Shown piece after piece: positions 1 to 64,000 of a stretch of 64,000 nt of DNA. Location of the stretch: contig CM067306.1 of NCBI GenBank assembly GCA_034231615.1, positions 36,872,071 to 36,936,070 of the forward strand. The letters run 5' to 3'. The number at the start of each line of letters is the position of its first letter. Within the stretch, counting starts at the first letter, position 1. The notes under the pieces are model-generated. The model was not told where the DNA came from and searched no databases. It was given only the letters and a program-made list of their open reading frames with translations. A program made the position numbers and the translations under genes. This DNA is from Meghimatium bilineatum. Lineage: Eukaryota; Mollusca; Gastropoda; Stylommatophora; Philomycidae.

Positions 1-3000
1 TTTCTAATGATAAACTAGATACATTTATGAAATGTGTTGAAAGGTTTGAAAAAGAAAATAAAAAAATATATTTCTAATGATAAACTAGATACATTTAAGA
101 AATGTGTTGAAAAGTTCGAACAAGAAAATAAAAAAATATATTTCTAGTGATAAACTAGATACATTTATGAAATGTGTTGAAAGGTTTGAATAAGAAAATA
201 AAAAAATATATTTCTAATGATAAACTAGATACATTTAAGAAATGTGTTGAAAAGTTTGAACAAGGAAATCATCAAATATATTTCTAGTGATAAATTAGAT
301 ACATTTATGAAATATGTTGACAGGTTTGAAAAAGAAAATAAAAAAATATATTTCTAATGATAAACTAGATACATTTATGAAATGTGTTGAAATGTTTGAG
401 AAAAAAAATCAAAAAATAAATTTCTATTGATCAACTATATACACTTATGAAATGTGTTGAAAAGTTTGAAAAAGAAAATGAAAAGATATATTTCTAGTGA
501 TAATCTACCGGTAGATACATTTATGAAATATGTTGAAAAGTTTGAACAAGAAAATGAAAAGATATATTTCTAGTGATAATCTACCGGTAGATACATTTAT
601 GAGATGTGTTGACAAGATTGAAAAAGAAAATAGAAAAATATATTTCTAATGATAAACTACTGATAGATACATTTATGAGATGTGTTGAAAAGTTTGATAA
701 AGAAAATAAAAAAATATATTTCTAGTGATAAACTACCGGTAGATACATTTATTAGAAATGTTGAAAAGATTCAAAATTAAAAAATATATTTCTAGTGATA
801 AATTAGATACATTTATGAAATATGTTGACAGGTTTGAAAAAGAAAATAAAAAAATATATTTCTAATGATAAACTAGATACATTTAAGAAATGTGTTGAAA
901 AGTTCGAACAAGAAAATCAAAAAATATATTTCTAGTGATAAACTAGATACATTTATGAAATGTGTTGAAAGGTTTGAATAAGAAAATAAAAAAATATATT
1001 TCTAATGATAAACTAGATACATTTAAGAAATGTGTTGAAAAGTTTGAACAAGGAAATCATCAAATATATTTCTAGTGATAAATTAGATACATTTATGAAA
1101 TATGTTGACAGGTTTGAAAAAGAAAATAAAAAAATATATTTCTAGTGATAAACTAGATACATTTAAGAAATGTGTTTAAAAGTTTGAAAAAGAAAATTAA
1201 AAAATATATTTCTAGTGATAAACATGAAATATGTCGAAAAGTTTGAATATGAAAAAAATATATTTCTAGTAATAAACTAGATACATTTAGGAAATGTGTT
1301 GACAAGTTTGAAAAAAAAATATATATATATATTTCTAATGATAAACTAGATACATTTATGAAATGTGTTGAAAAGTTTGAACAAGAAAATGAAAAGATAT
1401 ATTTCTAGTGATAATCTTCTGGTAGATACATTTATGAAATGTGTTGAAAAGTTTGGAAAAGAAAATCAAAAAATATATTTCTAGTGATGAATTAGGTAGA
1501 TACATTTATGAAATGTGTTGAAAAGTTTGAAAAAGAAAATCAAAAAATATATTTCTAGTGATAAATTAGATACATTTATGAAATGTGTTGAAAAGTTTGA
1601 ACAAGAAAATCAAAAAATATATTTCTAGTGATAAACTAGATACATTTATGAAATGTGTTGACAAGTTTGAAAAAAAAATATATATATATATATTTCTAAT
1701 GATAAACTAGATACATTTATGAAATGTGTTGAAAAGTTTGAACAAGAAAATCAAAAAATATATTTCTAGTGATAAACTAGATACATTTATGAAATGTGTT
1801 GACAAGTTTGAAAAAAAAAAATATATATATATTTCTAATGATAAACTAGATACATTTATGAAATGTGTTGAAAAGTTTGAAAAAAAAAATAAAAAAATAT
1901 ATTTCTAATAATAAACTACTGGTAGATACATTTATGAAATGTGTTGAAAAGTTTCAAAATCAAAGTAATATTTTTCTAATGATAAACTAGATACATTTAT
2001 GAAATGTGTTGAAAGGTTTGAAAAAGAAAATAAAAAAATATATTTCTAATGATAAACTAGATACATTTAAGAAATGTGTTGAAAAGTTCGAACAAGAAAA
2101 TAAAAAAATATATTTCTAGTGATAAACTAGATACATTTATGAAATGTGTTGAAAGGTTTGAATAAGAAAATAAAAAAATATATTTCTAATGATAAACTAG
2201 ATACATTTAAGAAATGTGTTGAAAAGTTTGAACAAGGAAATCATCAAATATATTTCTAGTGATAAATTAGATACATTTATGAAATATGTTGACAGGTTTG
2301 AAAAAGAAAATAAAAAAATATATTTCTAATGATAAACTAGATACATTTATGAAATGTGTTGAAATGTTTGAGAAAAAAAATCAAAAAATAAATTTCTATT
2401 GATCAACTATATACACTTATGAAATGTGTTGAAAAGTTTGAAAAAGAAAATGAAAAGATATATTTCTAGTGATAATCTACCGGTAGATACATTTATGAAA
2501 TATGTTGAAAAGTTTGAACAAGAAAATGAAAAGATATATTTCTAGTGATAATCTACCGGTAGATACATTTATGAGATGTGTTGACAAGATTGAAAAAGAA
2601 AATAGAAAAATATATTTCTAATGATAAACTACTGATAGATACATTTATGAGATGTGTTGAAAAGTTTGATAAAGAAAATTTAAAAATATATTTCTAATGA
2701 TAAACTACCAGTAGATACATTTATGAGATGTGTTGAAAAGTTTGAAAAGAAAATAAAAAAATATATTTCTAATGATAAACTAGATACATTGCTGAAATGT
2801 GTTGAAAGTTTCAAAATCAAAGAAATATTTTTCTAATGATAAATTAGATACATTTATGAAATGTGTTGAAAAGTTTGAACAAGAAAATTTAAAAAAAATA
2901 TTTATAATGATAAACTAGATACATTTATGAAATGTGTTGAAAAGATTGAAAAATAAAATAAAAAAATATATTTCTAGTGATAAACTACCGGTAGATACAT

Positions 3001-6000
3001 TTATTAGAAATGTTGAAAAGATTCAAAATTAAAAAATATATTTCTAGTGATAAATTAGATACATTTATGAAATATGTTGACAGGTTTGAAAAAGAAAATT
3101 AAAAAATATATTTCTAATGATAAACTAGATACATTTAAGAAATGTGTTGAAAAGTTTGAACAAGAAAATCAAAAAATATATTTCTAGTGATAAATTAGAT
3201 ACATTTATGAAATGTGTTGACAGGTTTGAAAAGAAAATCAAAAAATATATTTCGAGTGATAAACTAGATAAATTTAAGAAATGTGTTGAAAAGTTTGAAA
3301 AAGAAAATTAAAAAATATATTTCTAGTGATAAACATGAAATATGTCGAAAAGTTTGAAAATGAAAAAAATATATTTCTAGTAATAAACTAGATACATTTA
3401 TGAAATGTGTTGAAAAGTTTGAACAAGAAAATTTTATAAAAAATATTTCTAATGATAAACTAGATACATTTATGAAATGTGTTGAAAAGTTTGGAAAAGA
3501 AAATCAAAAAATATATTTCTAGTGATAAACTATATACATTTATGAAATGTGTTGAAAAGTTTGAACAAGAAAATGAAAAGAAATATTTCTAGTGATAATC
3601 TTCTGGTAGATACATTTATGAAATGTGTTGAAAAGTTTGGAAAAGAAAATCAAAAAATATATTTCTAGTGATGAATTAGGTAGATACATTTATGAAATGT
3701 GTTGAAAAGTTTGCAAAAGAAAATCAAAAAATATATTTCTAGTGATAAATTAGATACATTTATGAAATGTGTTGAAAAGTTTGAACAAGAAAATCAAAAA
3801 ATATATTTCTAGTGATAAACTAGATACATTTATGAAATGTGTTGACAAGTTTGAAAAAAAAAATAAAAAAATATATTTCTAATAATAAACTACTGGTAGA
3901 TACATTTATGAAATGTGTTGAAAAGTTTCAAAATCAAAGTAATATTTTTCTAATGATAAACTAGATACATTTATGAAATGTGTTGAAAGGTTTGAAAAAG
4001 AAAATAAAAAAATATATTTCTAATGATAAACTAGATACATTTAAGAAATGTGTTGAAAAGTTCGAACAAGAAAATCAAAAAATATATTTCTAGTGATAAA
4101 CTAGATACATTTATGAAATGTGTTGAAAGGTTTGAATAAGAAAATAAAAAAATATATTTCTAATGATAAACTAGATACATTTAAGAAATGTGTTGAAAAG
4201 TTTGAACAAGGAAATCATCAAATATATTTCTAGTGATAAATTAGATACATTTATGAAATATGTTGACAGGTTTGAAAAAGAAAATAAAAAAATATATTTC
4301 TAGTGATAAACTAGATACATTTAAGAAATGTGTTTAAAAGTTTGAAAAAGAAAATTAAAAAATATATTTCTAGTGATAAACATGAAATATGTCGAAAAGT
4401 TTGAATATGAAAAAAATATATTTCTAGTAATAAACTAGATACATTTAGGAAATGTGTTGACAAGTTTGAAAAAAAAATATATATATATATTTCTAATGAT
4501 AAACTAGATACATTTATGAAATGTGTTGAAAAGTTTGAACAAGAAAATGAAAAGATATATTTCTAGTGATAATCTTCTGGTAGATACATTTATGAAATGT
4601 GTTGAAAAGTTTGGAAAAGAAAATCAAAAAATATATTTCTAGTGATGAATTAGGTAGATACATTTATGAAATGTGTTGAAAAGTTTGCAAAAGAAAATCA
4701 AAAAATATATTTCTAGTGATAAATTAGATACATTTATGAAATGTGTTGAAAAGTTTGAACAAGAAAATCAAAAAATATATTTCTAGTGATAAACTAGATA
4801 CATTTATGAAATGTGTTGACAAGTTTGAAAAAAAAAATAAAAAAATATATTTCTAATAATAAACTACTGGTAGATACATTTATGAAATGTGTTGAAAAGT
4901 TTCAAAATCAAAGTAATATTTTTCTAATGATAAACTAGATACATTTATGAAATGTGTTGAAAGGTTTGAAAAAGAAAATAAAAAAATATATTTCTAATGA
5001 TAAACTAGATACATTTAAGAAATGTGTTGAAAAGTTCGAACAAGAAAATCAAAAAATATATTTCTAGTGATAAACTAGATACATTTATGAAATGTGTTGA
5101 AAGGTTTGAATAAGAAAATAAAAAAATATATTTCTAATGATAAACTAGATACATTTAAGAAATGTGTTGAAAAGTTTGAACAAGGAAATCATCAAATATA
5201 TTTCTAGTGATAAATTAGATACATTTATGAAATATGTTGACAGGTTTGAAAAAGAAAATAAAAAAATATATTTCTAGTGATAAACTAGATACATTTAAGA
5301 AATGTGTTTAAAAGTTTGAAAAAGAAAATTAAAAAATATATTTCTAGTGATAAACATGAAATATGTCGAAAAGTTTGAATATGAAAAAAATATATTTCTA
5401 GTAATAAACTAGATACATTTAGGAAATGTGTTGACAAGTTTGAAAAAAAAATATATATATATATTTCTAATGATAAACTAGATACATTTATGAAATGTGT
5501 TGAAAAGTTTGAACAAGAAAATGAAAAGATATATTTCTAGTGATAATCTTCTGGTAGATACATTTATGAAATGTGTTGAAAAGTTTGGAAAAGAAAATCA
5601 AAAAATATATTTCTAGTGATGAATTAGGTAGATACATTTATGAAATGTGTTGAAAAGTTTGAAAAAGAAAATCAAAAAATATATTTCTAGTGATAAATTA
5701 GATACATTTATGAAATGTGTTGAAAAGTTTGAACAAGAAAATCAAAAAATATATTTCTAGTGATAAACTAGATACATTTATGAAATGTGTTGACAAGTTT
5801 GAAAAAAAAATATATATATATATATTTCTAATGATAAACTAGATACATTTATGAAATGTGTTGAAAAGTTTGAACAAGAAAATCAAAAAATATATTTCTA
5901 GTGATAAACTAGATACATTTATGAAATGTGTTGACAAGTTTGAAAAAAAAAAATATATATATATTTCTAATGATAAACTAGATACATTTATGAAATGTGT

Positions 6001-9000
6001 TGAAAAGTTTGAAAAAAAAAATAAAAAAATATATTTCTAATAATAAACTACTGGTAGATACATTTATGAAATGTGTTGAAAAGTTTCAAAATCAAAGTAA
6101 TATTTTTCTAATGATAAACTAGATACATTTATGAAATGTGTTGAAAGGTTTGAAAAAGAAAATAAAAAAATATATTTCTAATGATAAACTAGATACATTT
6201 AAGAAATGTGTTGAAAAGTTCGAACAAGAAAATAAAAAAATATATTTCTAGTGATAAACTAGATACATTTATGAAATGTGTTGAAAGGTTTGAATAAGAA
6301 AATAAAAAAATATATTTCTAATGATAAACTAGATACATTTAAGAAATGTGTTGAAAAGTTTGAACAAGGAAATCATCAAATATATTTCTAGTGATAAATT
6401 AGATACATTTATGAAATATGTTGACAGGTTTGAAAAAGAAAATAAAAAAATATATTTCTAATGATAAACTAGATACATTTATGAAATGTGTTGAAATGTT
6501 TGAGAAAAAAAATCAAAAAATAAATTTCTATTGATCAACTATATACACTTATGAAATGTGTTGAAAAGTTTGAAAAAGAAAATGAAAAGATATATTTCTA
6601 GTGATAATCTACCGGTAGATACATTTATGAAATATGTTGAAAAGTTTGAACAAGAAAATGAAAAGATATATTTCTAGTGATAATCTACCGGTAGATACAT
6701 TTATGAGATGTGTTGACAAGATTGAAAAAGAAAATAGAAAAATATATTTCTAATGATAAACTACTGATAGATACATTTATGAGATGTGTTGAAAAGTTTG
6801 ATAAAGAAAATAAAAAAATATATTTCTAGTGATAAACTACCGGTAGATACATTTATTAGAAATGTTGAAAAGATTCAAAATTAAAAAATATATTTCTAGT
6901 GATAAATTAGATACATTTATGAAATATGTTGACAGGTTTGAAAAAGAAAATAAAAAAATATATTTCTAATGATAAACTAGATACATTTAAGAAATGTGTT
7001 GAAAAGTTTGAACAAGAAAATCAAAAAATATATTTCTAGTGATAAATTAGATACATTTATGAAATGTGTTGACAGGTTTGAAAAGAAAATCAAAAAATAT
7101 ATTTCGAGTGATAAACTAGATAAATTTAAGAAATGTGTTGAAAAGTTTGAAAAAGAAAATTAAAAAATATATTTCTAGTGATAAACATGAAATATGTCGA
7201 AAAGTTTGAAAATGAAAAAAATATATTTCTAGTAATAAACTAGATACATTTATGAAATGTGTTGAAAAGTTTGAACAAGAAAATTTTATAAAAAATATTT
7301 CTAATGATAAACTAGATACATTTATGAAATGTGTTGAAAAGTTTGGAAAAGAAAATCAAAAAATATATTTCTAGTGATAAACTATATACATTTATGAAAT
7401 GTGTTGAAAAGTTTGGAAAAGAAAATCAAAAAATATATTTCTAGTGATAAACTATATACATTTATGAAATGTGTTGAAAAGTTTGAAAAAGAAAATGAAA
7501 AGATATATTTCTAGTGATAATCTACCGGTAGATACATTTATGAAATATGTTGAAAAGTTTGAACAAGAAAATTAAAAAATATATTTCTAATGATAAACTA
7601 CCAGTAGATACATTTATGAGATGTGTTGAAAAGTTTGAAAAGAAAATAAAAAAATATATTTCTAATGATAAACTAGATACATTGCTGAAATGTGTTGAAA
7701 AGTTTCAAAATCAAAGAAATATTTTTATAATGATAAATTAGATACATTTATGAAATGTGTTGAAAAGTTTGAACAAGAAAATTTAAAAAAAATATTTATA
7801 ATGATAAACTAGATACATTTATGAAATGTGTTGAAAAGATTGAAAAATAAAATAAAAAAATATATTTCTAATGATAAACTACTGGTAGATACATTTATGA
7901 GATGTGTTGAAAAGTTTGAAAAAAAATGAAAAGATATATTTCTAGTGATAATTTACCAGTAGATACATTTATGAAATGTGTTGAAAAGTTTGGAAAAGAA
8001 AATCAAAAAATATATTTCTAGTGATGAATTAGATACATTTATGAAATGTGTTGAAAAGTTTGAAAAAGAAAATCAAAAAATATATTTCTAGTGATAAATT
8101 AGATAAATTTATGAAATGTGTTGAAAAGTTTGAACAAGAAAATCAAAAAATATATTTCTAGTGATAAACTAGATACATTTATGAAATGTGTTGACAAGTT
8201 TGAAAAAAAAAATATATATATATTTCTAATGATAAACTAGATACATTTATGAAATGTGTTGAAAAGTTTGAACAAGAAAATCAAAAAATATATTTCTAAT
8301 GATAAACTAGATACATTTATGAAATGTGTTGACAAGTTGGAAAAAAAAAATAAAAAAATATATTTCTAATAATAAACTACTGGTAGATACATTTATGAAA
8401 TGTGTTGAAAAGTTTCAAAATCAAAGTAATATTTTTCTAATGATAAACTAGATACATTTATGAAATGTGTTGAAAGGTTTGAAAAAGAAAATAAAAAAAT
8501 ATATTTCTAATGATAAACTAGATACATTTTAGAAATGTGTTGAAAAGTTCGAACAAGAAAATCAAAAAATATATTTCTAGTGATAAACTAGATACATTTA
8601 TGAAATGTGTTGAAAGGTTTGAATAAGAAAATAAAAAAATATATTTCTAATGATAAACTAGATACATTTAAGAAATGTGTTGAAAAGTTTGAACAAGGAA
8701 ATCATCAAATATATTTCTAGTGATAAATTAGATACATTTATGAAATATGTTGACAGGTTTGAAAAAGAAAATAAAAAAATATATTTCTAGTGATAAACTA
8801 GATACATTTAAGAAATGTGTTTAAAAGTTTGAAAAAGAAAATTAAAAAATATATTTCTAGTGATAAACATGAAATATGTCGAAAAGTTTGAATATGAAAA
8901 AAATATATTTCTAGTAATAAACTAGATACATTTAGGAAATGTGTTGACAAGTTTGAAAAAAAAATATATATATATATTTCTAATGATAAACTAGATACAT

Positions 9001-10249
9001 TTATGAAATGTGTTGAAAAGTTTGGAAAAAAAATAAAAAAATATATTTCTAATAATAAACTACTGGTAGATACATTTATGAAATGTGTTGAAAAGTTTCA
9101 AAATCAAAGTAATATTTTTCTAATGATAAACTAGATACATTTATGAAATGTGTTGAAAGGTTTGAAAAAGAAAATAAAAAAATATATTTCTAATGATAAA
9201 CTAGATACATTTAAGAAATGTGTTGAAAAGTTCGAACAAGAAAATCAAAAAATATATTTCTAGTGATAAACTAGATACATTTATGAAATGTGTTAAAAGG
9301 TTTGAATAAGAAAATAAAAAAATATATTTCTAATGATAAACTAGATACATTTAAGAAATGTGTTGAAAAGTTTGAACAGGGAAATCATCAAATATATTTC
9401 TAGTGATAAATTAGATACATTTATGAAATATGTTGACAGGTTTGAAAAAGAAAATAAAAAAATATATTTCTAGTGATAAACTAGATACATTTAAGAAATG
9501 TGTTTAAAAGTTTGAAAAAGAAAATTAAAAAATATATTTCTAGTGATAAACATGAAATATGTCGAAAAGTTTGAATATGAAAAAAATATATTTCTAGTAA
9601 TAAACTAGATACATTTATGAAATGTGTTGAAAAGTTTGAACAAGAAAATGAAAAGATATATTTCTAGTGATAATCTTCTGGTAGATACATTTATGAAATG
9701 TGTTGAAAAGTTTGGAAAAGAAAATCAAAAAATATATTTCTAGTGATGAATTAGGTAGATACATTTATGAAATGTGTTGAAAAGTTTGAAAAAGAAAATC
9801 AAAAAATATATTTCTAGTGATAAATTAGATACATTTATGAAATCTGTTGAAAAGTTTGAACAAGAAAATCAAAAAATATATTTCTAGTGATAAACTAGAT
9901 ACATTTATGAAATGTGTTGACAAGTTTGAAAAAAAAATATATATATATATTTCTAATGATAAACTAGATACATTTATGAAATGTGTTGAAAAGTTTGAAC
10001 AAGAAAATCAAAAAATATATTTCTAGTGATAAACTAGATACATTTATGAAATGTGTTGACAAGTTTGAAAAAAAAAAATATATATATATTTCTAATGATA
10101 AACTAGATACATTTATGAAATGTGTTGAAAAGTTTGAAAAAAAAAATAAAAAAATATATTTCTAATAATAAACTACTGGTAGATACATTTATGAAATGTG
10201 TTGAAAAGTTTCAAAATCAAAGTAATATTTTTCTAATGATAAACTAGAT

Positions 10250-13200
10250 ACATTTATGAAATGTGTTGAAAGGTTTGAAAAAGAAAATAAAAAAATATAT
10301 TTCTAATGATAAACTAGATACATTTAAGAAATGTGTTGAAAAGTTCGAACAAGAAAATAAAAAAATATATTTCTAGTGATAAACTAGATACATTTATGAA
10401 ATGTGTTGAAAGGTTTGAATAAGAAAATAAAAAAATATATTTCTAATGATAAACTAGATACATTTAAGAAATGTGTTGAAAAGTTTGAACAAGGAAATCA
10501 TCAAATATATTTCTAGTGATAAATTAGATACATTTATGAAATATGTTGACAGGTTTGAAAAAGAAAATAAAAAAATATATTTCTAGTGATAAACTAGATA
10601 CATTTAAGAAATGTGTTTAAAAGTTTGAAAAAGAAAATTAAAAAATATATTTCTAGTGATAAACATGAAATATGTCGAAAAGTTTGAATATGAAAAAAAT
10701 ATATTTCTAGTAATAAACTAGATACATTTAGGAAATGTGTTGACAAGTTTGAAAAAAAAATATATATATATATTTCTAGTGATAATCTTCTGGTAGATAC
10801 ATTTATGAAATGTGTTGAAAAGTTTGGAAAAGAAAATCAAAAAATATATTTCTAGTGATGAATTAGGTAGATACATTTATGAAATGTGTTGAAAAGTTTG
10901 CAAAAGAAAATCAAAAAATATATTTCTAGTGATAAATTAGATACATTTATGAAATGTGTTGAAAAGTTTGAACAAGAAAATCAAAAAATATATTTCTAGT
11001 GATAAACTAGATACATTTATGAAATGTGTTGACAAGTTTGAAAAAAAAAATATATATATATATTTCTAATGATAAACTAGATACATTTATGAAATGTGTT
11101 GAAAAGTTTGGAAAAAAAAATAAAAAAATATATTTCTAATAATAAACTACTGGTAGATACATTTATGAAATGTGTTGAAAAGTTTCAATATCAAAGTAAT
11201 ATTTTTCTAATGATAAACTAGATACATTTATGAAATGTGTTGAAAGGTTTGAAAAAGAAAATAAAAAAATATATTTCTAATGATAAACTAGATACATTTA
11301 AGAAATGTGTTGAAAAGTTCGAACAAGAAAATCAAAAAATATATTTCTAGTGATAAACTAGATACATTTATGAAATGTGTTAAAAGGTTTGAATAAGAAA
11401 ATAAAAAAATATATTTCTAATGATAAACTAGATACATTTAAGAAATGTGTTGAAAAGTTTGAACAAGGAAATCATCAAATATATTTCTAGTGATAAATTA
11501 GATACATTTATGAAATATGTTGACAGGTTTGAAAAAGAAAATAAAAAAATATATTTCTAGTGATAAACTAGATACATTTAAGAAATGTGTTTAAAAGTTT
11601 GAAAAAGAAAATTAAAAAATATATTTCTAGTGATAAACATGAAATATGTCGAAAAGTTTGAATATGAAAAAAATATATTTCTAGTAATAAACTAGATACA
11701 TTTATGAAATGTGTTGAAAAGTTTGAACAAGAAAATGAAAAGATATATTTCTAGTGATAATCTTCTGGTAGATACATTTATGAAATGTGTTGAAAAGTTT
11801 GGAAAAGAAAATCAAAAAATATATTTCTAGTGATGAATTAGGTAGATACATTTATGAAATGTGTTGAAAAGTTTTGAAAAAGAAAATCAAAAAATATATT
11901 TCTAGTGATAAATTAGATACATTTATGAAATGTGTTGAAAAGTTTGAACAAGAAAATCAAAAAATATATTTCTAGTGATAAACTAGATACATTTATGAAA
12001 TGTGTTGACAAGTTTGAAAAAAAAATATATATATATATTTCTAATGATAAACTAGATACATTTATGAAATGTGTTGAAAAGTTTGAACAAGAAAATCAAA
12101 AAATATATTTCTAGTGATAAACTAGATACATTTATGAAATGTGTTGACAAGTTTGAAAAAAAAAAATATATATTTTTCTAATGATAAACTAGATACATTT
12201 ATGAAATGTGTTGAAAGGTTTGAAAAAGAAAATAAAAAAATATATTTCTAATGATAAACTAGATACATTTAAGAAATGTGTTGAAAAGTTCGAACAAGAA
12301 AATAAAAAAATATATTTCTAGTGATAAACTAGATACATTTATGAAATGTGTTGAAAAGTTTGGAAAAGAAAATCAAAAAATATATTTCTAGTGATGAATT
12401 AGGTAGATACATTTATGAAATGTGTTGAAAAGTTTGCAAAAGAAAATCAAAAAATATATTTCTAGTGATAAATTAGATACATTTATGAAATGTGTTGAAA
12501 AGTTTGAACAAGAAAATCAAAAAATATATTTCTAGTCATAAACTAGATACATTTATGAAATGTGTTGACAAGTTTGAAAAAAAATATATATATATATATT
12601 TCTAATGATAAACTAGATACATTTATGAAATGTGTTGAAAAGTTTGAAAAAAAAAATAAAAAAATATATTTCTAATAATAAACTACTGGTAGATACATTT
12701 ATGAAATGTGTTGAAAAGTTTCAAAATCAAAGTAATATTTTTCTAATGATAAACTAGATACATTTATGAAATGTGTTGAAAGGTTTGAAAAAGAAAATAA
12801 AAAAATATATTTCTAATGATAAACTAGATACATTTAAGAAATGTGTTGAAAAGTTCGAATAAGAAAATAAAAAAATATATTTCTAGTGATAAACTAGATA
12901 CATTTATGAAATGTGTTGAAAAGTTTGGAAAAGAAAATCAAAAAATATATTTCTAGTGATGAATTAGGTAGATACATTTAAGAAATGTGTTGAAAAGTTT
13001 GCAAAAGAAAATCAAAAAATATATTTCTAGTGATAAATTAGATACATTTATGAAATGTGTTGAAAAGTTTGAACAAGAAAATCAAAAAATATATTTCTAG
13101 TGATAAACTAGATACATTTATGAAATGTGTTGACAAGTTTGAAAAAAAATATATATATATATATTTCTAATGATAAACTAGATACATTTATGAAATGTGT

Positions 13201-13890
13201 TGAAAAGTTTGAAAAAAAAAATAAAAAAATATATTTCTAATAATAAACTACTGGTAGATACATTTATGAAATGTGTTGAAAAGTTTCAAAATCAAAGTAA
13301 TATTTTTCTAATGATAAACTAGATACATTTATGAAATGTGTTGAAAGGTTTGAAAAAGAAAATAAAAAAATATATTTCTAATGATAAACTAGATACATTT
13401 AAGAAATGTGTTGAAAAGTTCGAACAAGAAAATCAAAAAATATATTTCTAGTGATAAACTAGATACATTTATGAAATGTGTTGAAAGGTTTGAATAAGAA
13501 AATAAAAAAATATATTTCTAATGATAAACTAGATACATTTAAGAAATGTGTTGAAAAGTTTGAACAAGGAAATCATCAAATATATTTCTAGTGATAAATT
13601 AGATACATTTATGAAATATGTTGACAGGTTTGAAAAAGAAAATAAAAAAATATATTTCTAGTGATAAACTAGATACATTTAAGAAATGTGTTTAAAAGTT
13701 TGAAAAAGAAAATTAAAAAATATATTTCTAGTGATAAACATGAAATATGTCGAAAAGTTTGAATATGAAAAAAATATATTTCTAGTAATAAACTAGATAC
13801 ATTTATGAAATGTGTTGAAAAGTTTGAACAAGAAAATGAAAAGATATATTTCTAGTGATAATCTTCTGGTAGATACATTTATGAAATGTG
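10250..13890 (+). repeat. Satellite block repeated 22.13 kb downstream (32390-36020)
   Basis: The order of monomer variants here is repeated at 32390-36020 with an offset of about 22130 bp. Shared rare markers include the TCTAGTCATAAAC variant at 12535 and 34664 and the shortened AAAAATATATATTTTTCTAA junction at about 12165 and 34295. The right part of the array is therefore a near copy of an internal part. Confidence 0.8.
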
Positions 13891-16800
13891 TTGAAAAGTT
13901 TGGAAAAGAAAATCAAAAAATATATTTCTAGTGATGAATTAGGTAGATACATTTATGAAATGTGTTGAAAAGTTTGAAAAAGAAAATCAAAAAATATATT
14001 TCTAGTGATAAATTAGATACATTTATGAAATGTGTTGAAAAGTTTGAACAAGAAAATCAAAAAATATATTTCTAGTGATAAACTAGATACATTTATGAAA
14101 TGTGTTGAAAAGTTTCAAAATCAAAGTAATATTTTTCTAATGATAAACTAGATACATTTATGAAATGTGTTGAAAGGTTTGAAAAAGAAAATAAAAAAAT
14201 ATATTTCTAATGATAAACTAGATACATTTAAGAAATGTGTTGAAAAGTTCGAACAAGAAAATCAAAAAATATATTTCTAGTGATAAACTAGATACATTTA
14301 TGAAATGTGTTAAAAGGTTTCAATAAGAAAATAAAAAAATATATTTCTAATGATAAACTAGATACATTTAAGAAATGTGTTGAAAAGTTTGAACAAGGAA
14401 ATCATCAAATATATTTCTAGTGATAAATTAGATACATTTATGAAATATGTTGACAGGTTTGAAAAAGAAAATAAAAAAATATATTTCTAGTGATAAACTA
14501 GATACATTTAAGAAATGTGTTTAAAAGTTTGAAAAAAAATTAAAAAATATATTTCTAGTGATAAACATGAAATATGTCGAAAAGTTTGAATATGAAAAAA
14601 ATATATTTCTAGTAATAAACTAGATACATTTATGAAATGTGTTGAAAAGTTTGAACAAGAAAATGAAAAGATATATTTCTAGTGATAATCTTCTGGTAGA
14701 TACATTTATGAAAAGTTTGGAAAAGAAAATCAAAAAATATATTTCTAGTGATGAATTAGGTAGATACATTTATGAAATGTGTTGAAAAGTTTGAAAAAGA
14801 AAATCAAAAAATATATTTCTAGTGATAAATTAGATACATTTATGAAATGTGTTGAAAAGTTTGAACAAGAAAATCAAAAAATATATTTCTAGTGATAAAC
14901 TAGATACATTTATGAAATGTGTTGACAAGTTTGAAAAAAAAATATATATATATATTTCTAATGATAAACTAGATACATTTATGAAATGTGTTGAAAAGTT
15001 TGAACAAGAAAATCAAAAAATATATTTCTAGTGATAAACTAGATACATTTATGAAATGTGTTGACAAGTTTGAAAAAAAAAAATATATATATATTTCTAA
15101 TGATAAACTAGATACATTTATGAAATGTGTTGAAAAGTTTGAAAAAAAAAATAAAAAAATATATTTCTAATAATAAACTACTGGTAGATACATTTATGAA
15201 ATGTGTTGAAAAGTTTCAAAATCAAAGTAATATTTTTCTAATGATAAACTAGATACATTTATGAAATGTGTTGAAAGGTTTGAACAAGAAAATTAAAAAA
15301 TATATTTCTAGTGATAAACATGAAATATGTCGAAAAGTTTGAATATGAAAAAAATATATTTCTAGTAATAAACTAGATACATTTATGAAATGTGTTGAAA
15401 AGTTTGAACAAGAAAATGAAAAGATATATTTCTAGTGATAATCTTCTGGTAGATACATTTATGAAATGTGTTGAAAAGTTTGGAAAAGAAAATCAAAAAA
15501 TATATTTCTAGTGATGAATTAGGTAGATACATTTATGAAATGTGTTGAAAAGTTTGCAAAAGAAAATCAAAAAATATATTTCTAGTGATAAATTAGATAC
15601 ATTTATGAAATGTGTTGAAAAGTTTGAACAAGAAAATCAAAAAATATATTTCTAGTGATAAACTAGATACATTTATGAAATGTGTTGACAAGTTTGAAAA
15701 AAAAAATAAAAAAATATATTTCTAATAATAAACTACTGGTAGATACATTTATGAAATGTGTTGAAAAGTTTCAAAATCAAAGTAATATTTTTCTAATGAT
15801 AAACTAGATACATTTATGAAATGTGTTGAAAGGTTTGAAAAAGAAAATAAAAAAATATATTTCTAATGATAAACTAGATACATTTAAGAAATGTGTTGAA
15901 AAGTTCGAACAAGAAAATCAAAAAATATATTTCTAGTGATAAACTAGATACATTTATGAAATGTGTTGAAAGGTTTGAATAAGAAAATAAAAAAATATAT
16001 TTCTAATGATAAACTAGATACATTTAAGAAATGTGTTGAAAAGTTTGAACAAGGAAATCATCAAATATATTTCTAGTGATAAATTAGATACATTTATGAA
16101 ATATGTTGACAGGTTTGAAAAAGAAAATAAAAAAATATATTTCTAGTGATAAACTAGATACATTTAAGAAATGTGTTTAAAAGTTTGAAAAAGAAAATTA
16201 AAAAATATATTTCTAGTGATAAACATGAAATATGTCGAAAAGTTTGAATATGAAAAAAATATATTTCTAGTAATAAACTAGATACATTTAGGAAATGTGT
16301 TGACAAGTTTGAAAAAAAAATATATATATATATTTCTAATGATAAACTAGATACATTTATGAAATGTGTTGAAAAGTTTGAACAAGAAAATGAAAAGATA
16401 TATTTCTAGTGATAATCTTCTGGTAGATACATTTATGAAATGTGTTGAAAAGTTTGGAAAAGAAAATCAAAAAATATATTTCTAGTGATGAATTAGGTAG
16501 ATACATTTATGAAATGTGTTGAAAAGTTTGAAAAAGAAAATCAAAAAATATATTTCTAGTGATAAATTAGATACATTTATGAAATGTGTTGAAAAGTTTG
16601 AACAAGAAAATCAAAAAATATATTTCTAGTGATAAACTAGATACATTTATGAAATGTGTTGACAAGTTTGAAAAAAAAATATATATATATATATTTCTAA
16701 TGATAAACTAGATACATTTATGAAATGTGTTGAAAAGTTTGAACAAGAAAATCAAAAAATATATTTCTAGTGATAAACTAGATACATTTATGAAATGTGT

Positions 16801-19699
16801 TGACAAGTTTGAAAAAAAAAATATATATATATATATTTCTAATGATAAACTAGATACATTTATGAAATGTGTTGAAAAGTTTGAAAAAAAAATAAAAAAA
16901 TATATTTCTAATAATAAACTACTGGTAGATACATTTATGAAATGTGTTGAAAAGTTTCAAAATCAAAGTAATATTTTTCTAATGATAAACTAGATACATT
17001 TATGAAATGTGTTGAAAGGTTTGAAAAAGAAAATAAAAAAATATATTTCTAATGATAAACTAGATACATTTAAGAAATGTGTTGAAAAGTTCGAACAAGA
17101 AAATAAAAAAATATATTTCTAGTGATAAACTAGATACATTTATGAAATGTGTTGAAAGGTTTGAATAAGAAAATAAAAAAATATATTTCTAATGATAAAC
17201 TAGATACATTTAAGAAATGTGTTGAAAAGTTTGAACAAGGAAATCATCAAATATATTTCTAGTGATAAATTAGATACATTTATGAAATATGTTGACAGGT
17301 TTGAAAAAGAAAATAAAAAAATATATTTCTAATGATAAACTAGATACATTTATGAAATGTGTTGAAATGTTTGAGAAAAAAAATCAAAAAATAAATTTCT
17401 ATTGATCAACTATATACACTTATGAAATGTGTTGAAAAGTTTGAAAAAGAAAATGAAAAGATATATTTCTAGTGATAATCTACCGGTAGATACATTTATG
17501 AAATATGTTGAAAAGTTTGAACAAGAAAATGAAAAGATATATTTCTAGTGATAATCTACCGGTAGATACATTTATGAGATGTGTTGACAAGATTGAAAAA
17601 GAAAATAGAAAAATATATTTCTAATGATAAACTACTGATAGATACATTTATGAGATGTGTTGAAAAGTTTGATAAAGAAAATTTAAAAATATATTTCTAA
17701 TGATAAACTACCAGTAGATACATTTATGAGATGTGTTGAAAAGTTTGAAAAGAAAATAAAAAAATATATTTCTAATGATAAACTAGATACATTGCTGAAA
17801 TGTGTTGAAAGTTTCAAAATCAAAGAAATATTTTTCTAATGATAAATTAGATACATTTATGAAATGTGTTGAAAAGTTTGAACAAGAAAATTTAAAAAAA
17901 ATATTTATAATGATAAACTAGATACATTTATGAAATGTGTTGAAAAGATTGAAAAATAAAATAAAAAAATATATTTCTAGTGATAAACTACCGGTAGATA
18001 CATTTATTAGAAATGTTGAAAAGATTCAAAATTAAAAAATATATTTCTAGTGATAAATTAGATACATTTATGAAATATGTTGACAGGTTTGAAAAAGAAA
18101 ATAAAAAAATATATTTCTAATGATAAACTAGATACATTTAAGAAATGTGTTGAAAAGTTTGAACAAGAAAATCAAAAAATATATTTCTAGTGATAAACAT
18201 GAAATATGTCGAAAAGTTTGAAAATGAAAAAAATATATTTCTAGTAATAAACTAGATACATTTATGAAATGTGTTGAAAAGTTTGAACAAGAAAATTTTA
18301 TAAAAAATATTTCTAATGATAAACTAGATACATTTATGAAATGTGTTGAAAAGTTTGGAAAAGAAAATCAAAAAATATATTTCTAGTGATAAACTATATA
18401 CATTTATGAAATGTGTTGAAAAGTTTGAAAAAGAAAATGAAAAGATATATTTCTAGTGATAATCTACCGGTAGATACATTTATGAAATATGTTGAAAAGT
18501 TTGAACAAGAAAATGAAAAGATATATTTCTAGTGATAATCTACCGGTAGATACATTTATGAGATGTGTTGACAAGATTGAAAAAGAAAATAGAAAAATAT
18601 ATTTCTAATGATAAACTACTGGTAGATCCATTTATGAGATGTGTTGAAAAGTTTGATAAAGAAAATTAAAAAATATATTTCTAATGATAAACTACCAGTA
18701 GATACATTTATGAGATGTGTTGAAAAGTTTGAAAAGAAAATAAAAAAATATATTTCTAATGATAAACTAGATACATTGCTGAAATGTGTTGAAAAGTTTC
18801 AAAATCAAAGAAATATTTTTATAATGATAAATTAGATACATTTATGAAATGTGTTGAAAAGTTTGAACAAGAAAATTTTAAAAAAATATTTATAATGATA
18901 AACTAGATACATTTATGAAATGTGTTGAAAAGATTGAAAAATAAAATAAAAAAATATATTTCTAATGATAAACTACTGGTAGATACATTTATGAGATGTG
19001 TTGAAAAGTTTGAAAAAAAAATGAAAAGATATATTTCTAGTGATAATTTACCAGTAGATACATTTATGAAATGTGTTGAAAAGTTTGGAAAAGAAAATCA
19101 AAAAATATATTTCTAGTGATGAATTAGATACATTTATGAAATGTGTTGAAAAGTTTGAAAAAGAAAATCAAAAAATATATTTCTAGTGATAAATTAGATA
19201 AATTTATGAAATGTGTTGAAAAGTTTGAACAAGAAAATCAAAAAATATATTTCTAGTGATAAACTAGATACATTTATGAAATGTGTTGACAAGTTTGAAA
19301 AAAAAATATATATATATTTCTAATGATAAACTAGATACATTTATGAAATGTGTTGAAAAGTTTGAACAAGAAAATCAAAAAATATATTTCTAGTGATAAA
19401 CTAGATACATTTATGAAATGTGTTGACAAGTTGGAAAAAAAAAATAAAAAAATATATTTCTAATAATAAACTACTGGTAGATACATTTATGAAATGTGTT
19501 GAAAAGTTTCAAAATCAAAGTAATATTTTTCTAATGATAAACTAGATACATTTATGAAATGTGTTGAAAGGTTTGAAAAAGAAAATAAAAAAATATATTT
19601 CTAATGATAAACTAGATACATTTAAGAAATGTGTTGAAAAGTTCGAACAAGAAAATCAAAAAATATATTTCTAGTGATAAACTAGATACATTTATGAAA

Positions 19700-22600
19700 T
19701 GTGTTGAAAGGTTTGAATAAGAAAATAAAAAAATATATTTCTAATGATAAACTAGATACATTTAAGAAATGTGTTTAAAAGTTTGAAAAAGAAAATTAAA
19801 AAATATATTTCTAGTGATAAACATGAAATATGTCGAAAAGTTTGAATATGAAAAAAATATATTTCTAGTAATAAACTAGATACATTTAGGAAATGTGTTG
19901 AAAAGTTTCAAAATCAAAGTAATATTTTTCTAATGATAAACTAGATACATTTATGAAATGTGTTGAAAGGTTTGAAAAAGAAAATAAAAAAATATATTTC
20001 TAATGATAAACTAGATACATTTAAGAAATGTGTTGAAAAGTTCGAACAAGAAAATAAAAAAATATATTTCTAGTGATAAACTAGATACATTTATGAAATG
20101 TGTTGAAAGGTTTGAATAAGAAAATAAAAAAATATATTTCTAATGATAAACTAGATACATTTAAGAAATGTGTTGAAAAGTTTGAACAAGGAAATCATCA
20201 AATATATTTCTAGTGATAAATTAGATACATTTATGAAATATGTTGACAGGTTTGAAAAAGAAAATAAAAAAATATATTTCTAATGATAAACTAGATACAT
20301 TTATGAAATGTGTTGAAATGTTTGAGAAAAAAAATCAAAAAATAAATTTCTATTGATCAACTATATACACTTATGAAATGTGTTGAAAAGTTTGAAAAAG
20401 AAAATGAAAAGATATATTTCTAGTGATAATCTACCGGTAGATACATTTATGAAATATGTTGAAAAGTTTGAACAAGAAAATGTAAAGGTATATTTCTAGT
20501 GATAATCTACCGGTAGATACATTTATGAGATGTGTTGACAAGATTGAAAAAGAAAATAGAAAAATATATTTCTAATGATAAACTACTGATAGATACATTT
20601 ATGAGATGTGTTGAAAAGTTTGATAAAGAAAATTTAAAAATATATTTCTAATGATAAACTACCAGTAGATACATTTATGAGATGTGTTGAAAAGTTTGAA
20701 AAGAAAATAAAAAAATATATTTCTAATGATAAACTAGATACATTGCTGAAATGTGTTGAAAGTTTCAAAATCAAAGAAATATTTTTCTAATGATAAATTA
20801 GATACATTTATGAAATGTGTTGAAAAGTTTGAACAAGAAAATTTAAAAAAAATATTTATAATGATAAACTAGATACATTTATGAAATGTGTTGAAAAGAT
20901 TGAAAAATAAAATAAAAAAATATATTTCTAGTGATAAACTACCGGTAGATACATTTATTAGAAATGTTGAAAAGATTCAAAATTAAAAAATATATTTCTA
21001 GTGATAAATTAGATACATTTATGAAATATGTTGACAGGTTTGAAAAAGAAAATAAAAAAATATATTTCTAATGATAAACTAGATACATTTAAGAAATGTG
21101 TTGAAAAGTTTGAACAAGAAAATCAAAAAATATATTTCTAGTGATAAACATGAAATATGTCGAAAAGTTTGAAAATGAAAAAAATATATTTCTAGTAATA
21201 AACTAGATACATTTATGAAATGTGTTGAAAAGTTTGGAAAAGAAAATCAAAAAATATATTTCTAGTGATAAACTATATACATTTATGAAATGTGTTGAAA
21301 AGTTTGAAAAAGAAAATGAAAAGATATATTTCTAGTGATAATCTACCGGTAGATACATTTATGAAATATGTTGAAAAGTTTGAACAAGAAAATGAAAAGA
21401 TATATTTCTAGTGATAATCTACCGGTAGATACATTTATGAGATGTGTTGACAAGATTGAAAAAGAAAATAGAAAAATATATTTCTAATGATAAACTACTG
21501 GTAGATCCATTTATGAGATGTGTTGAAAAGTTTGATAAAGAAAATTAAAAAATATATTTCTAATGATAAACTACCAGTAGATACATTTATGAGATGTGTT
21601 GAAAAGTTTGAAAAGAAAATAAAAAAATATATTTCTAATGATAAACTAGATACATTGCTGAAATGTGTTGAAAAGTTTCAAAATCAAAGAAATATTTTTA
21701 TAATGATAAATTAGATACATTTATGAAATGTGTTGAAAAGTTTGAACAAGAAAATTAAAAAAAAATATTTATAATGATAAACTAGATACATTTATGAAAT
21801 GTGTTGAAAAGATTGAAAAATAAAATAAAAAAATATATTTCTAATGATAAACTACTGGTAGATACATTTATGAGATGTGTTGAAAAGTTTGAAAAAAAAA
21901 TGAAAAGATATATTTCTAGTGATAATTTACCAGTAGATACATTTATGAAATGTGTTGAAAAGTTTGGAAAAGAAAATCAAAAAATATATTTCTAGTGATG
22001 AATTAGATACATTTATGAAATGTGTTGAAAAGTTTGAAAAAGAAAATCAAAAAATATATTTCTAGTGATAAATTAGATAAATTTATGAAATGTGTTGAAA
22101 AGTTTGAACAAGAAAATCAAAAAATATATTTCTAGTGATAAACTAGATACATTTATGAAATGTGTTGACAAGTTTGAAAAAAAAATATATATATATTTCT
22201 AATGATAAACTAGATACATTTATGAAATGTGTTGAAAAGTTTGAACAAGAAAATCAAAAAATATATTTCTAGTGATAAACTAGATACATTTATGAAATGT
22301 GTTGACAAGTTGGAAAAAAAAAATAAAAAAATATATTTCTAATAATAAACTACTGGTAGATACATTTATGAAATGTGTTGAAAAGTTTCAAAATCAAAGT
22401 AATATTTTTCTAATGATAAACTAGATACATTTATGAAATGTGTTGAAAGGTTTGAAAAAGAAAATAAAAAAATATATTTCTAATGATAAACTAGATACAT
22501 TTAAGAAATGTGTTGAAAAGTTCGAACAAGAAAATCAAAAAATATATTTCTAGTGATAAACTAGATACATTTATGAAATGTGTTGAAAGGTTTGAATAAG

Positions 22601-25600
22601 AAAATAAAAAAATATATTTCTAATGATAAACTAGATACATTTAAGAAATGTGTTTAAAAGTTTGAAAAAGAAAATTAAAAAATATATTTCTAGTGATAAA
22701 CATGAAATATGTCGAAAAGTTTGAATATGAAAAAAATATATTTCTAGTAATAAACTAGATACATTTAGGAAATGTGTTGACAAGTTTGAAAAGAAATATA
22801 TATATATATTTCTAATGATAAACTAGATACATTTATGAAATGTGTTGAAAAGTTTGAACAAGAAAATGAAAAGATATATTTCTAGTGATAATCTTCTGGT
22901 AGATACATTTATGAAATGTGTTGAAAAGTTTGGAAAAGAAAATCAAAAAATATATTTCTAGTGATGAATTAGGTAGATACATTTATGAAATGTGTTGAAA
23001 AGTTTGCAAAAGAAAATCAAAAAATATATTTCTAGTGATAAATTAGATACATTTATGAAATGTGTTGAAAAGTTTGAACAAGAAAATCAAAAAATATATT
23101 TCTAGTGATAAACTAGATACATTTATGAAATGTGTTGACAAGTTTGAAAAAAAAATATATATATATATATTTCTAATGATAAACTAGATACATTTATGAA
23201 ATGTGTTGAAAAGTTTGAACAAGAAAATCAAAAAATATATTTCTAGTGATAAACTAGATACATTTATGAAATGTGTTGACAAGTTTGAAAAAAAAAAATA
23301 TATATATATATTTCTAATGATAAACTAGATACATTTATGAAATGTGTTGAAAAGTTTGAAAAAAAAAATAAAAAAATATATTTCTAATAATAAACTACTG
23401 GTAGATACATTTATGAAATGTGTTGAAAAGTTTCAAAATCAAAGTAATATTTTTCTAATGATAAACTAGATACATTTATGAAATGTGTTGAAAGGTTTGA
23501 AAAAGAAAATAAAAAAATATATTTCTAATGATAAACTAGATACATTTAAGAAATGTGTTGAAAAGTTCGAACAAGAAAATAAAAAAATATATTTCTAGTG
23601 ATAAACTAGATACATTTATGAAATGTGTTGAAAGGTTTGAATAAGAAAATAAAAAAATATATTTCTAATGATAAACTAGATACATTTAAGAAATGTGTTG
23701 AAAAGTTTGAACAAGGAAATCATCAAATATATTTCTAGTGATAAATTAGATACATTTATGAAATATGTTGACAGGTTTGAAAAAGAAAATCAAAAAAAAT
23801 ATTTCTAGTGATAAATTAGATACATTTATGAAATGTGTTGAAAAGTTTGAACAAGAAAATCAAAAAATATATTTCTAGTGATAAACTAGATACATTTATG
23901 AAATGTGTTGACAAGTTTGAAAAAAAAAATATATATATATATTTCTAATGATAAACTAGATACATTTATGAAATGTGTTGAAAAGTTTGGAAAAAAAAAT
24001 AAAAAAATATATTTCTAATAATAAACTACTGGTAGATACATTTATGAAATGTGTTGAAAAGTTTCAAAATCAAAGTAATATTTTTCTAATGATAAACTAG
24101 ATACATTTATGAAATGTGTTGAAAGGTTTGAAAAAGAAAATAAAAAAATATATTTCTAATGATAAACTAGATACATTTAAGAAATGTGTTGAAAAGTTCG
24201 AACAAGAAAATCAAAAAATATATTTCTAGTGATAAACTAGATACATTTATGAAATGTGTTAAAAGGTTTGAATAAGAAAATAAAAAAATATATTTCTAAT
24301 GATAAACTAGATACATTTAAGAAATGTGTTGAAAAGTTTGAACAAGGAAATCATCAAATATATTTCTAGTGATAAATTAGATACATTTATGAAATATGTT
24401 GACAGGTTTGAAAAAGAAAATCAAAAAATATATTTCTAGTGATAAATTAGATACATTTATGAAATGTGTTGAAAAGTTTGAACAAGAAAATGAAAAGATA
24501 TATTTCTAGTGATAATCTTCTGGTAGATACATTTATGAAATGTGTTGAAAAGTTTGGAAAAGAAAATCAAAAAATATATTTCTAGTGATGAATTAGGTAG
24601 ATACATTTATGAAATGTGTTGAAAAGTTTGAAAAAGAAAATCAAAAAATATATTTCTAGTGATAAATTAGATACATTTATGAAATGTGTTGAAAAGTTTG
24701 AACAAGAAAATCAAAAAATATATTTCTAGTGATAAACTAGATACATTTATGAAATGTGTTGACAAGTTTGAAAAAAAAATATATATATATATTTCTAATG
24801 ATAAACTAGATACATTTATGAAATGTGTTGAAAAGTTTGAACAAGAAAATCAAAAAATATATTTCTAGTGATAAACTAGATACATTTATGAAATGTGTTG
24901 ACAAGTTTGAAAAAAAAAAATATATATATATTTCTAATGATAAACTAGATACATTTATGAAATGTGTTGAAAAGTTTGAAAAAAAAAATAAAAAAATATA
25001 TTTCTAATAATAAACTACTGGTAGATACATTTATGAAATGTGTTGAAAGGTTTGAAAAAGAAAATAAAAAAATATATTTCTAATGATAAACTAGATACAT
25101 TTAAGAAATGTGTTGAAAAGTTCGAACAAGAAAATAAAAAAATATATTTCTAGTGATAAACTAGATACATTTATGAAATGTGTTGAAAGGTTTGAATAAG
25201 AAAATAAAAAAATATATTTCTAATGATAAACTAGATACATTTAAGAAATGTGTTGAAAAGTTTGAACAAGGAAATCATCAAATATATTTCTAGTGATAAA
25301 TTAGATACATTTATGAAATATGTTGACAGGTTTGAAAAAGAAAATAAAAAAATATATTTCTAGTGATAAACTAGATACATTTAAGAAATGTGTTTAAAAG
25401 TTTGAAAAAGAAAATTAAAAAATATATTTCTAGTGATAAACATGAAATATGTCGAAAAGTTTGAATATGAAAAAAATATATTTCTAGTAATAAACTAGAT
25501 ACATTTAGGAAATGTGTTGACAAGTTTGAAAAAAAAATATATATATATATTTCTAGTGATAATCTTCTGGTAGATACATTTATGAAATGTGTTGAAAAGT

Positions 25601-26985
25601 TTGGAAAAGAAAATCAAAAAATATATTTCTAGTGATGAATTAGGTAGATACATTTATGAAATGTGTTGAAAAGTTTGCAAAAGAAAATCAAAAAATATAT
25701 TTCTAGTGATAAATTAGATACATTTATGAAATGTGTTGAAAAGTTTGAACAAGAAAATCAAAAAATATATTTCTAGTGATAAACTAGATACATTTATGAA
25801 ATGTGTTGACAAGTTTGAAAAAAAAAATATATATATATATTTCTAATGATAAACTAGATACATTTATGAAATGTGTTGAAAAGTTTGGAAAAAAAAATAA
25901 AAAAATATATTTCTAATAATAAACTACTGGTAGATACATTTATGAAATGTGTTGAAAAGTTTCAAAATCAAAGTAATATTTTTCTAATGATAAACTAGAT
26001 ACATTTATGAAATGTGTTGAAAGGTTTGAAAAAGAAAATAAAAAAATATATTTCTAATGATAAACTAGATACATTTAAGAAATGTGTTGAAAAGTTCGAA
26101 CAAGAAAATCAAAAAATATATTTCTAGTGATAAACTAGATACATTTATGAAATGTGTTAAAAGGTTTGAATAAGAAAATAAAAAAATATATTTCTAATGA
26201 TAAACTAGATACATTTAAGAAATGTGTTGAAAAGTTTGAACAAGGAAATCATCAAATATATTTCTAGTGATAAATTAGATACATTTATGAAATATGTTGA
26301 CAGGTTTGAAAAAGAAAATAAAAAAATATATTTCTAGTGATAAACTAGATACATTTAAGAAATGTGTTTAAAAGTTTGAAAAAGAAAATTAAAAAATATA
26401 TTTCTAGTGATAAACATGAAATATGTCGAAAAGTTTGAATATGAAAAAAATATATTTCTAGTAATAAACTAGATACATTTATGAAATGTGTTGAAAAGTT
26501 TGAACAAGAAAATGAAAAGATATATTTCTAGTGATAATCTTCTGGTAGATACATTTATGAAATGTGTTGAAAAGTTTGGAAAAGAAAATCAAAAAATATA
26601 TTTCTAGTGATGAATTAGGTAGATACATTTATGAAATGTGTTGAAAAGTTTGAAAAAGAAAATCAAAAAATATATTTCTAGTGATAAATTAGATACATTT
26701 ATGAAATGTGTTGAAAAGTTTGAACAAGAAAATCAAAAAATATATTTCTAGTGATAAACTAGATACATTTATGAAATGTGTTGACAAGTTTGAAAAAAAA
26801 ATATATATATATATTTCTAATGATAAACTAGATACATTTATGAAATGTGTTGAAAAGTTTGAACAAGAAAATCAAAAAATATATTTCTAGTGATAAACTA
26901 GATACATTTATGAAATGTGTTGACAAGTTTGAAAAAAAAAATATATATTTTTCTAATGATAAACTAGATACATTTATGAAATGTG
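19700..26985 (+). repeat. Satellite block, copy 1 of a ~7.3-kb tandem duplication
   Basis: This block reappears at about 26982-34339. The offset is 7282 bp in its left part (a rare GTAAAGGTATA variant at 20482 matches 27764) and 7354 bp from about 21.5 kb on (21520 matches 28874, 24686 matches 32040, 26708 matches 34062). The change of offset is one extra ~72-bp monomer near 28520 in copy 2. Boundaries are approximate because both ends lie in satellite. Confidence 0.85.
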
Positions 26986-29900
26986 TTGAAAGGTTTGAAT
27001 AAGAAAATAAAAAAATATATTTCTAATGATAAACTAGATACATTTAAGAAATGTGTTTAAAAGTTTGAAAAAGAAAATTAAAAAATATATTTCTAGTGAT
27101 AAACATGAAATATGTCGAAAAGTTTGAATATGAAAAAAATATATTTCTAGTAATAAACTAGATACATTTAGGAAATGTGTTGAAAAGTTTCAAAATCAAA
27201 GTAATATTTTTCTAATGATAAACTAGATACATTTATGAAATGTGTTGAAAGGTTTGAAAAAGAAAATAAAAAAATATATTTCTAATGATAAACTAGATAC
27301 ATTTAAGAAATGTGTTGAAAAGTTCGAACAAGAAAATAAAAAAATATATTTCTAGTGATAAACTAGATACATTTATGAAATGTGTTGAAAGGTTTGAATA
27401 AGAAAATAAAAAAATATATTTCTAATGATAAACTAGATACATTTAAGAAATGTGTTGAAAAGTTTGAACAAGGAAATCATCAAATATATTTCTAGTGATA
27501 AATTAGATACATTTATGAAATATGTTGACAGGTTTGAAAAAGAAAATAAAAAAATATATTTCTAATGATAAACTAGATACATTTATGAAATGTGTTGAAA
27601 TGTTTGAGAAAAAAAATCAAAAAATAAATTTCTATTGATCAACTATATACACTTATGAAATGTGTTGAAAAGTTTGAAAAAGAAAATGAAAAGATATATT
27701 TCTAGTGATAATCTACCGGTAGATACATTTATGAAATATGTTGAAAAGTTTGAACAAGAAAATGTAAAGGTATATTTCTAGTGATAATCTACCGGTAGAT
27801 ACATTTATGAGATGTGTTGACAAGATTGAAAAAGAAAATAGAAAAATATATTTCTAATGATAAACTACTGATAGATACATTTATGAGATGTGTTGAAAAG
27901 TTTGATAAAGAAAATTTAAAAATATATTTCTAATGATAAACTACCAGTAGATACATTTATGAGATGTGTTGAAAAGTTTGAAAAGAAAATAAAAAAATAT
28001 ATTTCTAATGATAAACTAGATACATTGCTGAAATGTGTTGAAAGTTTCAAAATCAAAGAAATATTTTTCTAATGATAAATTAGATACATTTATGAAATGT
28101 GTTGAAAAGTTTGAACAAGAAAATTTAAAAAAAATATTTATAATGATAAACTAGATACATTTATGAAATGTGTTGAAAAGATTGAAAAATAAAATAAAAA
28201 AATATATTTCTAGTGATAAACTACCGGTAGATACATTTATTAGAAATGTTGAAAAGATTCAAAATTAAAAAATATATTTCTAGTGATAAATTAGATACAT
28301 TTATGAAATATGTTGACAGGTTTGAAAAAGAAAATAAAAAAATATATTTCTAATGATAAACTAGATACATTTAAGAAATGTGTTGAAAAGTTTGAACAAG
28401 AAAATCAAAAAATATATTTCTAGTGATAAACATGAAATATGTCGAAAAGTTTGAAAATGAAAAAAATATATTTCTAGTAATAAACTAGATACATTTATGA
28501 AATGTGTTGAAAAGTTTGAACAAGAAAATTTTATAAAAAATATTTCTAATGATAAACTAGATACATTTATGAAATGTGTTGAAAAGTTTGGAAAAGAAAA
28601 TCAAAAAATATATTTCTAGTGATAAACTATATACATTTATGAAATGTGTTGAAAAGTTTGAAAAAGAAAATGAAAAGATATATTTCTAGTGATAATCTAC
28701 CGGTAGATACATTTATGAAATATGTTGAAAAGTTTGAACAAGAAAATGAAAAGATATATTTCTAGTGATAATCTACCGGTAGATACATTTATGAGATGTG
28801 TTGACAAGATTGAAAAAGAAAATAGAAAAATATATTTCTAATGATAAACTACTGGTAGATCCATTTATGAGATGTGTTGAAAAGTTTGATAAAGAAAATT
28901 AAAAAATATATTTCTAATGATAAACTACCAGTAGATACATTTATGAGATGTGTTGAAAAGTTTGAAAAGAAAATAAAAAAATATATTTCTAATGATAAAC
29001 TAGATACATTGCTGAAATGTGTTGAAAAGTTTCAAAATCAAAGAAATATTTTTATAATGATAAATTAGATACATTTATGAAATGTGTTGAAAAGTTTGAA
29101 CAAGAAAATTAAAAAAAAATATTTATAATGATAAACTAGATACATTTATGAAATGTGTTGAAAAGATTGAAAAATAAAATAAAAAAATATATTTCTAATG
29201 ATAAACTACTGGTAGATACATTTATGAGATGTGTTGAAAAGTTTGAAAAAAAAATGAAAAGATATATTTCTAGTGATAATTTACCAGTAGATACATTTAT
29301 GAAATGTGTTGAAAAGTTTGGAAAAGAAAATCAAAAAATATATTTCTAGTGATGAATTAGATACATTTATGAAATGTGTTGAAAAGTTTGAAAAAGAAAA
29401 TCAAAAAATATATTTCTAGTGATAAATTAGATAAATTTATGAAATGTGTTGAAAAGTTTGAACAAGAAAATCAAAAAATATATTTCTAGTGATAAACTAG
29501 ATACATTTATGAAATGTGTTGACAAGTTTGAAAAAAAAATATATATATATTTCTAATGATAAACTAGATACATTTATGAAATGTGTTGAAAAGTTTGAAC
29601 AAGAAAATCAAAAAATATATTTCTAGTGATAAACTAGATACATTTATGAAATGTGTTGACAAGTTGGAAAAAAAAAATAAAAAAATATATTTCTAATAAT
29701 AAACTACTGGTAGATACATTTATGAAATGTGTTGAAAAGTTTCAAAATCAAAGTAATATTTTTCTAATGATAAACTAGATACATTTATGAAATGTGTTGA
29801 AAGGTTTGAAAAAGAAAATAAAAAAATATATTTCTAATGATAAACTAGATACATTTAAGAAATGTGTTGAAAAGTTCGAACAAGAAAATCAAAAAATATA

Positions 29901-32900
29901 TTTCTAGTGATAAACTAGATACATTTATGAAATGTGTTGAAAGGTTTGAATAAGAAAATAAAAAAATATATTTCTAATGATAAACTAGATACATTTAAGA
30001 AATGTGTTTAAAAGTTTGAAAAAGAAAATTAAAAAATATATTTCTAGTGATAAACATGAAATATGTCGAAAAGTTTGAATATGAAAAAAATATATTTCTA
30101 GTAATAAACTAGATACATTTAGGAAATGTGTTGACAAGTTTGAAAAGAAATATATATATATATTTCTAATGATAAACTAGATACATTTATGAAATGTGTT
30201 GAAAAGTTTGAACAAGAAAATGAAAAGATATATTTCTAGTGATAATCTTCTGGTAGATACATTTATGAAATGTGTTGAAAAGTTTGGAAAAGAAAATCAA
30301 AAAATATATTTCTAGTGATGAATTAGGTAGATACATTTATGAAATGTGTTGAAAAGTTTGCAAAAGAAAATCAAAAAATATATTTCTAGTGATAAATTAG
30401 ATACATTTATGAAATGTGTTGAAAAGTTTGAACAAGAAAATCAAAAAATATATTTCTAGTGATAAACTAGATACATTTATGAAATGTGTTGACAAGTTTG
30501 AAAAAAAAATATATATATATATATTTCTAATGATAAACTAGATACATTTATGAAATGTGTTGAAAAGTTTGAACAAGAAAATCAAAAAATATATTTCTAG
30601 TGATAAACTAGATACATTTATGAAATGTGTTGACAAGTTTGAAAAAAAAAAATATATATATATATTTCTAATGATAAACTAGATACATTTATGAAATGTG
30701 TTGAAAAGTTTGAAAAAAAAAATAAAAAAATATATTTCTAATAATAAACTACTGGTAGATACATTTATGAAATGTGTTGAAAAGTTTCAAAATCAAAGTA
30801 ATATTTTTCTAATGATAAACTAGATACATTTATGAAATGTGTTGAAAGGTTTGAAAAAGAAAATAAAAAAATATATTTCTAATGATAAACTAGATACATT
30901 TAAGAAATGTGTTGAAAAGTTCGAACAAGAAAATAAAAAAATATATTTCTAGTGATAAACTAGATACATTTATGAAATGTGTTGAAAGGTTTGAATAAGA
31001 AAATAAAAAAATATATTTCTAATGATAAACTAGATACATTTAAGAAATGTGTTGAAAAGTTTGAACAAGGAAATCATCAAATATATTTCTAGTGATAAAT
31101 TAGATACATTTATGAAATATGTTGACAGGTTTGAAAAAGAAAATCAAAAAAAATATTTCTAGTGATAAATTAGATACATTTATGAAATGTGTTGAAAAGT
31201 TTGAACAAGAAAATCAAAAAATATATTTCTAGTGATAAACTAGATACATTTATGAAATGTGTTGACAAGTTTGAAAAAAAAAATATATATATATATTTCT
31301 AATGATAAACTAGATACATTTATGAAATGTGTTGAAAAGTTTGGAAAAAAAAATAAAAAAATATATTTCTAATAATAAACTACTGGTAGATACATTTATG
31401 AAATGTGTTGAAAAGTTTCAAAATCAAAGTAATATTTTTCTAATGATAAACTAGATACATTTATGAAATGTGTTGAAAGGTTTGAAAAAGAAAATAAAAA
31501 AATATATTTCTAATGATAAACTAGATACATTTAAGAAATGTGTTGAAAAGTTCGAACAAGAAAATCAAAAAATATATTTCTAGTGATAAACTAGATACAT
31601 TTATGAAATGTGTTAAAAGGTTTGAATAAGAAAATAAAAAAATATATTTCTAATGATAAACTAGATACATTTAAGAAATGTGTTGAAAAGTTTGAACAAG
31701 GAAATCATCAAATATATTTCTAGTGATAAATTAGATACATTTATGAAATATGTTGACAGGTTTGAAAAAGAAAATCAAAAAATATATTTCTAGTGATAAA
31801 TTAGATACATTTATGAAATGTGTTGAAAAGTTTGAACAAGAAAATGAAAAGATATATTTCTAGTGATAATCTTCTGGTAGATACATTTATGAAATGTGTT
31901 GAAAAGTTTGGAAAAGAAAATCAAAAAATATATTTCTAGTGATGAATTAGGTAGATACATTTATGAAATGTGTTGAAAAGTTTGAAAAAGAAAATCAAAA
32001 AATATATTTCTAGTGATAAATTAGATACATTTATGAAATGTGTTGAAAAGTTTGAACAAGAAAATCAAAAAATATATTTCTAGTGATAAACTAGATACAT
32101 TTATGAAATGTGTTGACAAGTTTGAAAAAAAAATATATATATATATTTCTAATGATAAACTAGATACATTTATGAAATGTGTTGAAAAGTTTGAACAAGA
32201 AAATCAAAAAATATATTTCTAGTGATAAACTAGATACATTTATGAAATGTGTTGACAAGTTTGAAAAAAAAAAATATATATATATTTCTAATGATAAACT
32301 AGATACATTTATGAAATGTGTTGAAAAGTTTGAAAAAAAAAATAAAAAAATATATTTCTAATAATAAACTACTGGTAGATACATTTATGAAATGTGTTGA
32401 AAGGTTTGAAAAAGAAAATAAAAAAATATATTTCTAATGATAAACTAGATACATTTAAGAAATGTGTTGAAAAGTTCGAACAAGAAAATAAAAAAATATA
32501 TTTCTAGTGATAAACTAGATACATTTATGAAATGTGTTGAAAGGTTTGAATAAGAAAATAAAAAAATATATTTCTAATGATAAACTAGATACATTTAAGA
32601 AATGTGTTGAAAAGTTTGAACAAGGAAATCATCAAATATATTTCTAGTGATAAATTAGATACATTTATGAAATATGTTGACAGGTTTGAAAAAGAAAATA
32701 AAAAAATATATTTCTAGTGATAAACTAGATACATTTAAGAAATGTGTTTAAAAGTTTGAAAAAGAAAATTAAAAAATATATTTCTAGTGATAAACATGAA
32801 ATATGTCGAAAAGTTTGAATATGAAAAAAATATATTTCTAGTAATAAACTAGATACATTTAGGAAATGTGTTGACAAGTTTGAAAAAAAAATATATATAT

Positions 32901-34339
32901 ATATTTCTAGTGATAATCTTCTGGTAGATACATTTATGAAATGTGTTGAAAAGTTTGGAAAAGAAAATCAAAAAATATATTTCTAGTGATGAATTAGGTA
33001 GATACATTTATGAAATGTGTTGAAAAGTTTGCAAAAGAAAATCAAAAAATATATTTCTAGTGATAAATTAGATACATTTATGAAATGTGTTGAAAAGTTT
33101 GAACAAGAAAATCAAAAAATATATTTCTAGTGATAAACTAGATACATTTATGAAATGTGTTGACAAGTTTGAAAAAAAAAATATATATATATATTTCTAA
33201 TGATAAACTAGATACATTTATGAAATGTGTTGAAAAGTTTGGAAAAAAAAATAAAAAAATATATTTCTAATAATAAACTACTGGTAGATACATTTATGAA
33301 ATGTGTTGAAAAGTTTCAAAATCAAAGTAATATTTTTCTAATGATAAACTAGATACATTTATGAAATGTGTTGAAAGGTTTGAAAAAGAAAATAAAAAAA
33401 TATATTTCTAATGATAAACTAGATACATTTAAGAAATGTGTTGAAAAGTTCGAACAAGAAAATCAAAAAATATATTTCTAGTGATAAACTAGATACATTT
33501 ATGAAATGTGTTAAAAGGTTTGAATAAGAAAATAAAAAAATATATTTCTAATGATAAACTAGATACATTTAAGAAATGTGTTGAAAAGTTTGAACAAGGA
33601 AATCATCAAATATATTTCTAGTGATAAATTAGATACATTTATGAAATATGTTGACAGGTTTGAAAAAGAAAATAAAAAAATATATTTCTAGTGATAAACT
33701 AGATACATTTAAGAAATGTGTTTAAAAGTTTGAAAAAGAAAATTAAAAAATATATTTCTAGTGATAAACATGAAATATGTCGAAAAGTTTGAATATGAAA
33801 AAAATATATTTCTAGTAATAAACTAGATACATTTATGAAATGTGTTGAAAAGTTTGAACAAGAAAATGAAAAGATATATTTCTAGTGATAATCTTCTGGT
33901 AGATACATTTATGAAATGTGTTGAAAAGTTTGGAAAAGAAAATCAAAAAATATATTTCTAGTGATGAATTAGGTAGATACATTTATGAAATGTGTTGAAA
34001 AGTTTGAAAAAGAAAATCAAAAAATATATTTCTAGTGATAAATTAGATACATTTATGAAATGTGTTGAAAAGTTTGAACAAGAAAATCAAAAAATATATT
34101 TCTAGTGATAAACTAGATACATTTATGAAATGTGTTGACAAGTTTGAAAAAAAAATATATATATATATTTCTAATGATAAACTAGATACATTTATGAAAT
34201 GTGTTGAAAAGTTTGAACAAGAAAATCAAAAAATATATTTCTAGTGATAAACTAGATACATTTATGAAATGTGTTGACAAGTTTGAAAAAAAAAATATAT
34301 ATTTTTCTAATGATAAACTAGATACATTTATGAAATGTG
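26982..34339 (+). repeat. Satellite block, copy 2 of the ~7.3-kb tandem duplication
   Basis: Second copy of the preceding block, directly adjacent to it. Monomer variants appear in the same order with very few differences, which implies a recent unequal exchange or replication-based duplication. It carries one additional monomer near 28520 (containing GAAAATTTTATAAAAAATAT) that copy 1 lacks. Confidence 0.85.
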
Positions 34340-36917
34340 TTGAAAGGTTTGAAAAAGAAAATAAAAAAATATATTTCTAATGATAAACTAGATACATTTA
34401 AGAAATGTGTTGAAAAGTTCGAACAAGAAAATAAAAAAATATATTTCTAGTGATAAACTAGATACATTTATGAAATGTGTTGAAAAGTTTGGAAAAGAAA
34501 ATCAAAAAATATATTTCTAGTGATGAATTAGGTAGATACATTTATGAAATGTGTTGAAAAGTTTGCAAAAGAAAATCAAAAAATATATTTCTAGTGATAA
34601 ATTAGATACATTTATGAAATGTGTTGAAAAGTTTGAACAAGAAAATCAAAAAATATATTTCTAGTCATAAACTAGATACATTTATGAAATGTGTTGACAA
34701 GTTTGAAAAAAAATATATATATATATATTTCTAATGATAAACTAGATACATTTATGAAATGTGTTGAAAAGTTTGAAAAAAAAAATAAAAAAATATATTT
34801 CTAATAATAAACTACTGGTAGATACATTTATGAAATGTGTTGAAAAGTTTCAAAATCAAAGTAATATTTTTCTAATGATAAACTAGATACATTTATGAAA
34901 TGTGTTGAAAGGTTTGAAAAAGAAAATAAAAAAATATATTTCTAATGATAAACTAGATACATTTAAGAAATGTGTTGAAAAGTTCGAACAAGAAAATAAA
35001 AAAATATATTTCTAGTGATAAACTAGATACATTTATGAAATGTGTTGAAAAGTTTGGAAAAGAAAATCAAAAAATATATTTCTAGTGATGAATTAGGTAG
35101 ATACATTTAAGAAATGTGTTGAAAAGTTTGCAAAAGAAAATCAAAAAATATATTTCTAGTGATAAATTAGATACATTTATGAAATGTGTTGAAAAGTTTG
35201 AACAAGAAAATCAAAAAATATATTTCTAGTGATAAACTAGATACATTTATGAAATGTGTTGACAAGTTTGAAAAAAAAAATATATATATATATTTCTAAT
35301 GATAAACTAGATACATTTATGAAATGTGTTGAAAAGTTTGAAAAAAAAAATAAAAAAATATATTTCTAATAATAAACTACTGGTAGATACATTTATGAAA
35401 TGTGTTGAAAAGTTTCAAAATCAAAGTAATATTTTTCTAATGATAAACTAGATACATTTATGAAATGTGTTGAAAGGTTTGAAAAAGAAAATAAAAAAAT
35501 ATATTTCTAATGATAAACTAGATACATTTAAGAAATGTGTTGAAAAGTTCGAACAAGAAAATCAAAAAATATATTTCTAGTGATAAACTAGATACATTTA
35601 TGAAATGTGTTGAAAGGTTTGAATAAGAAAATAAAAAAATATATTTCTAATGATAAACTAGATACATTTAAGAAATGTGTTGAAAAGTTTGAACAAGGAA
35701 ATCATCAAATATATTTCTAGTGATAAATTAGATACATTTATGAAATATGTTGACAGGTTTGAAAAAGAAAATAAAAAAATATATTTCTAGTGATAAACTA
35801 GATACATTTAAGAAATGTGTTTAAAAGTTTGAAAAAGAAAATTAAAAAATATATTTCTAGTGATAAACATGAAATATGTCGAAAAGTTTGAATATGAAAA
35901 AAATATATTTCTAGTAATAAACTAGATACATTTATGAAATGTGTTGAAAAGTTTGAACAAGAAAATGAAAAGATATATTTCTAGTGATAATCTTCTGGTA
36001 GATACATTTATGAAATGTGTTGAAAAGTTTGAAAAAGAAAATCAAAAAATATATTTCTAGTGATAAATTAGATACATTTATGAAATGTGTTGAAAAGTTT
36101 GAACAAGAAAATCAAAAAATATATTTCTAGTGATAAACTAGATACATTTATGAAATGTGTTGACAAGTTTGAAAAAAAAAAAATATATATATTTCTAATG
36201 ATAAACTAGATACATTTATGAAATGTGTTGAAAAGTTTGAAAAAAAAAATAAAAAAATATATTTCTAATAATAAACTACTGGTAGATACATTTATGAAAT
36301 GTGTTGAAAAGTTTCAAAATCAAAGTAATATTTTTCTAATGATAAACTAGATACATTTATGAAATGTGTTGAAAGGTTTGAAAAAGAAAATAAAAAAATA
36401 TATTTCTAATGATAAACTAGATACATTTAAGAAATGTGTTGAAAAGTTCGAACAAGAAAATCAAAAAATATATTTCTAGTGATAAACTAGATACATTTAT
36501 GAAATGTGTTGAAAGGTTTGAATAAGAAAATAAAAAAATATATTTCTAATGATAAACTAGATACATTTAAGAAATGTGTTGAAAAGTTTGAACAAGGAAA
36601 TCATCAAATATATTTCAAGTGATAAATTAGATACATTTATGAAATATGTTGACAGGTTTGAAAAAGAAAATAAAAAAATATATTTCTAGTGATAAACTAG
36701 ATACATTTAAGAAATGTGTTTAAAAGTTTGAAAAAGAAAATTAAAAAATATATTTCTAGTGATAAACATGAAATATGTCGAAAAGTTTGAATATGAAGTT
36801 TGAACTAATTTGACCTCCATTTACTTTTTTATTCTCTTATAAAATGGATTTAAACGAATTAAAACTTTCAAGTGAAATGACTCCTGAAAATATGAATAAT
36901 GCATATAAAACAAATAT

Positions 36918-36929
36918 GATTATTAAATT
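36918..36929 (+). repeat. Target-site duplication, left copy (LINE at 36930)
   Basis: GATTATTAAATT here is repeated exactly at 37274-37285 and brackets the LINE fragment. A 12-bp direct repeat is a usual product of target-primed reverse transcription. Confidence 0.8.
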
Positions 36930-37273
36930 GATAGATTGCGAAATGAATATATCAGGGAAAGAATAGGTATAATATCTTGTACAGATTACATAGAGAGAGA
37001 ACAGATCAAGTTGTTTGGCCATATTATGAGAATGCATCATGAAAAGTTGCCCTTACAAATCATATAACCAAATGAGATCAGGGTACAAGGCCAGAGGAAG
37101 ACCATGGAAAAGATGGATAGAAAACATCAGGGACATTCTTAACAGACACGGTCATAGCACAGCCGAGGCCACACATCTGGCTTTAGAACACAAGCTCGAG
37201 CTCCAATCATCCCTACGCTTAACTGCAAGAGTGGATCACAAACCACCTAGAGAAAGACAATAGACAATAGATA
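36930..37273 (+). mobile_element. 5'-truncated LINE, C-terminal end of ORF2
   Basis: The first frame reads DRLRNEYIRERIGIISCTDY and then EQIKLFGHIMRMHHEKLP, the typical FGH-hydrophobic-R segment near the end of LINE ORF2 proteins. After a frameshift near 37060 the next frame gives KARGRPWKRWIENIRDILN, the RGRP-x-x-RW motif of the same protein end. The element finishes in a short tandem tail (AGACAATAGACAATAGATA). It is bracketed by perfect 12-bp target-site duplications and is heavily 5'-truncated (344 bp), so it is a dead insertion. Non-LTR class is clear; the clade is not. Confidence 0.85.
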
Positions 37274-37285
37274 GATTATTAAATT
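37274..37285 (+). repeat. Target-site duplication, right copy
   Basis: Second GATTATTAAATT, matching 36918-36929 exactly. Confidence 0.8.
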
Positions 37286-38111
37286 TATGAATATTAAAAC
37301 CGAACAACCTAATTTATCACAAGATCAGATTTGTAGTAAATTAGGTATTTCTTCTTCTACAATAAAAAAGAATAAGACAAGATTTAAATGTAAAATTTCC
37401 ATATAAATATGATATTCCTTTTAAAAAGTAACAAGAATAAAAAAAATATTGAAATTAGTCATAAACATTAAAAATAAATAAAGAAACAAGGAAATTAAAA
37501 ATTAAAAAAATAAAAGAGAAAATTGGTAATGGAAGGGATAATAATAAATTATTTAATGTTAATAAAGCAATAGAAGAAGTGTAAATAATTTATTGTTATA
37601 TTTGATGTTGAGAATTTCATTCTCTAAAAATGGAAGAACTAAAATTATTTGTTAAAAAAAATAAAAGTGATGAAATTAAAGAACAAATAAAAAATACTTG
37701 AAAAACAAAATTATAAAACAAAAGATTATTTATTAAAACAATATATTGTAAAAAATATGATTAATAAAGAAGTTTAAAAATAGTTGGTGAACAAATGATT
37801 GAGTATGAAGAAGAATTAGAAGAAAAACAATGTTTAATGAATGAATAATGAAACAATAATTGGTGGTGATAAATTAATTAAATAATTCAGAAATATAATA
37901 AAAAAAATATCAAACAAATTGATCCTAGTAAAGTTGCTTATAAAGATAAGAGTGCGTAAAAGATTATTATATAAATTAAACAACAAAATAAAAGAATTAG
38001 AAAAGTAGAAATAATAGTATAAATAATTACTGATAAAATATATATTTTAAATTCATATTTTAAAATTATGATTTATTTTTTTATCTATTTCTTCACATAT
38101 TTTTACCACCC

Positions 38112-38384
38112 GTGTGTTGTTGGGGCCCGAAAGGGGAGAAAAGAATAGCAACACTGTGTACCTTTCATGCATGTCATACAAGGTGACTAAGGAGGTTATG
38201 GGATGGAGTTGGCTGTCCCATTAAATAGGATCAGTGACCCAAAGCCATGCTGAAGTTGGATGTATCAGGCTGAAAGGTGCAGATATCACAGCTTTGCTGT
38301 AAACCATGACACAACACATTCCATTCTCCGGACTACATCCTGCTAATCTGAAGGAGTTTGAGAATGAATGCAGAAGAAGAAGAA
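38112..38384 (+). mobile_element. Interspersed repeat A (SINE-like), near full length
   Basis: Best copy of family A. It begins GTGTGTTGTTGGGGCCCGAA, passes through GGAGGTTATGGGATGGAGTT and CTGTAAACCATGACACAACA, and ends GAGTTTGAGAATGAATGC followed by a GAAGAAGAAG tail. Other copies lie at about 40468 (-), 47118 (+, split), 49566 (+), 51199 (+), 51548 (-), 53549 (+), 57577 (-, split), 60539 (+) and 61779 (-). A GAA-repeat tail and the 12-bp duplication around the 40468 copy indicate retroposition. I see no clear pol III promoter in the head. The short ORFs across it are not genes. Confidence 0.8.
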
Positions 38385-38457
38385 ATGTACAGATGAAATG
38401 AGATGGGGTCATTCACAAGTAGAAATCCTCATTATATTGGCATGGCTTCTATTGTTT

Positions 38458-38690
38458 CTTCATTGTTCATTCTCAAACTCCCACTGGAACTCTCTTGTTG
38501 CAGGACAATGATCCATCCTACTAGGTTACATAATTTCTCAAACTCCCACTGGAACTCTCTTGTTGCAGGACAATGATCCTACAAGATTTCAAGTAGGATG
38601 TAGTCCAGGGAATGGAAATGCATTGTGTTTCCGATTTATTTGCGCTAATGGCCTAATACATCAGACTTTGACTGTATTGCTAGTTTACTG
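38458..38690 (-). mobile_element. Interspersed repeat B (SINE-like), minus strand, with internal duplication
   Basis: Family B, read on the minus strand. Its 3' end (ATTCTCAAACTCCCACTGGA on the + strand) lies at the left. A stretch starting TCTCAAACTCCCACTGGAAC occurs twice, at about 38474 and 38540, so part of the element was duplicated. The remainder (GGATGTAGTCCAGGGAATGG, then TTATTTGCGCTAATGGCC) is the usual B body. Confidence 0.75.
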
Positions 38691-38904
38691 TTGCATAATG
38701 GTTAGTCTGATAAGCAAATAGTGCGACCTTCAAACCTTCCACATTCAGGAACCATTGTCATTAAGTTAGCACAGACTTGAAACACTGTGTTCCTGTGTGA
38801 CTGCACAACAAAGGTGATCCTTAGGATTTAACTCAACAGTTGTGAAATATGATATTGTTTACAATAAATCTAAGAAGTATTTACATGAATGATACTGTCC
38901 ACAG

Positions 38905-39107
38905 ATATTTGGGAAGGAAACGTTTACGCAAAGACTTAGAGACAATGGTAGAGGCAGCGATCGGTTGGCGTGGCCACACTATTCCTATTGGACAATCAGT
39001 TACATATTGTCTATCCGGGGTGCACGAAAACTGCTAGATCAGAAACCTTTGTCAAAGATGGTGCCTGTGGATGAGTACCTTCCAATCATGTTTGATAGGC
39101 ATTCAGA
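38905..39107 (+). CDS. COLGALT: Procollagen galactosyltransferase, penultimate coding exon (partial gene)
   Basis: COLGALT enzymes (GT25 family) transfer galactose from UDP-galactose to hydroxylysine of collagen in the ER. The exon follows a CAG acceptor at 38902-38904 and ends at a GTGAGT donor at 39108. Its start reads [16 protein letters not shown]. After a frame change near 38951-38956 it continues [20 protein letters not shown], then [20 protein letters not shown] and [10 protein letters not shown]. These match the family order YxGRKR, YSYWT, GARKLL, PLSKM, PVDEYLP. The exon is 203 bp; the splice phases at both ends call for 204, so one base is missing (GAGGGC expected, GAGGC seen). That is either a sequencing/assembly indel or a real lesion. 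Upstream exons are not visible. COLGALT1 versus COLGALT2 cannot be decided. Confidence 0.9.
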
Positions 39108-39114
39108 GTGAGTA

Positions 39115-39232
39115 CTTGTTTAATTGTCAGCTAAAAGATATAATATCTTAGTGTTAAAGGTGATGTTTTATTCTTGTTTAATTGAGAGCTAAAAACAAAT
39201 TATGCCTTAGTGTTAAAAGTGATAAGATAAAT
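39115..39232 (+). repeat. 58-bp tandem duplication just inside the intron
   Basis: CTTGTTTAATTG at 39115 recurs at 39173, each followed by AGCTAAAA and then CTTAGTGTTAAA. Two diverged units start 8 bp after the exon donor site. Confidence 0.75.
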
Positions 39233-39419
39233 TATAACACCCACCATCCAGTGGGGTAGAACAAGGTATTAAGTTAGAGCTTGGAATCACATGTGCTGTG
39301 GGGTTCTGGGAAGGATGTATAGAATAATATTGTGATGAGCTTGTATGACAACTGACTTTCTTGAACTTCTAGTTAATGGCAAAGAATAGGGCCAGTGTCT
39401 TATTTTCAATCATGTCGTT

Positions 39420-39980
39420 GAAGGCGACTAAGTACAGTTGGGACACAGTAGAGGCAACTAAGTACAGTTGGGGCACAGTAGAGGCGACTAAGTACAGTTG
39501 GGGCACAGTAGAGGCGACTAAGTACAGTTGGGGCACAGTAGAGGCGACTAAGTACAGTTGGGGCACAGTAGAGGCGACTAAGTACAGTTGGGGTACAGTA
39601 GAGGCGACTAAGTACAGTTGGGGCACAGTAGAGGCGACTAAGTACAGTTGGGGCACAGTAGAGGCGACTAAGTACAGTTGGGGTACAGTAGAGGCGACCA
39701 AGTACAGTTGAGGTACAGTAGAGGCAACTAAGTACAGTTGGGGTACAGTAGAGGCGACTAAGTACAGTTGGGGTACAGTAGAGGCGACTAAGTACAGTTG
39801 GGGTACAGTAGAGGCGACTAAGTACAGTAGAGGCGACTAAGTACAGTTGGGGTACAGTAGAGGCGACTAAGTACAGTTGGGGTACAGTAGAGGCAACCAA
39901 GTACAGTTGAGGTACAGTAGAGGCGACTAAGTACAGTTGAGGTACAGTAGAGGCGACTAAGTACAGTTGGGGTACAGTAG
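39420..39980 (+). repeat. 30-bp minisatellite in the COLGALT intron, ~19 copies
   Basis: The unit starts GAGGCGACTAAGTACAGTTG and ends GGG(C/T)ACAGTA. Left units mostly carry GGGCACAGTA and right units GGGGTACAGTA, so variants are polarised along the array. One shortened unit lies at about 39826. Because 30 is a multiple of three, both strands stay open for over 100 codons; these frames (EATKYSWGTV on +) are artefacts. Confidence 0.95.
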
Positions 39981-39984
39981 ACTG

Positions 39985-40405
39985 ACAAGTTGTCACCTGC
40001 GGAAAAATCGTTGTCACATATTGTCACAATTTTGTCTTCCAACAAATCAACCCCCATGGATGATGAAGAGATACCAGCCAGGAAATTGCACCTTTTGTGG
40101 CAGACTCCAATGTGACGGAGACTATGTGACTGAGACTGTGTGATGGGGACTATGTGACGGAGAATGTTAGTTGTGTCATCACTACTGATGGGTCAATAGA
40201 TCTGACATAAGAATGACAACATAGTTGGCCCAGATTTGTGTGGTGTGCTCCTGACTCCTGGAATGCCTGCCTTTGGGGACTAAACATGCATTCAGAAACC
40301 TCCATGATGCAACAATGCCTTTGAGACAACCTTATAGAGTCTAGGTTACACAAGAGCCTCAGTTACACAACTGAGAAGAAGCTGTGCTATTGTCAGAAAG
40401 GCTAT
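39985..40405 (-). mobile_element. Interspersed repeat C, minus-strand copy
   Basis: Reverse complement of the body of family C seen at 45010-46170 and 49820-50930. Shared landmarks are CTCAGTTGTGTAACTGAG, the region around GTTGTCTCAAAGGCATTG, TTTAGTCCCCAAAGGCAGGC, and GTCAGATCTATTGACCCATC. It also carries a small tandem expansion of GACTATGTGAC at about 40110-40165. No coding potential recognised. The left limit next to the minisatellite is uncertain. Confidence 0.65.
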
Positions 40406-40455
40406 GGGCTATCAAATATAGCTCATATATATAGCTATATAGCTACCACCTCAAA

Positions 40456-40467
40456 ACTAAAGGGATT
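40456..40467 (+). repeat. Target-site duplication, left copy (repeat A at 40468)
   Basis: ACTAAAGGGATT here is repeated exactly at 40602-40613, flanking a truncated A element. Confidence 0.8.
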
Positions 40468-40601
40468 CTTCTTCTTCGTTCATTCTCAAACTCCTGCAGA
40501 TTAGCAGGTTGTAGTCCGGAGAACGGAATGCATTGTGTCATGGTTTACATCATTGCTGTGATATATGCGCCTTTCGGCCTGACACATCTGACTTCAGCAT
40601 T
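40468..40601 (-). mobile_element. 5'-truncated repeat A insertion
   Basis: Only the 3' ~130 bp of family A is present, in minus orientation, starting at its GAA tail (CTTCTTCTTCGTTC on the + strand). Perfect 12-bp duplications flank it on both sides. 5' truncation, a simple-repeat tail and target-site duplication together mean the A family moved by LINE-type retroposition. Confidence 0.85.
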
Positions 40602-40613
40602 ACTAAAGGGATT
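40602..40613 (+). repeat. Target-site duplication, right copy
   Basis: Second ACTAAAGGGATT, matching 40456-40467. Confidence 0.8.
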
Positions 40614-40644
40614 ATTTCATAATCATCATTATAATACTGTGACT

Positions 40645-40712
40645 TGCAATGTATGTTGTAAGAGGCAGCTAAGGAGGGCTTGGAGTGTGGTTGGTTACTC
40701 CATTTCATAGAA
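40645..40712 (+). mobile_element. Repeat A, internal fragment
   Basis: GTATGTTGTAAGAGGCAGCT followed by AAGGAGGGCTTGGAGTGTGG corresponds to the middle of family A (GTCATAAGAGGCGACTAAGG in better copies). Old and short. Confidence 0.55.
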
Positions 40713-41389
40713 AGACACACAAAAATAGTAGCATACCATGTATAAACTAATTTGATTATAAACCGAGGACATGATTTTAATGTCTGAAATTTGACACAAG
40801 TCTAGAATCCATTTATAGGCCGAGGTGTAGAATTCCATTATTATAATAATGAAGGGGCAATCGCCACATGGTTTGCATCTGTGGGTATCACCAACTAGAC
40901 AAACCATTAATGCAAAAGAAAGTCTTAGTAGATGACATGCCGTTATATTGAGGTTCTCTTATAGAAGCTTCATGGCACATCATATATACAATTATGCTTT
41001 TATTTTATTGTTGCAATGTATTTTATGCTTTATTTGTATATATGTATGCACCTTCTGTGGTTGGGATAAAGCCAGAGATGTACTGTGCAGCACTGGGGAG
41101 GGGAGGAGGAAGCTGACAGCACTATATGTTTCCTATGCTGAGGCCCATCATAGAGGCACAATGACTTAGGAAGTGACAATCATTTTGACTTGAACATTTG
41201 GTTGCATGCCTGAAACAATAGAGAAGTCTGACATAACCAGTAGTCAATTGGTGGCGGGGAATGAACATAGTGAACCCTACCTTAGCTCCAGTGATTTGAG
41301 CATTACTTAGGTAGAAAACTCACAAACCAAATTAGACAATTACCAATTTATTATAATTATATTTTTTTTTTCATCGCATTTATTGTTTT
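40713..41389. other. Intronic DNA with no recognised feature
   Basis: Single-copy-looking A/T-rich sequence inside the COLGALT intron. Short ORFs of about 70 codons occur on both strands, but none shows a recognisable domain or splice context. Some GGGGAGG-type G-rich stretches lie around 41090-41110. Confidence 0.5.
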
Positions 41390-41585
41390 TCATGCCATGT
41401 GCATCTTCGCTTGCGAAGGAGGAACATCATAAGGTATCCTCTGGCTCCAAATGGGTTGGACCAAAAATCCACAGACCTCCCATCAATATAATGCTAGCAC
41501 AACAAATATTATTTACAGACGAGCAGATACAAGATCGTCATAAAACAAAGTCTTCGCTTAACATCCTACAACTGAACATGGTATA
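41390..41585 (+). mobile_element. Possible LINE 5' piece (start of endonuclease domain)
   Basis: The open frame ends KTKSSLNILQLNMV. An I-L-Q-x-N motif preceded by a short basic stretch is how the AP-like endonuclease domain of many LINE ORF2 proteins begins. The match is short, and the sequence is cut by a B fragment straight after. It could be chance. Confidence 0.3.
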
Positions 41586-41593
41586 GGAAACTC

Positions 41594-41651
41594 TTCTTCT
41601 TCAGCGTTCATTCTCAAACTCCCACCAGATCTCTCTTGTAGCAGGACATAT
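41594..41651 (-). mobile_element. Repeat B, 3'-end fragment
   Basis: CTTCAGCGTTCATTCTCAAA followed by CTCTCTTGTAGCAGGACA is the 3' end of family B in minus orientation; the rest is absent. Confidence 0.7.
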
Positions 41652-41706
41652 GTTTGCCAAATATTGCATGAGTTTGGCTAAATGTTGTTATGTATTTGGT
41701 TAAATA

Positions 41707-41885
41707 ATAATGGATGGCAGAGCACCAGGGCAGAGGAGGAAAGGCAGAGCAAGAAGATGATGGACTGACAACATTAAATATAACATGAATATGTCATTGG
41801 AGAATGCAAGCCGCATCGCCCACGACAGAGAATGGTTCAGGGAGTTCATTAGAAAGACAACGTTCTGGAGAGAATGTGTCACTGA
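41707..41885 (+). mobile_element. LINE ORF2 C-terminal fragment
   Basis: The frame reads MDGRAPGQRRKGRARRWTDN followed by SLENASRIAHDREWFREFIR. This is the R-x-x-GRxRxxWxDNI ... ASRxAxDRxxWRxF ending shared by many LINE ORF2 proteins. One stop precedes the W (GATGATGGACTGAC). It differs in sequence from the fragments at 36930 and 44357, so it belongs to another LINE lineage. Confidence 0.8.
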
Positions 41886-42258
41886 CAGTGTGACTAAATT
41901 TTGTATGTGTTTGACCAAATGTTGTGTGTGTTTGACCAAATGTTGTATATGTTTGACCAAATGTTGTATGTGTTTGACCAATTGTTGTATGTGTTTGACC
42001 AATTGTTGTATGTGTTTGACCAAATGTTGTATGTGTTGACCAAATGTTGTATGTATTTGACCAAATGTTGCATGTGTTTGATCAAATTGTGTATGTGTTT
42101 GACCAAATTGTGTATGTTTGACCAAATTTTCTATGTTTTACTAAATGTTGTATGTGTTTGACCAAATTTTGTATATTTGACCAAATGTTGTATGTGTTTG
42201 ACCAAATGTTGTATGTGTTTGACCAAATGTTGTATGTATTTGACCAAATGTTGTAGAT
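41886..42258 (+). repeat. ~22-bp minisatellite (TTTGACCAAATGTTGTATGT), ~17 copies
   Basis: Irregular units of 20-22 bp centred on GTGTTTGACCAAATGTTGTA. A diverged precursor-like stretch (ATGTTTGCCAAATATTGCAT) lies at about 41649-41700, on the other side of the LINE fragment. The open frames across it on both strands are repeat artefacts. Confidence 0.9.
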
Positions 42259-42329
42259 ATCAAAGCCAAATGGTAAACTATGATGTAACATATTATCTTA
42301 TCCGGACTACATCCTGTTCAGTCCTTTAC

Positions 42330-42460
42330 AATGCCAAAGTCATATGTGTTGGGCCATTGAGGCAAATAAAACTGTGACAAAACATTTACGTTCTCTGGTG
42401 TATGTCCTGCTGGAAATCTAGTACGAACATCCTGCTACAGGAAAGATCTTATGGGAGTAT
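42330..42460 (+). mobile_element. Repeat B, diverged plus-strand copy
   Basis: GTGTTGGGCCATTGAGGCAA, then ACATTTACGTTCTCTGG and CCTGCTGGAAATCTAGTACG, follow the order of family B. The GAA tail is missing. Confidence 0.65.
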
Positions 42461-42489
42461 GGCAACGAGCGTAAAGAAAAGAGAAATAA

Positions 42490-42660
42490 TATAGCCTGAC
42501 ATGCACAGTGTAAGAGGTAACTAAAGAGAGGAGGCAAGGTGTCTACCCTGTGTTGAATTAAAAAGTCAAGCAAAAAATAGAAACAATGTGACCCAACATG
42601 CATGATGTAAGAGGCAGTTAAGATGGAATTGACTGTGTCAACTCATAGGTTAAAGTGACC
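42490..42660 (+). mobile_element. Repeat A, diverged fragment(s)
   Basis: GACATGCACAGTGTAAGAGG and, again, AACATGCATGATGTAAGAGG, each followed by an AACTAA/AGTTAAG and GGA stretch, match the same internal part of family A twice. The second continues into AGGTTAAAGTGACCCAC. Probably two overlapping old insertions or an internal duplication. Confidence 0.5.
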
Positions 42661-42679
42661 CACAAACAGTGCTTATTCT

Positions 42680-42822
42680 ATATTTTCATGTTTATGTAAT
42701 TATTGCTTATTATACATTTTTGCTTAAAAATTTTTGCTTATTATGTATTTTTACTTTTTAATAGTTTACTTATTATAAATTGTTCCTTATTATGAATTGT
42801 TACTTATAAATTTTTGCAGAAC
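42680..42822 (+). repeat. A/T-rich degenerate tandem repeat (TTGCTTATTAT type)
   Basis: Irregular units built on TTACTTATTATAAATTGTT and TTTTTGCTTATTAT. The same unit type returns at 43800-43935, so the two tracts bracket about 1 kb of intron. Confidence 0.7.
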
Positions 42823-43075
42823 AATACGGTATCAAGGGTCCATGTATCAATTAGCTGGATTTTAAACAAACTTACAAATATTTCATACGATCAATATTTG
42901 TGTTCTTTGGTTCACACACATTTAGCGAGCTCAATGAAATTACATCATTTACAGATCTTGTCACTGTAATTCAAAATAGCTAATAGTAGTTACGCATGGA
43001 GACTAAAACTTGCAACGATTTAATGGTTTTTGTATTTTCAAGATACGAGGTACTGTTAGAGTTTAGATGTTGTGT

Positions 43076-43091
43076 TGGGGGGGGGGGGGGA
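43076..43091 (+). repeat. G homopolymer
   Basis: Run of about 15 G residues. Similar homopolymers of the other strand (C runs) lie near 45922, 56080, 56320 and 56620. Lengths in such runs are unreliable in assemblies. Confidence 0.8.
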
Positions 43092-43207
43092 GATTAGACT
43101 CAGTGTTAGGACTAATTCTAACGCAAACCCCCTTTCTGATTTAATCAATTCAAGTTGGTAACTACATTGAAAGGGAGACAAATGATTTCTGCTTACTCTT
43201 TGTTTAT

Positions 43208-43217
43208 GTATTACCTC
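43208..43217 (+). repeat. Target-site duplication, left copy (repeat B at 43218)
   Basis: GTATTACCTC, repeated exactly at 43367-43376. Confidence 0.75.
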
Positions 43218-43366
43218 TCTCGCCGAAGATGGATGTATCTGGCCATTGGCGCAAATAAAATGGTGACACAACGCATTTCCATTCTCTGAACTGGAAATCT
43301 AGTAGGACTATGGTCCTGCTACAAAGAAGATCCAACGAGAGTTTTAGAATGAACGCTGAAGAAGAA
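43218..43366 (+). mobile_element. Repeat B, complete copy with target-site duplication
   Basis: Defines the B unit: about 149 bp from TCTCGCCGAAGATGGATG, through GGCCATTGGCGCAAATAAAA, TGACACAACGCATTTCCATT and CTGGAAATCTAGTAGGAC, to TTTTAGAATGAACGCTGAAG with a GAAGAA tail. Perfect 10-bp direct repeats flank it. From about its 15th base the sequence runs parallel to the 3' half of family A (GGATGTGTC, then GACACAACGCATT, then GAATGAACGC plus GAA repeats), so A and B share descent. Confidence 0.85.
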
Positions 43367-43376
43367 GTATTACCTC
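43367..43376 (+). repeat. Target-site duplication, right copy
   Basis: Second GTATTACCTC, matching 43208-43217. Confidence 0.75.
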
Positions 43377-43799
43377 CCATGCGAATATTTGAGCGACAAT
43401 TATTGGGCAGGTTTTACATATATAAATATGCCAAGACAATAAATGGGGGAGTATTTAATTGGAGGGTTGTATGAGTGAAAACATGATTGGGTTTGAATGC
43501 AGGGTATTATTTTGTGTCGGATAATGAATTTAATCGTCACAATAGAAGTTAAATGTCATAGTATGACACTGTGCGCATTTCACGTTTGTAAGTACTCTTC
43601 GTGACTGCAACAATTGTACTGCGTCTTTGTCAGTCAAAGGCAAATTCAACATACATACGGCAGCCATTTTACTAAAGATATGTAGTGGAAGAGTGACGTA
43701 ACGGAAGTGTGAATGGCATTACCAAGTTCTAAAAAATACGACAGGAGCGCATTTAAAAAAAAAGTGTAAGCAGGAAATGCTACATGGACACTTGATCCT
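43377..43799. other. Intronic DNA, no gene recognised
   Basis: Single-copy-looking sequence. A short stretch at about 43660-43712 contains GGCAGCCATTTT and GTGACGTAACGGAAGTG, which resemble YY1, CRE and ETS sites, but nothing else supports a promoter there. Confidence 0.45.
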
Positions 43800-43935
43800 G
43801 TATTGTTCCATTTTTGCTTATAAATTGTTACTTATTGTAAATTGTTACTTATTATAAATTGTTACTTATAAATTTAGCGTATTATAAGTTGTTACTTATT
43901 GTAAATTGTTACTTGTAATTTTTTTTTAAATTATA
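43800..43935 (+). repeat. A/T-rich degenerate tandem repeat before the last exon
   Basis: Units of about 18-20 bp on TTATAAATTGTTACTTATTG. Same type as 42680-42822. The tract ends about 14 bp before the splice acceptor and supplies its T-rich run. Confidence 0.75.
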
Positions 43936-43948
43936 AACTATCGTTTAG

Positions 43949-44216
43949 AGAACAGTGGAAACAGCATTTTTCTCCACGGGACCTAGTTGGCCTATCAGCG
44001 GAGCCTTACCTTCTATATCCAACACATTACACTGGAGAACCATATTACATCTCCGACACTGAAGATTCAATCATCATTGACAAGGGTCATGCTCGTAAAG
44101 GTGCTGCAGACAGTGAACTGATGGTAGATACAAACATAGCAAGACCTGATGAGACAGAAACACAGATTGACGGTGTTATAAAGCTGGAAGGGCCAGTTGT
44201 CAAGGATGAGTTTTAA
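43949..44216 (+). CDS. COLGALT: Procollagen galactosyltransferase, last coding exon with KDEF terminus
   Basis: Terminal exon of the same GT25 gene. The acceptor TCGTTTAG ends at 43948. One base completes the split codon left by the 39107 donor (GA plus A gives Glu), so phases agree. The frame then reads EQWKQHFSPRDLVGLSAEPY, LLYPTHYTGEPYYISDTEDS and an acidic tail, ending in KDEF and a TAA at 44214-44216. SAEPxLxYPTHYTGxPxYxSDTE is the hallmark end of animal COLGALT1/2, which finish in RDEL; KDEF would be the ER-retention signal here. The exon adds 88 residues and has no internal stop. The intron between the two exons is 4841 bp and full of repeats. The tail after SDTEDS is shorter than in the vertebrate enzymes as I recall them. 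Confidence 0.93.
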
Positions 44217-44356
44217 TCAAGTATGGGAATAATTAATTAATCGCTGTGTAATTATGAGAATAGGCATATAGATGAACTCTATTACTAAGCTGGAACTTAG
44301 CTCGCTAAATTAGATATGGGTTTTGTAGCAAGACAGTTAGATCTCCTTACCTACAA

Positions 44357-44585
44357 GTAATCAATCAAGTGCCATGCCAATTGGTGTAGGTAATCATGCT
44401 TCTCCACAACTTTCTGCCTCTTGTGTTGTTAAGTAATTCAATTGATGACTTCATTTTGTACCACACTGACAACCCATCCAGAAATTTATCTCTTTGTCTT
44501 CCTCTGTCTCTTCTCCCCTTGATCTTTCCAGTTGTTATTAAATGTTGAAGTTTTACTTTTCTCATCGCACGTCTAAGACCATCGG
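44357..44585 (-). mobile_element. LINE ORF2 C-terminal fragment (family with HGT ending)
   Basis: Minus-strand frame: KLQHLITTGKIKGRRDRGRQ, then KFLDGLSVWYK and SSIELLNNTRGRKLWRSMIT, ending WHGT and a stop, followed by a TTGATTGATTAC tail. The pattern TGKIxGRRxRGRQxxxFLDGL ... NTRxRxLWRxMI ... HGT is a LINE ORF2 terminus. The same family recurs at 54758-54900 (-) and 56880-57146 (+). It lies in what would be the 3' UTR or downstream flank of COLGALT, 141 bp after the stop, in opposite orientation. Confidence 0.85.
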
Positions 44586-44599
44586 AAAACACATATGAA

Positions 44600-45009
44600 G
44601 TAGCAACAAAAATAATTTTTAAATTTTGGGACTGCCACAACATGAAGAACTGTATTAAAGGGTTGGGGGATTAGGAAGGCTGAAGGATAGAGGGATTACA
44701 CTGCATGGAGTTTATTATCTGAATCCTGTATTATTTTCTGTGTTTTTTTATCATGAACTATTTGAAATAGATTTATGTTTTCTGTAATATTGTTGATTTT
44801 TCTCTTGTTGTTCCAGCTGACCATTTATATTTCTTATTGTGACATAATGTAGTTGAGTATAACTACAATAGCTGTCTAGTTTACAGAAAAGCTGCAATAT
44901 GTATGCATTTTGGCCCAGTACATTTATTTTTATGTCGCAATATTGTTGATATAGACATGCTATTTGCATCTCGAGCATTCTTCTGCAATCAATTATTATA
45001 CATCCAGGT
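44600..45009. other. No recognised feature
   Basis: A/T-rich DNA downstream of COLGALT and the LINE fragment. I see no AATAAA signal between the COLGALT stop and the LINE, so the end of the transcript is unknown. Confidence 0.4.
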
Positions 45010-46170
45010 TGATATTATCACGGATGATAATGATGACATAATCCCTTTAGCCATGAGCAAGTAGCTCTTGACACTTGATGATGATGAAATAATCCCTTTA
45101 GCTGTGAACAGGTAGCTCTTTACACATGGTGATGATGAAATAATCCCTTTAGCTGTGAACAGGTAGCTCTTGACACATGATGATGATAAAATAATCCCTT
45201 TAGCTGTGAACAGGTAGCTCTTGACACATGATGATGATGCATCCCGTTATCTGTGAGCAGGTAGCTATTGACACATGATGATGATGCATCCCGTTATCTG
45301 TGAGCAGGTAGCTCTTGACACATGATGATGATGCATCCCGTTATCTGTGAGCAGGTAGCTCTTGACACATGATGATGATGCATCCCGTTATCTGTGAGCA
45401 GGTAGCTCTTGACACATGATGATGATGCATCCCGTTATCTGTGAGCAGGTAGCTCTTGACACATGATGATGATGCATCCCGTTACCAGTGAGCAGGTAGC
45501 TCTTGAAAGTCCATAGCCTTTTTTGACATAAGCACAGGTTCTTCTCAGTTGTGTAACTGAGGTGCCTGCCAGACTCACGTAAGGTTGTCTCAAAGGTATG
45601 GATGGTTAGGGGGAGTTTATAGATGCATATGTTTTGTCCCCAAAGGGAGGCATTCCACTGTGGCAGTATCTTAGGATTATCACATCCTGCTAGGAGCACA
45701 GCACACACATCTGAACCAACAATCTCATCATTCTTCTGTCAGATTTGTTGACACATCCGCAGTGATGCACATCAAGTATTCCTCTGCCACAACTGGACAA
45801 TGGTGCAATGTCTGCTGGTCGGTAGCTCTTCAGCATCCATGATCAAAGATTATTTGATAGAAAACAAAAGTAAGAAATTGAAATAAGATATTTTTTCACT
45901 CGTGACAGATTTTCAAAATAACCCCCCCCCCCCCACTTTCCTTAGTAACCTATTACAACATTCCTGGAAAGAAGATGGTATCCTTATTCTTTGTACCCGG
46001 AACCAGCAGTCCAGGCCCAAGTTACTATATGGGCGATTGGTCCTCTATAGAATAGTTTGTTTTAGGTTGCCATGAGTCTCCCACAGTTTGTTCTGTAGAG
46101 ATATTCCTGTGAATCAGGATATTGCTCTGTCAACAAATTCTCTGGGGCAATACTGTAGTATATATTCTGG
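45010..46170 (+). mobile_element. Interspersed repeat C, plus-strand copy
   Basis: Runs parallel to 49820-50930: GATGATGAAATAATCCCTTT head, GTGTAACTGAGGTG, GGGAGTTTATAGATGCAT, GGCATTCCACTGTGGCAGTA, CATTCTTCTGTCAGATTTGT, TGCACAATGG-like and GCAATGTCTGCTG parts, a C-rich stretch near 45922, then GGAAAGAAGATGGTATCCTT. No conserved frame, no terminal inverted repeats seen. Nature unknown: it may be a non-autonomous transposon or an old low-copy duplication. Confidence 0.65.
45040..45505 (+). repeat. Minisatellite in repeat C head, 47- and ~52-bp units
   Basis: About ten units sharing CAGGTAGCTCTTGACACATG and ATGATG. The left units carry AAATAATCCCTTTAGCTGTG (~52 bp); from about 45235 the units carry ATGCATCCCGTTATCTGTGA (47 bp). 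The array has therefore switched unit type halfway. Confidence 0.9.
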
Positions 46171-46659
46171 GTAGATGTTGTTATTCTGCACATGTTGGTT
46201 GCAGAGTCGCTAATACCGATTCAGGGTAAGTGTGCTTTTAGATGGCAATGTTCCATTCTCAGTCGAAATACCCTGACTTGTTCCTGTCAGTTGAATTTGT
46301 TCATGCTGTCTTGCTTGGGGCTGTAGTTTCCATTTAGTTCTCTCCACTAAAGTCTCATAGATTATTTTAGCGGAGACGCTACTTCCCTGAAATTTTGAAG
46401 TATGTGGGATTGAGGGAGATTATCTGCTATTTTTGACAATTCGTCTTTGCTTTCGGGCATTCATTTAGCATCTAATTATTCTTTATATTTGTACAATATC
46501 TTTACTTTTTCTAAATACTCTATTTAGCTGAAAGGGAAAATAGCTCTGAATTTCTAAACCACCACCCCATACTTCCTTATTTACAGATCTGGTGCTATGC
46601 CATTATTGGAGCTAGTTTTCAAGTAGTAATGTTAAAGTTAACCATAGCATTTATTAAAT
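46171..46659. other. No recognised feature
   Basis: Mixed-composition DNA after repeat C. I find no reading frame or repeat that I can name. Confidence 0.4.
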
Positions 46660-46893
46660 GCCGTAGGGGTGTAAGATGTTAATGACCTCACATTTAAGTG
46701 GCTCTGCTATATGAGGGTGGTAGCCATCTCCTCTCCCTCGCAGTCTTTACTTCCTGGATTAATCCGGTACCCAATTAAGGCTGGGTTGACCCGGGAGCCT
46801 TTGTGATCTGAAAAATGTTTCTGCCTCAAACTGGGGAATGAAACCAAGACCACTCATATGCGAAACCATCCTGCTATCCACTGCCCTATCCCA
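46660..46893 (-). mobile_element. tRNA-derived SINE
   Basis: Minus strand, 5' end at about 46893. It begins CTGGGATAGGGCAGTGGATA, which holds an A-box-like TAGGGCAGTGGA (+ strand 46877-46888). About 32 bp on lies a B-box-like GGTTTCATTCCCC (+ strand 46833-46845). Box order, spacing and the AGTGGATAGCA/CATTCCCC context resemble a tRNA. The tRNA-unrelated body follows (GGGTCAACCCAGCCTTAATT, GTAAAGACTGCGAGGGAG) with an A/T-rich 3' end. Family not named; distinct from A, B and C. Confidence 0.7.
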
Positions 46894-47117
46894 GCTCCCT
46901 GTATTTTTCAAGTACATGTTTTATCCAAAGATTAAGATTGTGAACTTCAGCCCATGTTTTATTTTAGGGTTAATTTGCTTCTCACTTATATTGTTGACTG
47001 GAATTTCTCTGTGTAATGTTGTTCTGTTAGTTTGCAGTACGGCTGAAATATTTGTACTTTCAACTTGGCATATCCATTTTTCTGCATGTCCCCAATATAT
47101 ATCATTGTCTTCCTCTC

Positions 47118-47232
47118 ACTGGTGTGTTGCCAGGGCACGAAAGGGGAGCAAAGACAACACTTACCTGCCATGTAGTAAGTGGCAACTAAGGAGTGGGTGT
47201 TATTGACATTTCCAAACCATAGGTCATTGTGA
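47118..47232 (+). mobile_element. Repeat A, left part, interrupted by repeat B
   Basis: GTGTGTTGCCAGGGCACGAA, GGGGAGCAAAG, GGCAACTAAGGAGTGGG, AGGTCATTGTGAC: the 5' half of family A. The 3' half resumes at about 47391. Confidence 0.75.
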
Positions 47233-47390
47233 CTCTTCTTCTTCAGCGTCCATTCTCAAACTTCTGCTGAATCTCTCTTGTAGCAAGACAATGGTACTAC
47301 TAGATTTCCAGCAGGACGTAATCCAGAGAAAGGAAATTCATTGTGTCCCCATTTTATTTGCATCAGTGGCCTGACTCAAAAGTAAATCAA
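47233..47390 (-). mobile_element. Repeat B inserted inside repeat A
   Basis: CTTCTTCTTCAGCGTCCATT, CTCTCTTGTAGCAAGACAAT, TTTCCAGCAGGACGTAATCC, TTTATTTGCATCAGTGGCCT: complete B in minus orientation. It splits an A element between its AAAGTGAC and CATGCTGAAG parts, so this B insertion is younger than that A copy. Possible short flanking repeat TGACTC; weak. Confidence 0.75.
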
Positions 47391-47505
47391 CCATACTCAA
47401 TCTGGATCTTTCAGGTCGAAAGGTACAGATATTGCAGTCATGCTGTAAGCCAAAACAACAGAATCTATTCTCCAGACTACTTCTAGATAACCATCAGGAG
47501 TTTTG
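47391..47505 (+). mobile_element. Repeat A, right part
   Basis: TTTCAGGTCGAAAGGTACAG, GCTGTAAGCCAAAACAACAG, TCTCCAGACTACTTCTAG, CAGGAGTTT: 3' half of the A copy that starts at 47118. Confidence 0.7.
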
Positions 47506-47507
47506 GG

Positions 47508-47660
47508 GGCATTCATTCTCAAACTCTCACTTTATCTCTTGTGTAGCAGAACACTGGTCTTACTAGATTTCCAGCAGGATGTAATCTAGAGAACACAAAT
47601 ACATTGTGTCGCAATTGTATTTGCGCCAATACATCCGACTTCTGCGTTAGTAACTAATAC
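47508..47660 (-). mobile_element. Repeat B, second copy
   Basis: ATTCATTCTCAAACTCTCAC, GTGTAGCAGAACACTGG, TTTCCAGCAGGATGTAATCT, GTATTTGCGCCAATACATCC: B in minus orientation, placed right at the 3' end of the A copy, where the two families have the same tail. Confidence 0.75.
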
Positions 47661-48006
47661 ATTCATTATTTTTACTACTTTGACTGAACAGTAAATGTCT
47701 GTAACTGTATTGATAGTATAGTAAGCAAAGGGTGTGATTTTTCTACACTCGTCCGAATGATGGAGGACAGGTGTATGGAGGGCTTTGAAGGGCTTTTTGT
47801 GATAGGGGTGTTGGGAGAGCTTTTTGTTATAGGGTGTTAGGAGGACTTTTTATGATAGGGTGTTAGGAGGGATTTTTGTGAAACGGTTTTTTGGTCTGCT
47901 TTTTTTTCTAACATCGCCAGAGTGGAATCCCTACAACCCTGATAGGTTATGGGTCATTATTATTATACGCCAGACGTACGAAAGAACTGGTTCTCATACT
48001 TGTTGT
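47661..48006. other. No gene; short degenerate tandem motif
   Basis: Contains three imperfect copies of GATAGGGTGTTAGGAGG / GGCTTTTTGTGATAG at about 47785-47885 and otherwise nothing recognised. Confidence 0.45.
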
Positions 48007-48056
48007 CATAGCCACAGACACACCCCAGAGTTTTAGAATGAATGCAGATGAAGAAC
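48007..48056 (+). mobile_element. Repeat A/B 3'-tail fragment
   Basis: AGTTTTAGAATGAATGCAGA followed by TGAAGAAC is the common 3' tail of families A and B, plus orientation. Confidence 0.5.
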
Positions 48057-48672
48057 TTTACATCAGCGATGTTGTCATTTGTTTTTGTATTATAAATATG
48101 TTTTTTTCAATTAATGATTTTTAATATTATGTGATACTAATTGGTGCTAATTAGTCATGTACAGAGCTGCAGATTATGTAATATATTTTCACAAACATAT
48201 ATTTTGATATTAATTGGTGCTATTTAGTCGTGTACAGAGCTGCAGACTAAACAATATATTCATATTTGATATATCAACATTGTAATCATTTAAATATATT
48301 TGTGCTTCACTAATGAAGATAGAAATCTTTTGAGCAGACATCAAATATTTTTTTATTGTAGGAGTGTACAAACAATTCATTATGATTTTTGGAGCTTTCC
48401 CTGAATGCGTGCCTACCAAAATATTTTCATTAATTCTCTTGGTTATGTTTGTCAGATAATGGGTATTTATTAGCCCAAATGCTAACCCTAACTCATACAA
48501 CTCTCCTAACCACACATACGATCATCTTAAATAAATAAATATTTAAGTTAATAAACATAGATAAACAAATGTATAAACATAATCAGGGAAATAATCAAAA
48601 TACAATTTTATTGGGTAGGCACACATTTGGGGACAGATCCTGATTGTTTCTAAAATAAATCCTCAATGTTTC
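48057..48672. other. A/T-rich DNA, no gene recognised
   Basis: Contains a short duplication (ATTGGTGCTAATTAGTCATG at about 48140 and ATTGGTGCTATTTAGTCGTG at about 48214, each followed by TACAGAGCTGCAGA). A 101-codon minus-strand frame has no recognisable feature. Confidence 0.45.
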
Positions 48673-48673
48673 A

Positions 48674-49205
48674 TCTTCAGCATTTTTTAAATCAAACTTC
48701 CACTGGATCTCTCTTGTAGCAGGACAATGGATGGTCCTAGATTTTATCTCTCTTGTAGCAGGACAATGGATGGTCTTAGATTTTATCTCTCTTGTAGCAG
48801 GACAATGGATGGTCCTAGATTTTATCTCTCTTGTAGCAGGACAATGGATGGTCCTAGATTTTATCTTTCTTGTAGCAGGACAATGGATGGTCCTATATTT
48901 TATCTCTCTTGTAGCAGGACAATGGATGGTCTTAGATTTTACCTCTCTTGTAGCAGGACAATGGATGGTCCTAGATTTTATCTCTCTTGTAGCAGGACAA
49001 TGGATGGTCCTAGATTTGATCTCTCTTGTAGCAGGACAATGGTCCTAAATTTTATCTCTCTTGTAGCAGGACAATGGTCTAAGATTTTATATCTCTTGTA
49101 GCAGGACATTGGTCCTAGATTTTCAACAGGATGTAGTCTAGAGAATGGAAATGCGTTGTACCGATGTTTTATTTGTACCAATGGCCCAACACATTTGTCT
49201 CAGTG
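48674..49205 (-). mobile_element. Repeat B with internally expanded minisatellite
   Basis: A B element in minus orientation: tail near 48674 (CATCTTCAGCATTTTTTAAA), head near 49200 (TTATTTGTACCAATGGCC). Its TCTCTCTTGTAGCAGGACAA segment has been multiplied about tenfold (48721-49115), growing the element from ~150 to ~530 bp. Confidence 0.85.
48721..49115 (+). repeat. 39-bp minisatellite born inside repeat B, ~10 copies
   Basis: The unit is TCTCTCTTGTAGCAGGACAA plus TGGATGGTCCTAGATTTTA. The last three units lack the extra TGGA step and are ~35 bp. As 39 bp is 13 codons, the array stays open in more than one frame (MDGPRFYLSCSRT); these frames are not genes. Confidence 0.95.
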
Positions 49206-49565
49206 CTCTATATTATATTATCCATGTACTAAGGGAAATTTTCAGCACATTGTGTGGTTTCCTGATGATTTATCTCTACAAATTTTGCTATGTCAAATAT
49301 TTGCTTTATAACAGTAATTAACAGACTGCCAATCTACATACTTTGAAAGTTTATGAATGACCAGTGTTGCCGTGTGATTCGTATCTTTAGTTTCTTCCAA
49401 CCTCTTGGATATCACAGGGATCTCTTCCCTGCACATGATAGTACTGGTGGTAATGACAGAACAGTTCGACTTGCTTAAAACGTGTTGAGTCTGTGAATGA
49501 TCTTTATGAAGGGAAATTGAAGTGTAAAATAATGACTTTGTAACAGGACTTTAAAAAAAGTCCCA
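49206..49565. other. No recognised feature
   Basis: Ordinary A/T-rich DNA between repeats; no frame, repeat or site I can support. Confidence 0.4.
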
Positions 49566-49745
49566 CCAAAGATTTGATGGCTGGTCACATTCTATAGAAA
49601 GTCATATTGGCTCAGAAGTCATACTGAAGTGGGATGAAAATATCAGATATCACAGCTAAGATATACATTTTGACAATTTATTCCATTATCCAGAGTGTAC
49701 CCTGGTGATCTTCAGGAGTTAAAGAGTCAAAGCAGAAGAGGAATT
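49566..49745 (+). mobile_element. Repeat A, diverged 3' two-thirds
   Basis: GAAGTCATACTGAAGTGGGA, ATATCAGATATCACAGCTAA, TTATTCCATTATCCAGAG, CTTCAGGAGTTAAAGAG and a terminal GCAGAAGAGG follow family A order. Strongly diverged, so an old copy. Confidence 0.6.
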
Positions 49746-49840
49746 CAGTATCACCCTGCCTTATTGAACAATATTTCCATGAGTTAAATGTTTTTTCCAA
49801 CTGACTAATCTCATTCATTAAAGATGATGATGAAATAATC

Positions 49841-49960
49841 CCTTTAGATGTACGCAGGTAGCTTTAGATGTACGCAGGTAGCTTTAGATGTACGCAGGTA
49901 GCTTTAGATTTACGCAGGTAGCTTTAGATGTACGCAGGTAGCTTTAGATGTACGCAGGTA
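49841..49960 (+). repeat. 20-bp minisatellite, 6 copies
   Basis: Exact unit GCTTTAGATGTACGCAGGTA, six times, one with a T instead of G. It lies at the same place in repeat C as the 47/52-bp array of the copy at 45 kb (CCCTTTAG...CAGGTAGCT), but is a different, shorter unit. Confidence 0.95.
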
Positions 49961-50042
49961 GCTTTCGACAGTTCTTCTAGAAAAACCACATGTCCTCATC
50001 GGTTGAGTAACTGAGGTGATACACAAATTCGCATAAGATTTA

Positions 50043-50205
50043 CTGTTTCTTCTTCTTCAGCATTTATTCTCAAACTCCCATTGGATCTCTCTTATATCAG
50101 GACAATGGTTAAACTAGATTTCCAGCAGGATGTAGTCCAGAAAATGGAAATATGTTGTGTACCCGTTTTATTTGCACCAATGGCCCGACACATCCATCCT
50201 CTGCA
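50043..50205 (-). mobile_element. Repeat B inserted in repeat C
   Basis: CTTCTTCTTCAGCATTTATT, CTCTCTTATATCAGGACAAT, TTTCCAGCAGGATGTAGTCC, TTTTATTTGCACCAATGGCC: B in minus orientation, absent from the other C copies at this place. Confidence 0.75.
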
Positions 50206-50396
50206 GTATTTGCCATTTCAAAATTTGTGGTTGTCTTAGGGAGTTTTATGGATACATGTTTAGTCCCTGAATGGAGACATTCCAGTGTGGCAATATCCCA
50301 GTATCATCACATCGTTCTAGGAGGGCAGAATTATATGTCTGGGCCAACTAGTTCATCCATTCTTCTATCAGATCTGTTGACCCATCTGCAGTGATG

Positions 50397-50528
50397 CCAC
50401 CTAGTCTTCCCCGCCATGTGGGATTGTACCACCTAGTCTTCCCCGCCATGTGGGATTGTACCACCTAGTCTTCCCCGCCATGTGGGATTGTACCACCTAG
50501 TCGTCCCCGCCATGTGGGATTGTGCCAC
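50397..50528 (+). repeat. 32-bp minisatellite, 4 copies
   Basis: Unit CTAGTCTTCCCCGCCATGTG plus GGATTGTACCAC, with periods starting at 50401, 50433, 50465 and 50497. The G/C-rich unit corresponds to a single-copy segment of repeat C near 45790. Confidence 0.9.
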
Positions 50529-50564
50529 AAAGGTGCAATGTTTACTGCATCTCTTCATCATCTA

Positions 50565-50690
50565 TGATGATTTTTCACAGGTTGTCATCCTCGAGACAAG
50601 ACATGCAGCAGCAATTATGATTTTTCACAGGTTATCATCCTTGAGACAAGACATGCAGCAGCAATGATGATTTTTCACATGTCATCCCAT
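50565..50690 (+). repeat. 50-bp tandem repeat, 2.4 copies
   Basis: GATTTTTCACAG recurs at 50569, 50619 and 50669, separated by GTTGTCATCCTCGAGACAAG and ACATGCAGCAGCAATT-like sequence. Confidence 0.9.
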
Positions 50691-50940
50691 CCCCCCAACT
50701 TTCTTGTCATCTCTCTATGACATGCCTGAAAAGAAGAGGTCCTATTCTGTGCTCCTTGAGCTAGAAGTCTAGGCCAGGGTTATCACACAAATAAAACCAT
50801 GAAGGAGTATATGAGGTTGCCTAGATTCTTCCTGTGCCGGGTGGTGAAGTTTTGCTTTCATCTCCTGAATGGTGTTTCTCGTAGCATTTTTTAAGGGAAG
50901 TTTTCCAGGACTTTTTCAAGTCCCAGATGAATCTTTTACT

Positions 50941-51030
50941 CTTCATCAGCTGTTATTCTCAAACTCCCACTGGATCTCTCTTGTAGAAGAACAATGGTCC
51001 TACCAGATTTCCAGCAGGATGTAGTCAATC
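50941..51030 (-). mobile_element. Repeat B, 3' half
   Basis: CTTCATCAGCTGTTATTCTC, CTCTCTTGTAGAAGAACAAT, TTTCCAGCAGGATGTAGTCA: minus-strand B, 5'-truncated (it stops before the GAATGGAAATG part). Confidence 0.7.
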
Positions 51031-51198
51031 ATCGGCTGTGTCCCAGATGAGCGTGGTAATGTGTCATTAGCTAGACAGTATTCTACTCCAAAAGAAATCT
51101 CAACAGTTCAAGCATGGATCATATAAACATAGATCTCAGCATGGAGATACTGGTCTCAACAGACTTCATCACAGTGAACACCAATGTTTTCTCTTGAT

Positions 51199-51455
51199 CC
51201 TAAAAGAGGAGCAAAGAATAGCAACACTACCTTCCATACCTGTCATAAGATTCAACTATGGAGGTCATGGGGTGAAGTTGGCTTTTCCATTCCATATAGG
51301 GTCAAAGTAACTCAGAAGCCATGCTGAAGTCAGATGTGTCAAGTCAAAAGAAGCAGAAATCGGATAAAAACTACAAACCATGACACAATGCATTCTATAT
51401 TTCGGACTTCATCCTGCTTAACTGCAGAAATTTGATAACAAATGCAGAAGTTGAC
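51199..51455 (+). mobile_element. Repeat A, plus-strand copy
   Basis: AGAGGAGCAAAGAATAGCAA, GGAGGTCATGGGGTGAAGTT, ATATAGGGTCAAAGTAAC, GCCATGCTGAAGTCAGATGT, ACCATGACACAATGCATTCT, ending AAATGCAGAAG. Almost full-length, moderately diverged. Confidence 0.75.
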
Positions 51456-51456
51456 T

Positions 51457-51547
51457 CTTATGACATGCATAGAAGGTAAAAAGTGTTGCTATTCTTTGTT
51501 CCCATTTTAGGCCACAACAACAGTGTGGTGGATCGTTCAGACACAGA
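51457..51547 (-). mobile_element. Repeat A, 5'-end fragment
   Basis: GACATGCATAGAAGGTAAAA, TTGCTATTCTTTGTTCCCAT, AGGCCACAACAACAGTGTG and GGATCGTTCAGACACAG match the 5' end of the neighbouring A copy (51750-51850) in the same minus orientation. It shows that a full A element extends beyond the GGGGCCCGAA start to include TGTGTCCGAACGATCCA. Confidence 0.65.
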
Positions 51548-51850
51548 TCTTCTTCGTTCTTTCTCAAACTCCTGCAGATTAGCAGAATGTAGTCCAGAGA
51601 AGGGAGTGTGTTGTGTCATGGTTTACAGCAATGCTGCAATATCTGTGCTTTTTGGCCTGACACATCCGGCTTTAGCATGGTTTTGGGCCATGCTGACCCT
51701 ATATTGGATGGGACAGCCAACTCCATCCCATAACCTCCTTAGTCGACCCATGACATGCATAGAATATAAACAGTGGTGCTATTCTTTGCTCCAATTTCGG
51801 GCCACAACAGCACACCACGTGTGCAATGGATCGTTCGGACACAGGTCTTA
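51548..51850 (-). mobile_element. Repeat A, longest copy, minus strand
   Basis: Tail at left (CTTCTTCGTTCTTTCTCAAA), then TTTACAGCAATGCTGCAATA, GGACAGCCAACTCCATCCCA, TAACCTCCTTAGTCGACCCA, GCTCCAATTTCGGGCCACAA and the 5' extension GGATCGTTCGGACACAGG. About 300 bp, the fullest A copy here. Its left neighbour ends in the same 5' sequence, consistent with insertion of one A beside another. Confidence 0.75.
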
Positions 51851-52152
51851 AGCAGAATTCATCGCTGCAAAGATTATGAAGTGGAGGTAAACAAGCCAAA
51901 GTTCAGCACCATAACCACTTATTATGACATACGTACGTATGTAACATTGTTACTATTCTCTGCTCCTCTTTTGTATGTCCTTGTAACATATGGGTGTGTG
52001 AATCTCATTCATAATCACATGTATATTAGTTTCCAAACGGTATATTTATATCTACCGCTATATGCCATTAAATACTTTTTTTTTGTAAACTCATGTTGCA
52101 TGCATTGTTTGTGTCACAATGAAATGTATATCATTATTCTATGCTTTATTTT
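51851..52152. other. No recognised feature
   Basis: A/T-rich DNA; a long plus-strand frame that begins upstream in repeat A continues through here but shows no domain. Confidence 0.4.
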
Positions 52153-52250
52153 GGTAATTCAGAATGGTATATTGAAAAAAAAATTGGTAATTCAGAATGT
52201 TATATTGAAAAAATTTTGGTAATTCAGAATGTTATATTGAAAAAATGATA
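52153..52250 (+). repeat. ~33-bp tandem repeat, 3 copies
   Basis: GGTAATTCAGAATGTTATAT recurs at 52153, 52186 and 52218, with an A-run of variable length between units. Confidence 0.9.
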
Positions 52251-52410
52251 AAAACTGGAAGTGTATCCTGTATACAAGATACAATATATAAGACATTGTT
52301 ATACAACTATTGTAGAATTTTTGGGCACCACTAATCTATGTCCATAAACCCATAATCTATCAAGATTATAGGGGTACCAGATTGATAGCATCAACACACA
52401 GAGTCAGGAT

Positions 52411-52453
52411 TATATTTTGAGCAAGTATTTTCTCTGTTTCGAATGAAACATTT
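52411..52453 (+). repeat. 53-bp repeat unit, left of an 872-bp insert
   Basis: TATATTTTGAGCAAGTATTT, TCTCTGTTTCG, AATGAAACATTT: one unit of the array that resumes at 53326. It ends exactly where the G/C-richer block begins. Confidence 0.75.
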
Positions 52454-53325
52454 CCTGCCGAAGACAGATGTGTTGACCCTCTTAGCCGAGGTGTCATTCA
52501 CCGACATCATGTACCCCTTGTCCAAGTTCGAGTCTTACACCATGCGTTTGAGAGCAAGGCGTTCTCGAGCTGAGCGTCCTTGTCCCAATAGCGCCTGAGC
52601 CCATCAGGTACTGAACCCTTTCTCTCTTCAAGTGTATTTCCGGTGTAGGAAAACCTGACAGTAGAGTTGGGCCAGGGCTAAATCGTTGTCCCTTTTGTGC
52701 CTGAGCCTATCAGGTATGGAACCCTTTCTCTTTGCGAGCATATTTCCGGTTTAGGAAGGCTCGACATTAGAGTTGGATTAGGTCTTCTTGCTTTACCAAA
52801 CGCCAATGAATGGGTCTGGGTCTCTGCCTGTAAGGAACACAGGTAACTAGAAGCTCGTCTCGAGCTGACAGAGCTTGTAGTTCCCCTTTCTAGGGACTTT
52901 TCACTTTCTATTTGCAGTTCGCGCTGCCCTCTAGCGCTGTTCTGCCCTTTCATTGTTTCATTGTACTCGGTATGAAATCTATTTGTCTCCCGCCATGCAT
53001 TTACCTTTACGTGCATTTTACATTGGCCGCCCCTCCAATGTTCGGACTGGACTGACTAGCTTCACTGTATGTCGACAGTGTCGCTATATGTGGTGGTGCT
53101 GGTGGTGTCGGAGATATTGTCTGTCTCTTGTGCAGGCAAATCTCTTTCCATCTGCTACCTCCACATTCTCGGACACGATCCCCAAATGATTTGGCCAGAA
53201 TCAGCTCGAGCTGCTGTATTTCTGTTTCCAGGGTGCACCGTGTGGAGGTACATTTGGGATCTTGTTTATCTGCTAACCCTGGGTCCGCCTAGAGCAATGC
53301 GTTCCCTTTGCACCCCTCTGTTCAT
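52454..53325. mobile_element. 872-bp unidentified insert between two halves of a 53-bp repeat
   Basis: Begins CCTGCCGAAGACAGATGTGT and ends GCACCCCTCTGTTCAT. It interrupts a 53-bp repeat array, with AATGAAACATTT on both sides (52442-52453 and 53326-53337), consistent with a 12-bp target-site duplication or simply with insertion in a tandem repeat. It is G/C-richer than its surroundings. No terminal inverted repeats or recognisable protein. The first ~20 bp resemble the head of repeat B (CCGAAGACGGATGTGTC in better copies), perhaps by common ancestry. Contains a 106-bp tandem duplication. Confidence 0.5.
52581..52792 (+). repeat. 106-bp tandem duplication
   Basis: TGTCCCAATAGCGCCTGAGC at 52581 is matched by TGTCCCTTTTGTGCCTGAGC at 52687. 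Both go on through ATCAGGTA, GAACCCTTTCTCT, TATTTCCGGT and GTAGAGTTGG or TTAGAGTTGG. The copies are about 80% alike, so the duplication is old. Confidence 0.85.
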
Positions 53326-53489
53326 AATGAAACATTTGAATATAGCTGATATTTTGAGCAAATATTTTCTCTGTTTAGAATGAAACATTTGAATATAGCT
53401 TATATTTTGAGCAAATATTTTCTCTGTTTCGAATGAAACATTTGAATATATCTTCTATTTTTAGCAAATATTTTCTCTGTTTCGAATAT
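53326..53489 (+). repeat. 53-bp tandem repeat, 3 copies
   Basis: AATGAAACATTTGAATATAG at 53326, 53379 and 53432, each followed by TATTTTGAGCAAATATTTTC. Continuation of the unit at 52411-52453. Confidence 0.92.
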
Positions 53490-53548
53490 TATGTTTATAC
53501 TTTATTAATAAACAGTTTTCTAATAACATTTGTATTTGTTTTTCAACT

Positions 53549-53790
53549 GTGTGTTGCTTGGGGCCTGAAATAGCAGCACAGAATAGAAACACTGTTTACC
53601 ATTCCATGCAGGATGTAAGAGGCTGTTATGGAGGTTATGGGGTGAAGTTGACTGTCTCATCCCATATAGGGTCAAAGTGATCCAAGCCATGCTGAGGTCA
53701 GATGTCGCAGACCGAAAGGCGCATATATCCATTCTCTAGGCTACATTCTGCTAATCTGCAGGAGTTTGAGAAAAATGCAGAAGAAGAAGT
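53549..53790 (+). mobile_element. Repeat A, plus-strand copy
   Basis: GTGTGTTGCTTGGGGCCTGA, GGAGGTTATGGGGTGAAGTT, CCCATATAGGGTCAAAGTGA, AGGTCAGATGTCGCAGACCG, then a deletion of the CTGTAAACC part, and GGAGTTTGAGAAAAATGCAG with a GAAGAAGAAG tail. Confidence 0.8.
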
Positions 53791-53817
53791 ACTTGCTTAT
53801 ATCATTTTATTGGCAGG

Positions 53818-54115
53818 CAATGCAGCAATAGACAGCACAATACTGAGAAGAGATGAAGCAGACTTGATCAAGGCAGTAATAAATTAATTTCAAGATGAAG
53901 ATGATGTCAATGAGGCTGAGAACATACACATACAGAGAATGTCAGTAATGGGAGTATCTAGAGGGGAGGGAAGGAAAAGTAAATTTTTTGGAAAGTCCCA
54001 TAGGTCACACAAGCAAGTTCTGACTGGGACTCTGAGTCTACATACACTGGGATGGCTGCTGGAACAGAGAGTGGAGCACTTATGGAAGTGCCCCACGTGC
54101 TGTGATGCCAGATTC
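53818..54115 (+). pseudogene. Possible degraded coding fragment, not recognised
   Basis: One frame is open apart from a single stop (TAA at about 53885): GNAAIDSTILRRDEADLIKA, then QDEDDVNEAENIHIQRMS and LTGTLSLHTLGWLLEQRVEH. It is followed by KCPTCC. The amino-acid make-up looks protein-like and unlike the surrounding DNA, but I recognise no family. It could be part of a transposon ORF, a host exon pair or chance. Confidence 0.25.
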
Positions 54116-54394
54116 TAATCAAGAATCTGGAGACTGCCTTTTTGTATGCCTCATATATGTTTGTTTTTGTTGACTCATTTATTTCTGTAATCCATTGTTT
54201 GCAAAGGTTTGCCCCTGGTTTGTATCAATCTTGTCGGTATAGTAATGCTTTTTTGAGGGGGCCCTGTCTGATGGTAGTCTGGAAGCATGTGAAAACCTCT
54301 TAATCTATTGTCTTCTGGTGTAATTGTGAATTGGCATTGTGTTTGTTACTGATGTTGTCATTTCTGATTCTGTAGTTTATTATTACTGTGAGAA
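54116..54394. other. No recognised feature
   Basis: Ordinary A/T-rich DNA between the preceding fragment and a LINE; nothing supported. Confidence 0.35.
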
Positions 54395-54757
54395 TTTCAC
54401 ACAGCACAGAAGCACAGACAAACATCATGATAAATGGGCATAAATTTGAGGACGTGAATATTTTCAAATACCTCGGATCCTGCAAATGCAGCGACGGAAA
54501 ATGCAAAACAGACTTAAAGATATGCCCCTAAGGCTGGAGATATAACTGATATGTCAAGGTTAACTTTAATTAGGAAAAGATAAATCAGTGTTAGTGTGAA
54601 AATCTAACATTGAATCTGACTTATGTTGTTTATTGTGTTGTGTTGGTGTGTAAGCTGAACACTCACTGCAGTCATGGAGAAAGGATACAGACCTTCGAAT
54701 ACAAATGTTACAGACAAATTCTGCGCATCTCCTATAGAGAGCATGAGACAAATATGT
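54395..54757 (+). mobile_element. LINE reverse-transcriptase fragment, post-palm part
   Basis: Two separated pieces in plus orientation. The first, TNIMINGHKFEDVNIFKYLG followed by SCKCSDGKCKTDL, holds the FKYLGS motif that follows the RT palm in LINE ORF2. The second (54646-54757) reads GERIQTFEYKCYRQILRISY followed by REHETN, the usual RIQAFExKCYRxxLxISYRxHxTN segment about 60-100 residues further on. The region between is decayed, with stops and frame changes. Confidence 0.85.
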
Positions 54758-54900
54758 CAATCAATCAAGTGCCATGCCGAATGGCATAGGCGATCATGTT
54801 TTTCCACAACTCTATCTCTCTTGTGTTGTCAATGAGCTCGGTTTGTGAAATTTTACCGTGCCACAATACTAGTCCATCTAGCGACAAATGTGTACATTAG
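54758..54900 (-). mobile_element. LINE ORF2 C-terminal tail, minus strand
   Basis: Minus-strand frame HLSLDGLVLWHGKISQTELI, then DNTREIELWKNMIAYAIRHG, T and stop, followed by a TTGATTGATTGA-type tail. Same family as 44357-44585 and 56880-57146. It abuts the plus-strand LINE piece tail to tail, so the two are separate events or an inversion. Confidence 0.85.
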
Positions 54901-55124
54901 AAATAAAATAGATTCATACAGGTCTACAAGAATCATTACTGCCAATAGTAAAGCAACAAATATACCTACTTGCATGGTTTATAGGTCTGTTGCTTAGGTG
55001 GAGGTGGGTGGGGGAGGTGGGTGTTCAACTCCTCTCTTCCACCCTTAGGAAATCATGTTTTTTATTTGCTAGGAATTTAGCCAAAAGTTGGGTGAAATCC
55101 CTACATTAACGATTTTTCACAAAA
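54901..55124. other. No recognised feature
   Basis: A/T-rich DNA with a short G-rich tract (GGTGGAGGTGGGTGGGGGAG at about 54999). Confidence 0.4.
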
Positions 55125-55695
55125 AAGATCAGCTTTCTCATCAAAAAAGTCATCAGCTTTCTCATCAAAAAAGTCATCAGCTTTCTCATCAAAAAATCAA
55201 CTTTCTCATAAAAAAGTCATCAGCTTTCTCATCAAAAAAGTCATCAGTTTTCTCATCAAAAAAGTCATCAGCTTTCTCATCAAAAAAGTCATCAGCTTTC
55301 ACATAAAAAAAGTCATCAGCTTTCACATAAAAAAAGTCATCAGTTTTCTCATCAAAAAAGTCTTCAGCTCTCTCATAAAAAAAGTCATCAGCTTTCTCAT
55401 AAAAAATCAACTTTCTCATCAAAAAAGTCATCAGTTTTTTCATCAACAGTCATCAGCTTTCTCATTAAAAAAATCATCAGCTTTCTCATCAAAAAAGTCA
55501 TCAGCTCTCTCATCAAAAAAGGCATCCGTTTTCACATCAAATAAGCCATCACCTTTCTCATCAAAAAAGTCATCAGTTTTCGCATCAAAAAAGTTTTCAG
55601 CTTTCTCATTTAAAAAAGTCATCATCTTTCTCATTTAAAAATTCATCAGCTTTCTTATCAAAAAAGTCATCAGTTTTCTCATAAAAAAGGAAGGA
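55125..55695 (+). repeat. 24-bp minisatellite (GTCATCAGCTTTCTCATCAA type), ~24 copies
   Basis: Units of about 24 bp: GTCATCAGCTTTCTCATC plus an A-run of 5-7. Changes in the A-run shift phase locally. Being eight codons long, the unit keeps frames open on both strands (KADDFFDE on the minus strand). No start, splice or promoter context supports a protein. Confidence 0.93.
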
Positions 55696-55832
55696 ATTAC
55701 ATTAAAAATGGATGAATGCCTTTTTTCACATTATTTTATAGGTAAATCCCCTTCCTCAATGAAAACTTGTCTGCGGCTCTGATGGTTTTTTTGGATGTGT
55801 GATGATATGATTATTCGTTATAAACTATACTA

Positions 55833-56020
55833 CAGGGAACAGTCGAGGTTGGAAGAAGCAGACGAAGACTAAGAAAAACATGGACAGGCAGCATCAAGGG
55901 CTGGATAGGTCAAGGTATTTTCACACTCATCTGCGTCGCTGAAGAAAGAATTCACTGGAGAACTCTGTGTGTTGTTTCATCCCATGTGGTACTACTGTGA
56001 ACCTGGCAGGTTATAGCAGT
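55833..56020 (+). mobile_element. LINE ORF2 C-terminal fragment
   Basis: The frame reads GTVEVGRSRRRLRKTWTGSI, KGWIGQGI, then VAEERIHWRTLCVVSSHVV and ends near a CCTGGCAGGTTATAG. R-R-x-x-R-K-T-W-x-x-x-I-K-x-W ... A-E-x-R-x-x-W-R is a LINE ORF2 ending. Sequence differs from the HGT-ending family, so this is another lineage. Confidence 0.75.
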
Positions 56021-56879
56021 TTTACCCAACCTTTTCTTTAAACCTTTCCCTACCCTCAATCTTTCAAAAATTCTGATGCCACCCCCCCCCCAGTCCTACA
56101 TTTTTTTATAGGTCTATTCAAAAAATGACTTATTCCATAAATGAAACCTAATTATAACTTGTTCAGGACACAAGACTTGCGTTTTAGGAAGAAAACACTA
56201 GAAAATTATTAAAAGAAAAAAAAAACGTTAAGTAGGCTAAATTTTCAAAACATATAATGGACAACTAAATCTCAAGAACACAATTTTTTTTCAAGTGTCC
56301 CCCTAAACAATGAAATTTCCCCCCCCCCTTTTCACCTTTGGGGCGTGTGCCACAACACCGGGTTATAGGCTTATAGTTTTAGTGTGATAGCAGGGAAAGG
56401 AACATGAGGTAAATGGGAACTGTTGCTGACCTTTCGTGCGAAGACGGTACCTCATCTGTAATAAATAGGCTATTGTAATGTTGAACTTCTGTCATGTTTA
56501 CGGGAAATATCACTTTAAAAAAAAAAAAAAGGAACGTGCCAACTCTGATTAAGAACCTCGAATAAATAGGTCAGACTTAGGCCTGTTCAATTAATCGTCT
56601 CATTTTATCCTCACGGTAACCCCCCCCCCCCCCCCCCAACCACAAAAACCCAACAACCGAGAAATACAGGAATACTCAAAAACGTATAGACTGTAAACTA
56701 ATAACGATGTACACAGGAGACACAATCACGTGACATTTACAGTGTATGCATAAATGTCTCCTTAGTTGATGATTGGTCGATAAGGAATTACAACCTTTTG
56801 GTTAAGGTATGTTGACATCATGGACTTAGAATATCATGACCTGTCAGAAAAACTAATGTGGAAGTGTTGAAAGAGTCAA
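56021..56879. repeat. Low-complexity DNA with C and A homopolymers, no gene
   Basis: C runs near 56080, 56320 and 56620 (the last about 20 long) and an A run at about 56516-56530 stand in otherwise plain A/T-rich DNA. No reading frame recognised. Confidence 0.5.
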
Positions 56880-57146
56880 ATGCGAAACGGACCCTAATAA
56901 ATAATATAAGAAAAAGACAATCTTCATATTTTTGGCCACTTCATGAGACAATGAGGTTTGGAGAATATAGTCACAACATGCAAGATTGAAGGCAACAGAG
57001 ACAGATGGCTACAACGTGAAAATATATTAGACAGTTTGACAACCTGGCACGGCAGGGAAACAACAACGAGCTTGATACATAATACTGGAGACAGAGAGAT
57101 ATGGAGAGCCATGGTCGCCTACGCCAGCCGGCATGGCACCTGATGA
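56880..57146 (+). mobile_element. LINE ORF2 C-terminal fragment (HGT-ending family)
   Basis: After a frameshifted lead (TLINNIRKRQSSYF, then a GHFMRQ piece in another frame) the main frame reads ENIVTTCKIEGNRDRWLQRE, NILDSLTTWHGR, IHNTGDREIWRAMVAYASRH and GT with a stop. A TGATGATGATG tail follows. Same family as 44357 and 54758, here on the plus strand. Confidence 0.88.
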
Positions 57147-57464
57147 TGATGTTGATATCGTCTTAGCGTAAATAGGCTTCAATTTCTAGCAAGTGTACTT
57201 GCGTTACAGCAAACACACACGTCGTTAAGCTGTTTAGTGAAGGCTCTACTGGCTTCGTGAACTGTTATTCCACGTGATCTGGTGGTAAAAGTCCATTCGA
57301 ACCACTAATTGTGGATTATTTTGATCGTCTGTGTCACACAACATCTGTGTCATGAAAATGTTCGGAGATGAACTCCGTGAACACAGCATTCATTCATATG
57401 TTTATCAATGAACTCTCTAGTGATTGCAAAGATAGTCTTGAAAAGATAATCCATTCTTCACCAA
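57147..57464. other. No recognised feature
   Basis: No repeat or frame supported. Confidence 0.35.
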
Positions 57465-57565
57465 GATCGATGCCTTCTGGTGCACACATCTGTTCAAGAT
57501 AGATGCCTTCTGGTGCACACATCTGTTCAAGATCGATGCCTTCTGGTGTAAACATCTTTTCAACT
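57465..57565 (+). repeat. 33-bp minisatellite, 3 copies
   Basis: GATCGATGCCTTCTGGTGCA starts at 57465, 57498 (GATAGATG) and 57531, each followed by CACATCTGTTCAA or a close variant. 33 bp is 11 codons, giving a short open minus-strand frame. Confidence 0.92.
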
Positions 57566-57576
57566 TCTTGTTTCAT

Positions 57577-57690
57577 CTTCTGTATCCATTCTCAAGCTCC
57601 TGCAGATCAGCAGGATATAGTCCAGATAAACGTTGTGCCATAATTGACAGCTTAACTGACAAATCGAACTTCAGCATAGCCTCTAGGTCA
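57577..57690 (-). mobile_element. Repeat A, 3' part of a split copy
   Basis: CATTCTCAAGCTCCTGCAGA, TCAGCAGGATATAGTCC, ACAAATCGAACTTCAGCATA, GGTCAATTTGACACTG: minus-strand A tail to middle. The rest of A resumes at about 57965, so about 270 bp interrupts it. Confidence 0.65.
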
Positions 57691-57964
57691 ATTTGACACT
57701 GTGGGGTGAGACCAGTGTTATAAATATGTTATAGGTCAATATAAGTAGGGGGAGGGAGGAGGAGTAATTCCCTTTAAAAAGTCATTCGTGTGTTTTCGTG
57801 TATCAGATCTTCTTCGTGTGATGTTCCTTTTGTGAAAATCTCTACGGGGGGGGGGGTGACTTTTTACCCGCATTTTGGCCAAATTTCTAATGCTAAAAGG
57901 CATAGACCTATTCTGATTTGCTAAATGACGGGAAATTGAATATCTCAACCCTACAACCTCCTTA
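57691..57964. other. Insert or decayed DNA between two halves of a repeat A copy
   Basis: Contains a G-rich stretch (AGGGGGAGGGAGGAGGAG), a G run near 57845 and no recognised element. It sits between complementary parts of one A copy, so it may be an insertion of an unnamed repeat. Confidence 0.35.
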
Positions 57965-58085
57965 TCTACGGTCCTTTATGGGACAACAAACTCCACCTTA
58001 AATTCCTCTTAGTTGCTGCTTACGATATGCTTGACAGGTAACAGTTTAGCTCCCCATGCTCCCCTTTCAGACCCGTCAACCAAGG
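57965..58085 (-). mobile_element. Repeat A, 5' part of the split copy
   Basis: TATGGGACAACAAACTCCAC, AATTCCTCTTAGTTGCTGCT, TACGATATGCTTGACAGGTA, ATGCTCCCCTTTCAGACCCG: the 5' half of A in minus orientation, in the position expected to complete 57577-57690. Confidence 0.6.
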
Positions 58086-58984
58086 ACGATTTCTATTGGA
58101 AATTAAGTTTATCTAACTATCACTACGTTCAGATTTTTGTTTACTAGAAACAGATTCTTGAAGAGATTCTTTCTTTTTAATTATATCAAAGAACATAGCT
58201 CAGCTGTGATGGAAATTTAATTTATTTATTGGATAATCTCCGTGACAGAAGACACATGGCAATCACATAATACTGTGAATTAATTAATACTTCTACAGAA
58301 AATACCTTATGACCACTGACCTAGGTATAAATAAATCAAAGTCTTCACGCTCTACCGCATTTAGAATTACCAAGCGTGTTTATTCGCTTGAACAAAGCGA
58401 GACCAAGTGTGTTGATTTGAACACGTAACACATTTGTTGTATTTGTAAACTGTTATAGAAACTGGGACATAGGCAAAACAGGGCGAAATATAAGTTAGTG
58501 TTATAAAACCAAGACAATCTTGGTGATACCTGGACACATTTTTGCACTCAAAACATACAATTGCAATACATATGTGCAATTAACATAAACAAATGTATGT
58601 TTCCGCAATTTTAGTAAGCAATGTATCAAGTCAAAATATTTTGAGTTTACATTTTTTTTAAAACTCAGCTGACACGTGGATGTCGTTATATTGTGAAATT
58701 GCGTTAATGTTGAAAGTAAATTTTCTCTAAAAAATGAAGCGTTTTAAAACTCACAAATTGCAATCCCATTTTTTTTCTCGTGAATACTAAATTTATTTTC
58801 TTGTTAACGAAATTATAATTAGATCTTTTAAATTACGAATTAAGAACTATGGCCATAAAAACTGTAAGACTATATTATTACTTTGTATCAAAATTGTTTA
58901 TTCTTTCCAATAAATAACAGTATCAAAAATACGTTTAAGTGTAAGGGTAAATACAAATAATACTAAAATTTAGATAATTTCATG
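58086..58984. other. A/T-rich DNA without recognised features
   Basis: About 900 bp of A/T-rich, apparently single-copy DNA. Small ORFs under 75 codons, none recognisable. Confidence 0.45.
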
Positions 58985-59450
58985 ACAAAAAAGTCGAGTG
59001 AAGCACTTTCTAAGCAGCTCTCCTATACCCCCGTAATCCTCTTTCGAGGCGGTCGGACATAGCAGGCGCCGACATTCGAAAGCCACTCGGACGCTAAGTA
59101 TAGCTCACCACTTAGCTGAGCACGTTTATGCTGTTAACATTCCGTACGACCGAAAACTTCACCCCGGTGACTTCGTCCTGTCTTAACATGTCATATGGGG
59201 AGGAACCAGCCTAGATCCCAAGCGGTACTGTGACGAGCGAGCTGACTCGACACTGGCTGAACCTTGACCCCGCGGTGGAGTCTAAGACATGCGAACGGAC
59301 TACTTGCACTAGTTCCCATACAAAGTCAAGAGCCAACTTTTGTATTAGTTCCGCGGGGAACTTGAACCTTATACGGACATTATCCCTTAACATCCAAAAG
59401 TTTATGTGCCACACTTTTGTTCACCATGTCAACAGTTAGGGAAGAATGTC
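58985..59450. other. CpG-rich island in A/T-rich surroundings
   Basis: A sharp change to G/C- and CpG-rich sequence, for example TTTCGAGGCGGTCGGACATA, GCAGGCGCCGACATTCGAAA, GTGACGAGCGAGCTGACTCG and CCCCGCGGTGGAGTC. Two overlapping frames of 67-69 codons are open on opposite strands (59230-59439 + and 59211-59414 -) without recognisable domains. It may be a promoter-type CpG island, an exon of an unrecognised gene, or a G/C-rich mobile element. On the minus strand GGCTTTCGAATGTCGG faintly recalls a pol III B box, but the fit is poor. Confidence 0.45.
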
Positions 59451-60538
59451 GTGCATATTGCTTTCAAAAAAACGTTTTTATAAATAGTAGAACTGGGAAT
59501 AGTTACATAAAATCACTCAAAATAAATGAGAGTTGTTTATTATATTATATTACCACATGATCAGATCAAAATATTTGTGTTCTTATGATTTATTAATAAA
59601 TTTGCACATATTAATACATTTCACATGTATTACATCCCCTTATCTGATAGTATCTGCGGGGTTATGACCCTTAATGAATAATGGGAATTCCACTCTCTAT
59701 AGCCCTGCTATCCTAGACAGAGCCTCAAAATATATTTCACAAAATTATTTTTCCATACAGAGCCTCAGTTTTTATCCTATTTTTGCATTGCAATCACGTT
59801 TTTATGTTTTTAAAACGTCAAGTTCCAAAAAGAGTCATGTTTTTATGTTGTGAGTTTAATTCAAGTACAATTAGTTTTCTCAAAAACAAAACACTTGACA
59901 TTTGTTTGGACAATCATTCAATCATGACTATTACATTTGTGTTTGTAAAGTGTCTTTTGCTAGGTCATATCGACTTACTGTACCGTGTCTCTCGTCAAAT
60001 ACAGTCACGTGAACTCATTCTTCTAAATGACTTTACTTGACGTTGATTTGTCATTGGCTGTCGACACAATGTATACAAAATTGACCAATTAAAATCACTG
60101 TAATGGTTAAATAATGTGACTTCAGGTGGATTATTTTCAAATAGTCCACACAACTAATTGAGAGACAAGATTATACAGTGTAGTAAACAATGTGTAATGG
60201 GGAATTTTTGATACCACATCGGTATATTCCGGTCATTTCTATTTGTACTGTGTCTTTCAGCAGACATGGGTTACATGCGATCTGTTGCATTCTTTATCTT
60301 TATAATAACTAATTAACCCAGTATTCTGGTTTTCACACTTTTCTTTTATTAATATATGATATGCAAGTTGTTTGGGAAAATTAGCGGTATATTGTCCTGA
60401 ATGATAGATGCACAAAATAACCACCATTTAACACGTATTGTGTTTAGGCAAGTGCCACCAACTCGTTCCGTCAAAAGCACTAGACAACACAAATTGTTTT
60501 TAAAAAGTCACACACCATTAGTTGTTTTTTTTAAATCT
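59451..60538. other. A/T-rich DNA without recognised features
   Basis: About 1.1 kb with no repeat family or coding signal I can name. Confidence 0.45.
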
Positions 60539-60795
60539 CGAGAGGGAACAAGGAATAGCAATACTGTTTGCCTTCCATGTATATTTTAAGAAGCGACTAA
60601 GGAGGTTATATGGTGGAGTTGGCTGCCCCCTCCTATATCAAAATGATCCAGTGCCATTATAAGTCGAATGTGTTAAGTCAAAAGCGAAGATCTCGCATCA
60701 ATGTTGTGAACAATGACAAAACGCATTACGAACTACACCCTGCTATTCTGCAGGACTTTGAGAAAAAACGCAGAAACTCAATTATCCAGAGTGAG
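60539..60795 (+). mobile_element. Repeat A, plus-strand copy
   Basis: GAGAGGGAACAAGGAATAGC, CTAAGGAGGTTATATGGTGG, AGTTGGCTGCCCCCTCCTAT, GTGCCATTATAAGTCGAATG, AACAATGACAAAACGCATTA, GAACTACACCCTGCTATTCT, GCAGGACTTTGAGAAAAAAC: full order of A, without a clear GAA tail. Confidence 0.75.
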
Positions 60796-61338
60796 AACTA
60801 AGATGGAAAACATCTATGTCTTGTTGACCAGATCTCAATGTCCTTTTTATCTCCTGTTACCAGGGTTGATCACATCATGCGTAATATCACTCCCTTAATA
60901 TCCACTTGTGCTTTACTTCTTTCTCTCCCACTTTCATCATCCCTTGCTTCCCATTTCGTCATATTTGTGTTTCTATTCATTGTTAGTCAGCTATCATTTG
61001 TCCTGATGATGGTTTATTTTTCAAAACGTCGTATGTCTTTGCGCCTATTCGCTAGTATGTCGTGCGTATACATATTGATAACATTTGTATCTAAATCCGT
61101 TTTTCCTTATATTGCACTGTGTTGTCCCAGCCCTCGTATTTCCAGCCGATGTGTTGTTCCCGGCACTAGAGATTAATTCCTATAGACCAGAAAAAAGCTT
61201 GTCATCTTTCCTCAAGGATTATAACTATCGTATATCTTATGCATCGCATAATTCTTTTCCCTTCTTCCTCGTTTTCCAGCAGGTCAGATGCTGATATGGA
61301 TTCCATCAAAGAACTGAACTGTTCAAAGAACAGCTCCA
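60796..61338. other. No gene recognised; one weak ribozyme-like motif
   Basis: Holds a hydrophobic 112-codon frame (60838-61176) without family resemblance, and the motif CTGATGA ... AAAACGTC at 61003-61030, which loosely recalls a hammerhead core. Neither is convincing. Confidence 0.35.
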
Positions 61339-61537
61339 GTGCAGCAGTTAGACAGTGCAGCAGTTAGACAGTGCATCAGTTAGACAGTGCAATAGTTAGA
61401 CAGTGCAGCAGTTAGACAGTGCAGCAGTTAGACAGTGCAATAGTTAGACAGTGCAGCAGTTAGACAGTGCAGCAGTTAGACAGTGCAATAGTTAGACAGT
61501 GCAGCAGTTAGACAGTGCAGCAGTTAGACAGTGCAGT
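61339..61537 (+). repeat. 16-bp minisatellite (CAGCAGTTAGACAGTG), ~12 copies
   Basis: Units CAGCAGTTAGACAGTG and the variant CAATAGTTAGACAGTG. Most of the array shows a three-unit pattern (one CAATAG unit followed by two CAGCAG units), that is a 48-bp higher-order unit. Confidence 0.95.
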
Positions 61538-61778
61538 AGAGCTTTCCGCCAGAGCTGTTTCAGATAGCCATCGTTTCCCCTTTGTGCTGTGATATAGTGG
61601 GCAGTTTTGTAAAAGAATAGAAGCATTCAAAAACATATTTTTATGTCGCAGATCTGGAAGAATCTGCGCCATAGTTTCATTTTTTGGTGAAATTACCCCC
61701 CTCCCTTCAAATATATAGCCCCAAACGTAAACCTAATTACATTTTGAGAACCACTGATCTTTATCTGCTTCCTCTTTT
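61538..61778. other. No recognised feature
   Basis: Short stretch between a minisatellite and a repeat A copy; nothing supported. Confidence 0.4.
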
Positions 61779-62010
61779 TATGCGTTCGTCCTCAAACTCC
61801 TGTATGTTATCAGGATGTAATCCGGAGAATGGAATGTGGTATGTCATAATTTACATCGTGGTTGCGATATCTGTGCCTTTCGATCTGACACACCCTATTC
61901 AGCATGACTTCGGGATAACATGATCCTCTATTGAATAGGAGAGCCAACTCAACCTCCCAAAACCTTCTTAGTCACATTTTACGATGTGCATGGTAGACAA
62001 CAATAACAGT
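61779..62010 (-). mobile_element. Repeat A, minus-strand copy
   Basis: CGTTCGTCCTCAAACTCCTG, TATCAGGATGTAATCCGGAG, TCTGTGCCTTTCGATCTGAC, GAGAGCCAACTCAACCTCCC, AAAACCTTCTTAGTCACATT: family A in minus orientation, about full length but lacking the first bases. Confidence 0.75.
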
Positions 62011-62634
62011 ACCACTAACTTTGCTTGATTTTTCCACACCACATTGGCACCACTGATCAAAACCGCATAGCACAGTCCACACCACGCATTGTTTGTGTTT
62101 TGGTTTTTCTTACTGGTCCTAATGTTGACATCTTAAGAGCAATCTTACTTTCGTGAACTGTGTTCACGAGATAGAAATAGGGCTCTGTTTACTGGAAGAA
62201 AACTTGACTAATGTGTCTTAGATAGTCACACTGACTAAACATAATGCTTCATTAATGAAATATAATTTAGTCACAGTAAACAGGGAACTTGCCACTTTAT
62301 AGAAGGTGGTTTTCACTTTATAGAAGGTGGTTTTACGTTTGCAATGAAGGGGAGATAATATACACAGTTGTCAACAGATTTGTTTTAATTAATTATTATG
62401 TCACACCAAAGTTGAGAAATCTACTCCTGATGTACTTTCACTTTAAATTTGCATTTACCAATTAGTGTATTATTTTTTTTATTGTATGCATCTGTCTAAA
62501 ATATTTTTACTAATTATTGTTTCCTATATACAAAAACGAGAAATTTGGATGAGATCCCCTTGTTCTATCAATTTTAAAAAAACCATAGTGTTACTGTTTC
62601 ATTGTTACAGTTACTCTTACTGCAATTACTGTTA
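62011..62634. other. No gene; one 22-bp duplication
   Basis: CACTTTATAGAAGGTGGTTT occurs twice in tandem at about 62292-62335. Otherwise A/T-rich DNA without recognised features. Confidence 0.5.
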
Positions 62635-63105
62635 CTTATTGAAGCACCTGCCATCTGATGTTAATATGGTGCCAAGATACTTGACTTTATCCCCATGATT
62701 TAATGTTGAATCATAGATAGTAATGCTGTATTCTGGCGGTGTGTATTTCTTGAAACAGCCATTACTTCTGATTCTTCTGGTTTAGACTGAGAGTTTTGTT
62801 TTCACTTTTTTTACAACCATGTCTAACAAGGTTTAAATTTCTTGTTCTCTCCCTGCAATCAGAACTGTATCGTCAGCATATCTTAGATTATTCAGATTTT
62901 GTAACCTCCAACTGCTGTTCCTAGCATGTTTTCTAAGTCTCACATAATATCCTCTGTATACAGAAAGAAAAGATCTGGTGACATTACACATCCTTGTCTG
63001 ATGCCCATCTTTATCTTTTGAAATTCTCCTACATTACCGTCAACCCTCGACACAGCTGTTTGTTTCCAATACGTTTCTTACTACTATCTTTAGATCTTTT
63101 CCATC
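62635..63105 (-). mobile_element. LINE reverse-transcriptase palm fragment, minus strand
   Basis: Minus-strand reading gives GEFQKIKMGIRQGCVMSPDL followed by FFLYTEDIM (RT motif with G-x-RQG-C-x-SP at about 62972-63006), then NLRYADDTVLIAG with an intact YADD catalytic box at 62869-62880, and later VKYLGTILTSDGRC near 62645-62690. Order and spacing are those of LINE RT. Several stops and frame changes separate these motifs, so it is dead. Confidence 0.9.
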
Positions 63106-63149
63106 AACATAGCTGTCATCTTATTTTTACATACAGTCATATGTAATAG

Positions 63150-64000
63150 AATTTATATGCGTATTCTTATTCAACTTCTGATTTATGACACAACAGAGAA
63201 TGAACAACGTAAAAACAAACTCAGTAAACTGCTTTTCGCTGCCGATAAAAACATCATATATGATGACGAAGAAAAACTGCAAACTCACATCAACTCACTA
63301 TCAAGAATATGCAATAAATACAACAAGCGAATCAATAGACAAAAAGCAGAAACTATGCAAATAACGAGATCAACAGAGCATTTAAACATTCAAATAGAGA
63401 ACACAAAAATAATACAAGTCAAAGAGTTCAAGCACCTACGAAGTATCTTCACAGAAGACGGACGAGTCAATTGAGAGATAGAAACAAGATGTCAAAATGA
63501 AAATATTGTGATATACCAGATGTCACTTTTGCTAAAGCACCCAAAAAACAACATGGAAGTAAAGAAACTCATAAGTAAGATCATCTTTGTGTCAACATTA
63601 TGCTACCAATGCCAGACTTGGCAACTAACACCTATACATAAGTAAGATCTTCTTTGTGCCAAACTATGCTACCAATGCCAGACTTGGCAACTAACACCTA
63701 TACATAAGTAAGAGCATCTTTGTGCCAACACTATGCTACCAATGTCAGACTTGGCAACTAACACCTATACATAAGTAAGAGCATCTTTGTGCCAACACTA
63801 TGCTACCAATGTCAGACTGGCAACTAACACCTACACATAAGAGAAAGATCGAAACATGCGAAATGTCTAAGTTAGGCTATTTGAGTCATCAGATTCGACA
63901 AGTTGCGCAATTAGAACATCAGACGGATACTAAGTATAACATAGTGCATCAAGTATATAGAGAAACAACAGATACAATTGTTTTGACGTCTTATGAGGAT
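63150..64000 (+). mobile_element. LINE reverse-transcriptase fragment, plus strand, runs off right edge
   Basis: The frame 63157-63474 reads NKLSKLLFAADKNIIYDDEE, KLQTHINSLSRICNKYNKRI, ETMQITRSTEHLNIQIENTK and VKEFKHLRSIFTEDGRVN. The catalytic F-A-D-D box is F-A-A-D here, so the first Asp is lost. A TGA follows RVN where an Arg codon is usual (CGA to TGA fits CpG decay), and the frame continues EIETRCQNENIVIYQMSLLL, then TLCYQCQTWQLTPIHK. A 67-bp tandem expansion (63571-63836) lies in the last part, then KRKIETCEMSKLGYLSHQIR. It is a different lineage from 62635-63105, which it faces on the opposite strand 45 bp away. Confidence 0.9.
63571..63836 (+). repeat. 67-bp tandem repeat inside a LINE, 4 copies
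   Basis: ATAAGTAAGA starts units at 63571, 63638, 63704 and 63771; each holds CTATGCTACCAATGCCAGAC and TTGGCAACTAACACCTA. The unit is a piece of the LINE ORF itself (CYQCQTWQLTPIHK codons), so the expansion happened after the insertion or in the source element. Confidence 0.95.

Follow-up and report, generated by a model that had tools for sequence, protein, structure and literature searches.

The COLGALT exons and satellite array of the window

The window (64,000 nucleotides of chromosome C9 of the slug Meghimatium bilineatum) combines a long satellite array with the 3′ end of a procollagen galactosyltransferase (COLGALT) gene, both on the plus strand. Its features, in window coordinates, are as follows.

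1–36767, + strand: 70-bp satellite array (TRF: period 70, 525.2 copies, 84% matches; GC ~20%)
36803–38100, + strand: AT-rich segment (GC ~23%), at least 41 genome matches at ~96–98%, with a short helix-turn-helix-like remnant
38905–39107, + strand: penultimate COLGALT exon, one base short near 38953 (alignment with sister copies, PDB matches)
39422–39981, + strand: 30-bp tandem array in the last intron (TRF), common to sister copies
43949–44216, + strand: last COLGALT exon, stop codon included, at least 146 copies in the genome
44217–64000, + strand: 3′ continuation of the repeat unit, multi-copy at 46000–47600, 58400–60500 and 59600–62400

The joined translation of the two exons matches procollagen galactosyltransferase 1 chains in PDB (best E 7.8e-34) and the splice sites of both exons are real, such that the two terminal COLGALT exons 3′ of a >36-kb array of 70-bp satellite, as given in a preliminary description of this DNA, are borne out by PDB matches and TRF respectively. 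That description overlooked a frameshift in 38905–39107: the penultimate exon is frameshifted because it is one base shorter than in five of seven sister copies (other frame-breaking indels occur in two of the sister copies, L003 and L005), and in the PDB matches its open frame is COLGALT-like from residue 23 onward only, where the sister exon of L006 aligns with procollagen galactosyltransferase 1 over all 67 residues. The exon encoding part of the catalytic domain (SLTMGEIGCFLSHYQIWEEV; Glyco_transf_25, PF01755, E 1.2e-7) is present in 56 copies elsewhere, yet the only one on C9 lies on the minus strand at 31.85 Mb, with 56 of 56 first-look candidates scored. Near C9 36.7–36.9 Mb there is no Glyco_transf_25 among the matches listed at E≤10 (best 150 of 243 candidates), and this part of C9 yielded no catalytic exon for the window copy. 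Given this and its frameshift, the window copy of COLGALT is a 3′ relic.

The array in the window is the right-hand end of a larger, ~128–156 kb array that is co-oriented with COLGALT. Satellite makes up at least 92% of each kb from ~C9:36781 kb to 36909 kb (~128 kb, unbroken) and, with short breaks, starts at ~C9:36753 kb, for a total of ~156 kb; the 200 kb of sequence left of the window contains zero N. Autocorrelation reveals two higher-order periods, one of 974 bp and one of 7354 bp; recurrent 60-mers represent 96% of those in the window array. Arrays this recurrent pose a difficulty for assembly when the HiFi reads are ~19 kb long, as reported for this assembly (PMC10770140, Table 1), and the array length is therefore uncertain. 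Directly left of the satellite (~C9:36728–36752 kb, L037–L039), arrays of 93-bp and 42-bp units alternate with a repeat period of 2.86 kb.

A multi-copy unit on all 25 chromosomes

The genome searched comprised 1,612,235,226 bases in 32 contigs (25 chromosomes and 7 unanchored), with the best 40 candidates scored in most DNA searches and the best 150 in most protein searches, and copy counts are therefore lower bounds. After setting aside 4 of 150 matches for the last exon, which belonged to the penultimate exon, at least 146 copies of the last exon remain, found on 25 of 25 chromosomes (C1–C25). These are not isolated exons: sister copies are 95.2–97.7% identical to the window across long stretches of introns and exons, and sampled pieces spanning 271 kb on C9, introns included, are multi-copy and mostly 93–98% identical. 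Sampled copies diverge from the column majority by ~0.8–1.5%, and the landmark order over 145 kb of C22 (48139845–48284565) is that of C9 over 271 kb. These are large blocks of >90% identity at several loci with introns included, as in segmental duplications. Retention of the introns implies copying at the DNA level, and a processed pseudogene is ruled out since introns were copied along with exons.

The pieces around the COLGALT exons are also repeated. A query of 36768–38100 recovered the AT-rich segment, whose copies mostly start at 36803; of the 40 placed copies, 39 precede a listed last exon by 4.4–8.1 kb. The helix-turn-helix-like matches in this segment fall under every Pfam cut-off and its PHROGs matches are weak; GC beside the very AT-rich satellite and segment is 34–43%. 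On the other side, 62300–63560 is multi-copy, but it is in part a more general repeat because most of its matches are not close to any listed last exon. The 7 kb right of the window is multi-copy as well (best 23 candidates scored), as is a piece 200 kb left of it (L044); seven repeats of the latter piece occur at C10:25760097–25778924 with a spacing of ~2.93 kb. An exon of 88 residues lying 180 kb left of the window (L042:122–385; C9:36692192–36692455, minus strand) resembles ARM repeats, with Pfam Arm at E 0.1 only. Nine of its 29 genome matches, the C9 one included, are amino-acid-identical over the 88 residues, and a C17 match lies within a 1220-residue open frame. Nested in L040, L041 and L043 are frames of LINE type, whose domains are those of an endonuclease, a reverse transcriptase and RNase H.

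A sharp edge right of the window, at L045:6987, was considered as a possible end of the unit and rejected, as the sister copies L046 and L047 continue past it. The edge (L045:6987–8000; C9:36943057–36944070) is a piggyBac-like insertion in the C9 copy at a TTAA site, and its zf-Tnp_2 match does not reach the Pfam cut-off.

The unit comes in two subtypes. Among the 146 listed last exons, 86 are preceded on their own strand by a catalytic-domain exon and 17 have the opposite-strand ARM-like exon and no catalytic exon, while 43 have neither in the matches listed (2 of the 29 ARM-like matches were dropped for this count, one a paralogue at 64% and the other a fragment of 24 residues). The window copy belongs to the ARM subtype. 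At one place, C12:17755015–17772701, a single catalytic exon has 11 matches spaced at ~1.46 kb or multiples of it.

Numbers of copies per chromosome fit chromosome length, both for the last exon, as far as the matches listed (at least 146) go (118 merged clusters, simulated p 0.85; 146 unmerged copies, p 0.19), and for the catalytic exons (n=56, all candidates scored, p 0.34). Within chromosomes the distribution is non-uniform, with 0 of 146 listed copies in the first tenth of the length and 7 of 146 in the last tenth. Twenty-eight pairs of neighbours are closer than 450 kb; 20 of these are same-strand, and 19 of the 20 are spaced at 218–392 kb, such that head-to-tail neighbours lie 218–392 kb apart.

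The satellite as part of the unit

A 79-mer of the satellite has 84 exact matches in the genome, in 13 clusters. As tested at the cluster ends (19 cluster-end sites stood for the 84 matches in this comparison), every match shares its strand with a listed last exon and precedes it by at most 180 kb. Such 5′ territory, if taken as 200 kb per last exon, amounts to 0.9% of the strand-genome. Because 84 of 84 matches lie 5′ of a last exon and on its strand, the satellite belongs to the unit; the window's own array contains no exact copy of this 79-mer. Closer to the exons, seven sister loci were compared: at L003, L006 and L007 satellite lies upstream of the AT-rich segment, past a spacer, and none was seen within 1.5 kb upstream of that segment at L002, L004, L005 and L008. 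At L023 the satellite starts ~0.6 kb past the catalytic exon.

In 6 of the 13 clusters (C3:61.3, C8:36.5, C16:5.7, C19:15.8, C20:62.0 and C22:71.2 Mb), a catalytic exon upstream and a last exon downstream flank the satellite on one strand, and the satellite is therefore intronic there. The preliminary proposal of a satellite inside a COLGALT intron thus holds in kind for the family, but fails for the window, given its frameshift and the position of the only C9 catalytic exon. The alternative offered with it, that the 3′ end of the gene was moved beside heterochromatin, comes closer for the window copy, except that gene end and satellite travel together (at least 146 last-exon copies).

Sequence conservation among the COLGALT copies

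At eight loci all differences in the last exon (11 of 11) fall at third codon positions, in what is a biased sample as these loci are the best protein matches. The penultimate exon, sampled via the AT-rich segment, is no more conserved than the introns (0.80% vs 0.75–1.15%), and frame-breaking indels occur in three of its eight copies (window, L003, L005). Of the 56 copies of the 20-residue catalytic exon, 46 encode the same peptide. Seven of the 10 remaining copies hold a stop codon, which is above our expectation for random changes. As a sign of selection this pattern in the catalytic exon is not decisive, and we claim no function for the COLGALT copies.

A probable giant gene-bearing duplicon

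We favour the explanation, at a probability of roughly 0.6, that the window is part of a giant repeat unit bearing genes and measuring at least 271 kb here, a duplicon that spread approximately in proportion to chromosome length and was then tandemly expanded. The unit contains an intron-containing COLGALT or its 3′ end alone, the AT-rich segment and large satellite arrays, and one subtype also carries the ARM-repeat-like exon on the opposite strand. The dispersal would have started from a COLGALT locus with intronic satellite and proceeded by duplicative insertion, the segments involved being very large. Later recombination within the arrays may have altered how long they are and given rise to tandem copies of the unit, with 3′-only subtypes such as that of the window as a result; unequal exchange inside the arrays would be the simplest source of both the tandem units and the differences in array length. 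Neither ends of the unit nor target-site duplications nor empty sites came to light, with one copy, that of C9, read over a long stretch, and for this reason we infer insertion rather than observe it. The absence of listed copies from the first tenth of chromosome length also speaks against this explanation.

It is possible, if on balance unlikely, that the unit is instead a true giant mobile element with its own fixed ends and recombinase, carrying COLGALT and the ARM-like gene as cargo. High copy number, similarly low divergence across the three sampled sets (~1–1.5% from the column majority) and a spread proportional to chromosome length are all consistent with such an element, and the last of these speaks as much for a mobile element as for duplicons. 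We nonetheless favour a duplicon because the content of copies differs between subtypes, no shared end appears in the 272 kb read on C9, and no recombinase or transposase common to the copies was recognised in a partial scan of the frames. That scan yielded only nested LINE-type reverse transcriptase/RNase H and below-cut-off zf-Tnp_2, and the piggyBac-like piece of L045 is an insertion specific to C9 as compared with the two sister copies read. The fuller proposition, that a mobile unit of at least a quarter megabase moves through the slug genome and takes along, besides its own satellite arrays, two intron-containing host genes (COLGALT and the ARM-repeat-like one), is slightly more doubtful still. 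If true, such a mobile unit would exceed the animal elements met in the literature searched.

Misassembly had also been raised as a cause. Recurrent arrays of the kind described above could in principle produce a false join between satellite and exons, and haplotypes could be taken for copies, but many chromosomes share the same order and orientation at 2–5% divergence and no N interrupts the 200 kb upstream, which makes an assembly artefact very unlikely. Even less probable is an origin in a large endogenous DNA virus, amplified after it had captured genes of its host: very AT-rich satellite and segment beside DNA of 34–43% GC, together with the helix-turn-helix-like remnant, would fit, but that remnant stays below every Pfam cut-off, host introns were kept, and among the few pieces scanned no viral structural or replication gene was recognised. 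The genuine exons and splice sites, and the satellite between catalytic and last exons in other copies, might speak for COLGALT at this locus being an ordinary, intact gene whose giant intron holds the satellite, but this is scarcely credible and already contradicted by the frameshifted penultimate exon and by a C9 catalytic exon found only at 31.85 Mb on the opposite strand.

Comparison with known systems

That an animal genome contains more than 100 copies of a unit this large, distributed according to chromosome length, raises the question of how DNA of such size comes to be copied and inserted. The copies also show satellite spreading as the passenger of a gene-bearing unit, and the gene annotation of Meghimatium bilineatum may contain many partial COLGALT models. 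Judged by titles and the start of abstracts, the literature searched holds no slug or mollusc case of such a unit, which is no proof of absence.

A close parallel exists in primates, whose interspersed segmental duplications and core duplicons are large gene-bearing blocks of high identity that retain introns, form mosaic subtypes and occur both in tandem and dispersed. The slug unit shares all of these properties: gene-bearing blocks, introns, high identity, mosaic subtypes, and tandem as well as dispersed copies. It differs in having more copies and larger blocks than are known for the primate duplicons, in per-chromosome counts that fit chromosome length, and in a satellite of its own in each copy family.

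Other systems resemble the unit in single respects. Teratorn, described as a 41–182 kb herpesvirus-piggyBac element of fish with a transposase, terminal inverted repeats and herpesvirus genes (PMC6431247), is likewise a DNA unit of very large size that is dispersed in the genome of an animal, but the slug stretch is larger, and none of these three features was recognised in the pieces scanned. Starship elements, reported at up to ~700 kb (PMC12134995), are similar in size range and in carrying cargo genes, but are fungal and have a tyrosine recombinase, a gene that did not appear in the partial scan of the slug unit. Finally, the Drosophila Y-loop genes kl-3 and kl-5 are described as single Y-linked fertility genes with giant introns filled by megabases of simple satellite (PMC6508621). 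As in those genes, satellite DNA separates protein-coding exons in the complete slug copies; unlike the single Drosophila Y genes, the slug 70-bp satellite does so in a family of many copies, broken ones included.
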